The notes under the pieces are model-generated. The model made no database searches and was not told where the DNA came from. It worked only from the letters and a program-made list of their open reading frames with translations. Positions 1-40,758 of a stretch of 40,758 nucleotides of DNA are shown here, in pieces. Position numbers and translations under genes: made by a program. Source of the stretch: Coriobacteriales bacterium. Lineage in GTDB: Bacteria; Actinomycetota; Coriobacteriia; Coriobacteriales; UMGS124. Where the stretch lies: assembly GCA_017515595.1 (NCBI GenBank), contig JAFWFL010000039.1, positions 1 through 40,758 on the forward strand. The letters run 5' to 3'. Each line of letters starts with the position of its first letter. Positions within the stretch are counted from its first letter, which is position 1.

Positions 1-12
1 CTCTTCCGATCT
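1..12. other. Residual Illumina adapter at contig edge
   Basis: The first 12 bases, CTCTTCCGATCT, are identical to the 3' end of the standard Illumina adapter. They are most likely untrimmed read sequence and not genome. Genomic sequence probably starts at about base 13, inside a palindrome. Confidence 0.85.
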
Positions 13-15
13 ATC

Positions 16-163
16 ATGACAACTCAAATGCGTTTGAGCTGTCATTCCAAGAGCCATGTGCGCTTATGCCGAGAAGAACGTGCAGGTCAAAAGCGCGGGC
101 TTCTCGGCATGTTGGGCCAAATTGGCTATTCATGACAACTCAAACGCATTTGAGTTGTCATGA
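16..163. repeat. Nested palindromic repeats upstream of suf operon
   Basis: Two copies of a TGACAACTCAAA dyad sit here. The first is at 16-28/33-45 with one mismatch. The second is a perfect 15-bp dyad at 130-144/149-163 with loop CGCA. They flank a third inverted repeat at 66-76/100-110. No open frame of note runs through. The block probably ends a gene lying off the left edge (terminator-like) or is a composite repeat element. Confidence 0.7.
66..110. repeat. Inverted pair of TGCCGAGAA motifs
   Basis: Perfect 11-bp arms (66-76 and 100-110) each contain the 9-mer TGCCGAGAA/TTCTCGGCA that is greatly over-represented in the window. The pair can fold into a hairpin. The same arrangement recurs at 18498-18546. 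Confidence 0.75.
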
Positions 164-201
164 TTTGCAATTTTCCGTGCACAGGGTTGCGCGGAAGCCC
201 A

Positions 202-236
202 AAACCTGACAAAAGGACGGACCTTTTGTCAGGTTT
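202..236. terminator. Strong hairpin before sufC
   Basis: Perfect 15-bp arms at 202-216 and 222-236 with a 5-base loop. On the minus strand the right side is A/T-rich, and the loop side carries GGACGG as in other palindromes here. A TATAAT hexamer (236-241) follows directly and could be the -10 of the suf promoter, though no good -35 is visible. Confidence 0.6.
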
Positions 237-398
237 ATAATCCTACTAAATTAGGGGGATTTAATGAATTGGGCGGATTGCAACGTCAGACGCGTCATAT
301 ACTGCCATAGTAGGCATATCAGATTAGGGAGAGTTTTTGCGCGACGGTCCCGGGATATGGAAGTCTTAAAGCGCAAAAAACAAGTGAGGGAGAGTGTT

Positions 399-1175
399 AT
401 GCCAGGAGAGTGTTCAAACGTACTGAATGTAAAAAACCTCAGTGCCGGTACGGCCGAGAAAACCATTCTGCATGGGATCAATCTCAGTATCAATATGGGA
501 GAGACCCATGTTTTAATGGGCCCCAACGGAGCAGGCAAATCTACCTTTGGCCGTACGTTAATGGGTGATCCCACCTATGAAGTCCAAAGCGGGGAAATCC
601 TATTTAACGGAGAAAACATTACCACCCTGAGCGCAGATAAGCGCAGCTTAGCGGGTATGTTTATGTCATACCAGGCTCCGGTGGAGATTCCCGGCGTACC
701 TCTCTATACGTTTTTGCGCTCCATTGCCCGCAAGCGTCCCGAGCTCAAAATGAACGGCGGCGTGTTCCGCAAGCATATTGGTGAGCTGGCAGATAAGCTT
801 CACCTTGACCAGTCCTATTTGGTGCGCGACTTTAACGTTGGTTTCTCGGGCGGAGAGCGCAAAAAGGTTGAAATGCTGCAGCTCCTGTTGCTTAAACCCA
901 AGCTTGCCATTCTCGACGAGACCGACTCGGGCCTTGACGTTGATGCGCTTGAGGTTGTTTCGAACGGCATCAGAGCATATCGCGAGAGCTGCGACGGAGC
1001 GCTCCTTATTATTACGCATAACGTTCGCATTCTTGAACATCTTGATGTTGACCGCACGCATGTTATGGTTGCGGGCAGGCTTGTGGCGTCAGATGATGCC
1101 TCGCTCATCTCAAAAATAGATAAGCAGGGCTTTAGCTCCTTTACGGCTGCCGCGGAGAGTGAACAGCCATGTTAG
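399..1175 (+). CDS. sufC: SufC, Fe-S assembly ATPase
   Basis: ABC-type ATPase of the SUF system. It works with SufB and SufD as the cytosolic SufBCD scaffold for Fe-S clusters. Visible motifs are Walker A (GPNGAGKST), signature FSGGERKK with the SufC-typical ERKK instead of QQQR, Walker B (LAILDETDSGLD) and the H-loop ITHN. The start at 399 is chosen because GAGGGAGAG lies just upstream and the protein then begins 11 residues before the first beta strand. At 258 aa it matches the family (about 250). An in-frame ATG at 264 would add 45 residues with no family match. The stop overlaps the sufB start, so it is the first gene of sufCBDSU. Confidence 0.96.
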   Translation: MPGECSNVLNVKNLSAGTAEKTILHGINLSINMGETHVLMGPNGAGKSTFGRTLMGDPTYEVQSGEILFNGENITTLSADKRSLAGMFMSYQAPVEIPGVPLYTFLRSIARKRPELKMNGGVFRKHIGELADKLHLDQSYLVRDFNVGFSGGERKKVEMLQLLLLKPKLAILDETDSGLDVDALEVVSNGIRAYRESCDGALLIITHNVRILEHLDVDRTHVMVAGRLVASDDASLISKIDKQGFSSFTAAAESEQPC

Positions 1176-2578
1176 ACGAAGAACTGCTTTCGCACGATCC
1201 GTCGAGTCTCTATGATTTTAAGAAATCAGAAGAAGGCTATGAGCGCGCAGATGAGGGCCTGACGCCTGATTTGGTGCGTGATATTTCTGCGAAAAAGGAT
1301 GAACCGCAGTGGATGCTTGATTTGCGTCTCCATTGTCTTGATGTGTATGGACATATGCAAATGCCGCCCAACTGGGGTCCTTCAATTGCTGGCCTAGATA
1401 TGAATCATATCTCGGCATATGTATCGCCCAAAACTGACCAGGCTAACAGCTGGGATGATGTACCTGAAGATATTAAAGATACGTTTGAGCGCCTGGGTAT
1501 TCCCGAGGCTGAACGCGCAAGTCTCGCAGGCGTAGGCGCCCAGTATGACTCGGAGCTTGTGTACCACAACATGCGCGAAGAAGTGGCAAAACAGGGCGTT
1601 ATTTACAGCGGCATAGAAGAAGCCCTTCATGGTCCCTACGAGCCGCTTATTCGCGAACGGTTTATGCAGCTTGTGCCTCCCAATGACCACAAGTTTGCGG
1701 CGCTTCACGGGGCGGTTTGGAGCGGCGGCTCGTTTGTGTACGTTCCTGAAGGAGTGCATGTAGAGTTCCCGCTGCAGAGCTACTTCCGCCTGAACGCGGC
1801 AGGCGCCGGCCAGTTTGAGCATACGCTTATTATTCTGGAGCCGGGCAGCGACCTGCACTTTGTAGAGGGTTGCAGCGCACCAAAGTACAATGTTGCCAAC
1901 CTTCATGCGGGTTGCGTTGAGCTCTATGTGGGCAAAGGCGCACGCTTGAGGTATTCGACGGTTGAGAACTGGTCAAAGAACATGTACAACCTCAATACCA
2001 AGCGTGCCCGCTGCGAAGAAGACGCGACAATAGAGTGGGTAAGCGGCTCTTTTGGCAGCCATGTGAGCTACCTGTATCCCACGTCGATTTTGGCCGGCGA
2101 CCGCTCGGTATGCGAGTACACGGGCATTACGTTTGCCGGCAAAGGCCAGAACCTCGACACAGGAACCAAAGTTGTGATGCTCGGCGCCCATACCAAGTGC
2201 TCGCTTGACGCAAAGTCGCTGAGCAAAGGCGGGGGCGTCTCGACATTCAGAAGCGCCGTTGTGGTAGACGAGCATGCCGAGCATGCCAAAGCCACAGTAA
2301 GCTGCGCTTCGCTCATGCTTGATGACAAGTCGCGCTCAGACACCATTCCAGCCATGGATGTGAGATGCCGCACAGCGAATGTTGGACATGAAGCTACCAT
2401 TGGCCGCATTTCTGACGAGACGGTAACATACCTCATGAGCAGGGGAATTCCTGAGGGAGAAGCCCGCACTATGGTGGTCAACGGTTTTGCAAACCCCGTG
2501 AGCAAAGAGCTCCCCATGGAGTATGCCGTAGAAATGAATAACCTAATTAAAATTGAGATGGAAGGAGCTGTGGGATAA
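1169..2578 (+). CDS. sufB: SufB, Fe-S cluster scaffold subunit
   Basis: Scaffold protein of the SufBCD complex, 469 aa, the usual length. The beta-helix core and C-terminal helical region are recognisable: the block around HFVEGCSAPKYNVANLHAGC, then SRSDTIP, then YLMSRGIPEGEA near the end, all SufB-specific. The start overlaps the sufC stop by 7 bases and the stop shares a base with the sufD start (TAATG), so translation is coupled. No intein is present. Cluster assembly takes place in the cytosol using sulfur from SufS/SufU. Confidence 0.96.
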   Translation: MLDEELLSHDPSSLYDFKKSEEGYERADEGLTPDLVRDISAKKDEPQWMLDLRLHCLDVYGHMQMPPNWGPSIAGLDMNHISAYVSPKTDQANSWDDVPEDIKDTFERLGIPEAERASLAGVGAQYDSELVYHNMREEVAKQGVIYSGIEEALHGPYEPLIRERFMQLVPPNDHKFAALHGAVWSGGSFVYVPEGVHVEFPLQSYFRLNAAGAGQFEHTLIILEPGSDLHFVEGCSAPKYNVANLHAGCVELYVGKGARLRYSTVENWSKNMYNLNTKRARCEEDATIEWVSGSFGSHVSYLYPTSILAGDRSVCEYTGITFAGKGQNLDTGTKVVMLGAHTKCSLDAKSLSKGGGVSTFRSAVVVDEHAEHAKATVSCASLMLDDKSRSDTIPAMDVRCRTANVGHEATIGRISDETVTYLMSRGIPEGEARTMVVNGFANPVSKELPMEYAVEMNNLIKIEMEGAVG

Positions 2579-3831
2579 TGGTTGCACAGAATCTTTGCGA
2601 ACCAGAAGCATCTCTTTCTAAAGTAATATTGACCTGCACAAATGAGCTTCCTTCGCCAACCTGGAACCATCTTAATATCAACGGGATCAATCTTAAGGTG
2701 CCTGCGGTAGAGGGGTTTGATGAGCAGGCGTGGGTTGCGCCAAAAATACGCCCCAAGCGCGATGTTCCTGCATACAACGTGTCCGATGACCATGCGTTTG
2801 ATGCTCCTGAAGGCACAGCTGCTCCGGCCGGCCCCTGGGCCCGGGAGTCTGAGAACTCACAGGCTGCAAAACCGGTAGGAGGCATGGGTCCTGCGGCAAC
2901 CGCATGGCTCGAAGCAGCCGGCAAGCAAAAGACCATTGTTGTAGAGGCTACAGGCGACGGAACAAAGCCACTCTATGTGGTTGATCTTGATGACCCTCAG
3001 GTGGGAGAGCTTGCCGTTCTGGATATTAATGTTCAGGAGAATGCGCAAGCAGAGCTCGTGTTAATTAGCTCAAACCGCGCTGACACTGCTGCAGCTTTGG
3101 GCACGCTTGATACCCGGGGCTGGCTCGTGCGCGTGAACGCGGCAGACGGCGCCCGCGTAAAAATCAATGAATTCATTGCCTGCGATAGCTCGGTGCAAAT
3201 GCTAAGCAACCTTGGTTTTTGCCTGGCTAACGGCGCCACGGCAGATATTTCGCAATACTGCCTGGGGTCGCAGATTTTAGCTTTGGGTTGTGCCGCAGAT
3301 CTCGTAGGAAAAAGCGCTGCTTTAAACGTTGATGCCCGTTATGTGGGACGCGGTACAGAGCAGCTTGATTTTGGCTACTCCGTGCGAAACCGCGGCGTTA
3401 AAACGGTGAGCAATCTCTCTTTACATGGCGTTTTGGTTGATGAGGCAAACAAGTCACTGCGCAGCACCATTGACCTGGTGCACGGCGCAAAAGGCGCAAG
3501 CGGCGTCGAGAATGAATCTGTGGTTTTGGTAGGAGAGGGAGTTGTAAACAAGACACTTCCTGTTATTCTCTGTAATGAAGATGATGTCGCAGGTACCCAC
3601 GGAGCGAGCGTGGGCGAAATTGATCCAAGCCAGCTTGCCTATATGGCAACGCGAGGAATCACATCTGACGACGCCCGCGAACTTATGATGGAAGCAACAT
3701 ACAGCGCCGCTTTTGCTGCCGCGCAGCACATTCCCCAGGCATACGAGGCGGTATACCGCGCTGCCTGCAGGGCTTTTGGCGAGGATATTGCGCAGGAACT
3801 AGCCGCTGATCTGGAAGGAGGGCTCTCATGA
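2578..3831 (+). CDS. sufD: SufD, Fe-S assembly scaffold partner
   Basis: SufD, 417 aa, paralogue of SufB and partner of SufC in the SufBCD complex. The C-terminal half has the family pattern GTHGASVGEIDPSQLAYMATRGITSDDAREL. The N-terminal 150 residues are poorly conserved, as is normal for SufD. It is coupled on both sides: TAATG with sufB, and a 4-base overlap (ATGA) with sufS. Confidence 0.94.
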   Translation: MVAQNLCEPEASLSKVILTCTNELPSPTWNHLNINGINLKVPAVEGFDEQAWVAPKIRPKRDVPAYNVSDDHAFDAPEGTAAPAGPWARESENSQAAKPVGGMGPAATAWLEAAGKQKTIVVEATGDGTKPLYVVDLDDPQVGELAVLDINVQENAQAELVLISSNRADTAAALGTLDTRGWLVRVNAADGARVKINEFIACDSSVQMLSNLGFCLANGATADISQYCLGSQILALGCAADLVGKSAALNVDARYVGRGTEQLDFGYSVRNRGVKTVSNLSLHGVLVDEANKSLRSTIDLVHGAKGASGVENESVVLVGEGVVNKTLPVILCNEDDVAGTHGASVGEIDPSQLAYMATRGITSDDARELMMEATYSAAFAAAQHIPQAYEAVYRAACRAFGEDIAQELAADLEGGLS

Positions 3832-5213
3832 GCTTAAATGATGCCCTTTTGGGGGCTGCCGCAACAGCCGCCAATTTTGTTGAGAATGCCGCGTCAAAGT
3901 ACGCCGCAGCGCGTGAAGCGGTGCGCATTGCCGAGGAAGACGCCAAAGCAGCGTTATCAGGCGACCCTGCTGACATCACTAAGAGTCCTTTTAGAATAGC
4001 GTATCCGCTCCTTGCGGCAGACCCAACGTATGCGTATCTCGATAACGCAGCCACAGCTCAGCGCCCGTCTATGGTGCTCAAGGCTCAGAAAGAGTTTTAT
4101 ACCACCATGAACGCGAACCCGTTGCGCGGGCTCTACCGCCATTCGCACATGGCTACGTCTGCCATAGAAGATGCCCGCAAGCATGTGGCCCGCTTTTTGG
4201 GCGTTGAGGCCGCAAGCGAACGGGACGCCGGGAACCAGATTGTGTTTTTGCGCAACACCTCAGAGGCCTTGAACCTGCTTGCACACAGCCTTCCCGAAGT
4301 AGTTGGTCTTGAGCCGGGTGACCAGATTTGCATCAGCATTATGGAACACCATTCGAATCTGATCCCCTGGCAGCAGGCCTGCAAAAAGTACGGCGCCGAG
4401 CTTGTGTATATGCGTCCCAATGAGGAAGGTGTGCTCGAGAGCGCGACCATTCAGGCATGCATTGGGCCAAACACCAAGATTGTCTCGGTCGTACATATAT
4501 CAAATGTTTTAGGAATACCAAACCCTATTGCAGAGATTGCCCAGCGGGCACACGAGGTAGGTGCCGTTATGGTGGTTGACGGAGCGCAGTCGGCTCCGCA
4601 TATTCCTATAGATGTCGAGGAGCTTGGGTGCGACTTCTTTGCGATGAGCGCTCACAAGATGGGCGGCCCCATGGGCGTAGGCGTGTTGTGGGGAAGGCCC
4701 GAGTTTCTCGACCAAATGGAGCCCATGCTTACGGGCGGCGAAATGATTGATTCCGTGACCGAAGAAGACGCGGTGTGGGCCCAGGTTCCCCAAAAGTTCG
4801 AAGCCGGCACGCAGGATGCAGCAGGTATTTATGCGTTTGACGCTGCGATAAGCTATTTGGAGTCAATAGGATTTGAGACTATAGAAGAGCGCGAGCGCAA
4901 ACTCTCGGCTTATTTGGTGCAGAAGCTTAAAGAGTTGAGCTTTATTGAGATTGTGGGCTCGGCAAATCCTGATGCGCATTTGGGAGTTGTATCGTTTAAC
5001 GTAAAGGGAATTCACCCTCATGATGTAGCAAGCCTTCTTGACGAGGAGAACGTTGCGATCCGCGCAGGCCATCATTGTGCGCAGCCGCTGCTTACCTGGA
5101 TGGGCATCTCGTCATGCTGCAGAGCTAGTATCGCGTTTTATAACAGCACCCATGATATAGACAGACTTGCAGAAGCACTTGAGGGAGTTTGGGGGATGTT
5201 CCATGCCCATTAA
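3828..5213 (+). CDS. sufS: SufS, cysteine desulfurase
   Basis: PLP-dependent group II cysteine desulfurase. It takes sulfur from cysteine and passes it through SufU to SufBCD. Lys277 in SAHKMGGP binds PLP and Cys417 in RAGHHCAQP is the persulfide cysteine. The protein is 461 aa. The first ~55 residues form an Ala-rich helical extension (NAASKYAAAREAVRIAEEDA) before the usual N-terminus (YAYLDNAATAQRP), so it is longer than typical SufS (about 405 aa). The ATGA overlap with sufD supports this start. The 3' end overlaps sufU. Confidence 0.95.
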   Translation: MSLNDALLGAAATAANFVENAASKYAAAREAVRIAEEDAKAALSGDPADITKSPFRIAYPLLAADPTYAYLDNAATAQRPSMVLKAQKEFYTTMNANPLRGLYRHSHMATSAIEDARKHVARFLGVEAASERDAGNQIVFLRNTSEALNLLAHSLPEVVGLEPGDQICISIMEHHSNLIPWQQACKKYGAELVYMRPNEEGVLESATIQACIGPNTKIVSVVHISNVLGIPNPIAEIAQRAHEVGAVMVVDGAQSAPHIPIDVEELGCDFFAMSAHKMGGPMGVGVLWGRPEFLDQMEPMLTGGEMIDSVTEEDAVWAQVPQKFEAGTQDAAGIYAFDAAISYLESIGFETIEERERKLSAYLVQKLKELSFIEIVGSANPDAHLGVVSFNVKGIHPHDVASLLDEENVAIRAGHHCAQPLLTWMGISSCCRASIAFYNSTHDIDRLAEALEGVWGMFHAH

Positions 5214-5709
5214 TGAGTTGTATACACCTGCTCTGCTTGAGCACAGCCAGGATCCTTTTAACAAATATGCGATGGAGAACCCCACGTGTACGCATGAGGG
5301 CATAAACCCAAGCTGCGGAGACGATATTGTTCTGAGCCTGCGTTTGAGCGACTCGGATATCATAGAAGAAGCGGCGTTCACCGGCAGCGGCTGCGCCGTG
5401 AGCCAAGCCTCGGCAGATATGATGGCAGATCTGGTATGCGGTCTTGACCTGGCGCAAGCCAGAGATCTCTGCAAGCTCTTTATACAAATGGCACGCGGAG
5501 AAGCCACAGATACCGAGCTCCTTACAGAGCGGCTTGGCGAAGCGGCCTGTCTCAAGACAATTGCCCGCATGCCGGCCCGCGTGAAGTGTGCCGAGCTTGC
5601 CTGGCGTACCCTCGACCAAATGCTCGAGGACCGCCAATCCGGCGGTACCGGCAGCAACCTCAAAGCCGCAACCACCGAGGACGGCATTCCCGGCGTCAGA
5701 GATCTCTAG
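5203..5709 (+). CDS. sufU: SufU, sulfur acceptor/zinc protein
   Basis: SufU-type sulfurtransferase that accepts the persulfide from SufS. At 168 aa it has the zinc ligands Cys38 and Asp40 (PSCGDD), Cys64 (SGCAVS) and Cys129 (RVKCAELAW), with the SufU-specific insertion between the last two. The start at 5203 (MPINELY) is preferred over an ATG at 5167 because the family begins MPINELY-like and GGGGGA lies just upstream. It overlaps the sufS stop by 11 bases and is the last gene of the operon. Confidence 0.93.
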   Translation: MPINELYTPALLEHSQDPFNKYAMENPTCTHEGINPSCGDDIVLSLRLSDSDIIEEAAFTGSGCAVSQASADMMADLVCGLDLAQARDLCKLFIQMARGEATDTELLTERLGEAACLKTIARMPARVKCAELAWRTLDQMLEDRQSGGTGSNLKAATTEDGIPGVRDL

Positions 5710-5715
5710 TGGGAT

Positions 5716-5832
5716 GCGAGTTTTGACGGGTGCTAGCATGATAAGATGTAAATCTCAAAGGGTTTCTCGGTAAAAGCCCTGGTAATTTAAATCTTTTGAG
5801 AATTGATCATGCTAGCGCCCGTCAAAACTTGC
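5716..5832. repeat. Long inverted repeat after sufU
   Basis: Arms of 26 bp at 5716-5741 and 5807-5832 match except for two transitions. The 65-base interior has smaller stems (CTCAAAG/CTTTTGAG and AGGGTTT/AAAGCCCT) and a near-copy TTCTCGGTA of the abundant motif. It is large enough to be a MITE- or REP-like unit and also sits where the suf transcript should end. Confidence 0.7.
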
Positions 5833-5855
5833 ACTATGTTCAAGAATTGATAAAC

Positions 5856-5900
5856 AAATGGGGCGGTTCGTTTGGTACATTCCAACGAACCGCCCCATTT
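5856..5900. terminator. Bidirectional terminator between suf operon and 5922 gene
   Basis: Perfect 17-bp arms (5856-5872/5884-5900) rich in GC, ending in TTTT on the plus strand and in AAA/TTT on the other. It separates two convergent transcripts. Confidence 0.8.
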
Positions 5901-5921
5901 TGATTCAGAGCGTTGTGTTAT

Positions 5922-7547
5922 TTAGGACAAATTGCGCGCGGCAGAAGCGTTGATTCTTTGTGCGGTTGCCTGGGCAAGGCGTGAAGTGACGGTTGTTGGT
6001 TCGCCCAGTTCGCCTTGGGCAGATTTGAGCGTGGTATCGGCACGGACGGATTTCTCCGGATGGATCTCTATGCTTTGGAAGCGATTCGCCATAAATTCGT
6101 CGCCAAAATGCTCGGCATAGAAGAGGTCTGACTGAGAGCTGGGGGTCTTGCCGCTCATGCGCTCATACCAGCAGTCGTTAGCCTGCAGGGTCATAACGCC
6201 ATCGACAACCAGGAGAATTGCACATATGGTTGTCACAACATAGCGTGCCTTCCAGGGAATCTTATTAATAATGATAAGCAAACCGGGCAAAAGGGTCTTG
6301 ATCCAAAGCACGCCGAGAATACCCCAGAAGATAATGAACAAGAGGCTTGTACGTCCGTCTATGTTCATAAAAGATATAATGTTAATGGTTCCGTCCTCAT
6401 TAAACCAAGGGCCCGAGTAATCCCAGGCAACCTCGCCAAATGCGAACTCCATAAACCAGCTGACCAGGTATTCAAAAGCGCCGCCAATGATGCCGCTCAC
6501 AACAAATATGAGCAGTGTGCTGCGGTTATAGATTCTGTTGAGCGCGATCGTCATAAGCACCGCACCAAAACCGTAGATGGGCGAGAACGGACCAAATAAG
6601 AGTCCGGCCCTGTCCTGGTACCCGCCAAATACGAGCGCATGGTAAACCGTCTCTATAAAGAGGCCGAGAATAGAGGCGATTACAAAGACCCAGAAAAGAT
6701 TAAAGAAGTTGAGTTCAATATATCCCTTACCGCTCATATCATAGCCAATGGTGCCGTCGGCTACGCGGTCGCGTGTTGTTTGTACCCTTTGCTGCTTCTT
6801 GAGGATACGCTCTTCTGTAAGACGAGGGTCAACATAGGTGCGCACAATAAGAACGGCTGTCAGGTAAACCAAAGGAGCAATAATATCAAGCTTTACACCT
6901 TCGAGCATGATCTCGCAGGCTATGATACCAATGGTCAAAAATACCAGAACATTTGCAATTTTTGCGGCGCCCCGCCGTTTGCTCAGTAAAAGCCTGATGC
7001 CCAAAATCATGGAGAGTATTGCCGTGACGGTAAGAAGCGACGCCATAACAATGGCGATGACAAGCGTAGAGGTAGACCAGGCAATTTCTACGCCTTCGAG
7101 GGCAACCGAGATAAATGCCCAAGAGACAAACAGGAACACTCCGGCGAGAGCAAAGCCGCCCACAAGCATAATGATGCCTAAGATACGCAGCGGTAAGGCA
7201 ATTTTGCCCGAGTCATCCAGTTCAACAATTCCCTCTTCTATAAGCTCTTCTTCCTGGATGAGTTTTTCTCGGATTTTGGAAAACCCATCGGCTTGTACGG
7301 GAGGGATTGGTCCCGTGTCAAGCTTAAGCATAGGCGCTGATTGATCAGCCGCCACCGGCTGCGGCTGAGGCTCCAGAATGACTTGCTGAACACCAGGTTG
7401 TGGCTGGGGCTCCGGAATTACTTGTTGAACAACAGGCTGGGGTTGCTCAACCGGAACAGCCATTACCGGTACTTCCTGCTCCGGCAATTCTTCCGGTTCA
7501 GTCTTAAAGTGCTTGCCGCGATATATTTGGTCCGTTTGACCGCTCAC
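5922..7547 (-). CDS. CmpB-type multi-pass membrane protein (PF06541-like)
   Basis: A 541-aa protein. Residues 1-90 are a soluble Pro/Gln-rich segment with a 12-residue tandem repeat (VQQVI-EPQPQP at 40-51 and 53-64). Residues ~115-240 hold about four membrane helices. From ~280 there is a second membrane region with FFNLFWVFVIASILGLFIETVYH and LFGPFSPIYGFGAVL, the hallmark of the 'putative ABC-transporter type IV' (CmpB) family. Despite the name, no ATPase is adjacent and the function is unknown. The C-terminal tail after LQANDCWYERMSG is soluble. The start is GTG (7547), with AAAGGAG about 6 bases upstream. It appears monocistronic. Confidence 0.8.
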   Translation of the reverse strand: MSGQTDQIYRGKHFKTEPEELPEQEVPVMAVPVEQPQPVVQQVIPEPQPQPGVQQVILEPQPQPVAADQSAPMLKLDTGPIPPVQADGFSKIREKLIQEEELIEEGIVELDDSGKIALPLRILGIIMLVGGFALAGVFLFVSWAFISVALEGVEIAWSTSTLVIAIVMASLLTVTAILSMILGIRLLLSKRRGAAKIANVLVFLTIGIIACEIMLEGVKLDIIAPLVYLTAVLIVRTYVDPRLTEERILKKQQRVQTTRDRVADGTIGYDMSGKGYIELNFFNLFWVFVIASILGLFIETVYHALVFGGYQDRAGLLFGPFSPIYGFGAVLMTIALNRIYNRSTLLIFVVSGIIGGAFEYLVSWFMEFAFGEVAWDYSGPWFNEDGTINIISFMNIDGRTSLLFIIFWGILGVLWIKTLLPGLLIIINKIPWKARYVVTTICAILLVVDGVMTLQANDCWYERMSGKTPSSQSDLFYAEHFGDEFMANRFQSIEIHPEKSVRADTTLKSAQGELGEPTTVTSRLAQATAQRINASAARNLS

Positions 7548-7865
7548 AACAATCTCCTTTTACATATTCAATCAAAATGACGCCGCATATTCTACACGGA
7601 ATATGTCTCTGCACCAAGTGGTTTTTGAATGGTTCTCCTAATATTACTCTGTAACATGTTGTTTTTATTTATGTGGAGTTCCTAGGGAGTATTTGGAGAT
7701 TGGCTGTTTATGGTGTGGTAGCTTGATGCTCACCGATGTTCTTTTTACCCTGAGAGAATTTAACGTGGTATACACGGTATTTTTGAGGGGAATACTCCAT
7801 ACTGTTTCTGAGCACGAAACCGTGTGTGAATTGTCAAATGCGTTTGTGAGGAAGGATATTCTATT
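7548..7865. promoter_or_regulatory. Divergent intergenic region
   Basis: 318 bases between divergent genes, with no ORF of interest. It holds a small hairpin CATATTC/GAATATG near 7593-7612, an inverted GGAGTATT/AATACTCC pair (about 7686 and 7792), and CAAATGCGTTTG at 7835-7846, the same 12-mer found in the palindromes at 25-36 and 141-152. AGGAAGG at about 7850 is the ribosome site of the dehydrogenase. Promoters for both genes must lie here, but no clear -35/-10 pair stands out. Confidence 0.45.
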
Positions 7866-8642
7866 ATGAAGAAGAATTATTTTGATCTTACCGGTCAGGT
7901 TGCAATTGTTACCGGCGCAAGCGGCGGTCTGGGCGTACAAATGGCCAAGGCTCTTGCTAACCAGGGTGCTAATATTGCCATATTTGCCCGTCGTCAGGAC
8001 AAGATTGACGCAGTAGCAGCCGAGATTGCCGCCGAGTTTGGTGTACAGACCTTTGCCTACAAGTGCGACATTACTGATACCGAGAATGTCAACGAGGCAG
8101 TTGCCGCTGTTCTCAAGAAGTTTGGCCGCATTGATATTCTTATCAACAACGCCGGCACCGGTGCCGTTACTCCCGCAGAGGACATCACTGACAAGCAGTT
8201 TGATGACGAGATGAACATCGACCTCTTTGGTACCTTTAAGGTAGCCCGCGCTTGCGCTAAGCTTGCCATGATCCCCGCCGGCTATGGCCGTATTATTAAC
8301 ATTGCTTCTATGTATGGCCTCGTGGGCAACAAGATTTGCGGCAGCGCTCCTTACCATGCAGCTAAGTGCGGCGTTGTAAACCTGACCCGTGCTCTGGCCG
8401 CAGAGTGGGGCTCAAAGGGCATTACCGTCAACGCAATTTGCCCCGGTTACTTCTACACCCCGCTTACCCGTGAGACCCTTGACTCTGACTTCTTCCAGGC
8501 CAACGCCCGCACCATGATTCCTCTCGAGCGTTACGGCAACGAGGGCGAGCTTGACCCGGCAGCCATCTTCCTCGCAAGCCCGGCTTCAAGCTATGTAAAC
8601 GGCATTATGGTTCCCGTTGACGGTGGTTACACCTGCATGTAA
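7866..8642 (+). CDS. Short-chain dehydrogenase/reductase (SDR)
   Basis: Classical SDR oxidoreductase, 258 aa. TGASGGLG (16-23) is the cofactor glycine motif, NNAG is at 94-97, and Ser148, Tyr163 and Lys167 form the catalytic set. Arg42-Arg43 after the second strand suggests NADP(H). The C-terminal PVDGGYTCM is typical. The closest style is gluconate 5-dehydrogenase/FabG or hydroxysteroid dehydrogenase, and the substrate cannot be read from sequence. Codon use is markedly biased (AAG, AAC, CGC/CGT), unlike its neighbours, which hints at high expression. It is a single gene with its own terminator. Confidence 0.9.
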   Translation: MKKNYFDLTGQVAIVTGASGGLGVQMAKALANQGANIAIFARRQDKIDAVAAEIAAEFGVQTFAYKCDITDTENVNEAVAAVLKKFGRIDILINNAGTGAVTPAEDITDKQFDDEMNIDLFGTFKVARACAKLAMIPAGYGRIINIASMYGLVGNKICGSAPYHAAKCGVVNLTRALAAEWGSKGITVNAICPGYFYTPLTRETLDSDFFQANARTMIPLERYGNEGELDPAAIFLASPASSYVNGIMVPVDGGYTCM

Positions 8643-8709
8643 TGCCTGGTAAGAGCTGGAGCAGGATATGTTTCTTGCTCCGAATCTGACTCATGCGTGA
8701 AAAATAACT

Positions 8710-8746
8710 AAACCCCCTCCATCTTTTATACAGATGGAGGGGGTTT
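8710..8746 (+). terminator. Intrinsic terminator of SDR gene
   Basis: Perfect 15-bp stem (8710-8724/8732-8746), GC-rich core, 7-base loop, followed by TTTCTT. Confidence 0.9.
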
Positions 8747-8813
8747 CTTGATGATAATGCGTGAACTTGGGGTATCATGCATCTGTGTGTTTTTTCTTGC
8801 AAGGAGTCGGAGT

Positions 8814-10220
8814 ATGGAGGATCGTTTGCAAAATCAAATACCCAACAGTACGGTTGATGACTGGGACTCTGATGATAGGTTTAAAACAGAAGAGTTTCTC
8901 AAGGTAGATGCCGTTTCTGGTTCTACATATGACATGCTCGAGATGCGCGACGTAGGTACGGCTCCGTGGCAGACTCAGGCTAAACATGCCGGGATGACAC
9001 AGGCTGCTTCTCGGCAATCGCACACCGCAACATATATTGTTGCCGGTTGTGTGATTGTGCTTGCGATGTTCTCACTTTTGGGCGGTATCCTCAATGTTGG
9101 CGACCACCTGATGCTTGCCAACGGAGTTTTGGGCTGGCTGTATTATATTCTCATTGTGGTTGCAATCATTGCAAGTGTAGTGCTGCCTCTTATTAAGGTT
9201 GCAAAGCGGCCCGTTTTCTCTTTATACCAGTTGCGCGATGAATCCGGTCATGCGCACAAACGTCATTGCCGCATGCTTGCAGATAACCTTATTGTGAATG
9301 CTGATCTTACCCCAGACGAGATGATGCAGGTAGAGTCATATGTAACAGCCGGTGATGAGGCAGATGACCTTCTTATTGAATTCTTTAAGGAAAAATGCGT
9401 TCCTCTTATTGACGAGCAAACAAAGCGTTCTGCCACAACAGCATTTTTGGCATCGGTAATCTCACACTCTGCGTTGGTAGAGACTGTTACCATGCTTTCT
9501 GTTTCACTTGATTTAGTAAGAGGCATAGTCGAGAAGTGCGGCTTTAGGCCAACCAATCTCGGCCTTGCCCGCATTTACTCACGCGTTATGATTAGCGCTC
9601 TTATAGCCGGAGGAATTGAGGATTCAGATCTTTCTGACATCATGGGTAATCTCCTGGGAGGCGGCGCCGGAGCCAGAGCATCAGGCATGATTATGGGAAG
9701 CGCAACAAGCGGTTTGGTAAGCGCATTTTTGGTCTTTAGGGTTGGCGTAATTACCAAGCGCTGGCTGTGCGCAGAAGACGGCCCGGCCCAGATGGCAGCG
9801 ATACGTCGTACTTCATACAAAGAGGCTCTTACCATGATGCGCACAAGCGGATTTATGGCAACGGTGGCAGAGGTTGTTAAAAAGACCGCGTCGCGTGTTG
9901 TAACAAGCGCAGGAGATGCGGTTGTAAATGCAGCTCGTAATGCTGCACAGGGAGCACAGGGCGCCGTTGTAGCCGCTGCCGGAACAGCCGGAACAGCAAT
10001 GAGCCAAGCCGCCAATGCTGCCATTGGGGGAGTGGTAAACATGACGCAAAGCGCGACGTCAGCCGTAACACGCGGTGCAACAGGCGCTGCCGAGATGGCT
10101 GCACATGCCGCAGGGACTGCAATTGGAGGCGTGCGCGAAATGGCTCACGCTGCCGGTGATACACTCAGCTGGTTTCTGAGCCGCCTCAAAGATGACGACG
10201 ACACCCTCAAACTGGGTTAA
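8814..10220 (+). CDS. YcjF/DUF697-like membrane protein with Ala-rich amphipathic tail
   Basis: A 468-aa protein. The first ~65 residues are acidic and soluble. Two membrane helices follow (TYIVAGCVIVLAMFSLLGGIL and GWLYYILIVVAIIASVVLPL). Residues ~190-330 contain SLDLVRGIVEKCGFRPTNLG...ILAGG-like ...SGLVSAFLVFRVGVITKRWL, which resembles the YcjF/DUF697 fold found next to or fused with Era-like GTPases. No GTPase is adjacent. The last ~120 residues are a low-complexity Ala/Gly/Val tail, probably amphipathic helix repeats, ending in DDDD. The start at 8814 is chosen for AAGGAG seven bases upstream; the frame is open back to 8748. Function unknown. Confidence 0.65.
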   Translation: MEDRLQNQIPNSTVDDWDSDDRFKTEEFLKVDAVSGSTYDMLEMRDVGTAPWQTQAKHAGMTQAASRQSHTATYIVAGCVIVLAMFSLLGGILNVGDHLMLANGVLGWLYYILIVVAIIASVVLPLIKVAKRPVFSLYQLRDESGHAHKRHCRMLADNLIVNADLTPDEMMQVESYVTAGDEADDLLIEFFKEKCVPLIDEQTKRSATTAFLASVISHSALVETVTMLSVSLDLVRGIVEKCGFRPTNLGLARIYSRVMISALIAGGIEDSDLSDIMGNLLGGGAGARASGMIMGSATSGLVSAFLVFRVGVITKRWLCAEDGPAQMAAIRRTSYKEALTMMRTSGFMATVAEVVKKTASRVVTSAGDAVVNAARNAAQGAQGAVVAAAGTAGTAMSQAANAAIGGVVNMTQSATSAVTRGATGAAEMAAHAAGTAIGGVREMAHAAGDTLSWFLSRLKDDDDTLKLG

Positions 10221-10251
10221 CAGCTTTCAGTCTTCCCCTCAAAGAGTAGCC

Positions 10252-10290
10252 AAAAAAATGACACGGAGCATAACCCCGTGTCATTTTTTT
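10252..10290. terminator. Bidirectional terminator
   Basis: Perfect 15-bp arms (A7TGACACGG/CCGTGTCAT7) with a 9-base loop. It gives a T-run on both strands and serves the convergent 8814 and PPK2 genes. Confidence 0.92.
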
Positions 10291-10313
10291 AGGTGTAAGA
10301 TTTCCTCTGAATC

Positions 10314-11525
10314 TTATGAGTTATCAGCGGCTTTTGGGGCTGCTGTCTTTTTGGCGGATGAAGCTCGCTTGGAGCTTGTTTTTGCGGCAGCTTTTTTGGC
10401 AGGAGCTTTTGCGGGCTTCTCAGCAGGCTTTTCAGCGGGTTTCTCGGCAACTTCTTCTGTCTTGGCTTGCGGTTCTTCTAAGGCTTCGGCCGAGACAACC
10501 TTGGTTGCTTTTTTGTCTTGCTTGGCTTTTTTGCCGGCTTTTTTGGCTTCTTTGGCCTCGGGTTTTTTGGCGGTTGCTTTAGCTTCGCGCTCTACAGCGG
10601 CCTTCTCGGCAGCCTCTTTGGCTCCCTTTTTACCGAGATATGCTTCTTCTACTTCTTCGATAGCGAGAAGCTGTGCTTTGCATTCTGCGAGGGTGGCAAT
10701 TTGCTCGGCCGGAAGCTCGGGATATGCGGGAGCCATATCCTCAAGTTCTTTCACAATGATCTCGCTTACAAGCCAGCGCATATACCATTTTTGGTCTGCG
10801 GGAATCACGTACCAGGGAGCATACGTTGTTGAAGTGCCGTTGATTGCTTTCTCATATGCTTCCATATATGCGGGCCACAGTGCGCGTTCTTTAAGATCGC
10901 TCGAGGAGAACTTCCAGTTCTTGGCCGGGTTTTCTATGCGCTCGAGGAAGCGTTTTTCCTGCTCAAGGAGACTCACGTTTAAGAAGAACTTCAAGATACG
11001 ATAACCGTTGTTATAGAGATGCGACTCATAGCTCTTAAAGAATTCATAACGGCTGGTAAAGAAATCATCTTCGCTTACATTGAGACAACGGCCGGGCATC
11101 TGGTAGCCTTTCCAGATATTGCGTACGCGTACTACCAGGACGTCTTCATAATATGAACGGTTAAAAATACCAATATTGCCGCGATGAGGAATGTGGGCCT
11201 CAACACGCCACATATAGTCATGGGCAAGGTCTTCGCTACTCGGAGTTTTAAAGCTGTGGACTTCGCAGCCCTGCGGGTTGATGCCGCTCATAACATGCTT
11301 AATGGTTGAGTCTTTGCCGGCGGCGTCCATAGCCTGGAACATGACGAGCAAACCTTCGCGGCTCTCGGCATACAGCTTGTCCTGGAACTCGCCAATGCGA
11401 ATGGAGTTTTGCTGGGTCTTCTCGATGTATTCTTCTTTGAGCTTTTTGTCGATGTTTAAAGAAGTGGGTGCATCTTTAATAGAAAACTTTTGAGAGCCGT
11501 CAAAACGAAAGTCTTTAATCTCCAT
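10314..11525 (-). CDS. ppk2: PPK2-family polyphosphate kinase with Lys/Ala-rich tail
   Basis: Nucleotide:polyphosphate phosphotransferase of the PPK2 family, 403 aa. The catalytic domain is at about 1-295, with Walker A MDAAGKDSTIKH (66-77), FNRSYYEDVLVVRV (121-134) and the lid-region PAKNWKFSSSDLKERALW. It interconverts polyphosphate and nucleotide (ATP/GTP) phosphates in the cytosol. The last ~105 residues are an extra disordered tail of AEK, AKK and PAEKPAEKPAEK repeats, like histone H1 or mycobacterial HupB tails, and are not part of the usual PPK2. Two exact copies of the 9-mer TTCTCGGCA fall in the tail coding region. It is transcribed alone. Confidence 0.93.
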   Translation of the reverse strand: MEIKDFRFDGSQKFSIKDAPTSLNIDKKLKEEYIEKTQQNSIRIGEFQDKLYAESREGLLVMFQAMDAAGKDSTIKHVMSGINPQGCEVHSFKTPSSEDLAHDYMWRVEAHIPHRGNIGIFNRSYYEDVLVVRVRNIWKGYQMPGRCLNVSEDDFFTSRYEFFKSYESHLYNNGYRILKFFLNVSLLEQEKRFLERIENPAKNWKFSSSDLKERALWPAYMEAYEKAINGTSTTYAPWYVIPADQKWYMRWLVSEIIVKELEDMAPAYPELPAEQIATLAECKAQLLAIEEVEEAYLGKKGAKEAAEKAAVEREAKATAKKPEAKEAKKAGKKAKQDKKATKVVSAEALEEPQAKTEEVAEKPAEKPAEKPAKAPAKKAAAKTSSKRASSAKKTAAPKAADNS

Positions 11526-11629
11526 GGTCGCTCCTTTAAAGCGTTAAGGCATAAAACGCGGTACAAAACTGTACGGTTATTACTGTACGATATCTTTTTA
11601 CAGTTTACCAGACCAATTTTATAAATTCT

Positions 11630-12460
11630 TTATTTGGTGCGTTCGAGAACCTGTTTGAGATCCTGAATTTGTACTTCCATTTGCTCGAGGCTTCTGCGAA
11701 GGGCTTCTTTCTCGTCATCAAGGCTGGGATTGTCGTTGTCGAGGCCGTCAAATGAACGGCGGCTTTCATCAATATTGTTCACGATAATGCCCAGTACCAC
11801 ATTGAGCAGTATAAACGAAGAAAGAATAATAAAAGTAATAAAATACAGGCCCGAGAAGGGCATTTCTTTTATGATGGGGTACGCGATATCAGGCCAGCCT
11901 TCGAGCGTTACGATTTCGAACAGCGAGAACAGCGCCGAGCCTAAGTCGCCAAAGCGCTCGGGATATAACTCGTCAAAAAGCGTAACGCCAATAATCGCAT
12001 AAATATAGATAACAACAAAAAGTAAAAGAGCAGTCCAAAGAACGCCGGGGATAGATTTTGCGATACCAACCACAATGACGCGGAGCTGCTTAAAAGCGCT
12101 GATGAGCCTAAAGACTCTGAAAGCCCTGAAAATGCGGAGGATTCGCGCAACTTCTATAGGAACCGGGAAGATGTTTGTGGGGATTACGCTCAAAACCGTG
12201 ATAGTAAAATCATAGATGTTCCAGCCGTCTTTAAAATACTCCGAGCGCCATGCGAAGATTTTGAGAGTGGCTTCTACCACGTAAATAAAAACACATATTT
12301 GGTCGCATGTTGCTAAAGCACGCCGGGTGCCTTCAGACAAATTCATTGTTTGCAAGCCGAGTATAAGGGCATTCAGAACAATGACAGCAATAATAAAGAA
12401 AGAAAAGACATTCGATTCTACTATTCTTTTAGCAATATCCCTCATGAAACACCACTGCAC
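11630..12460 (-). CDS. Single-repeat voltage-gated cation channel (NaChBac/CavMr-like)
   Basis: A 276-aa six-helix ion channel of the bacterial Nav family that should work as a homotetramer in the cell membrane. S1-S3 are at ~17-95. S4 has arginines at 106, 109, 112, 115 and 118, every third residue. S5 is ~138-160, the pore and filter are TLEGWPD (185-191), and S6 is ~205-228. A C-terminal coiled coil (SLDDEKEALRRSLEQMEVQIQDLKQVLERTK) is typical of tetramerisation. The filter has Gly where NaChBac has Ser, and resembles TLEGW/TFEGWP of Ca-selective channels. The first codon is GTG at 12460; an ATG at 12445 is an equally possible start. Confidence 0.88.
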   Translation of the reverse strand: MQWCFMRDIAKRIVESNVFSFFIIAVIVLNALILGLQTMNLSEGTRRALATCDQICVFIYVVEATLKIFAWRSEYFKDGWNIYDFTITVLSVIPTNIFPVPIEVARILRIFRAFRVFRLISAFKQLRVIVVGIAKSIPGVLWTALLLFVVIYIYAIIGVTLFDELYPERFGDLGSALFSLFEIVTLEGWPDIAYPIIKEMPFSGLYFITFIILSSFILLNVVLGIIVNNIDESRRSFDGLDNDNPSLDDEKEALRRSLEQMEVQIQDLKQVLERTK

Positions 12461-12500
12461 TCCGTTTTTGACTTATGTTAGGCAACTCTTGAATTCTTGT

Positions 12501-13076
12501 CTACAACAATATGTCGTTGAGCAAATACTTAGGTACGTGATGCACGGCATTGCTGTCGCGCCAATAATCATAGTCGGTATTGTCGATTGCCAACGGCTCA
12601 ACAACAACTTCTTCTTTTGGAACACCAAAGGCTATGACCAGCTCGGAATTATACTTTTGTGTGTCAAGGCCAATTGCCTGCACAAGGTCTGCCCGGTTAT
12701 AGTTTTTGAACATGCACGAGCCAAAGCCCTCGTTTTGCGCCGCGAGCTTTATGGTTTGCGAGGCAATGCCCACGTCGCAAAGGGTCAGGGCGTTGGCACG
12801 ATGCGAACAAATGGTTATGTAAGCGCGGGGACGCTCTCCCTCTGATGGACCAGGCCAGGTTGGCAAAGCGGCAGCCCATTTAAGAGAAGCAAAAACGCGC
12901 TCGCATCCGTCGGGATCATTGGTTATTTTGTATCGCAGCGGCTGGCGGTTCTGCGCGCTTGGCGTAAGACGCGCGCAATCAACCCAACGCAGGAGCGCTT
13001 CGAGCGGAACCTCCTGCGATTCGTCAAACCTGCGGTAAGTACGGGCCTGCAAAACAAGGTCATAAAAGCCGTTCAT
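12501..13076 (-). CDS. Nitroreductase-family flavoprotein
   Basis: FMN-dependent nitroreductase-fold oxidoreductase, 191 aa. The N-terminal RTYRRF motif, LTPSAQNRQPLRY (FMN phosphate contact) and the DVGIASQTIKLAAQNEGFGSCMF helix are diagnostic. It probably uses NAD(P)H in the cytosol; the substrate is unknown. GGAGG lies eight bases before the ATG. The 40-base gap to the channel gene downstream allows co-transcription. Confidence 0.87.
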   Translation of the reverse strand: MNGFYDLVLQARTYRRFDESQEVPLEALLRWVDCARLTPSAQNRQPLRYKITNDPDGCERVFASLKWAAALPTWPGPSEGERPRAYITICSHRANALTLCDVGIASQTIKLAAQNEGFGSCMFKNYNRADLVQAIGLDTQKYNSELVIAFGVPKEEVVVEPLAIDNTDYDYWRDSNAVHHVPKYLLNDILL

Positions 13077-13281
13077 AGTTGCAAACCTCCTGAGCGTTAT
13101 TCACTAAACACTCCGAATAATAATCTATCTCAATGAGTTCACACCCACAAGAGACATGTTGTTTTGTCAAAGTTCACATTTTGACCGTACATACCAAAAG
13201 AGTGGCTTGTCAGAACAATGCAAAGACATTCGGAATCTATTCGTGCATAATCAATGGATTGTCATTACTTACATTCTTATG

Positions 13282-13315
13282 AATGAGTTTCGTAACATAA
13301 ACTATTACGCTCATT
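13282..13315 (+). promoter_or_regulatory. Candidate metal-regulator operator for zinc operon
   Basis: An imperfect dyad CGTAACATAAACTATTACG (13291-13309) is enclosed by AATGAG/CTCATT (13282-13287/13310-13315). It lies 34 bases before the first gene of the zinc-uptake operon. Its CGTAA...TTACG ends recall Zur/Fur-family boxes, but the regulator is not encoded in the window. Confidence 0.4.
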
Positions 13316-13348
13316 TTTGCCAAGGCGTCAAGAAAGGAGGAAGCAGCC

Positions 13349-13660
13349 ATGTGGGGTTTTCGGACTCTTATAGCCAATAGAATAACCTCAACCATCATGG
13401 GACTCATGTTGGTTGCTCTTGTGCTGTTTTCTTCTTTTTATCTTGTTGCCGAGGCAAACCATGACTGCTCGGGCGAAGACTGCCCCATTTGCGAATGTAT
13501 TCAGCAATGCATACAGACGCTGCAGCAAATAGGCGAGGGAGCAGTTTCTCTAACTGCCGCGGTCATACCCGCGTTTGCGTGTCTCATCCTGGTATTTTTA
13601 CCGGTTACACTTCTTCCTCAAAACACACTTGTCTCCAATAAAGTGAGATTGAATAACTAA
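13349..13660 (+). CDS. Small Cys/His-rich membrane protein of zinc operon
   Basis: A 103-aa protein with AAGGAGGA seven bases before the ATG. It has two membrane helices (~13-33 and ~67-88). Between them, on the presumed outer face, is HDCSGEDCPICECIQQC (38-54), five cysteines and a histidine in a metal-site-like spacing. It lies directly upstream of the zinc-binding lipoprotein in the same direction, so a role in zinc capture or sensing is likely by context. I cannot name a characterised family. An overlapping frame at 13156-13380 is not considered coding. Confidence 0.7.
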   Translation: MWGFRTLIANRITSTIMGLMLVALVLFSSFYLVAEANHDCSGEDCPICECIQQCIQTLQQIGEGAVSLTAAVIPAFACLILVFLPVTLLPQNTLVSNKVRLNN

Positions 13661-13663
13661 CAG

Positions 13664-13904
13664 AACCTCCGTATTGTGCCATTGGGACGGTTCTCACGGC
13701 ACGTTTGTGCCAGTGGGACGGTTCTCATGTGCCAGTGGGACGGTTCTCATGGCACATTCATGAATCGATATTACATATAAAATATTTAAGTATAGGTGAA
13801 TGTGCCATGAGAACCGTCCCACTGGCACACAAACGTGCCGTGAGAACCGTCCCAATGGCACAAACGTGCCGTGAGAACCGTCCCAATGGCACAATACGGA
13901 GGTT
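13664..13904. repeat. Inverted array of six GGGACGGTTCTCA units
   Basis: Three direct units (13684-13696, 13715-13727, 13737-13749) face three inverted ones (13808-13820, 13841-13853, 13872-13884). The outermost 17 bp (13664-13680/13888-13904) are an exact inverted repeat. The right outer arm contains GGAGGT (13898-13903), the ribosome site of the following lipoprotein gene. Transcribed, the array can form a very long hairpin that pairs this site. It belongs to the GGGACGG-type palindromes seen elsewhere in the window. Confidence 0.9.
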
Positions 13905-13910
13905 AATACT

Positions 13911-14930
13911 ATGAAAAAGATTTTGTCTTTTTTGCTTGCTGTCATTTTGACGGCAGGCTGTTTATCTGCATGCAGTTTTGAGAGCAGCAAAAACCCTGCT
14001 CAGGATCATAAGATTCAAATAGTTACCACTATTTTCCCTGAATACGACTGGACAATGAATGTCCTCGGAGACAACCCGGCACAAGCCGAGGTGACGATGC
14101 TTCTCGATAAAGGCGTTGATCTTCACAGCTTCCAGCCCACGGCAGAGGACATCCTCAAGATTTCTACCTGTGACCTCTTTATTTATGTGGGAGGAGAATC
14201 AGACGAATGGGTAGAGGACGTTCTCCAGGAAGCGGTCAACAAAGACATGGTTGTCATTAATCTCCTGGATGCTCTCGGCGATTCTCTGAAAGAAGAAGAA
14301 GTGGTTGAGGGCATGCAGCAAGAAGAGCATGATCACGAAGCCGGTGAAGACCATCATGAGGGCGATAGCCATGATGAGGATGAAGAAGAGATTGAGTACG
14401 ACGAGCATGTCTGGCTTTCTCTGCGTAACGCTGCCGTCCTTGTAGAAAGCATTTCTCAAGCCATTCAGACCGTTGATCCCCAAAATGCCGCGGCTTATGA
14501 GAGTAATGCCGATTCTTACAAAGAAAAACTGTCCGCGCTTGACGCTGAGTACACAAAAGCTGTCGCAAATGCGTCTGCTTCAACACTTCTCTTTGGAGAC
14601 CGTTTTCCCTTCCGTTATTTGGTAGATGATTACGGTCTGTCTTACTACGCGGCTTTTGTTGGTTGTTCGGCTGAGACCGAGGCAGATTTTGAGACCATTG
14701 TCTTCCTTGCGAAGAAAGTTGATGAGCTTTCTCTCCATACCGTTTTGACCATCGAAGGCTCAGATCATCGCATTGCCGAGACAATCGTGCAAAACACGCG
14801 CACAAAGGACCAGCAGATTCTTACCATGGATTCAATGCAATCCGTAATGGCAAAAGATGTTGCAAACGGCGCCACCTACCTGCAGATTATGGAGAAGAAC
14901 CTGACTGTTCTCAAGGATGCGTTAAAGTAG
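13911..14930 (+). CDS. znuA: Zinc ABC transporter substrate-binding lipoprotein
   Basis: Cluster A-I metal-binding lipoprotein (ZnuA/AdcA type), 339 aa. The signal peptide ends in lipobox LSAC with Cys21 as the lipidated residue. The TTIFPEYDW start, DLHSFQP (a metal His), a flexible His/Asp/Glu-rich loop (about 142-170, HDHEAGEDHHEGDSHDED) and DEHVWLS fit zinc binding at the outer membrane face. It delivers zinc to the ATPase/permease pair encoded next. GGAGGT lies seven bases before the ATG and is embedded in the palindrome array. Confidence 0.93.
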   Translation: MKKILSFLLAVILTAGCLSACSFESSKNPAQDHKIQIVTTIFPEYDWTMNVLGDNPAQAEVTMLLDKGVDLHSFQPTAEDILKISTCDLFIYVGGESDEWVEDVLQEAVNKDMVVINLLDALGDSLKEEEVVEGMQQEEHDHEAGEDHHEGDSHDEDEEEIEYDEHVWLSLRNAAVLVESISQAIQTVDPQNAAAYESNADSYKEKLSALDAEYTKAVANASASTLLFGDRFPFRYLVDDYGLSYYAAFVGCSAETEADFETIVFLAKKVDELSLHTVLTIEGSDHRIAETIVQNTRTKDQQILTMDSMQSVMAKDVANGATYLQIMEKNLTVLKDALK

Positions 14931-14941
14931 GAGGCAGCCCA

Positions 14942-15649
14942 ATGGCTTTGCTCACTGTCCAAAACCTGTCTCTTGGTTACGACGCGCATATCATCGCGAA
15001 GGGCCTCAACTTTTCTGTGCAGGCAGGCGATTATCTCTGTATTGTGGGAGAAAACGGTTCCGGCAAGACCACGCTCATAAAAACATTACTGCATCTCTGG
15101 GAGCCCGCAGAAGGTCAGGTTTTGTACGGTGACGGCCTCAAGAAAAACGAAATTGGTTACCTGCCGCAGCAAACCGTTATACAAAAAGACTTTCCGGCAT
15201 CTGTGAGAGAAATAGTTCTCTCGGGATGCCAGGGTCGCTGCGGTTTGAGACCCTTTTACAACAAAGCAGAAAAACAGCTTGCCGAGAAAAACATGGAGCG
15301 CATGGGCATCTTATCTCTCGCAAAGCGCTGCTACCGTGAGCTCTCTGGCGGACAGTAACAGCGCGTTCTTCTCGCACGCGCATTATGCGCCACACAAAAA
15401 GTTTTGCTTCTTGATGAGCCGGTATCGGGCCTTGATCCCAAGGTGACTGCCGAGATGTACGGTTTGATTGCGAATCTGAACCGGGAAGGTATTACCATCA
15501 TCATGATATCTCACGATATTTCCGCGGCTGCGAGGTATGCCAGCCATATTCTGCATATAGGCACCGTGATGTTTTACGGAGCAGCAGAAGAGTATCTGAG
15601 CAGCGATGTTGGGAAGTACTTCCTTATGCAGCAAGGCGGTGCGGCATAA
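14942..15649 (+). pseudogene. znuC: Zinc ABC transporter ATPase with in-frame stop
   Basis: ABC ATPase of the zinc importer, 235 codons if read through. Walker A GENGSGKTT, the Q-loop region GYLPQQ and signature LSGGQ are followed by TAA at 15356-15358. After it, in the same frame, come QRVLLARAL, Walker B VLLLDEP and the switch ISHD. The stop sits where Gln is usual (LSGGQQQR), a single C-to-T change from CAA. The 138-residue N-terminal piece lacks Walker B and should be inactive. The neighbours are intact and the TAATG coupling to the permease is kept, so this may be a recent mutation, a base-call error or readthrough. Confidence 0.85.
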
Positions 15650-16482
15650 TGCTCGATAAACTCAGCATGTACCTGCAGTATCCGTTTGTGCAGTATGCGC
15701 TCATAGTTGGGATACTCATTGCTCTCTGCTCGTCGCTTTTGGGCGTGACGCTTGTGCTCAAACGCTTCTCGTTCATAGGCGACGGGCTGTCGCATGTGGC
15801 ATTTGGCGCGATAGCGATTGCTTCTGTTTTGAATCTCACCAACAATATGGTGCTTGTACTGCCCATAACGGTAGTAAGCGCCGTGTTGCTGCTTCGCTCC
15901 GGTCAGGACGCAAAGATCAAGGGAGATGCCGCTATTGCCATGATTTCTGTAGGTGCCATGGCATTTGGGTATCTCATCATGAATATCTTTTCTACCTCGT
16001 CGAACCTTTCCGGAGATGTGTGCAGCACGCTGTTTGGTTCAATTTCCATCATAACGCTGAGCCAAAAAGAGGTCTGGCTGTGTATGGTGCTGTCGGTTGC
16101 GGTGGTCATAATCTTTATCTTGTTTTACAACAAGATATTTGCTGTGACATTTGATGAGTCATTCGCTAAGGCTACTGGCACAAAAGCAGATGCTTATAAT
16201 TTGCTAATAGCGATTATTATTGCGGTGATAATTGTTCTTGCAATGAATCTGGTGGGATCGCTTTTGATTTCTGCATTGGTCATATTCCCAGCCCTCTCGG
16301 CCATGCGGCTGTTCCGCAGTTTCATGAGCGTTACGGTGTGCTCTGCGGTACTATCGGTCATATGCGCATTTTCTGGGATTGTAATATCAATCCTGGCAGG
16401 AACACCGGTAGGATCAACCATTGTCGCGGTTGATGTTGCGGCATTTGGTATTTGCTATGCGGCAGGAAAACTCTCCTTGTGA
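15649..16482 (+). CDS. znuB: Zinc ABC transporter permease
   Basis: ABC-3 family permease, 277 aa, with about eight membrane helices. Family-typical segments are ALIVGILIALCSSLLGVTLVLKRFSFIGDGLSHVAFGAIA and AFGYLIMNIFSTSSNLSGDV...LFGSI. It forms the membrane channel for zinc import with the ATPase and lipoprotein. The start overlaps the ATPase stop (TAATG). It is the last gene of the operon, 97 bases before the tRNA. Confidence 0.93.
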   Translation: MLDKLSMYLQYPFVQYALIVGILIALCSSLLGVTLVLKRFSFIGDGLSHVAFGAIAIASVLNLTNNMVLVLPITVVSAVLLLRSGQDAKIKGDAAIAMISVGAMAFGYLIMNIFSTSSNLSGDVCSTLFGSISIITLSQKEVWLCMVLSVAVVIIFILFYNKIFAVTFDESFAKATGTKADAYNLLIAIIIAVIIVLAMNLVGSLLISALVIFPALSAMRLFRSFMSVTVCSAVLSVICAFSGIVISILAGTPVGSTIVAVDVAAFGICYAAGKLSL

Positions 16483-16578
16483 AATAGCTGATTTGCGTAG
16501 TTTATTCGTGGAATGCGCATATGACTTGAATCATCATGCGTGTTTTGCGTATTATGATCCATCGCATATATGGCATAT

Positions 16579-16654
16579 GCCAGTTTAGCTCAGTCGGTAG
16601 AGCACCGCTCTCGTAAAGCGGGGGTCATCGGTTCAAGTCCGATAACTGGCTCCA
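16579..16654 (+). tRNA. tRNA-Thr (anticodon CGT)
   Basis: Complete 76-base cloverleaf: acceptor GCCAGTT/AACTGGC, D arm TAGCTCAGTCGGTAGAGC, anticodon stem CCGCT/AGCGG with CGT at 16612-16614, T arm ATCGG/CCGAT with GTTCAAGTC, and encoded CCA at 16652-16654. It reads ACG codons. Its 3' half is the attachment site of the following island. Confidence 0.96.
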
Positions 16655-16672
16655 TGAATTACCACAGCTCAG
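16605..16672 (+). repeat. attL-like 68-bp direct repeat
   Basis: Left copy, identical over 68 bp to 40504-40571. Similarity continues with scattered G/A and T/G changes to about 16705. Confidence 0.88.
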
Positions 16673-16694
16673 AGATCAAATGAGTCTCTGAGCT
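16666..16694 (+). terminator. Terminator of tRNA-Thr
   Basis: Perfect 10-bp arms AGCTCAGAGA/TCTCTGAGCT (16666-16675/16685-16694) followed by ATTTTAAT. The equivalent hairpin at 40565-40593 has one transition in the stem. Confidence 0.85.
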
Positions 16695-17563
16695 ATTTTA
16701 ATATTGAAAATATATCCATATTTCAGTACAAAGAATTTCCAAAGAATTCTTGTACTATCTGTTACTATTCTTTACGAAATGATGTAAATTATTACTAATG
16801 ATGAGTATTATTTATGCTAATTGCGTGTAGATAATAACTGACACAAAATTAAACCAGTTATTGCCTATAGATGCTATTATATCTAAAAAGCTACAAATTC
16901 TATTTTGTTTCAAAATGACAATTTTTTCGAGTTCGTTTTCAGATCAATTACCGTTTAGTGATTCAAACTTCGCAGTATCTTCAAAATATAGATACATATA
17001 ACTATCTGTTGTTACTCTATGGTATAGATGAATACTTAGTGTTTTTACAAGACCTATTTGCAGAAAATTGCAAAATAATAATGTAGGTTATTAGTATTGG
17101 TTCTCAAGGACATGAGGAAACACTTACTCATACTCGATAGCCTCCTCCGGTCTTGGTGAGCTTATATGAAACCCTCTATGGACAAAAACACTATGAATGG
17201 GAAGCCAAAGATATATGTTTCTGTAGTAAACATTCAATACGACGCGAAATACCTGGACAAAATGTTTGTTTTAATTCACTTTTTGTATCTTTAGCAGAAG
17301 GATTGATTACCGAACTCTGGAAAAGCCAAGTAAGAATGCCTTGGATCAACGCAATGATGAAAGACGGCGGGGACATCATATCTTTTTGACATCCGCAATT
17401 AAAACCCTCCATGAGGAGATTAGCTTCATGAAGGGTTAGAAAAAGCATTTTAAGTACTGTGTTGTTTTATTGCTAACCTGATATTTGGGCTCAACAATCT
17501 CAGCAAGATAAGAATGATCATTGCTTGTAAGGCAGAAATCCCTCTACAAACCACGAGACAGAT
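16695..17563. other. AT-rich stretch with no convincing gene
   Basis: About 870 AT-rich bases directly inside the island's left end, where an integrase gene would be expected. No recombinase motif is readable in any frame. A 78-codon plus-strand frame (17153-17389) has no recognisable product and no ribosome site. A hairpin AACCCT...AGGGTT (17403-17437) follows it and could be a terminator. This may be the residue of a deleted integrase region. Confidence 0.5.
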
Positions 17564-18284
17564 CTAAACCCAAAGACGTTTTACTTCTGCGGCAGCTTGT
17601 TCTTGAGTTAAACCAAGCTGGGAAACAAACATGCCAATAGCCTGTTCAATTGTGCTTCCGAGCGCTTTACAGGCGCTAATAATGCCTTCAGCTTTACCCC
17701 TGGCCTCAGCTTCCATACGTACTTCATCAAATACGGTGCACATATATGACACTCCTTTCAGGTCTTCTTTATAATAGCGGGCTGCATCCTGCAAAGGACC
17801 ATCATGCATATCATCTGGATCAGAACAGCAAAAGTCATGCATGAGCATACCTATTGCAGTATTGTCACGATAGGAACCGTTAACATAGAGTATGTGCTCG
17901 TCATCACTAAAGGGTTCATCAGTCATCATATTGATACGCTCTATAGGATAAAACGGAATGCCCTTTTTAAACAAGTCATTCTCGGTAATAAAGATAACAT
18001 TGGTTTCAGGAAGCTCATCGTAGTCTTGGCCTTCGTCAAGATTCTCAACATCCATGCAGCTTGCATGATAGCGAGCTCTATGTACATCAGCACCCGCATT
18101 TGCACGCTGGATTTCAAGATCATACACTTTACCGGATGAATCTTTGGCATAGACGTCTAAACATATTGAGCGTGCGCCTACGCGTAAAATCTTTGCCTGG
18201 CCTCCTACAGTATTTCTCAGGACATTGCGCAAGCATTGCTATTTCTGATAACAACACTTGTTTGACTTCAGCCTCGCTATTCAC
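17564..18284 (-). pseudogene. Rpn/PD-(D/E)XK nuclease family protein, frameshifted
   Basis: Residues of the Rpn recombination-promoting nuclease/PDDEXK_2 'transposase' family: RSICLDVYAKDSSGKVYDLEIQ carries the catalytic D...ExQ pattern, followed by YHASCMD, NVIFITENDLFKKGIPFYPIER and the charged C-terminal helix. The intact frame runs 18232-17564 (222 aa) but starts inside the nuclease domain. A GTG at 18284 with GGAGGT before it begins VNSEAEVKQVLLSEIAMLAQ in another frame, which must join the main frame near 18230. The gene has therefore lost part of its 5' region by deletion plus frameshift. Such genes are common cargo in mobile regions. Confidence 0.7.
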
Positions 18285-18332
18285 AATACACCTCCAATTG
18301 CAGCTAAAACTTGTAATTGCTTCACTGCAATT

Positions 18333-18368
18333 GGCTTTTTCCTTGCGCACTTCAGCAAGGAAAAAGCC
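18333..18368. repeat. 14-bp perfect inverted repeat
   Basis: Arms GGCTTTTTCCTTGC/GCAAGGAAAAAGCC at 18333-18346 and 18355-18368, followed by a second TTGAGGCTTTTTGTC. It lies upstream of the Rpn pseudogene in a gene-free stretch (18298-18640). Confidence 0.65.
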
Positions 18369-18497
18369 ACAAATTTGAGGCTTTTTGTCAAGTGTTTATT
18401 TGTGGATTATTATTGGATTTAATATAATAACCCCTGGTATGACCAGATAAAAACAAAGCAGGTCATTTCCTGTATTGCCATAGGTTCATTGTGGCAA

Positions 18498-18546
18498 AAG
18501 TCCAAGATGCCGAGAGACCCTCTTGGCTTCTCGGCATCTTGGACTT
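18498..18546. repeat. 18-bp perfect hairpin holding two TGCCGAGA motifs
   Basis: Arms at 18498-18515 and 18529-18546 are perfect complements, with a 13-base loop. Each arm carries the 8-mer TGCCGAGA. The right copy is the full TTCTCGGCA. The context is intergenic, like the pair at 66-110, and it may act as a terminator. Confidence 0.8.
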
Positions 18547-18640
18547 AAACTTAAGTTCTGATAATGTATATTTTGAGTACCCTATTTAACAGTAAAATTT
18601 GACAAGGGGTACCCCATTGTTTAGGAGGTCTTCTCTTAAC

Positions 18641-19378
18641 TTAATGACATTGGAACCGTCCCCGATGTCTCAGTACCGTATTCTCTGATATTACAAGGTT
18701 TTCTGCAATATATGGCCTTGATCGTCCGTGTGCCAGCATAATGAGTACTTCTGTTTCTCGATCAGTCAGAGAATACTCTAAAGCAAGCTCTTTGCATCGC
18801 TGATCAGTATTTTGGCTTAAAGGCAACGAAGCCTGTAAGCCTGAAAGCAAATAATGATCTAATGAACGACAACCGCTTAATAAATAAGCCATTGCTATTA
18901 AAACCAATACCGTAATGTTAAATGCAATTTCTATCGTTATACTTGTCATAGTCGACCGAGAAACAAAGAACGCGATCCAAAAAGATGCCGATCGCAAAAT
19001 CCAACCGCAAGCAAAAACAATCAGTGCATCACGTTTTGTATGTTGACTCACATCAACCAATACAATCCAAAGAAACAGCGTAAGGGCGCTGTGGCTTACG
19101 TTTATAACAGTTCTCGAAAGGGGAAGCATTTCTGTTCCAAAGTTAGAAAAAGGTATAAATCCTGCAACAATGATAATCATAAGACATGTCGCTACACCTA
19201 AAATACTCAATCCGTGTTTACAGATAACTACCCACAAATAGATTGCAATAGCAATCGCAAATTCAATGAGATTGCTTAAGATATGATTAATAAGCGGATC
19301 CTCGTACGTCACCGTTTGCGGAAAACCATAAGACGAGTCAGGGGGACGGAGTCCCCCGTTCACCGGAGAACCTGCCAA
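18641..19378 (-). pseudogene. Membrane-type LuxR regulator, both ends lost at repeats
   Basis: About six membrane helices (LIEFAIAIAIYLWVVICKHG through ITVLVLIAMAYLLSG) are followed by the start of a LuxR HTH (LTDRETEVLIMLAHGRSRPYIAENLVISENTV). It resembles the many multi-TM LuxR proteins of Coriobacteriia, which are about 450-500 aa; here about 220 genuine residues remain. The HTH stops after ISENTV and continues as LRHRGRFQCH, encoded by GGGGACGGTTCC-type repeat sequence. At the 5' side the first ~17 residues are also encoded by repeat sequence (AGTCAGGGGGACGGAGT). Both truncation points therefore lie at repeats. It cannot bind DNA normally. Confidence 0.75.
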
Positions 19379-19400
19379 AAGGGGTGAGCTTTTGGCAGGT
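19370..19400. terminator. Hairpin terminator-like repeat
   Basis: Perfect 12-bp arms ACCTGCCAAAAG/CTTTTGGCAGGT (19370-19381/19389-19400). It lies 16 bases past the stop of the 19417 fragment on the minus strand. Confidence 0.7.
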
Positions 19401-19416
19401 CTTGGTAGGTTGTTGT

Positions 19417-19704
19417 TTAGGCGAGGTCGCTGCAGAGGTCAAGGACACGGGTGCGGATGTCGCAAGCCAGGATCTCTTGGACTGTGGCGGGCTGGGCAGG
19501 ATACAAGCGGTTCAGGAGTTTCTCGCGGGCGGTGAGCCAGTCTCCAAAGGAGATACGCTCGGCAGCGATGATCTTCTTACCGTTTGCATCGGCAGATTGA
19601 TAGTAGACGTTGGTCATGTTGTCAAGTGCGGCAAGCCATACATCTTTTTTGATTTGCTTCCAGGTATCGGTAGCGTTTTCGATGTAACAGGGATATGTCC
19701 CCTG
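19417..19704 (-). pseudogene. C-terminal fragment, possibly LprI-like domain
   Basis: An open minus-strand frame with protein-like character (WKQIKKDVWLAALDNMTNVYYQ then ISFGDWLTAREKLLNRLYP and ILACDIRTRVLDLCSDLA, stop at 19417). The W-L-x-x-R, long loop, C-x-x-x-T/R-x-x-x-L pattern is like the lysozyme-inhibitor LprI/DUF1311 domain, but the match is by eye and weak. The 5' end runs into a palindrome (19682-19710) and a stop at 19705-19707, so the gene is cut there. It is another gene edge located at a repeat. Confidence 0.4.
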
Positions 19705-19816
19705 TTACATTCAAAGCGTGCTCATTTGTTCGAGATGGCGGGGGTAGACACCGCAGGAATACTGGAGGTATTTCAAGGTGGCTACCCCTGCCAGATCGGA
19801 CAAATGAGCGCGCTTT
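19682..19816. repeat. Two adjacent palindromic elements
   Basis: ATGTAACAGGG/CCCTGTTACAT (19682-19692/19700-19710) is immediately followed by a larger imperfect inverted repeat (19713-19746/19783-19816; outer 17 bp has one mismatch). Together they fill the space between the LprI-like fragment and the big surface gene. Confidence 0.75.
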
Positions 19817-19843
19817 AATCACAAGTATTTACTGAATGGAGTA

Positions 19844-22800
19844 CTAGTAGTATATCTGGCGGGTTATACAGAAGTTCCCGTGCATGTCACTGATGATGCA
19901 GTAATAATCGCAGTATTCTCCCATGCTCTGCAATTCCTCATCAGGGCAATAGAGATCCCAACGCCTAAAATGCGCAATTTCGCCCGGCTCAGAGAAGTAG
20001 TCGATATATGCGGTTTCTACATGTTTGCGAGCGCCGGTATCGATGCAGCACAGCTGGACAACATAGGGCCCTCCTCCACCTTTGAACTCCAGGCTGATTC
20101 TGTAGTGCTCTTTATCGCTTTGGAGTGTCTGTTCCCACGAGACCACCTGGAGCGCATAGGGATGGGCCTCGTTGCTTGTGAGGCTTTCTCCGGTTACGGT
20201 ATTGGTGATGACACAGCGGTACCTAAAGCTGCTCCAGGCACGAACCGTTTCGCCATATCCCGCACAGACCCACTCCCCTAAGAGAGGATCCTTGACTTCC
20301 CACTTATATTCCAGGGTTTGTTCGCATATCGCATAACAGGTCACATGCAATGTGCTGTCGTTTTCATACACGCTTATGGGCTGCTGGACGATGATCGGCA
20401 TGGTGCCGTAATAATAGACCTTCACAGATTGTTTGGCGATGTTCCCGTTTGCATCTTTGGCGGTACATGTATACCGGCCTGTCCTACAAACCTGGATCGT
20501 GGCTGAACGCATGGAGCGGGTGGTCTCGTTGATAAAGCGGTAATCGCCAAGGAATTCATCATGTGTCCATTCGTAGGAAATGGATCCCGTCCCGTTTTTG
20601 GGCACTGCTTCCAGTGTGAGCAGGTCTTTGACATAGTAGTCATAGCTGAAAACTTCCGAACTGCTATTACCGTAGATGTCATAGAATTCGATGCCCGAAT
20701 CAGGGTAAGGGTCAAGGCCGGCCCGGTAATTACCCGATGCTTTGATAGAGATGGAGAATACGTCCGTGCCGCTATCTGTAACCGTCACTTTTTTAGAATC
20801 TATCCAGCGTCCTGTAGAATCCTCTACGCGGAAGAAATATTCCCCGGGCTCATATGCATATTTTTGACAGAACGTGATGTCCAGAAAGGCTTCGCCGCCC
20901 TTCTCTCTTAAGTCGGCGCTGCCATAGACCCTACCGTCTTTATAGAGGGTGTACTTCACCCATCCAAAAACATTGTATACACTGATAGAGAGGGTTATAT
21001 AACCGGACTCTCTTTTAGAGAGATCGCCACCCTCGGGTTGCCACCCAATCTGGATGGGCGCCTCAGGATCAGGATGTCTCAGGTAGTCGGTGCGAGCCCA
21101 CGGGACCGTAACCGTGATAGAGTCTGCCCAACGTCCTGTGGAATCCTCAACGTGGAAATAATACTCCCCGGCAAGGTTCATATAGACGGAGCATTCCAGG
21201 CGGTCGTCAGAATACGCTTCTTTCCTGATATAGTAACTAAGCTCGCCGTCCCTATAGAGATAATAGTCCATCCACCCTGTGCCTTCGGCCATGACGATCG
21301 ATAGGTATTTGGTGTAATAATCCTCCTCTGCTTCAGGCTGTTTCTCGATTTTGAGCTGTTTGGTTCTGTCCAAGACACGGGAACAATCAGTCTGTGTGTT
21401 GTATGAGTCGTCTGTTACCATGAGCCAGTATGTGCGTGCTTCTTCCGCCGGGTATGAGACAGTATATGCAACTCTCCCGGCAGCATATCCAACTCGACTG
21501 GGATTGCTGTATGTTACAGGTTCGGTCTCTGTGTACTCTTCGAGTATCCGTAGCTCTCCTGCTTCGTCCGTCGCCCATGTTATGGTGTAAGGCGGAATGC
21601 CGCCTTCGATGTGCATTGTGATATCTGCTGTGTCTTCGCCGGGGGTGATATAATAGAATTCCTGAGTGTGGCTGACCTTGAGTGGCATGGCGTCGTAGAC
21701 CGTTACCGTATTTGATGTGACAGACTCAACGCCACAGGAGACGACGCAGTAGTACCTACCTGTTTCTTCGATCTTATCCGTTGTTGTTTCGGAGGTCGAA
21801 TCGACAACGTCCCCATCGACTTTGTACCACTCATAGAGGTAATTCCCGCTTCCTCCCGACGCGGCGCAGGAGAGCTCGGCATGGGAATTGTCGCGAATCA
21901 CGGTGTTACTTGGCTGCAGGTAAATGTACAGGTTGTATTCCACCAAAACGGTATCGGTAGCCACCCAGTTGCCTTCGCTGTCGGTGATGACGCAGAAGTA
22001 ACTGCCCGCCGTTTTTGCAGTGTAGTCAGACGAGCCTTCATCATTGCTTTCTGTCTTTGCAACCGCACTGCCCATCTGGATCCGGGCCCAAGAGACCTGA
22101 GAATACAAGTCTTCCTGGGCAAGCTCTGAGCCAAGACCGGCGTGCGCGATGGCTGTCTGCATCTCAGATTTGACCGAGGAAGCTTTTTCAAAGTGCTGAT
22201 GTGTAAAAGCGTCGAGGCTTATACTGCCGAGAAGGTCGTCTAAATATTCATACTTTGCTGAGTGGCGGTTCGTCTCGCGCCGCCATTCAAAGGTGTAAGG
22301 CACCACGCCACCCTCGACCTCGGTGGTCAAAGTCAAAAAGCTGTCTGGGTTATCATAGCTGATCTTTCCGCCCAAGGGCTGAAGTACCACCACAAGGCCG
22401 TTACCTCCGTGGGTTCTCGGCGGGTCGCTACGGAGTAAGGAGAACAGGTCTGATGCGCTTTCGAGGGGTTGGATTTCGTCTGACGGAATGGTCCAGCCGT
22501 AGTCATCAAACGCAGACGTCTGGGCGCCGCCCGCGAGCCATGCCTGAAGTCCTGTCCAGCCAATGCCGGTAGAAGGATGTCCCGAGGCTTTCTCGGCAGC
22601 TTCTGTTGCGGCTTGGGTATTTGGACCAAATGAGCCGTCAGCTTCTCCGCAGTCAAAGCCGTTTTGGTTGAGAAGGACCTGGAAGGCTGTGACGGCATCT
22701 TCCTGGTCTTGAGGAAGAAGGGTACCTTCGAGATAATAGACAGCCTGCTCAGTGGTGCCGCAGACTGTGCATGTATGCTCTTGAGTGCCTGAAGACCAGT

Positions 22801-23359
22801 CAGTGGCAGGTGTGAGGATATACCACTCACCAAAGGCGTGGGGTGCTAAAGGTATAACTTCATCAAGCGTGTCCCCGCAGCGGGAGCATGTGCATCTTTG
22901 GATACCGGCTTCTGTGCAGGTGGCTTCTTGGATGACTTCCGTTACAACAAAGTCATGATCCAAAGCGGGCAGATATGCTGTCTCTTCTTCCCCGCAGCGT
23001 AAGCATTCCCGTGTTAATATACCTGCTTCTGTGCAGGTGGCTTCTTGGATAACGTCCCACTCACCCCAGTCATGGCCCAAAGCAGGTGTTGTGAGCGTGG
23101 TGGTATAACCGCAGCGGAGGCAGTGAACACGATAAACAGCTTCCTCTGTGCAGGTTGCTTCCTCAAGAAGCACTTCTCTGTCAATCCAGCTGTGAGCACC
23201 TTTTGTGGCAGGACAATAGTCATCGGTAGCCTGGGATATGGCAAGCGGGTCATCTCCCATAACAGCCCGTGCCGCAAATGCCGCAGGCGTCACCCCCACC
23301 AAAAGCGCCAGTGTGAGCGACAGAGACATCACAAGAGATAACAGTTTATGTCTCTTCAT
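19844..23359 (-). CDS. Large secreted surface protein: CxxCG ribbons, PG-binding-like domain, Ig-like repeats
   Basis: 1171 aa. A Sec signal peptide (1-29, ends AFAA) comes first. Residues ~46-205 hold four ~35-residue units of the form EATCTEAG...C-x2-CG...PALxHDW, a ribbon-like repeat seen in gut bacterial surface proteins. A peptidoglycan-binding-like domain (AVTAFQVLLNQNGFDCGEADGSFGPNTQAA, ~222-252) follows. The rest is a string of Ig-like beta repeats, including GEYFFRVEDSTGRWIDS and RYYCVVS units. No LPXTG or C-terminal helix is present, so retention would be through the PG-binding domain. GAGGAA lies before the ATG. The 5' third is nearly identical to the gene starting at 28155. It lies downstream of the response regulator on the same strand. 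Its ligand is unknown. Confidence 0.85.
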   Translation of the reverse strand: MKRHKLLSLVMSLSLTLALLVGVTPAAFAARAVMGDDPLAISQATDDYCPATKGAHSWIDREVLLEEATCTEEAVYRVHCLRCGYTTTLTTPALGHDWGEWDVIQEATCTEAGILTRECLRCGEEETAYLPALDHDFVVTEVIQEATCTEAGIQRCTCSRCGDTLDEVIPLAPHAFGEWYILTPATDWSSGTQEHTCTVCGTTEQAVYYLEGTLLPQDQEDAVTAFQVLLNQNGFDCGEADGSFGPNTQAATEAAEKASGHPSTGIGWTGLQAWLAGGAQTSAFDDYGWTIPSDEIQPLESASDLFSLLRSDPPRTHGGNGLVVVLQPLGGKISYDNPDSFLTLTTEVEGGVVPYTFEWRRETNRHSAKYEYLDDLLGSISLDAFTHQHFEKASSVKSEMQTAIAHAGLGSELAQEDLYSQVSWARIQMGSAVAKTESNDEGSSDYTAKTAGSYFCVITDSEGNWVATDTVLVEYNLYIYLQPSNTVIRDNSHAELSCAASGGSGNYLYEWYKVDGDVVDSTSETTTDKIEETGRYYCVVSCGVESVTSNTVTVYDAMPLKVSHTQEFYYITPGEDTADITMHIEGGIPPYTITWATDEAGELRILEEYTETEPVTYSNPSRVGYAAGRVAYTVSYPAEEARTYWLMVTDDSYNTQTDCSRVLDRTKQLKIEKQPEAEEDYYTKYLSIVMAEGTGWMDYYLYRDGELSYYIRKEAYSDDRLECSVYMNLAGEYYFHVEDSTGRWADSITVTVPWARTDYLRHPDPEAPIQIGWQPEGGDLSKRESGYITLSISVYNVFGWVKYTLYKDGRVYGSADLREKGGEAFLDITFCQKYAYEPGEYFFRVEDSTGRWIDSKKVTVTDSGTDVFSISIKASGNYRAGLDPYPDSGIEFYDIYGNSSSEVFSYDYYVKDLLTLEAVPKNGTGSISYEWTHDEFLGDYRFINETTRSMRSATIQVCRTGRYTCTAKDANGNIAKQSVKVYYYGTMPIIVQQPISVYENDSTLHVTCYAICEQTLEYKWEVKDPLLGEWVCAGYGETVRAWSSFRYRCVITNTVTGESLTSNEAHPYALQVVSWEQTLQSDKEHYRISLEFKGGGGPYVVQLCCIDTGARKHVETAYIDYFSEPGEIAHFRRWDLYCPDEELQSMGEYCDYYCIISDMHGNFCITRQIYY

Positions 23360-23390
23360 GGCGTTGTTCCTCCTTCCTTACGTACGATGG

Positions 23391-23474
23391 ATTGGGGACA
23401 AGAGGACGGGGTTCGGTTTCCTTCGTCTTTTCTGAGAAAGGGACGAGAGGTACCCCCGTCCTCTTGTCCCCAAT
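23391..23474. repeat. GGGACAAGAGGACGG palindrome
   Basis: Perfect 21-bp arms (23391-23411/23454-23474) around a 42-base interior. It sits between the response regulator and the surface gene. It begins exactly where similarity to the leader of the paralogous gene (28155-28190) ends, so insertion or recombination here replaced the ancestral promoter. Confidence 0.85.
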
Positions 23475-23483
23475 CGAAATCCG

Positions 23484-24134
23484 TTATCCTTTTACGCGGT
23501 CCGCGTCGCTGACTACAATTCCCACGCGGGATGCTTGAGCCGCAAGGGCTGTGCGGGAATGAATGCCTGATCTCTCCATCAGGTCATCTATGTAGTCATT
23601 CACGGTGTTAGAACTCAGGTTGAGTTCTTTGGCAATCTCACGGTTCGAAAGGCCTTCCATGAGGAGCCTCAGGAGACTCCGCTGCTGTTTTGAGAGGTCA
23701 GAGGCAGCGAGGTTGCCCAGCTGAACAGCCGGAGCATTCTGCGGATACACAAACTCCCCGGCCATGGTGCGGTCCATAACCTCGAGCAGGGAGATATCAG
23801 AAGACGCCTTGAACCAGAAGCTCTCGATACCGGCTTCCCGGGCTTTGTCGAGCCAGTCTGCATCAGCCATGGAAGTGGCGATCATAATTTTGACAGACGG
23901 ATGTTCCTGCTTGATTTTCTCGGCAGCGGTTAAGCCGTCAATACCCTGAGCCATCATGACATCCATGATAATCAGGTGTGGCAGAGGGTTCTCTTCGCAC
24001 CAGGCAAGCACGTCCTGTGCATACGGAAGCACCGCGGCAATCTCATAGCGTTTGGAGGGCTTAATGAAGAGTTCCATATAACCGCGGGAAATCATCTCGT
24101 CATCCACAATGACAACCCTGTACAGTTCATCCAA
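23484..24134 (-). CDS. LuxR/NarL-type response regulator
   Basis: Two-component response regulator. The receiver domain runs from YRVVIVDDE to ~125, with the phosphorylatable Asp in LIIMDVMM and the signalling Lys near WFKASSD. A C-terminal LuxR HTH follows (LSKQQRSLLRLLMEGLSNREIAKELNLSSNTVNDYIDDLM). The frame is open to 24164 with only TTG/ATG options. The TTG at 24134 is preferred because GAGGTGGGG lies just before it and the receiver fold begins four codons later (216 aa). The likely partner kinase is encoded at 31134-32480. Its promoter carries a palindrome shared with the surface-protein gene at 28155. Confidence 0.88.
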   Translation of the reverse strand: MDELYRVVIVDDEMISRGYMELFIKPSKRYEIAAVLPYAQDVLAWCEENPLPHLIIMDVMMAQGIDGLTAAEKIKQEHPSVKIMIATSMADADWLDKAREAGIESFWFKASSDISLLEVMDRTMAGEFVYPQNAPAVQLGNLAASDLSKQQRSLLRLLMEGLSNREIAKELNLSSNTVNDYIDDLMERSGIHSRTALAAQASRVGIVVSDADRVKG

Positions 24135-24271
24135 CCGACCCCACCTCATTTCTCTGGCTACCAAAGAAACCCGGCCTGCTCAAAACAACGGACGCAGGGC
24201 TATCCCCGGGGATTACTTCTTCCCAAAGCCCCACGGAATAGGATACAGTTATCCCTGCCCACTGTTCTCTT

Positions 24272-24320
24272 TGTAGTGTATCAGAAACCAATTTTTGTTT
24301 TTACCCCCCAAATGGGGGGT
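24272..24320 (-). promoter_or_regulatory. Operator-promoter of response regulator (shared design)
   Basis: Read on the minus strand: ACCCCCCATTTGGGGGGT (24320-24303), then 20 bases, then GATACACTACA (24282-24272). The same arrangement, with the same 20-base spacing, precedes the surface gene at 28155. No -35 consensus is present and the palindrome would be centred near -44, fitting a class II activator site. Inference: it is bound by the response regulator itself. Confidence 0.7.
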
Positions 24321-24330
24321 ATTTGCCCAG

Positions 24331-24396
24331 AGTCAGGGGGACGGAGTAATTTGGCTCACAGGTACCTATGAGCCAAATTACTCCGTCCCCCTGACT
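24331..24396. repeat. Perfect 28-bp-arm palindrome
   Basis: Arms 24331-24358 and 24369-24396 are perfect complements with a 10-base loop. The outer 17-mer AGTCAGGGGGACGGAGT also occurs at 19336-19352. It follows the 24433 gene, so it probably ends that transcript, and it sits 10 bases from the regulator's operator. Confidence 0.9.
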
Positions 24397-24432
24397 ATAA
24401 ACATGTCCCTTTGACACATTCTCCTTGGTGCA

Positions 24433-25323
24433 CTAAGCTGCTGCGGTGGTGAGACCGGAGGGGGCTTTTGCCAGATAGATGGTCATCTCACCGGTGGGAG
24501 AAGTGAGAGTCATACGGAGGTAGTTGTCTTTTTGGAGGACAATCTCAATCGAGAGGGCATCACCCACGGTTGCTGACAGGGTACCTTCTGAGAAGGTGAA
24601 GTTCACAAAGACGTCTCCAAAGAGTTCGCCGCCTAAAGCTACACGCTCGCCTTCAATGTAGATATCGGTATTGTCACCCATGGCTGAAGCCGCAACGGGA
24701 GTTCCGCTCAGGCTTACGTATGAGCTCTTCCAATATCCTGCAAAAGCATCAAGAGGAGCGGATGGGTCAGCTGCGGCAGGAATGTAGGCGGCTGGTTGTG
24801 TACGATAGAAGACAATATCGGCAGCTGTCCATACCAGCAGCTCTTCCTCTGATGCGACCGAGAGAGACTCGGTTGAATCAGCTGAGGCGGACTCTGCGGA
24901 ATTGCCGGGGGTTGCTTCGGCGGAGGCGGCAGCAGCGGGTTTCTCGGCATCGGCAGGAGTTGCCACTACAGCATCTTCAGCGGAGTCCTCAGCGGGTTCC
25001 TGGGCATTACTTGCGCTATATACCGCACCGGTAGTGAGGTTTAAGGGCGAAGTATCGTCGCCGTCAAGCCATACAAAACCGTCACGCTGTTCCCAGGTGC
25101 CTTTGTGAGACTCATTGGGAAGGGCAGAAGAAACAAGGGTATAGGTACCGTCTTTGGCTAAGGTCAGCTCAAGAGGAACGCCGCTTAAGTCAGCATACCA
25201 GTTGCCTTCTGCGCTTGCGGGAGGCTCGTTCAGTCCAAGGACTTCGGCTTCCTGTGCCATTGCGGCAGGCAGAGGGAGCAATACTAAGACAAACGCCAGC
25301 AGCAGTGCTAGGTATTTCTTCAT
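24433..25323 (-). CDS. Secreted Ala-rich protein with two lipocalin-like halves
   Basis: 296 aa, starting at MKKYLALLL with AAAGGAG eight bases upstream; an in-frame start at 25401 is rejected. A Sec signal peptide ends about AMAQEA. A domain with GNWYADLSGVPLELTLAKDGTYTL...GTWEQRDGFVWLDG and a second with FAGYWKSSYVSLSGTPVAASAMGDNTDIYIEGERVAL look like two related beta-barrel halves of the kind used by small secreted lipocalin-like proteins. They are joined by a ~55-residue Ala/Glu/Ser linker. Function unknown. By position it belongs with the surface-protein locus. Confidence 0.75.
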   Translation of the reverse strand: MKKYLALLLAFVLVLLPLPAAMAQEAEVLGLNEPPASAEGNWYADLSGVPLELTLAKDGTYTLVSSALPNESHKGTWEQRDGFVWLDGDDTSPLNLTTGAVYSASNAQEPAEDSAEDAVVATPADAEKPAAAASAEATPGNSAESASADSTESLSVASEEELLVWTAADIVFYRTQPAAYIPAAADPSAPLDAFAGYWKSSYVSLSGTPVAASAMGDNTDIYIEGERVALGGELFGDVFVNFTFSEGTLSATVGDALSIEIVLQKDNYLRMTLTSPTGEMTIYLAKAPSGLTTAAA

Positions 25324-25355
25324 GACAGTTTCTCCTTTCATTGTTGGGTACAGAA

Positions 25356-25389
25356 CATAAGGTATCCCCGTGAGTAGCGATACCTTATG
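25356..25389. terminator. Hairpin overlapping stop of second surface gene
   Basis: Perfect 11-bp arms CATAAGGTATC/GATACCTTATG (25356-25366/25379-25389). The right arm contains the stop codon of the 25385 frame. Confidence 0.7.
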
Positions 25390-28155
25390 ACCGTCCGGCA
25401 ATTGTTAGGCCGTAACTCACGGTAGCGGTATCTGTGACCACCTGGTTGCCTTTGCTGTCGGTGATAATGCAGAAGTAGTCACCCGGTGTTGCTACGAAAT
25501 AAGCAGAGGTATGCTCGGAGCTGTTGACGGTTGCTACAACCGTGCTGGCCATCTTAAGCAAAGCATCCTGTATGCGAGATTCAAGGCTATTCTCGACAAG
25601 GTATTCTTGCAGAGTTCTTCCGGGTTCCCTATACCCAGCAGCTTGCTGCATGTGTGATTTGATTGATGATGCCTGCGCGGTGAACTGTTCCGAGAAGGAG
25701 CTGGGATCTATCGTGCCTAAAAGTTCGTGCGCGTAGTCTCTTTGGGCAGAGGCCCAATCTGTCTTACGCCGCCATTCATAGGTATAAGGTGCAAAACCGC
25801 CTTCTATCTGCACTGTGATGGCATAGGTATTGCGGGAAGAGCCGTCCTTAGGAATGATACCTCCCGATGGCTGCTGAGTGACATCGAGCTGTTTGACGAG
25901 CCGGCTGCCAAGCAGTTCTCCGTCCTGATTGTCTGTATGGGGTTTGGCGGTTCCTGAAGGTGCACTAAATTTTGGGGTAGTAACGGTAACTGTGTCAGAA
26001 AGTGCCCGGCGGCCTACAAATTCGCGTACAAAGAAGTAATATTCACCAGGCTGGTCAACGGTTATTTCACAGTGCAGCGGATCGGAGCCTTCCCCGGTTG
26101 ATGTGTAATGAGTGTAATATTCGTTGTCTTTGTAAAGAGTAAACGCGAGCGAGTTAAAGGTAGACGGTGTGGTGTTCGCTACCGTGATGCTGAGTGTGTA
26201 TTGGTATTTGCCGGCATTGACAGAGAGTACACCACCTTTGGGCTGTTCTGTGATAATAAGCGGTTCTTCAAAAGAATAACCTGTGATCATAACCGTAATT
26301 GGGTCGGAATCTGCCCAGCGCCCGGTAGAATCCTCTACATGGATGTAATACTCACCGGGATAAAAGACAGTAAAATCACAGTACAACCGGTCGGGATCAT
26401 CACTGTTTTTCGCGATAACCTCTCTGTCTAGTTTGCCGTCTTTATAGAGCCAATACTTCATTGATCCCGTACCGTCAGCCATAGTGATACTGAATTTCAT
26501 ATAACTGGGTTTAAGTCCTATAGTGCCACCCACAGGCTGCACTGCTATGGTAAGACCGCCGTCCGCATTGTTTTGCGGCCAACGCATGGTGTCTGCAGAA
26601 GGTTCGCTTGATTCCTGTTTGGTGACGGTTACTGTATCAGAAAGTGCACGGCGGCCTGCGAATTCCTTTACATAGAAGTAATACTCACCAGGCTGGTCGA
26701 CAGCTATTTCGTGGTGCAGCGGGTCGGGGTCATCTTCGGGTGTTTCATAAGAGGCGTATAATTCGCCGTCTTTATAAAGATCAAACGTCAACCAGTTTAC
26801 AACGCTTGGTTTCTGTTCGCTATTGTGATGCAAAGTGTGTATTTGCCGGTAACCTTAGAGAGCACACCGCCTTTGGGCTGCTCTGAAATAACAAGTGGTT
26901 CATCATATGTATACCAAGGGGTCGTAACCGTAAATGGGTCGGAATCTACCCAGCGGCCCGTAGAATCCTCTACATGGAAGTAATACTCACCGGGGTTTCT
27001 GGCTTGCCATTCGCAGTATAACCGGTCAGGATCATCGCCGTCTTTCTCGGTAAACCCCCCGTATATTTCTCCGTCTCGATAGAGCCAATACTTCATTGAG
27101 CCTGTGCCGTCAGCCATCGTAATACTGCACTTGTAATAACCAAGTACATTCGACAATTGCCCGCCCTCGGGCTGCACTGCTATGGTAAGACTATTCTCCT
27201 TAGCGTTTTGCGGCCACCTTAAGCGAAGCTTATTGAACAGGTCTGCCGCGCTTTCAAGGGGCTGGGCTTCGTCTGATGAAGTAGTCAGGCCAAAGTCATC
27301 GGAATCAGGTTCCTGTGTGTCGCCCGCGAGCCACGCCTGAAGTCCTGTCCAGCCAATGCCGGTTGGGTCATGGCCTGAAGCTTCCTCGGCAGCTTCTGTT
27401 GCGGCTTGGGTGTTTGGTCCGAATGAGCCGTCAGCCTCTCCGCAGTCAAAGCCGTTCTCGTTGAGAAGAACCTGGAAGGCTGCTACGGCATCGCCTTCGT
27501 CCCACAGGAAAAGGGTACCATCAAGATAATACTCTGCTTGCTCTTTTGTGCCGCAGACTGTGCATGTGTGCTCTTGTGTGCCTGCTGACCAGTCGGTAGC
27601 TTCTGTAAGAACGTACCACTCGCCAAAGGAGTGAGGCGCTAAAGGCGTAACTTCATCAAGTGTTGTCCCGCAACGGGAGCATGTATATCTTTGAATGCCT
27701 GCTTCTGTACAGGTAGCTTCCTGGATGACTTCCGTTAAGATAAAGTCATGATCCAAGGCAGGCAGATATGCTGTCTCTTCTTCTCCGCAGCGGTCGCATT
27801 CCCGCACTAATATACCCGGCTCTGTGCAGGTGGATTCTTCGATAACGTCCCACTCGCTCCAGTCATGGCCTAAGGCAGGCGTAGTAAGCGTGGTGGTATA
27901 GCCGCAGCGGCCGCAGTGGACACTATATAAGGCTTCCTCTGTGCAGGTTGCTTCTTCAAGAAGTACTTCTCTGCCATCCCAGCTGTGGGCGCCCTGTGTT
28001 GCAGGGCAATAGTCATCAGTAGTCTGCTGGGTAGCAGACAACAGGCTGTCTCCCATAACAGCTCGTGCCGCAAATGCCGCAGGCGTCACCCCCACCAAAA
28101 GTACCAGCGTGAGCGACAGAGACATCACCAAAGATAACAATTTCTGTCTCTTCAT
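25385..28155 (-). pseudogene. Second surface-protein paralogue, split by a frameshift
   Basis: Close paralogue of the gene ending at 19844: almost the same signal peptide, four CxxCG ribbon units, PG-binding-like domain and Ig-like units. The first frame (28155-26797, 452 aa) ends ...YTLCITIANRNQAL. The next frame (26833-25385, 482 aa) continues NSEQKPSVVNWLTFDLYKDGELY. In the internal repeat the corresponding string is YTLSITVANTTPSTFNSLAFTLYKD, so a single indel near 26800-26830 breaks one ~920-aa gene. No long homopolymer lies at the site, so slippage-type phase variation is unlikely. The N-terminal product could still be exported with its ribbons and PG-binding domain. Confidence 0.82.
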
Positions 28156-28210
28156 GGCGTTGTTCCTCCTCCTTACAAACGATGGTCAGAACTCAAGAGA
28201 TAGCGCATGC

Positions 28211-28258
28211 TGTAGTTTATCAAATATCAAATACCGGTTGTACCCCCATTTGGGGGGT
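28211..28258 (-). promoter_or_regulatory. Operator-promoter of second surface gene (shared design)
   Basis: On the minus strand: ACCCCCCAAATGGGGGT (28258-28242), exactly 20 bases, then GATAAACTACA (28221-28211). It matches the response-regulator promoter at 24272-24320 in palindrome, spacing and -10 region (10 of 11 bases). The start codon lies 56 bases downstream of the -10 block. Confidence 0.72.
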
Positions 28259-28280
28259 TTTGGCCAGCAGAGAGAGTGTA

Positions 28281-28339
28281 GAGGACACAGATACGGTTCT
28301 TCTTCCAAAAGAAGGCAAAAGAACCGTATCCGTGTCCTC
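28281..28339. repeat. GAGGACAC-type palindrome / terminator
   Basis: 21-bp arms (28281-28301/28319-28339) with one mismatch and an inner CTTC/GAAG stem. It is 8 bases past the stop of the propeller gene, so it should terminate the sensor operon. Confidence 0.8.
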
Positions 28340-28347
28340 GCGTCTCG

Positions 28348-31125
28348 CTAATAGGCGTACACCAGCTCGAGCTTATCGCTGCCAATCACTGTTTGGTATA
28401 CACGGCTTTCGATGCGTGTGTATCCTGCGCGCCAGCCCACGTCTTCTTCGTGGTTGCGGGCACAGCGGTGCACCGTGATGTAGGCAACGTCACCCACAAC
28501 ATCAACCGCATCCATAAACGACATCTCGGCGCCGTCCTCGTTCGCACCTTCAAACGAGAAGTCCTGCATATGGACATATCCCTCTTCATCAAACCGGGCG
28601 GCTGAAGCAACCAGGTGGTAGCGGGCGAGGCCGTCATCAAGCAAAACCATGAGGTCGCCGTCGATAAAGGCGTAGCTGTGTGCGCCGCTGAGAACAAACG
28701 ATGGATCAGACGCCGGGGCCTTCTCGCCTGTTTCAACATCGACTGACCAGATGGTCCCCGAGATCCAGGGCTGCAGGTTTGAGCCTGCGCCTGAGTATTC
28801 GCTGTCGGCAAGGTAGTAGAGGCGATGCGTGCCGGCGACCGTCCCGCCTTCGCCGTCATCAACCGGGTCGGCGGCGATCACCACCATGTCCGAACCCATA
28901 ACATCCCCTTCAAAGGGGCTAACCAGCATCTCGAAGGCGCCCATTCCTTCCAGAGGAATGCGGGCGGCACCGCCCTGGCTGTAAAAGAGACCCGTACCTG
29001 CGACGTTGGCAAACGAGATGTAGAGCCAGCCAAATTGAACCTGTGCGCGTACCGAGAGCCCGCCCGAGGGGTAAGCCAGTGCGTAGACCGTGCCGAGGAA
29101 TGTGTCATCCGTGCCGTTATAGCGCACCGATCTGACATGGACGCTGTACGATTCATCATCATCCTCGGCATGCCGGTAACAGTAGTAGACCATGCCGTCG
29201 TAGGCGCAAAGCGGCATGGGAGAATCGCCGTCCTGCTTACCGGCCAGGGTTGTGACAGCACCGTCTTTATCTATACCCACCATGGTTCCGTCAATCGTAC
29301 ACACAAAAACGCCCGAAAGGTCGTCGACAAAACACCCGTTGTAATGCGTTCCTATGCTCAGCGGCTCGCCGCCGTCGAGGGGCAGCCGCATCATCTCAGA
29401 GCCGTCGTGTCGGTAGAACAGGCATCCGTAGCTGAACCACAGCTGCCCGTCCGCGGCGTCGCGCAGCAAGACCTTCTCGGCACCTTGGGCATTGCGGCAT
29501 ATGAGATCGTTCTCGGTGCCGCCTTCGCGTGAGAACGCGCCATAGATGCCGGTTGATTGGACCGAGGTTTCAGAGAGGCGCCAATAGTACACGTCGCCGC
29601 CCGTACCCACAAAGAGGCCACCGTTATTGAGCACGCCAATCCCCGTGAAGAGGATGGGCGGCAAGGCGTTCTGGTACGAGGAGAGCTTCTTCGACACGCG
29701 GCCGTACCACTGACGGGCTTCTTCAGCATTTGAGCTGTTGATGAGCGAGAGAAGCCCGGCGTCCTCGGCGACAATGGAGTAGATTGAGTATTCACCGCGC
29801 AGGCGGCATGCTACAAGAAACTCGGCGATATGGACGTATTCGTCCATGGAGTCCCACACACCCACGGTACCGCGAAACACTTCAAAAGTTCCTTCGAGCA
29901 GCGCTAGTTTATCCACAAGTACGGCGCTCACGTCGTAGATGGCGCAGAGCTGGCGCAGGCGCAGAATGAGGTCCTCGCCGCCCACCGCAACGTCTCCGAT
30001 AAGCGTGCCAATCTTTGTGCCGAGATCCCACGAATCCTGGAGGAGGTTGAACCGCGTGAGCACGTAGTCAAAGCGGTCGACGAACTTCGTAAAGGAGCCG
30101 CCGTCCCGGTAGTTGTTGGATTGCTTGAGGAAGGGAATGAGCGCGTCATCAAAGAGGGTCTCGGTATAGCCGGGCAGAGTGCGGCCCACCGTTTGGACAT
30201 CGTTGTCCACAATCAGCTTGAGCCTCGCCTCGAAGGCGGTCTCGAGATCTCTGTCCACTTCGCGAGCGGCTGCGGCGAGGTCACCCCCGCTTGCTTCTGC
30301 GATGGCGTCAAGCAGATAGGTGTAATCGGCATAATTCTTGCAGAGCGCCGTCAACCTGCGCACCTCGTCGATGCTGCCGTTGATACCGTCCACGGTGTTC
30401 GCGAGAAGGTCAATCGCGGCAGCCAGGCCGTCTTGGATTCCTGTTGTGGGCTTGACTCCCGTGTACACCGTTATGAAGTCCGCCCCCATCTCAGCGATGT
30501 CGGTCAGGTAGTCCGTCCCGGTCTTGAGATCATCAAGTGAACGCTGGTAGAGCACATCGCCGGAGTTTTGGGCATCGTAGGTGGCAATAAGATCCACGAG
30601 CACCTCAACGTAGGTGTCTTTGTCAGGCTCGTTGGAACCCGTGTGTACAAGGAAGTCAGCGAGGTTCACCGCGAAGTTCGCGAGTTTGTTCTGACGGTAT
30701 TGGACCACGAACGAGGGATAGGCATACACAGAGTCGGTCATGAGGGTGTCGCTGTACATGTCGATGAATGCCTGGAGTAGGCGTTCGTTACGGGCGAACT
30801 CCTCGGTAGGCTGATGATCGACTTCAAACTCAGTCTCGACGTATTCTTTGACCTCGTCCGGGATGAGAATTTGCACGAAGCTCGAGACAATGCCATTACC
30901 TGCAAACGCACGCAGCGGAGAAGACCCCAGAGCAGTTGCTGCGACCAGCATTGAACTTCCGGCCAAGAACGCCCGGCGGGTTTGAGGCTGAAAAACGTTG
31001 AAGGCCGATGAGATGTCCTGAGATGGAGAAGCATGTCCCTCCGGCTCAAAACCTTCCGGCACGACCCGTTCCTTCAACGCAAGGTCCTTTGGCCTATTCC
31101 CTGCGATTTCCTCTGCATGACGCAT
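28348..31125 (-). CDS. Secreted Tat-like protein, helical N-half and beta-propeller-like C-half
   Basis: 925 aa. An unusually long N-terminal leader (~45 residues) precedes QTRRAFLAGSSMLVAATALGSS, a twin-arginine-type signal. Residues ~85-480 are mainly helical with long heptad-like segments. From ~490 to the end are repeating strands (GGLFVGTGGDVYYWRL, GCFVDDLSGVFVCTIDGTMVGIDKDGAV, GMVYYCYRHAE) like DUF5050-type propeller repeats. The start has AGGGGGGA just upstream, 8 bases after the kinase stop, so it is co-transcribed with the sensor pair. GC content is visibly higher than in neighbouring genes, hinting at a different origin. A ligand-sensing role beside the kinase is inference. Confidence 0.75.
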   Translation of the reverse strand: MRHAEEIAGNRPKDLALKERVVPEGFEPEGHASPSQDISSAFNVFQPQTRRAFLAGSSMLVAATALGSSPLRAFAGNGIVSSFVQILIPDEVKEYVETEFEVDHQPTEEFARNERLLQAFIDMYSDTLMTDSVYAYPSFVVQYRQNKLANFAVNLADFLVHTGSNEPDKDTYVEVLVDLIATYDAQNSGDVLYQRSLDDLKTGTDYLTDIAEMGADFITVYTGVKPTTGIQDGLAAAIDLLANTVDGINGSIDEVRRLTALCKNYADYTYLLDAIAEASGGDLAAAAREVDRDLETAFEARLKLIVDNDVQTVGRTLPGYTETLFDDALIPFLKQSNNYRDGGSFTKFVDRFDYVLTRFNLLQDSWDLGTKIGTLIGDVAVGGEDLILRLRQLCAIYDVSAVLVDKLALLEGTFEVFRGTVGVWDSMDEYVHIAEFLVACRLRGEYSIYSIVAEDAGLLSLINSSNAEEARQWYGRVSKKLSSYQNALPPILFTGIGVLNNGGLFVGTGGDVYYWRLSETSVQSTGIYGAFSREGGTENDLICRNAQGAEKVLLRDAADGQLWFSYGCLFYRHDGSEMMRLPLDGGEPLSIGTHYNGCFVDDLSGVFVCTIDGTMVGIDKDGAVTTLAGKQDGDSPMPLCAYDGMVYYCYRHAEDDDESYSVHVRSVRYNGTDDTFLGTVYALAYPSGGLSVRAQVQFGWLYISFANVAGTGLFYSQGGAARIPLEGMGAFEMLVSPFEGDVMGSDMVVIAADPVDDGEGGTVAGTHRLYYLADSEYSGAGSNLQPWISGTIWSVDVETGEKAPASDPSFVLSGAHSYAFIDGDLMVLLDDGLARYHLVASAARFDEEGYVHMQDFSFEGANEDGAEMSFMDAVDVVGDVAYITVHRCARNHEEDVGWRAGYTRIESRVYQTVIGSDKLELVYAY

Positions 31126-31133
31126 AATCCCCC

Positions 31134-32480
31134 CTAAACCTCGCCGTGCGAAAGTGGTTCGTCATTTGAAACATCTAACAGTATGGTGAGCAGAAATACA
31201 GGAGCACTTTGGACAGTCATGGTGCCGCCTACTTCTTCTACGGATTTGCGGAGAGTGACGAGGCCGCCGGTTTCGGTGATGGGACCTGCGGGAGGGCGGC
31301 CGTTGTTGGTAAAAGCAACCGAAACCTGAGAATCCTCCTGGGTAATTTCCACGTCCAAGTGGTCACCGCCGGCGTGGCGCACGGCATTGGCGGCACATTG
31401 CTCAATGGCCTGGGCGAGAAGGACCCGGAACGTTGCGCTTTGGGGGAGCTCTCCTTTAATCTCAACATGAGCTCCTATCTGCCGGGCTGCCTTGAGTGCT
31501 TCTTGCAGAAGGTCCTTATCTTCTTCCGGTTGCTGAGCCTCGCGAAGAAGGTAGTCGTTGTTATATTCCAACAGGTGAAGGAGCTCGTCTTCTTTGACGT
31601 TTTCAGGGTGGTCGAGATAGTATTTTCCTGATAATAAAACGCCGCCCATCCGGTTGTGAACCGTTACCCTTGCATTCATAACTTCCCTGGCAGCTAAGAG
31701 ACTTCGTTCCTGGGCAGCCACCGTTTTCATGCGGTCTTGCACCTCTTTGAGGTGCCTGTTCTTTTGGGACAGCTCCTGCGTAATTTGATACTGTGCGGTC
31801 ATGTCGGCCGCCGTGAGCTGGTCATATTCTTTACCGTCAAGGCTGATTGTGCTCTTGGTAAACTGCCATGTTTCACCGGAGGGAGTGTGCACCAGGCAGC
31901 TCTTGGCTGACTGCCTGTTGAAAGATGTTTCCGCAACATGTGTTTTCTCGGCAGCAGCTTTTTCAATAGAGTGCCCAAACCGTCCCGCATCACTTAACAT
32001 CTCGCCGGTCACTTCTCGGCAAAGCTCGTTCATTTTGAGATTCGAGAGAAGTACTGTCCCATCTGAGCCACTCACCATAAGGGCAGTGGGGAGGAGGTCT
32101 ATGGTTTCGCGAATTGCATCAACGGTCAGGTGTGTGTCCCGGTACCTGCGGTTATATACCCCGTAGAAACAAATAACCACCGCAGAAGAAATACCAAAAC
32201 CGGCATAGAGAAGCCACGGCAGAGATAAGAATTCCAGTTCAAAATCATAGATGATCTCCGGGGGATTCTCAATCAGGACATTGTAAGAGTAATCCAAAAG
32301 GACCGACAAGAGGAAGAAGCCCACAACAAAATGCAGCAAAGACAGGAGGAGCAGCACACTGCTGAGTCTCTGTTTGAATGTCCTAAAAAGAACAACAGAC
32401 TGTGTAGCCGTAAGCAAAAGGGTTGCAAAGTAAATGATATATCCCGGAAGGGTGCCAACAATGCTCTGCATAGAACTCAT
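31134..32480 (-). CDS. Sensor histidine kinase
   Basis: 448 aa. Three to four N-terminal membrane helices come first, then a PAS-like segment (IRETIDLLPTALMVSGSDGTVLLSN) and a coiled linker. The phosphoacceptor-like stretch is ARVTVHNRMGGVLL, and a GHKL ATPase domain follows with QCAANAVRHAGG (N box), TNNGRPP (G1; Asp replaced by Asn) and ETGGLVTLRKSVEEVGG (G2). It should phosphorylate the LuxR-type regulator at 23484-24134. The start overlaps the upstream sensor gene by 4 bases, which indicates co-translation. Confidence 0.82.
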   Translation of the reverse strand: MSSMQSIVGTLPGYIIYFATLLLTATQSVVLFRTFKQRLSSVLLLLSLLHFVVGFFLLSVLLDYSYNVLIENPPEIIYDFELEFLSLPWLLYAGFGISSAVVICFYGVYNRRYRDTHLTVDAIRETIDLLPTALMVSGSDGTVLLSNLKMNELCREVTGEMLSDAGRFGHSIEKAAAEKTHVAETSFNRQSAKSCLVHTPSGETWQFTKSTISLDGKEYDQLTAADMTAQYQITQELSQKNRHLKEVQDRMKTVAAQERSLLAAREVMNARVTVHNRMGGVLLSGKYYLDHPENVKEDELLHLLEYNNDYLLREAQQPEEDKDLLQEALKAARQIGAHVEIKGELPQSATFRVLLAQAIEQCAANAVRHAGGDHLDVEITQEDSQVSVAFTNNGRPPAGPITETGGLVTLRKSVEEVGGTMTVQSAPVFLLTILLDVSNDEPLSHGEV

Positions 32481-34141
32481 GCCGCATCACCTCCCAGGTC
32501 AAATTTCATAACCAGCTGGCCGTCTTCGCAGGACTGACGCATAGGGATAGGAAGCTCCGGCAGCTCGAGAGGTTTCTCGGCATCTGCCATAATGAGAAGT
32601 TCATGATCCTGAAGGCAAATATAGAGGTTCGCGGTTTTCCCCAGCAGTGCTTCTGCAGCCGCTTCAAAGCAGTCGTAAACATCCATAGCCTTGCGGCAAG
32701 GGAGCGGGTTCTGAGCCTTCATATTCACAACGGCGTACGTCCCGCAGTAGCGGAGGTAGTGCGAGGACTCCTCCATGGCAGAGGCGAGTTCTTTTGCCGA
32801 GACGGTTTCCCTCTCGGCCTCCACCAGAACAAAATTTGCCTTACGCTTGACGTACGCAGTAAGTACCAGGGCTTTCTCAATATCAGGCCTGAAGGATTCC
32901 GTGTTGGGCTGCGCGTGCTCAAGGATCCCTGCAATCTTCTTTTGCACGGGATAGATTTCCTGCGCTGCTTTTTGATAGGCCCGGCTTCGCTCCTCAACCG
33001 CGGCTTGCTCGGCCAGAAGCTCCTGTTCCCGAGCAAGGACTTCGTTCTCTTGCAGGAGCTCCGTATTGGCATTTTGCAGCTCATTGTTCAGACGGTGTAC
33101 CGCGCTTTCATCTTCTTCGCGAAAAGCATAACCTGCCAGGATATCCATACCCAGAAGACGGGTATCCGCTGCAGGGTAAACCGGCGCCGCCAATGATTCT
33201 CTCAGCTGCTCCGCCGTTGCCCGAACGGGAGACAGTGTATGAAAAGCTTCGTTCAGTTTTTTGTCTGTAATGAGAACCGGAAGGTCCATCTGGGCAAAAA
33301 AACCGGGATAATTCTCATTACAGGGGATCAGGCGATTCTTGATGCAGGCTTCAAAAACACCAATCAGGCAAAAAATAATAACCTGCCCGTATTCAAACAG
33401 ACGGTAGTTCTTGGGAAGAATGTTTAAAAGAATAAGCAGAATCGGTATAAGAGCCAAGAAAAAGATGGGCCAGAGGGCTTTTTTCCAGCTGCCTCTTTTT
33501 TTACAGGCGGCAAGCAAAAAGAATATCCCCGCTATCATGGTACATCCAACCCAAGCATACGCAGCATAATAGAGGATGCCATGCGTATAGGTATTTGGCC
33601 TGCCGGTCAGGCCCGCCATGCCCTCATTAGGCAGAACCGGTTGATCATGCAGGATACCCTCGTTTGGGATGAACGCCAAAAGATGCAGGTCGTTAGTCAT
33701 AATGCCCAAGACCAAAAGCAGCGCGGGAACAAGCAGGAGCATCTCTTTGCCGACCCTCTTTTGCCGCTCTGCTCCTCTGTACAGACAAATACAGGTAATT
33801 AAAAAGAGCGTTGGTATGAGCAGGGTCGGGATATAGAAGATATACCAACAATACCTGATCATACCGGGCACAATGGCAATGCGGTACTTTGTGACCTGCG
33901 CGGCCACAAACAAGAGCATGAGCGGCGCGGCTGCCAGGAGATACCCTTTTGCCCGGGTGGGCAGCAGCCTATCTTTAACTGACTGCATCCAAAACAGAAT
34001 CAGGCCGGCATAGATGAGGTATTCGGCACAAAAACAAACGGTATTCATGAAGTGGTCAGTGATGCGATCAAAAAGATGCAGGCAGCCTGCCAGCAGAAGA
34101 AGAATTACAAACAACAATGTACTTTTATACTGTTTCCCCAT
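32477..34141 (-). CDS. Multi-TM sensor protein, kinase-like but without catalytic domain
   Basis: 554 aa. Residues 1-265 hold about eight membrane helices, like a 7TM-type histidine-kinase sensor region. A PAS-like piece, a coiled coil (NNELQNANTELLQENEVLAREQELLAEQAAVEERSR) and a dimerisation-like helix pair (QEIYPVQKKI) follow, where the usual His is absent. The C-terminal region (VLTAYVKRKANFVLVEAE) lacks N, G1 and G2 boxes. It is probably a sensing partner of the kinase encoded 4 bases downstream, forming a hetero-complex (inference). GGAGG lies eight bases before the ATG. It is the first gene of the 34141-28348 operon; no copy of the C6/G6 operator is found upstream. Confidence 0.7.
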   Translation of the reverse strand: MGKQYKSTLLFVILLLLAGCLHLFDRITDHFMNTVCFCAEYLIYAGLILFWMQSVKDRLLPTRAKGYLLAAAPLMLLFVAAQVTKYRIAIVPGMIRYCWYIFYIPTLLIPTLFLITCICLYRGAERQKRVGKEMLLLVPALLLVLGIMTNDLHLLAFIPNEGILHDQPVLPNEGMAGLTGRPNTYTHGILYYAAYAWVGCTMIAGIFFLLAACKKRGSWKKALWPIFFLALIPILLILLNILPKNYRLFEYGQVIIFCLIGVFEACIKNRLIPCNENYPGFFAQMDLPVLITDKKLNEAFHTLSPVRATAEQLRESLAAPVYPAADTRLLGMDILAGYAFREEDESAVHRLNNELQNANTELLQENEVLAREQELLAEQAAVEERSRAYQKAAQEIYPVQKKIAGILEHAQPNTESFRPDIEKALVLTAYVKRKANFVLVEAERETVSAKELASAMEESSHYLRYCGTYAVVNMKAQNPLPCRKAMDVYDCFEAAAEALLGKTANLYICLQDHELLIMADAEKPLELPELPIPMRQSCEDGQLVMKFDLGGDAA

Positions 34142-34298
34142 ATGGCAAGGCCTCCTCTCTCTTGTCCTGTTGCGGCATCATATGTTTGCAAAACAACTCA
34201 AGCTTTAGGCGCCACGGCTTCTTCCCGGAATACCTTCTCTTCTCCTGCACGTAGGCGCATACCTACAAGTTCTTATACCAATGTCAAATACTTCCCCC

Positions 34299-34839
34299 TA
34301 CAACTTGAGGACAACCTCAATACCCGGATCCACGAGGTTTGCAAACACTTTCCCGTCATCAGGGGAACCGGCGACCGTGCCGTAATGCTCGGAAACGCAA
34401 TAGCGGGCTTCAAGGCATTTATGAAGGTTGCAGCTTCGCGGGCATCCATTGTGTAGGTGCCTCCGGCAGGCACAAGAGCAATGTCACAGGCAATTTTGCG
34501 ATTCTGGGGCAGATCGTCGGTATCGCCCGCGATATAGACGCGTATGCCGTTCAAGGTCGTAACAACATAGCCCACCCAGCCGTTGGCCTTTGGATGAAAC
34601 TTCTTGTGGGGATTATACGCAGGGACCGCCTCTACGCGCACACCCGCCAAGGGTTCACACGCATCACCGGGCGCTACAAGCTCCGCCTGCGGGAGCTCGG
34701 CCTCCATAGAGGCAGGGGCGACAAATTTCGTGGTATTGTTTGCCACCCGGGCAATGTCATCGCTCGCATCTTTAATTTGCTGTTCGTGCCAGCGGATGCT
34801 TTCATTTACCATGTCATAATAAGAGTGTGTCATATTCAT
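34299..34839 (-). pseudogene. Metallo-beta-lactamase-fold hydrolase, truncated and frameshifted
   Basis: The core matches UlaG-like MBL-fold hydrolases: DIARVANNTTKFVAPASM, GVRVEAVPAYNPHKKFHPKANGWVGYVV, GIRVYIAGDTDD (metal-site Asp) and DIALVPAGGTYTMDAREAA. The N-terminal HxHxDH metal motif is missing; the start reads THSYYDMVNES. At about 34400 the frame shifts: after KPAIAF the next frame gives EHYGTVAGSPDDGKVFANLVDPGIEVVLKL with a stop at 34299. One base is missing in a proline codon. Both metal-site ends are lost, so it should be inactive. Confidence 0.8.
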
Positions 34840-34971
34840 CCTTACATCCGATTGTAATCAGTCATTGTAAACCCTCTGTACCCAGATCTATACCTTGGTA
34901 AAAAAGAGCACCTACTGATACAAAATATAACACGGAATCAATCTGGGCAAAACCAGTAGTAAGTGATTATT

Positions 34972-35226
34972 CTATAACACCTCATATTGTTCAATATGGT
35001 AATTGCAATAGTCAGAGACATCATCAAATAATGAGTCACTGTTAGCATAGCCATTTTCAAGGTCAACAATACTGTCCGCGTCAAATAAAGTATTGAAGAC
35101 AACACATTCTCGCATAGCTTTTATTGCTTTTGCTTTTTCGGACCATATGCCAATAATACAGTTATCGTTGCTGTTAAGCCATTCTTCTTTAAGTACATAA
35201 ACAGAGCGTATGTTTTGATTCTCCAT
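34972..35226 (-). CDS. Small acidic hypothetical protein
   Basis: 84 aa (MENQNIRSVYVLKEEWLNSND...), with AGAGAGGAA eight bases before the ATG. It is soluble and acidic, with no membrane segment or known motif. The pattern SVYVLKEEW-(N)-D-C-IIGIWSEKAKAIKAM looks like small proteins with a tandem strand-helix layout seen in mobile regions. Function is not recognised. Confidence 0.55.
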   Translation of the reverse strand: MENQNIRSVYVLKEEWLNSNDNCIIGIWSEKAKAIKAMRECVVFNTLFDADSIVDLENGYANSDSLFDDVSDYCNYHIEQYEVL

Positions 35227-35371
35227 GATTGTTCCTCTCTTAAGGATACAACACCTTTATAAGAAGCTCTTCGAATTATAACTCTGCTGTAATATGTATA
35301 TAGTGTGGTGTCATGCATACATATAGACTACACTAATGCATCAAACCAATGAAGCGATACGGAGAACCACT

Positions 35372-35815
35372 CTATGATAAATCTTCCTTGAGTTTTGAGT
35401 TTGCCACTTTGCGTGGTCGTTTTTCCTTTTTATATGACTCAATTGATTCTATTGATAAATAGATTTTACTGCCATCTCTAATTACATCAAATAGGCCTCG
35501 CGCTATATATGTTCTAATGCTGTTATATGTGACACCCAGTATTTCAGCAGCATCTCTTGCGCTTACATACTGACCCGAATCGACAAGCTCTTTGATCCTG
35601 TAATGATCTTCCGCTTCGAGGTTATAGTGCGGCTCATCATTCTGATCCTTAAAATTAAAACCATAATGATTTTCGAAATACTCTGCCAATGCAGTACGAA
35701 CCAGTGAGGAAGTGTTAGATGAGTACTGTTCAATTACATCGAGCATATCTTGTGACATGGCTATCCTGAGATATTTACGCTTCTGCTTCTTGTTTTCGCT
35801 CATATCTTCAGCCAT
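35372..35815 (-). CDS. RHH/HTH DNA-binding protein, excisionase-like
   Basis: 147 aa. Residues ~12-50 (KYLRIAMSQDMLDVIEQYSSNTSSLVRTALAEYF) look like a ribbon-helix-helix or CopG-type segment. Residues ~72-130 (ISARDAAEILGVTYNSIRTYIARGLFDVIRDGSKIYLSIESIESY) are a MerR/Xis-type winged HTH. Such proteins serve as antitoxin-like repressors or as excisionases, and the location near the island's right end makes the second attractive. The ATG shares a base with the stop of a 20-codon frame upstream, so translation may be coupled. Confidence 0.7.
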   Translation of the reverse strand: MAEDMSENKKQKRKYLRIAMSQDMLDVIEQYSSNTSSLVRTALAEYFENHYGFNFKDQNDEPHYNLEAEDHYRIKELVDSGQYVSARDAAEILGVTYNSIRTYIARGLFDVIRDGSKIYLSIESIESYKKEKRPRKVANSKLKEDLS

Positions 35816-35877
35816 TAATGCTTGCTCCTTAATAACTCATATAGCTGCTCGTCAACTTCCGGTGAAAATCTTGGCAT
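35815..35877 (-). CDS. Tiny upstream ORF coupled to RHH/HTH gene
   Basis: A 20-codon frame from ATG at 35877 (MPRFSPEVDEQLYELLRSKH) whose TAA overlaps the next ATG as TAATG. It can extend in frame to an ATG at 35901. No clear ribosome site is visible. It may be a leader peptide, a small partner protein or a decayed gene end. Confidence 0.3.
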   Translation of the reverse strand: MPRFSPEVDEQLYELLRSKH

Positions 35878-35901
35878 ACTGATATTACTCACAATGTACA
35901 T

Positions 35902-36270
35902 TTTTGTTATTGCCAACTAATAAATATTATTGTACTCACGTCATACGTTTAGCCGTGAGTAGATGTTTTTCTTAACGATTAACATACATGGCGAGCAAAA
36001 AATCATACTTTTGACCATCTCTTAAAAGATCAATTAATAACCTATTCAGATCGGATTCTGATCAAAACTCGGCGAATCATTAATAGCAACTTCTCACATA
36101 ACAAAACAATATGCCATAAGCACTAAACGGAGATCATGGGGAATGCCGCTACTTTGACGTTAGGTTGGGTGATTTTTTTGGATGTACTATAAGCATCGGG
36201 TTGATTTAACCCGATGCTTATAGTATCAAGCGTACACTTCTATGTAAGGTTGCGCATATGACGTTCTCTG
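35902..36270. other. Gene-free AT-rich stretch with one hairpin
   Basis: No convincing frame. It contains a perfect 18-bp inverted repeat (36185-36202/36208-36225) with loop GATTT, preceded on the plus strand by T7. It lies downstream of the 36271 gene on the minus strand but lacks a U-tract in that direction. Confidence 0.5.
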
Positions 36271-36723
36271 CTAGGCTATTGGTGTCAGCTCAATATGTGT
36301 AGGTTCATGTATTTCAATAAACCAGCCGTTGGGAATATTTATCTCGTTTGATTCTCCCACCTTGAGTAAGACAATATCGCCAGCTTGTGTATATTCATCC
36401 CAGCCGGTTTCATAATTGTGGAAAATGGCCTCATATACAGTAACTTGCGTTGGATAACTGCCGATATTTTTCACCATGTATTTGCCGCCTGGCAGGTAGT
36501 AGACAAATTGTCGTTCCTCGAATTCGGTGTTGTATTGCATGATCATTTCACGGCCATATTCACCTGCTATCCCTGCGGTTAAATCAATTGTTTGTACATT
36601 TGATTCAATGGTCTGTTGGGGTATGCTCGTGTTATTTGTCTGAGTAACTATGTCATTTGTTTTGCCTTGCTCAGGTTGTTTGCTTGGATTAAACGCGCTG
36701 TATATCAATGATATTAATATCAA
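36271..36723 (-). CDS. Membrane-anchored hypothetical protein, 5' end uncertain
   Basis: The frame codes for a membrane anchor (IITAVIVLILISLIYSAF) followed by a Gln/Thr-rich linker and a small beta domain (GEYGREMIMQYNTEF... QFVYYLPGGKYMVKNIG ... GDIVLLKVGESNEINIPNGWFIEI), resembling extracellular beta-sandwich domains of unknown function. The listed start (TTG at 36723) falls inside the membrane helix, so it is not the true one. The frame stays open to about 36837 with no start codon. An ATG at 36830 with GAGGTGA upstream lies in a different frame, which points to a frameshift near the 5' end. Confidence 0.5.
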   Translation of the reverse strand: MILISLIYSAFNPSKQPEQGKTNDIVTQTNNTSIPQQTIESNVQTIDLTAGIAGEYGREMIMQYNTEFEERQFVYYLPGGKYMVKNIGSYPTQVTVYEAIFHNYETGWDEYTQAGDIVLLKVGESNEINIPNGWFIEIHEPTHIELTPIA

Positions 36724-36839
36724 GACAATAACAGCAGTTATGATTTTGGTACTTTTCTTCTCTTTAAGTGACGTAATGTATTTTTCCAGATGCTTTCTTT
36801 TGGTTGCTGTGCGTATCTTCTTCCTGGCATTATTACTTC

Positions 36840-37343
36840 ACCTCAGAATTTATTTGTATCCGTACAACTTCTCTGTCCAAAAACCTATTCTCCCAATTCA
36901 AACATAAGATCAGGAATGTTTTAGCTCGATTCTGGAACTAGTATTATTGCTTTACCCTTGTGCAAGCAACGTATGACGTACTCATTTGTGTCCTCAATCC
37001 AAAGTAATACTAATTCGACTATTATAAGCCTCTTTTGTAGGGTGTACAAGTACATCATAGCCAGCTAGAATAGTGAAGAAATCCCCTCAGGTGCGGAGCA
37101 GAATGAATAAGAGGGAATAGACGGTAACATTACTGCTCCTGCTCCTCCAAAAAGACCGTACAGGCGCTACTCACGCATACGGTTTCTCAAGTAGTGTTTT
37201 CCGACAATTACGTATTCCGAATGCCATAAATTGTGCACAATATGAGGCTAAGATATATAGGAGTACTGCATTCTGTGTCGCTGGGTGGCTGATGGCAAGC
37301 GCACTGGCGGCCGCTCGATGGCACAGAATGCATATTACAAATC
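36840..37343. other. Gene-free stretch
   Basis: About 500 bases with no coding frame of note. A hairpin with perfect 11-bp arms TGCATTCTGTG/CACAGAATGCA (37267-37277/37322-37332) and a GC-rich interior lies just after the LysR stop on the minus strand and probably ends that transcript. Confidence 0.5.
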
Positions 37344-38255
37344 TCATTTGTTATCCGAAGCTTTTAGAAACCTCTGGATAAAAAGGCAGACAGTGCTATA
37401 AGGGTTTTTGTAGTCTTGTTCTCTACATATAAGTGCGCTTGGAAATGTTATTGGTTCTCCGTTAACAAGATGATAAACAGCTACGTCAGTACGGCGGGCA
37501 AGTGCATCGCTTGCAGATGAGCCACAAATATAGATTGCATCTTCATAATCTGCAAGAATGACATCTGTATAACTCAAAAATTGGTTCATTTTAAAGTTGA
37601 GTTTAATATCATCGCCAATCATGTATTGAACGGCTTTTGACCATCTGTCAAAATGCGCTCCGCTATTAATGACTATTGTTTGTCCCTGAAAGTCCGCGTG
37701 AGAAAGAGCTGCTTTTGAAGCTAATGGATGAGTTTTCATCATTGCGATAAAGCAACTTGCTTTTTGGTTTGCCAAAGGAAAGTAGAGAATGCCTGTATCA
37801 ATTGCTTCTTTATTTAGTTCAGGTATCAGTGAATAATTACTATCAAGAGCAACATCCACAGTTCCTTGGATAATTGCATCAACGGCAGGTTCATTAATGC
37901 CGAGCTCGATAAACCTATAAGGTATTTCATTTTGAGGAGGAAGCGCATCGAGCAAACCCGAATTTACATCCATATACAGACGTATAGGATTCAGTTTGCG
38001 GGCTTTATAGCACTTCTGTACGCCCTCATGATATAGATCAATGATCTTTTGGGCATAGCTTAAAAATACTCTGCCGCTTTCATTGAGTTCAATGCCGCTG
38101 TTTGTACGTGTGAATAATTCACAGCCAAGTTCTTTCTCAAGAGATGAGATGCGTACGCTTAACGCAGGTTGAGAAGTATGAATCTCAGCTGCTGATTTTG
38201 TAATATTCTGACGTTTTGCGACATGGACAAAGTCTTCAAGCAAATCGATCTTCAT
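37344..38255 (-). CDS. LysR-family transcriptional regulator
   Basis: 303 aa from ATG 38255 (MKIDLLEDFVHVAKRQNITKSAAEIHTSQPALSVRISSLEKELGCELFTRTNSGIELNESG), the standard LysR winged HTH, followed by a two-lobed co-inducer domain. An in-frame start at 38264 adds three residues and is less typical. It is divergent from the Tat-exported FAD reductase, 190 bases apart, so it most likely controls that gene in response to its substrate. LysR/FAD-reductase pairs of this kind are frequent in Coriobacteriia. Confidence 0.9.
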   Translation of the reverse strand: MKIDLLEDFVHVAKRQNITKSAAEIHTSQPALSVRISSLEKELGCELFTRTNSGIELNESGRVFLSYAQKIIDLYHEGVQKCYKARKLNPIRLYMDVNSGLLDALPPQNEIPYRFIELGINEPAVDAIIQGTVDVALDSNYSLIPELNKEAIDTGILYFPLANQKASCFIAMMKTHPLASKAALSHADFQGQTIVINSGAHFDRWSKAVQYMIGDDIKLNFKMNQFLSYTDVILADYEDAIYICGSSASDALARRTDVAVYHLVNGEPITFPSALICREQDYKNPYSTVCLFIQRFLKASDNK

Positions 38256-38307
38256 ATGCACCAACTTAACCGGAGCCGGTATAACAGTTTCTTTATAGCA
38301 ACATATA

Positions 38308-38328
38308 GTATATCTATTTTTACCATAC
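38308..38328. promoter_or_regulatory. Candidate LysR box
   Basis: A GTAT/ATAC dyad (38308-38311 and 38325-38328) separated by 13 bases and containing a T-N11-A pattern. It is centred between the divergent LysR and FAD-reductase genes. GTTGT/ACAAC (about 38330-38360) is a second weak dyad. Confidence 0.35.
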
Positions 38329-38445
38329 AGTTGTGAAGCATTATTGTTTGAAGTGACAACGTCGCGATTATCCCTTAGTTGTTCGACGTTTTATGTAAGC
38401 TGACCACATAAGCATTGCCGGTTAAATTGCTGAAAGGAAACTGCC

Positions 38446-40077
38446 ATGTTTACAAATACCATCTCAAGAAGAACCGCTATAAAGAGTGCGGCTGTAATAG
38501 GGGCTATAACAGGTATAGCCGGAAATGTTGGTAATGCATTAGCTGTTGAAGCATCTGCATGGGATAAAGAAGTAGATGTGCTTATAGCTGGAACCGGAAC
38601 GGTTATCCATGCTGCAATAGCATGTTCAGAGTTTGGTGCTGAGTCAATTCTTATTGCTGACAAGAATCCTCTTACTTTTGGTGGAACATCAGGAATGAGT
38701 GGAGGAGGGTATGCGCTTGCCCTGCTCGATTATGCGAAAGCTGAAGGTATTCAGGATACCCGCGAAAGCGTATTGAACTATATGCAGCTTGTTTCTGACA
38801 GAAGGCAGGATCTTAACGTCCAGGAAGCATTTGTGGATGTTTGTAATGAGTTCGCACATTTTGTGTGTGATACACATGGATGGGGCGGTTGGGGTCATAT
38901 CAACAAAGCATTTGGCGATTATTATGAGTACTACCAAGATTCGATTGATGAAGCCTTTGGCCGTGGCAGTTGGTATCCGTTTGATACAGAGGGAAACCAG
39001 CTCACAGCACCGATGCAATGGCCCGTATACCAAGCATATGTAGAGTCACATGAGAACATTGAGCTCCTAATGGGCACTTCTGTTGAATCCTTGGTTGCAG
39101 AGGACGGAGCAGTTGTAGGTGCGGTTCTTTCTGACGGCACGCGTGTTAAGGCAAAGGCAGTTATCCTTGGTACCGGAGGATTTGAGTATAACGAGAAGAT
39201 GCGTAAACTCTACTTGCCCTTCCCTTATAGCTATTCTAACAGTATGACCACCAACACTGGAGATGGCCAGCGTATGGGTGCAAAGCTTGGCGCTGAGCTT
39301 GCGTATATGGATACTACCTTTGGTTGCCCAAACTTTGTTACGACATCGAAATTTGTTCCTGGTTCATTTGAAATGCAGCAGATTGGCAGCGATGCTTTTG
39401 CCCCGCGAGGATTCCCTCATTCTGTCATGGTAAACCGTAAAGGGCGTCGTTTTTGTGACGAGTCTACTATGTACGACACTATGAACCGTGCATTTGGTAC
39501 CTATGATACCGGCACTATGGAATATGTTAATATTCCAGCATTCTGGATTTGCGATTCACAATATGCTTCGACATACCTGATGCCTGGCTATGCAACGCCC
39601 GAAGCTTTGCCTGAATATGTTTTTAAATACGATACTATTGAAGAACTTGCCGAGGGTATGGGGATAGATTATAAAGCGCTTTTAGATGAGCTCGCTAATT
39701 TCAATGAAAATGCTGCACAAGGTTTTGATCCTGTTTGGCATCGTGGAGAGAAGGCAGTTGAAGGAAACACACTTCAAATGATGAGTGCTTATATGCAATA
39801 TCCTGGCACTGAACAAAAGACAAGTGTTTTGGATACCGTTGAACAAGGACCGTTCTATTGCGTACGTTACGCTCCCGGCATGATGGGAGGAACGCGCGGT
39901 GGTCTTCATATTAACGAGAATGCCCAGGTGCTCAACGTTGATGGTGACATTATCCCCGGGTTATATGCCACCGGCAACTGCTCAAGCGGTGTTGCTGGAT
40001 ACTGGGCAGGAGGTGCTACGCTCGGTCAAGGATCGGTTATGGGTTACATTGCTGCCAAGCATATTATGGGTAAATAG
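38446..40077 (+). CDS. Tat-exported FAD-dependent reductase (fumarate/urocanate-reductase family)
   Basis: 543 aa, GAAAGGAA before the ATG. The Tat signal SRRTAIKSAAVIGAITGIAG (7-26) sends the folded flavoprotein out of the cell. The FAD dinucleotide fold starts DVLIAGTGTVIHAAIACSEFGAESILIADKN (unusual GxGxxxH), with GGTSGMSGGG next. The substrate domain includes TTNTGDGQRMGAKLGAEL, RKGRRFCDES and GGTRGGLHINENAQVL. The end GLYATGNCSSGVAGYWAGGATLGQGSVMGYIAAKHI is the classic FAD-closing motif. It has no haem domain, so electrons must come from a separate cytochrome not encoded here. The electron acceptor is unknown. Regulation is likely by the divergent LysR gene. Confidence 0.88.
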   Translation: MFTNTISRRTAIKSAAVIGAITGIAGNVGNALAVEASAWDKEVDVLIAGTGTVIHAAIACSEFGAESILIADKNPLTFGGTSGMSGGGYALALLDYAKAEGIQDTRESVLNYMQLVSDRRQDLNVQEAFVDVCNEFAHFVCDTHGWGGWGHINKAFGDYYEYYQDSIDEAFGRGSWYPFDTEGNQLTAPMQWPVYQAYVESHENIELLMGTSVESLVAEDGAVVGAVLSDGTRVKAKAVILGTGGFEYNEKMRKLYLPFPYSYSNSMTTNTGDGQRMGAKLGAELAYMDTTFGCPNFVTTSKFVPGSFEMQQIGSDAFAPRGFPHSVMVNRKGRRFCDESTMYDTMNRAFGTYDTGTMEYVNIPAFWICDSQYASTYLMPGYATPEALPEYVFKYDTIEELAEGMGIDYKALLDELANFNENAAQGFDPVWHRGEKAVEGNTLQMMSAYMQYPGTEQKTSVLDTVEQGPFYCVRYAPGMMGGTRGGLHINENAQVLNVDGDIIPGLYATGNCSSGVAGYWAGGATLGQGSVMGYIAAKHIMGK

Positions 40078-40115
40078 ATTTTTGCTTGTGAATTGCTGTA
40101 ATCTGAGTATACAGT

Positions 40116-40161
40116 GAATAAGTACCAGGTTTTGTTTAAATAGGAGACCTGGTACTTATTC
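40116..40161 (+). terminator. Terminator of FAD-reductase gene
   Basis: Perfect 15-bp arms (40116-40130/40147-40161). It lies 39 bases after the stop. Confidence 0.8.
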
Positions 40162-40503
40162 ATTAAGCTTGTCTATTATGCGCTGTTAGATTATATTGCC
40201 AAGAACACGTGAATCTCTTTGTTTTCAGTATATGGTGGTTTCTGTCATAAAAAAGCTCTAAGTGTTTCAGTTATGAATCAAAATGCCTTATGTTTCTTTA
40301 ACCCAATGTACTGTTTTATGCTTTAATACCGTAAATAATATATTGGTGATTATTGAATAAGAATATGATAAGAATATGCAAAATAATGGCTTAAAAAATG
40401 AGTTGATAAGAATATGAGAAGAATAATCCAACACAAAGATGACGTTCTGATCTGCTATTTAACAATACATACCAACAGATGCAAACGAAACATTATGAAT
40501 TAT
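40162..40503. other. AT-rich right end of island, no gene
   Basis: About 340 AT-rich bases up to the attachment repeat. A short repeated phrase GATAAGAATATG occurs at least twice (near 40366 and 40404), with AGAAGAATAA following. These could be binding sites for an integrase or excisionase near the attachment site, or simple low-complexity drift. Confidence 0.35.
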
Positions 40504-40571
40504 CCGCTCTCGTAAAGCGGGGGTCATCGGTTCAAGTCCGATAACTGGCTCCATGAATTACCACAGCTCAG
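40504..40571 (+). repeat. attR-like repeat: 3' half of tRNA-Thr
   Basis: Exact copy of 16605-16672: from the 5' side of the anticodon stem through CCA (40551-40553) and on to the terminator. The 5' half (acceptor strand and D arm) is absent, so this is not a functional tRNA. Confidence 0.9.
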
Positions 40572-40670
40572 GGATCAAATTGGTCTCTGAGCTGTTTTGA
40601 TTTAGCCTTACCCTTTGGCTTATGACAGATGGGTATTCAGAGGACGGTTCTTGCGATATTTTTTGAGTAT

Positions 40671-40758
40671 GTGAGAAGGGGGCTGAGTACACATGTCATC
40701 CTTCGCTTTAGCCTCATAAAAACGCTTCGGACGAAATGTGTACCCAGCCCCTTCTCAC
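40671..40758. repeat. Large imperfect palindrome at contig end
   Basis: Arms 40671-40697 and 40733-40758 pair with one bulge and two mismatches; the sequence stops exactly at the outer base. AGAGGACGGTTCTTGCG just before it (from about 40639) carries the GGACGGTTCT core seen at 13684-13884. The assembly probably broke at this repeated element. Confidence 0.7.

Follow-up and report, generated by a model that had tools for sequence, protein, structure and literature searches.

In the literature examined, DNA uptake sequences have been described for the Neisseriaceae and the Pasteurellaceae, both Gram-negative, and the accessible part of PMC1852404 gives 'generally >= 1,000' copies for the known systems. 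Transformation of Micrococcus luteus requires the tad genes (PMC4322843, as far as the available text goes). Our literature search, which covered few subscription papers and no bioRxiv preprints, retrieved no uptake sequence reported for Coriobacteriia, in agreement with the first-pass annotation of the DNA studied here, which knew of none in this class.

The window (i.e. the whole stretch of 40,758 nt that was analysed) contains 15 exact copies of the 9-mer TTCTCGGCA, against 0.25 expected from 100 dinucleotide shuffles (sd 0.50, maximum 2). The 14 positions listed in the first-pass annotation are all exact copies, and one copy had been missed (22225-22233, minus strand). Its count of eight further copies of the 8-mer core was recovered, as TCTCGGCA occurs 23 times, 15 of them inside the 9-mer. 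Three of the 15 copies are intergenic (67, 101 and 18528), nine are read in the Ala-Glu-Lys frame and three in other frames (9008, 22225 and 32013); the described preference for Ala-Glu-Lys, with other frames at 9008 and 32013, is thus borne out, 22225 being a third such copy. The word belongs to a longer unit, GNNYTTCTCGGCA, one extended consensus being common to several reading frames. The features of the window are as follows.

67-75, minus strand: motif copy GTTCTTCTCGGCA, left arm of an inverted pair (exact copy, intergenic, hairpin fold)
101-109, plus strand: motif copy GGGCTTCTCGGCA, right arm of an inverted pair (exact copy, intergenic, hairpin fold)
5715-5833, no strand assigned: MITE-like 119-bp element with inverted-repeat ends, in which the word has one change (GGGTTTCTCGGTA)
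9008-9016, plus strand: motif copy, position -4 not G, Ser-Arg-Gln frame, gene 8748-10220 (plus strand)
10441-10449, plus strand: motif copy GGGTTTCTCGGCA, Ala-Glu-Lys frame, PPK2 gene 10314-11525 (minus strand)
10603-10611, plus strand: motif copy GGCCTTCTCGGCA, Ala-Glu-Lys frame, same PPK2 gene 10314-11525 (minus strand)
15280-15288, minus strand: motif copy GTTTTTCTCGGCA, Ala-Glu-Lys frame, gene 14942-15358 (plus strand)
18498-18546, no strand assigned: hairpin with a 19-bp outer stem enclosing the copy 18528-18536 (TGGCTTCTCGGCA) and an imperfect partner (from count, context and fold)
22225-22233, minus strand: motif copy GACCTTCTCGGCA, Leu-Leu-Gly frame, gene 19844-23359 (minus strand), the copy absent from the first list
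22590-22598, plus strand: motif copy GGCTTTCTCGGCA, Ala-Glu-Lys frame, gene 19844-23359 (minus strand)
23917-23925, plus strand: motif copy GATTTTCTCGGCA, Ala-Glu-Lys frame, gene 23484-24164 (minus strand)
24941-24949, plus strand: motif copy GGGTTTCTCGGCA, Ala-Glu-Lys frame, gene 24433-25401 (minus strand)
29474-29482, plus strand: motif copy GACCTTCTCGGCA, Ala-Glu-Lys frame, gene 28348-31125 (minus strand)
31945-31953, plus strand: motif copy, position -4 not G, Ala-Glu-Lys frame, gene 31134-32480 (minus strand)
32013-32021, plus strand: motif copy, position -4 not G, Cys-Arg-Glu frame, gene 31134-32480 (minus strand)
32574-32582, plus strand: motif copy, position -4 not G, Ala-Glu-Lys frame, gene 32477-34141 (minus strand)

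No exact copy lies beyond position 32,582, as the remark on a scarcity of copies after 33 kb implied, but this copy-free stretch is weak evidence and within small-number noise, because the 4-kb bins of the window hold only 0-3 exact copies each and bin 4001-8000 is also empty.

Across the whole 3.30-Mb source genome, TTCTCGGCA occurs 767 times (407 and 360 by strand) against 38 for the reversed word, well away from the background level that was named as a refutation. An order-4 Markov model applied to 756 kb of this genome predicted 45 copies where 200 were found. Of these 200 sampled copies, 129 were in genes and 71 intergenic; density was 0.20/kb within genes and 0.73/kb between them. When odd genes were compared with native ones, the motif was in excess in every GC and coding-score quartile; among GC quartiles the lowest showed the smallest excess, as did, in the single-contig relative G060, the best of the coding-score quartiles. 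Several figures count against an uptake reading: in a plain Markov ranking of the source-genome sample, two 9-mers of one dispersed repeat outscored the motif; the total of 767 exact or 758 degenerate copies is below the criterion of at least 1,000 (887 degenerate copies were counted in a 1.4-Mb genome of the class); and the spacing of copies is Poisson-like (variance/mean 1.14 and 0.94), which led us to reject even spacing. For gene prediction, a simple dicodon script took the place of a standard caller, and in the source-genome sample of the 11-genome codon null described below and in later samples, where L247 was included, the 7.6-kb overlap between L064 and L247 was counted twice.

The frequency of inverted pairs, proposed for checking by the first-pass annotation, was determined as well. 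Exact pairs number 49 in the source genome and 7 and 6 in two g2 genomes, and at least one was present in 30 of the 296 genomes of the class; the reversed-word control gave 0. Inverted pairs of the word from many phyla were among the matches listed.

To a by-product of favoured Ala-Glu-Lys codons we give next to no credence. Ala-Glu-Lys is the majority frame of coding copies (99 of 129 in the source genome, 75 of 131 in G060), and in some other genomes high counts may be largely codon-driven, G073 having 351 exact copies but GNNY/HNNY counts of only 170/122; the GNNY/HNNY contrast, which is not itself a codon null, was adopted because exact 9-mer counts alone mislead across genomes, as in G073. 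Under the codon null (per-gene synonymous shuffling, 60 shuffles), however, the 129 copies of the source CDS sample fell to 19.9 (sd 4.1, maximum 28) and the extended form from 70 to 3.3, with corresponding values in G060 of 135 versus 14.3 and 111 versus 5.5, so that the excess outlived the codon modelling that the first-pass annotation had named as its possible undoing. The codons GCC-GAG-AAR were used at 100 of 115 Ala-Glu-Lys sites in the source sample against 17 expected, and at 81 of 102 in G060 against 40 expected; GCC-GAG was found at 87% of the source sites where 15% was expected. The tripeptide itself occurred 115 times against 45-75 for each of its five permutations (102 against 31-49 in G060). 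Copies are denser between genes than within them, and the conserved G at -4, which falls outside the tripeptide, is present in 78% of Ala-Glu-Lys-frame copies and 96% of intergenic copies of the source genome, in 93% and 100% respectively of those of G060, and in 57-92% of copies in the other coding frames tabulated. Codon usage was thus rejected as the cause for the source genome and G060. That the word serves chromosome maintenance, as a Chi, KOPS or nucleoid-protein site, instead of tagging DNA for uptake also appears unlikely. Such sites are likewise short, frequent and conserved, and retention of the motif between G060 and G002, which are two different species, does not reveal its purpose: 45 of 56 motif sites were retained against 61% of same-composition words (P 0.0017), and 56 of 66 sites of the extended form against 88 of 145 control words (P 1.8e-5), these binomial P values treating sites as independent; 9 of the 11 changed sites differed by a single substitution. 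Chi and KOPS are polar, whereas in G060 copies are balanced between strands (101 on the G-excess strand versus 95 on the other in 25 stretches, i.e. no replichore skew, and 370 and 363 overall). The strand skew that the first-pass annotation expected of a Chi- or KOPS-like role was accordingly looked for and not seen in these stretches, leaving that role unsupported. Genus dialects and inverted pairs, which to our knowledge are unexpected for sites of this type, speak against it too.

It is very improbable that the motif is an RNA-level signal, be it a terminator or a different hairpin element, whose high frequency is incidental. The 49 pairs, the stable hairpins predicted at 60-116 (-30.2 kcal/mol, z -5.0, plus strand) and 18490-18550 (-35.9 kcal/mol for one strand and -38.6 for the other, z about -8) and the location of paired arms a median of 62 nt past the stop codon (27 arms) would suit such a signal, but the majority of sampled copies are within genes, the two g2 genomes have few exact pairs despite more than 730 copies each, and Rfam and tRNA scans of the window matched one tRNA and nothing else. 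TTTT follows only 6 of 39 arms (background 7.7%), a value that leaves T-run terminators unsupported as the purpose of the pairs and also counts against the uptake reading; in the accessible part of PMC1852404, Neisseria hairpins are also described as poorer in T. The earlier picture of intergenic inverted pairs in terminator hairpins hence stands for the pairs and their folds, and mostly fails for the T-tracts. We consider it just as improbable that dispersed mobile repeats, of REP or MITE families, left the copies behind. The 119-bp element, with its 27-nt inverted-repeat ends, is present in full 5 times in 776 kb, the word being exact in 4 of these, and relatives of the element at 5715-5833 elsewhere in the source genome carry the motif. 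Among the 71 intergenic copies, 13 are near the core of this element, and another 7 are close to a second family of hairpins, to which window positions 67-109 belong; about 20 of 71 being in or near two dispersed repeats counts against the uptake reading. On the other hand, the genic copies occur in several frames and are strongly conserved out to -4 only, the changed sites between G060 and G002 are substitutions at aligned positions, and the conserved flanks beyond the word that most copies of a MITE or REP repeat should have were not seen. As for depletion in mobile DNA, a mark of uptake sequences, a prophage stretch of G060 had 1 exact copy in 20 kb (about 7.6 expected), but so had an ordinary chromosomal stretch, with 4 degenerate copies in each.

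Lineage dialects of one consensus, GNNYTTMTCGNCA, occur in Coriobacteriia. Among the class-wide set of 296 genomes, spellings of this consensus were in excess in 44 of the 79 sampled genomes of the Olsenella/Atopobium family, in 4 genomes of one other genus and in the source genome; to score as an excess, GNNY copies had to number 150 or more and to reach three times the HNNY count or above (scripted for the 79 genomes, by eye for the other 217). Family names were assigned here from matching count rows and NCBI lineages. The 35 of 79 genomes that miss this threshold count against the uptake reading, as do two family sisters of the source genome in which no motif excess was found. GNNY/HNNY counts were 758/213 in the source genome, 818/120 and 809/113 in the two g2 genomes, 529/20 in G015, 807/104 in G068 and 887/126 in G216. 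The later codon null covered samples from 11 genomes only; the motif was the top 9-mer in both the source genome and G060, and observed/expected values were 108/12.3 in the source genome, 164/14.9 in G060, 44/1.9 in G216, 31/2.2 in G044, 25/3.3 in G184, 19/3.6 in G292, 6/0.7 in G195, 6/1.4 in G170, 1/1.5 in G142, 0/0.4 in G003 and 2/0.7 in G296.

The genes for which a search had been recommended (comEA, comEC and pilus genes) were found in the source genome, i.e. ComEA (HHH_3, 1.4e-20) adjoining ComEC (9.7e-39), and a Tad/Flp pilus locus with the genome's one PF00437 ATPase. Neither ComEC nor PF00437 could be kept as a marker of motif carriers, since competence genes are near-universal in the class (ComEC in 286 and PF00437 ATPases in 295 of 296 genomes, with or without the word) and do not discriminate carriers, which counts against the uptake reading. 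Tad-locus proteins and ComEA are candidates for the receptor.

Taken together, the rejection of the codon null, the absence of replichore skew, one consensus in several frames, substitution turnover with retention, dialects, inverted pairs and genes of uptake type support an uptake-sequence reading; the pattern recognised in the first-pass annotation thus came through most of the tests that separate it from codon usage, a polar site or a mobile repeat. GNNYTTCTCGGCA is, in our opinion, quite probably this species' own dialect of a self-DNA tag that serves natural transformation, i.e. of a DNA uptake sequence. Double-stranded DNA with the word would be preferred by a receptor located at the uptake pilus (presumably the Tad/Flp pilus) or next to it, and uptake would be biased toward tagged DNA, which would then pass via ComEA and ComEC and recombine. 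The word would build up by point mutation across genes and on both strands, because tagged fragments would be taken up and recombined more often, and repeated recombination would keep it; related genera would use neighbouring spellings of the consensus. With somewhat less assurance, we favour a Gram-positive form of sequence-specific uptake (Tad/Flp pilus with ComEA/ComEC). One tag may here exist in distinct dialects, maintained by the genera close to Olsenella and Atopobium and by a second family, that restrict gene exchange; the receptor would have no relation to ComP. If so, self-tagging of DNA would have arisen again, in a Gram-positive lineage (Actinomycetota) and with dialects; Olsenella/Atopobium relatives would be predicted to be naturally transformable, a tag on donor DNA could be a practical key to their genetics, and a sequence-specific DNA receptor of a new kind would come within reach.

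Among the known systems, the Pasteurellaceae USS (e.g. that of Haemophilus influenzae) is likewise a genome-wide tag with hairpin-forming pairs after genes, as far as the available part of PMC1852404 describes it; word and host differ, T-runs here are weak and copies are below the 'generally >= 1,000' of that source. Transformation of Micrococcus luteus depends on Flp/Tad, with ComEA/ComEC and Tad/Flp genes and no comG cluster (available text of PMC4322843 and PMC6370729), and the source genome similarly has ComEA, ComEC and a Tad locus; no tag is tied to the Micrococcus system in these texts, the term 'uptake sequence' being absent from the accessible part of PMC4322843 and concerning Neisseria or a reference in that of PMC6370729. 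Compared with the Neisseriaceae DUS (GCCGTCTGAA type, receptor ComP), the word differs, the host is among Gram-positive Actinomycetota relatives, the hairpins of this putative tag are mostly without T-runs, and its 767 exact copies are fewer than the roughly 1,900 of N. meningitidis, the further carriers in the available part of PMC3630211 having 943-5,918. Shared by both are hairpin pairs, lineage-following dialects and the character of the word, which is short, non-palindromic and present in very many copies (PMC3630211, PMC1852404 and PMC6370729, in their accessible parts).

The 14 exact copies of the 9-mer TTCTCGGCA listed in the window by the first-pass annotation are real, and one more was found on the minus strand at 22225, i.e. 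15 exact copies against 0.25 expected from 100 dinucleotide shuffles. Across the source genome (3.30 Mb in 134 contigs, of which the window is one entire contig), TTCTCGGCA was counted 767 times, 407 on one strand and 360 on the other, as against 38 times for the backwards word. In a 756-kb sample of this genome, 200 copies were counted against 45 under an order-4 Markov model, in whose ranking two dispersed-repeat 9-mers outscored TTCTCGGCA. The genome-wide count and the Markov excess make the feature a property of the genome rather than of the window; the spacing of copies is near random.

Codon usage was considered as the cause of this excess, using samples of about 0.77 Mb from the source genome and about 0.54 Mb from G060. 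The latter belongs to the same order but a different family, is assembled as one contig and has 733 copies of the motif. Within 756 kb of the first sample and 500 kb of the second, genes were predicted with a dicodon script and synonymous codons were shuffled gene by gene. This explanation was rejected, as 129 genic copies were observed against 19.9 expected in the source genome (sd 4.1; maximum 28 in 60 shuffles) and 135 against 14.3 in G060, TTCTCGGCA being the top 9-mer of the codon-null ranking in both. Ala-Glu-Lys was encoded by GCC-GAG-AAR in 100 of 115 occurrences (17 predicted from codon frequencies) and in 81 of 102 (40 predicted), respectively, and this tripeptide outnumbered each of its five permutations in both samples. 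Density was higher between genes than within them (0.73 vs 0.20 per kb in the source genome, 0.79 vs 0.31 per kb in G060).

The motif unit is longer than the 9-mer, position -4 being mostly G and position -1 mostly a pyrimidine (GNNY). In the source genome, 78 % of Ala-Glu-Lys-frame copies and 96 % of those between genes had G at -4; the corresponding values for G060 were 93 % and 100 %, and the remaining coding frames with sufficient copies ranged from 57 to 92 %. Since the third codon base is C in just 29 % and 43 % of codons (source and G060 samples), the upstream flank does not simply reflect codon choice. GNNY was present in 138/202 and 183/207 sampled copies of these genomes, and in 10/15 window copies.

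Extended copies in G060 were balanced between the G-excess strand (101) and the other strand (95; 25 stretches). In an alignment of G060 with its congener Olsenella sp. KGMB02461 (G002), covering 180 kb at 93 % identity, the motif was identical at 45 of 56 sites, compared with 4,805 of 7,869 for words of the same composition (P = 0.0017). For the extended form, the match was kept at 56 of 66 sites, compared with 88 of 145 for shuffled patterns (P = 1.8e-5). A single substitution separated the two genomes at nine of the 11 changed sites, which points to turnover through point mutation.

Unbiased word counting in small samples of further Coriobacteriia genomes revealed sister words: TTCTCGACAG and TTATCGGCA in G216, TTCTCGCCA in G044 and, additionally, CTTATCGGCA in G060, all spanned by the single consensus GNNYTTMTCGNCA.

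Consensus copies, observed/expected after synonymous shuffling
Source genome: 108/12.3
G060: 164/14.9
G216: 44/1.9
G044: 31/2.2
Olsenella sp. KH3B4 (G184): 25/3.3
G292: 19/3.6
G195: 6/0.7
G170: 6/1.4
At or near background: G142, 1/1.5; G003, 0/0.4; G296, 2/0.7

GNNY forms were then contrasted with HNNY forms, which lack G at -4, across 296 genomes of the class.

GNNY/HNNY copies in selected genomes
Source genome: 758/213
Two genomes of genus g2, that of G060: 818/120 and 809/113
G015: 529/20
G292: 753/91
G068: 807/104
G216: 887/126
Examples with no excess: G009, 25/67; G142, 92/84

Genomes with 150 or more GNNY copies and a GNNY count at least three times that of HNNY were taken as carriers, and 49 of the 296 qualified: 44 of the 79 genomes of family f2, which we take to be Atopobiaceae (the other 35 fell short), the four sampled genomes of genus g26 (family f4) and the source genome. 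This family assignment is based on strain names given to G002 (Olsenella sp. KGMB02461), G184 (Olsenella sp. KH3B4) and G234 (Atopobium minutum) because their count rows match those of the named strains. The f2 tally was scripted and the remaining rows were judged by eye. In the two family sisters of the source genome, with exact counts of 27 and 23 and degenerate counts of 27 and 43, there was no excess. Outside this survey, the 4.6-Mb genome of Prevotella sp. Tb.RUG.323, possibly a mixed bin, contains 284 exact copies against 44 reversed, with at least seven inverted-pair loci among the matches listed.

Exact inverted pairs 3-30 bp apart numbered 49 in the source genome, 7 in G060 and 6 in Olsenella sp. 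KGMB02461, and 30 of the 296 genomes had at least one. A hairpin partner (at most one mismatch) accompanied 39 of 71 intergenic copies in the source sample and 6 of 59 in G060; TTTT followed just 6 of the 39 hairpin arms in the former. Two dispersed repeats lie close to about 20 of these 71 copies, one to 13 and the other to 7.

Full copies of the 119-bp intergenic element
Window: 5715-5833
L034: 19832-19950
L039: 1142-1260
L058: 1358-1476
L068: 12061-12179

Second intergenic hairpin family
Window: 67-109
L071: 201-243
L032: 899
L033: 3869

The 119-bp element is MITE-like and tag-carrying: its ends are 27-nt inverted repeats (TGCAAGTTWTGACGGG.GCTAGCATGA), and four of five full copies contain the exact motif; no clear target duplication was seen in the 10-base flanks. 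The second family, TGCCGAGAAGAAC..GCAGGT, has five matches in the source sample, and similar pairs occur in G184, G176 and G252. A separate window word, GAGAACCGTCCC (6 copies, 0.01 expected), may be another dispersed repeat, and the secondary word GCCGAGACAC (14 vs 0.4 after codon shuffling, source sample) may represent a variant of the main motif. In the G060 sample (L073-L077, L079-L098), CCTACTAAGTAC is repeated (14 copies in 500 kb) and GCCAAAGAC and CCAAAGAGC exceed the codon null; the main motif does not explain these three words. A 20-kb prophage-like stretch of G060 encodes integrase, anti-repressor, terminase, head protease, scaffold and capsid proteins (PHROGs matches for 9 of 10 proteins tested). 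It holds one exact copy, at its edge, against about 7.6 expected; an ordinary-gene stretch is equally sparse, and each has four degenerate copies.

Regarding uptake machinery, comEA (HHH_3 and SLBB domains) adjoins comEC in the source genome, whose Tad locus encodes RcpC/CpaB, a ParA-like protein, a PF00437 ATPase, two PF00482 proteins and TadE, together with a small ORF that reads as a putative Flp-type prepilin with a G/XXXXEY site. No further PF00437 match was found in this genome, so that the Tad/Flp pilus would be the candidate if DNA is taken up by a pilus; likewise, tad genes are required for transformation in Micrococcus luteus (PMC4322843). In addition to its Tad locus, G060 carries PilC-like, pilin-like and PilT-like genes, as judged from translations, in a small operon (L249, 6616-10769) that the source genome seems to lack, because its single PF00437 match is in the Tad locus. 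ComEC and PF00437 are near-universal in the class and thus neither prove function nor indicate the receptor.

No earlier report of such a word for Coriobacteriia was found in the open literature searched. In most sequence features, including dialects, as in Neisseriaceae (PMC3630211), and hairpin pairs (PMC1852404), the motif is like the Neisseriaceae and Pasteurellaceae uptake sequences, yet it falls short of the usual 1,000 copies, and word and host differ. From this likeness in sequence, we consider it quite probable that the motif works like an uptake sequence, and we regard it as a candidate, not a proven, member alongside those of Neisseriaceae and Pasteurellaceae.

Follow-up and report, generated by a model that had tools for sequence, protein, structure and literature searches.

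The window, by which we mean the whole 40,758-nt stretch of DNA that was analysed, carries on its minus strand a gene for a NarL/FixJ-family response regulator (RR; 23484..24164), assigned from its Pfam matches (Response_reg, 1.3e-16; GerE, 1.4e-14) and from the alignment of its orthologues. As expected for the family, the protein has the acidic pocket and the phospho-acceptor Asp of a receiver domain, with the motifs VDDE and LIIMDV, together with a GerE/LuxR-type HTH. Given that homology begins only at about residue 11, the true start is probably a TTG near 24131-24134. Surface gene 1 (19844..23359, minus strand) encodes 1171 aa with a signal peptide, CxxC repeats, a PG_binding_1 domain and Ig/SprB-like sequence. 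It has no operator of its own and is probably the second gene of the RR operon, read from the RR promoter, a point that is missing from the initial annotation. A membrane protein encoded beside it (18641-19378) has a C-terminal LuxR-type HTH that is apparently truncated (GerE 2-40 of 57).

Surface gene 2 (25385..28155, minus strand) encodes a secreted Ig-like/CxxC-repeat protein and is paralogous to surface gene 1, at 78% over 335 aa from the N-terminus. A frame break at about 26797-26833 divides it into overlapping open reading frames (26797-28155 and 25385-26833), with reading resumed in the other frame; the break is either a true mutation or an assembly error. A small secreted protein gene with the signal peptide MKKYLALLLAFVLVLLPLPAAMAQ (24433..25401, minus strand) is probably cotranscribed with it. 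On the same strand, a histidine kinase gene (31134..32480) encodes N-terminal TM helices and a HATPase_c match just under the curated Pfam cut-off (2.3e-5), and its orthologues lie beside the RR. It is joined by a gene for a 7TM protein (32477..34141, minus strand), recognized from its HisKA_7TM N-terminal region (Pfam, 9.4e-8) and from its orthologues. Between the kinase and surface gene 2 lies a gene for a Tat-signal-like protein (RRAFLAGSS) of no known family (28348..31125, minus strand), which is a putative member of the system.

Upstream of the RR gene is a C6-ATTT-G6 palindrome, ACCCCCCAAATGGGGGGT as read on the plus strand (operator 1, 24303..24320, minus strand), and upstream of surface gene 2 is a C6-AAAT-G5 palindrome, ACCCCCATTTGGGGGGT (operator 2, 28242..28258, minus strand), one arm of which is C5 on the plus strand. 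On the minus strand, the terminal T of the palindrome is followed in each case by exactly 20 bases and then by GATACACTACA at site 1 (24282-24272) or GATAAACTACA at site 2 (28221-28211), and the window contains no further exact match to GATAMACTACA. The initial annotation had described the twin palindromes, the GATA(C/A)ACTACA blocks and the 20-base gap between them, and each is confirmed here at its position. The blocks are better read as extended -10 elements, namely TGATACACT (TG-A-TACACT; 24275..24283, minus strand) at the RR promoter and TGATAAACT (TG-A-TAAACT; 28214..28222, minus strand) at the surface gene 2 promoter; their TGn, which had gone unrecorded, helps to explain the absence of a -35. 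No -35-like hexamer is present at the proper spacing in either promoter, and the -10 hexamers, TACACT and TAAACT, are imperfect. The offset from the dyad axis to the -10 is 31 at site 1 and 30 at site 2, a 1-bp difference that exists because site 2 has lost one G, the arm-end gap being 20 in both. Taking the predicted starts as 7 nt after the -10, which puts them at about 24268 and 28207 on the minus strand, the dyads fall at about -43.5 (site 1) and -42.5 (site 2), such that both operators are centred near -42 and overlap or replace the -35, as is typical of class II activation. The class II layout that had been proposed is therefore right: a dyad at about -43 and an extended -10, without a -35. 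Three long, near-perfect inverted repeats (24331-24396, 28281-28339 and 23390-23475, with arms of 33, 26 and 22 nt) adjoin each promoter and lie in the interval between the RR gene and surface gene 1; some have GGGGAC/GTCCCC-type ends that recall REP-like elements, and no T run follows them.

A collection-wide search returned nine RR orthologues (L022-L030; 58-76% identity), all from Bacillota MAGs and mostly from ruminant gut. The palindromes upstream of the RR are CCCCCCAGTTGGGGGG (L022), CCCCCCATCTGGGGGG (L023), CCCCCGGCCGGGGGG (L024), CCCCCCAGCTGGGGGG (L025), CCCCCATTTGGGTGG (L026), CACCCAGTTGGGGGT (L027), CCCCCAGTTGGGGG (L028) and CACCCGAAGGGGGGG (L029), and L030 has a copy with a single arm. 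Each of the nine orthologues is preceded by the palindrome or a decayed form of it, followed by a -10 hexamer 30-32 nt on (offsets of 29-32 from the dyad were allowed in the scan), mostly with TGn. An extra copy of this type, hereafter the A type, is L075 in G401, with ATACCCGACTGGGTAG and a -10 at an offset of 31; one or both palindrome arms are decayed in L029, L030 and L075. An operator at the RR's own promoter, which is what autoregulation calls for, is kept in all nine, two of them with decayed arms. The initial annotation had held that absence of the palindrome near orthologous regulators would speak against its model; we looked for such absence, and found the palindrome recognizable in all nine at the same distance from the -10.

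It could be argued that the palindromes belong to the preceding genes as terminators or RNA hairpins, or that they arose by chance. They are GC-rich and intergenic, and in G399 (A type) a second palindrome (L064), located before a gene for a secreted Ig/LRR protein and with TATATT at an offset of 31, is followed by T6 and may itself be a terminator. However, the sequence after each of the window sites is A-rich or mixed, with no T run, and the window palindromes are not among the matches of the terminator scan. Furthermore, the kinase genes of L022, L023 and L026-L028 have a terminator-like hairpin of their own ahead of the palindrome, the L025 palindrome sits between divergent genes, and a fixed distance to the -10 would be meaningless for a terminator. 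As for chance, none of 300 shuffled upstream regions equalled the observed score at either window site, and shuffles of the orthologue upstream regions matched the combined score in 0/300 cases (1/300 for L029). We reject the window palindromes as intrinsic terminators or RNA hairpins, as the combination of a GC stem and a T run is not found, and regard this explanation as a whole, chance included, as extremely improbable.

The motif is also rare. CCCCCN4GGGGG occurs at three sites in the whole 3.30 Mb draft genome, two of which are the window operators, and its reversed control has no match in the same genome. The longer pattern CCCCN4GGGGN20-24TGNTANNNT has nine matches in the nine RR-holding genomes (reversed control, 0), and seven of these are at the window locus or its counterparts: the two window sites, four RR promoters (G397, G398, G399 and G403) and a second kinase locus in G401. 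Of the remaining two, one is a CRISPR repeat of the genome that contains the window, and the other is an unrelated match in G402. The CRISPR-type repeats, GTCGCGCCCCGCGCGGGGCGCGTGGATTGAAAC (L089; G000:C119, at about 43481), resemble the operator by chance. In G398, the genome of L023, CCCCCN4GGGGG has about 60 matches on many contigs (e.g. L056); these were rejected as operators, being mostly CCCCCGTGCGGGGG, apparently a dispersed repeated element. At L065 in G401 (G401:C11:80500-91000), a second 7TM-kinase pair has an A-type operator and -10 at about 5070; the 10.5 kb stretch holds no RR gene, and a secreted-type frame without a clear start comes next.

RRs at about 43-46% identity form branches separate from the A type. 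Among them, the RR or locus promoters of a B type carry the operator TGGGCCG-N2-CGGCCCA (AAAATGGGCCG-N2-CGGCCCATGAC) or a recognizable version of it, with a -10 at the A-type offset. This operator is found in L032, L034, L045 and L047, which form one clade (support 100/100), as well as in L031/L048 and L070, where the RR is cut off. The A-type RRs are likewise a single clade (support 100/99), and all have the C/G operator. In the RR alignment, the recognition helix reads SPNTVKDYxDDLM in the A type versus SPHTVKRHIENML in the B type. When the motifs were cross-scored, A-type upstream regions did not match the B motif, nor B-type regions the A motif, save for a few weak cases. Several RRs at about 45% identity (L035-L043) show no clear palindrome, and in some of them the RR lies directly behind the kinase. 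Operator and recognition helix thus switch together, which ties the palindrome to the RR. This co-change is the best available evidence, drawn from sequence comparison, on which protein reads the palindrome, and it strongly suggests that the RR does; the link between the two, which had previously been assumed, is supported by it. The alternative is that another, unlinked regulator binds the palindrome and controls the locus, given that the RR-DNA link is itself inferred. Yet the site travels with the RR gene from order to order, hardly occurs anywhere else in each of the genomes, and changes its sequence when the recognition helix of the RR does; an unlinked regulator is very unlikely on these grounds.

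Almost every A- and B-type locus combines the 7TM protein, the kinase and the RR, arranged in this order or, as in L025, divergently, several of the contigs in this survey being cut short. With the exception of L029, where neither a kinase nor a 7TM orthologue was found near the RR on the available stretch, the A-type loci have a conserved kinase adjacent to the RR. Behind the RR, L025 (2612 aa), L026 (2879), L028 (~1190), L029 (1515) and L030 (2803) each have a gene for a very large secreted protein, and L022 has one for a relative of the window surface proteins. The order in the window fits this A-type pattern, with the RR leading to surface gene 1 and the paralogous surface gene 2 having its own operator. 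Few genomes offer a counterpart to this second operator ahead of a surface gene; they are G408 and G409, both of the B type, and G399 of the A type. In G409 the second operator, which has a correctly spaced TATCAT, is located about 1 kb downstream, just before a gene for a secreted protein (MKQKLLTILALAALMMALCCGTALGDSPSFTHQPSGGTVVPDGG...). In G408 the sole operator lies between the kinase gene and a gene for a secreted protein (MKRNLFVIPVLVALLLVFCCGAAPADGPSFICQPTCG...), and the RR comes further downstream. In both cases, the B operators precede secreted Ig-like genes whose proteins resemble the QPxGG repeats of the window surface proteins.

Taken together, our results make it likely that the palindrome is the RR's own operator, and that the RR carries out class II activation of its own gene (plus surface gene 1) and of surface gene 2. 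An RR dimer, presumably phosphorylated, would bind the 6-4-6 inverted repeat, the centre of which lies at about -43, abut RNA polymerase at the extended -10, -35-less promoters, and recruit it by class II activation. From site 1 the RR would activate its own gene, a positive autoregulation that would reach surface gene 1 through read-through, and from site 2 it would activate surface gene 2. The signal would enter through the 7TM protein and the histidine kinase. Phosphorylation dependence, positive feedback, read-through and the start sites themselves are all predicted features of this scheme. The initial annotation had a LuxR-type RR activating itself and the surface gene; of this, the operator is indeed kept with the RR, while the choice of activation over repression is deduced from the promoter layout.

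Conversely, the RR may bind but repress, by blocking polymerase at the extended -10 until phosphorylation (or its absence) lifts the block. An operator at -43 next to an extended -10 that possibly works without a -35 is compatible with occlusion, and there is a clostridial example in CD1688 of C. difficile, an RR whose own operon goes up on its deletion (PMC9380558). Nevertheless, the window promoters lack a -35 and have imperfect -10s, and the 30-32 nt offset is tight across orders and across two operator types, which contact with polymerase demands, whereas occlusion would tolerate other distances. Repression is hence an unlikely reading, and activation is suggested instead.

The proposed activation has known parallels. 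ComA of Bacillus subtilis, which has the same HTH type, binds an inverted repeat of two hexamers 4 bases apart, n=4 being the optimal spacing, and the ComA box (TTGCGG-N4-CCGCAA) is, like the sites here, a 6-4-6 repeat upstream of the polymerase site (PMC4797271). By analogy, the RR may bind its 6-4-6 repeat as a dimer. The half-site is CCCCCC here versus TTGCGG for ComA; ComA promoters usually add a direct repeat, and ComA controls about 20 genes, in contrast to apparently two promoters here. DevR/DosR of Mycobacterium tuberculosis is likewise an RR of the NarL subfamily, and at its target promoters the promoter-proximal box overlaps the -35 (PMC3029386); class II activation may operate here as it does there. 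DevR controls about 48 genes (PMC4973870), with multiple boxes, whereas single sites, another sequence and another sensor are found here. The recognition helix of DosR contacts bases through Lys179, Lys182 and Asn183 (PMC4082495). This base-contact region is the one that differs between the A- and B-type RRs. If the DosR helix reads TVKNY, as we take it to do, the residue that matches Asn183 would be Asp in the A type but Arg in the B type, which offers a lead. By sequence, the closest solved full-length relative is VraR (phmmer E 2.8e-16), which shares the common two-domain RR architecture, although its sequence is distant and its partner proteins are different. In our literature searches, no account of this locus, of the operator pair or of the target type came up. 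The proposed mechanism is of an ordinary, known kind, and the gene cluster seems to be undescribed.

Among 60 relatives, only the window's genome has the full motif, because a close RR orthologue is absent from the others; it is the gene that is missing, not the operator. No close RR orthologue is present in the window's family (three genomes), and the best one in its order (397 genomes) is 41% identical. The RR relative at 76%, on the other hand, comes from a genome assigned to an order that has no listed members in common with that of the window. This contrast points to horizontal acquisition. Searching two other orders for close RR orthologues added only L075, and viral_contigs yielded no relative. 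As a tentative extension, the cluster could be a portable, self-contained surface-protein switch, in which a 7TM sensor, a kinase and an RR are combined with very large secreted proteins, one or two in number, and insulated by a private operator that is near-unique in each host genome, with a positive feedback that could render surface-protein expression all-or-none; operator and recognition helix would have moved together as the cassette spread among gut bacterial orders.

For a gut-bacterial signalling locus that would control very large secreted proteins, sequence alone thus points to the DNA site, the target genes and a likely mechanism. The model lends itself to easy testing, as it involves two promoters and sites that are nearly unique, and the A- and B-type helix-operator pairs provide a natural data set on the change of DNA specificity in NarL-type regulators.
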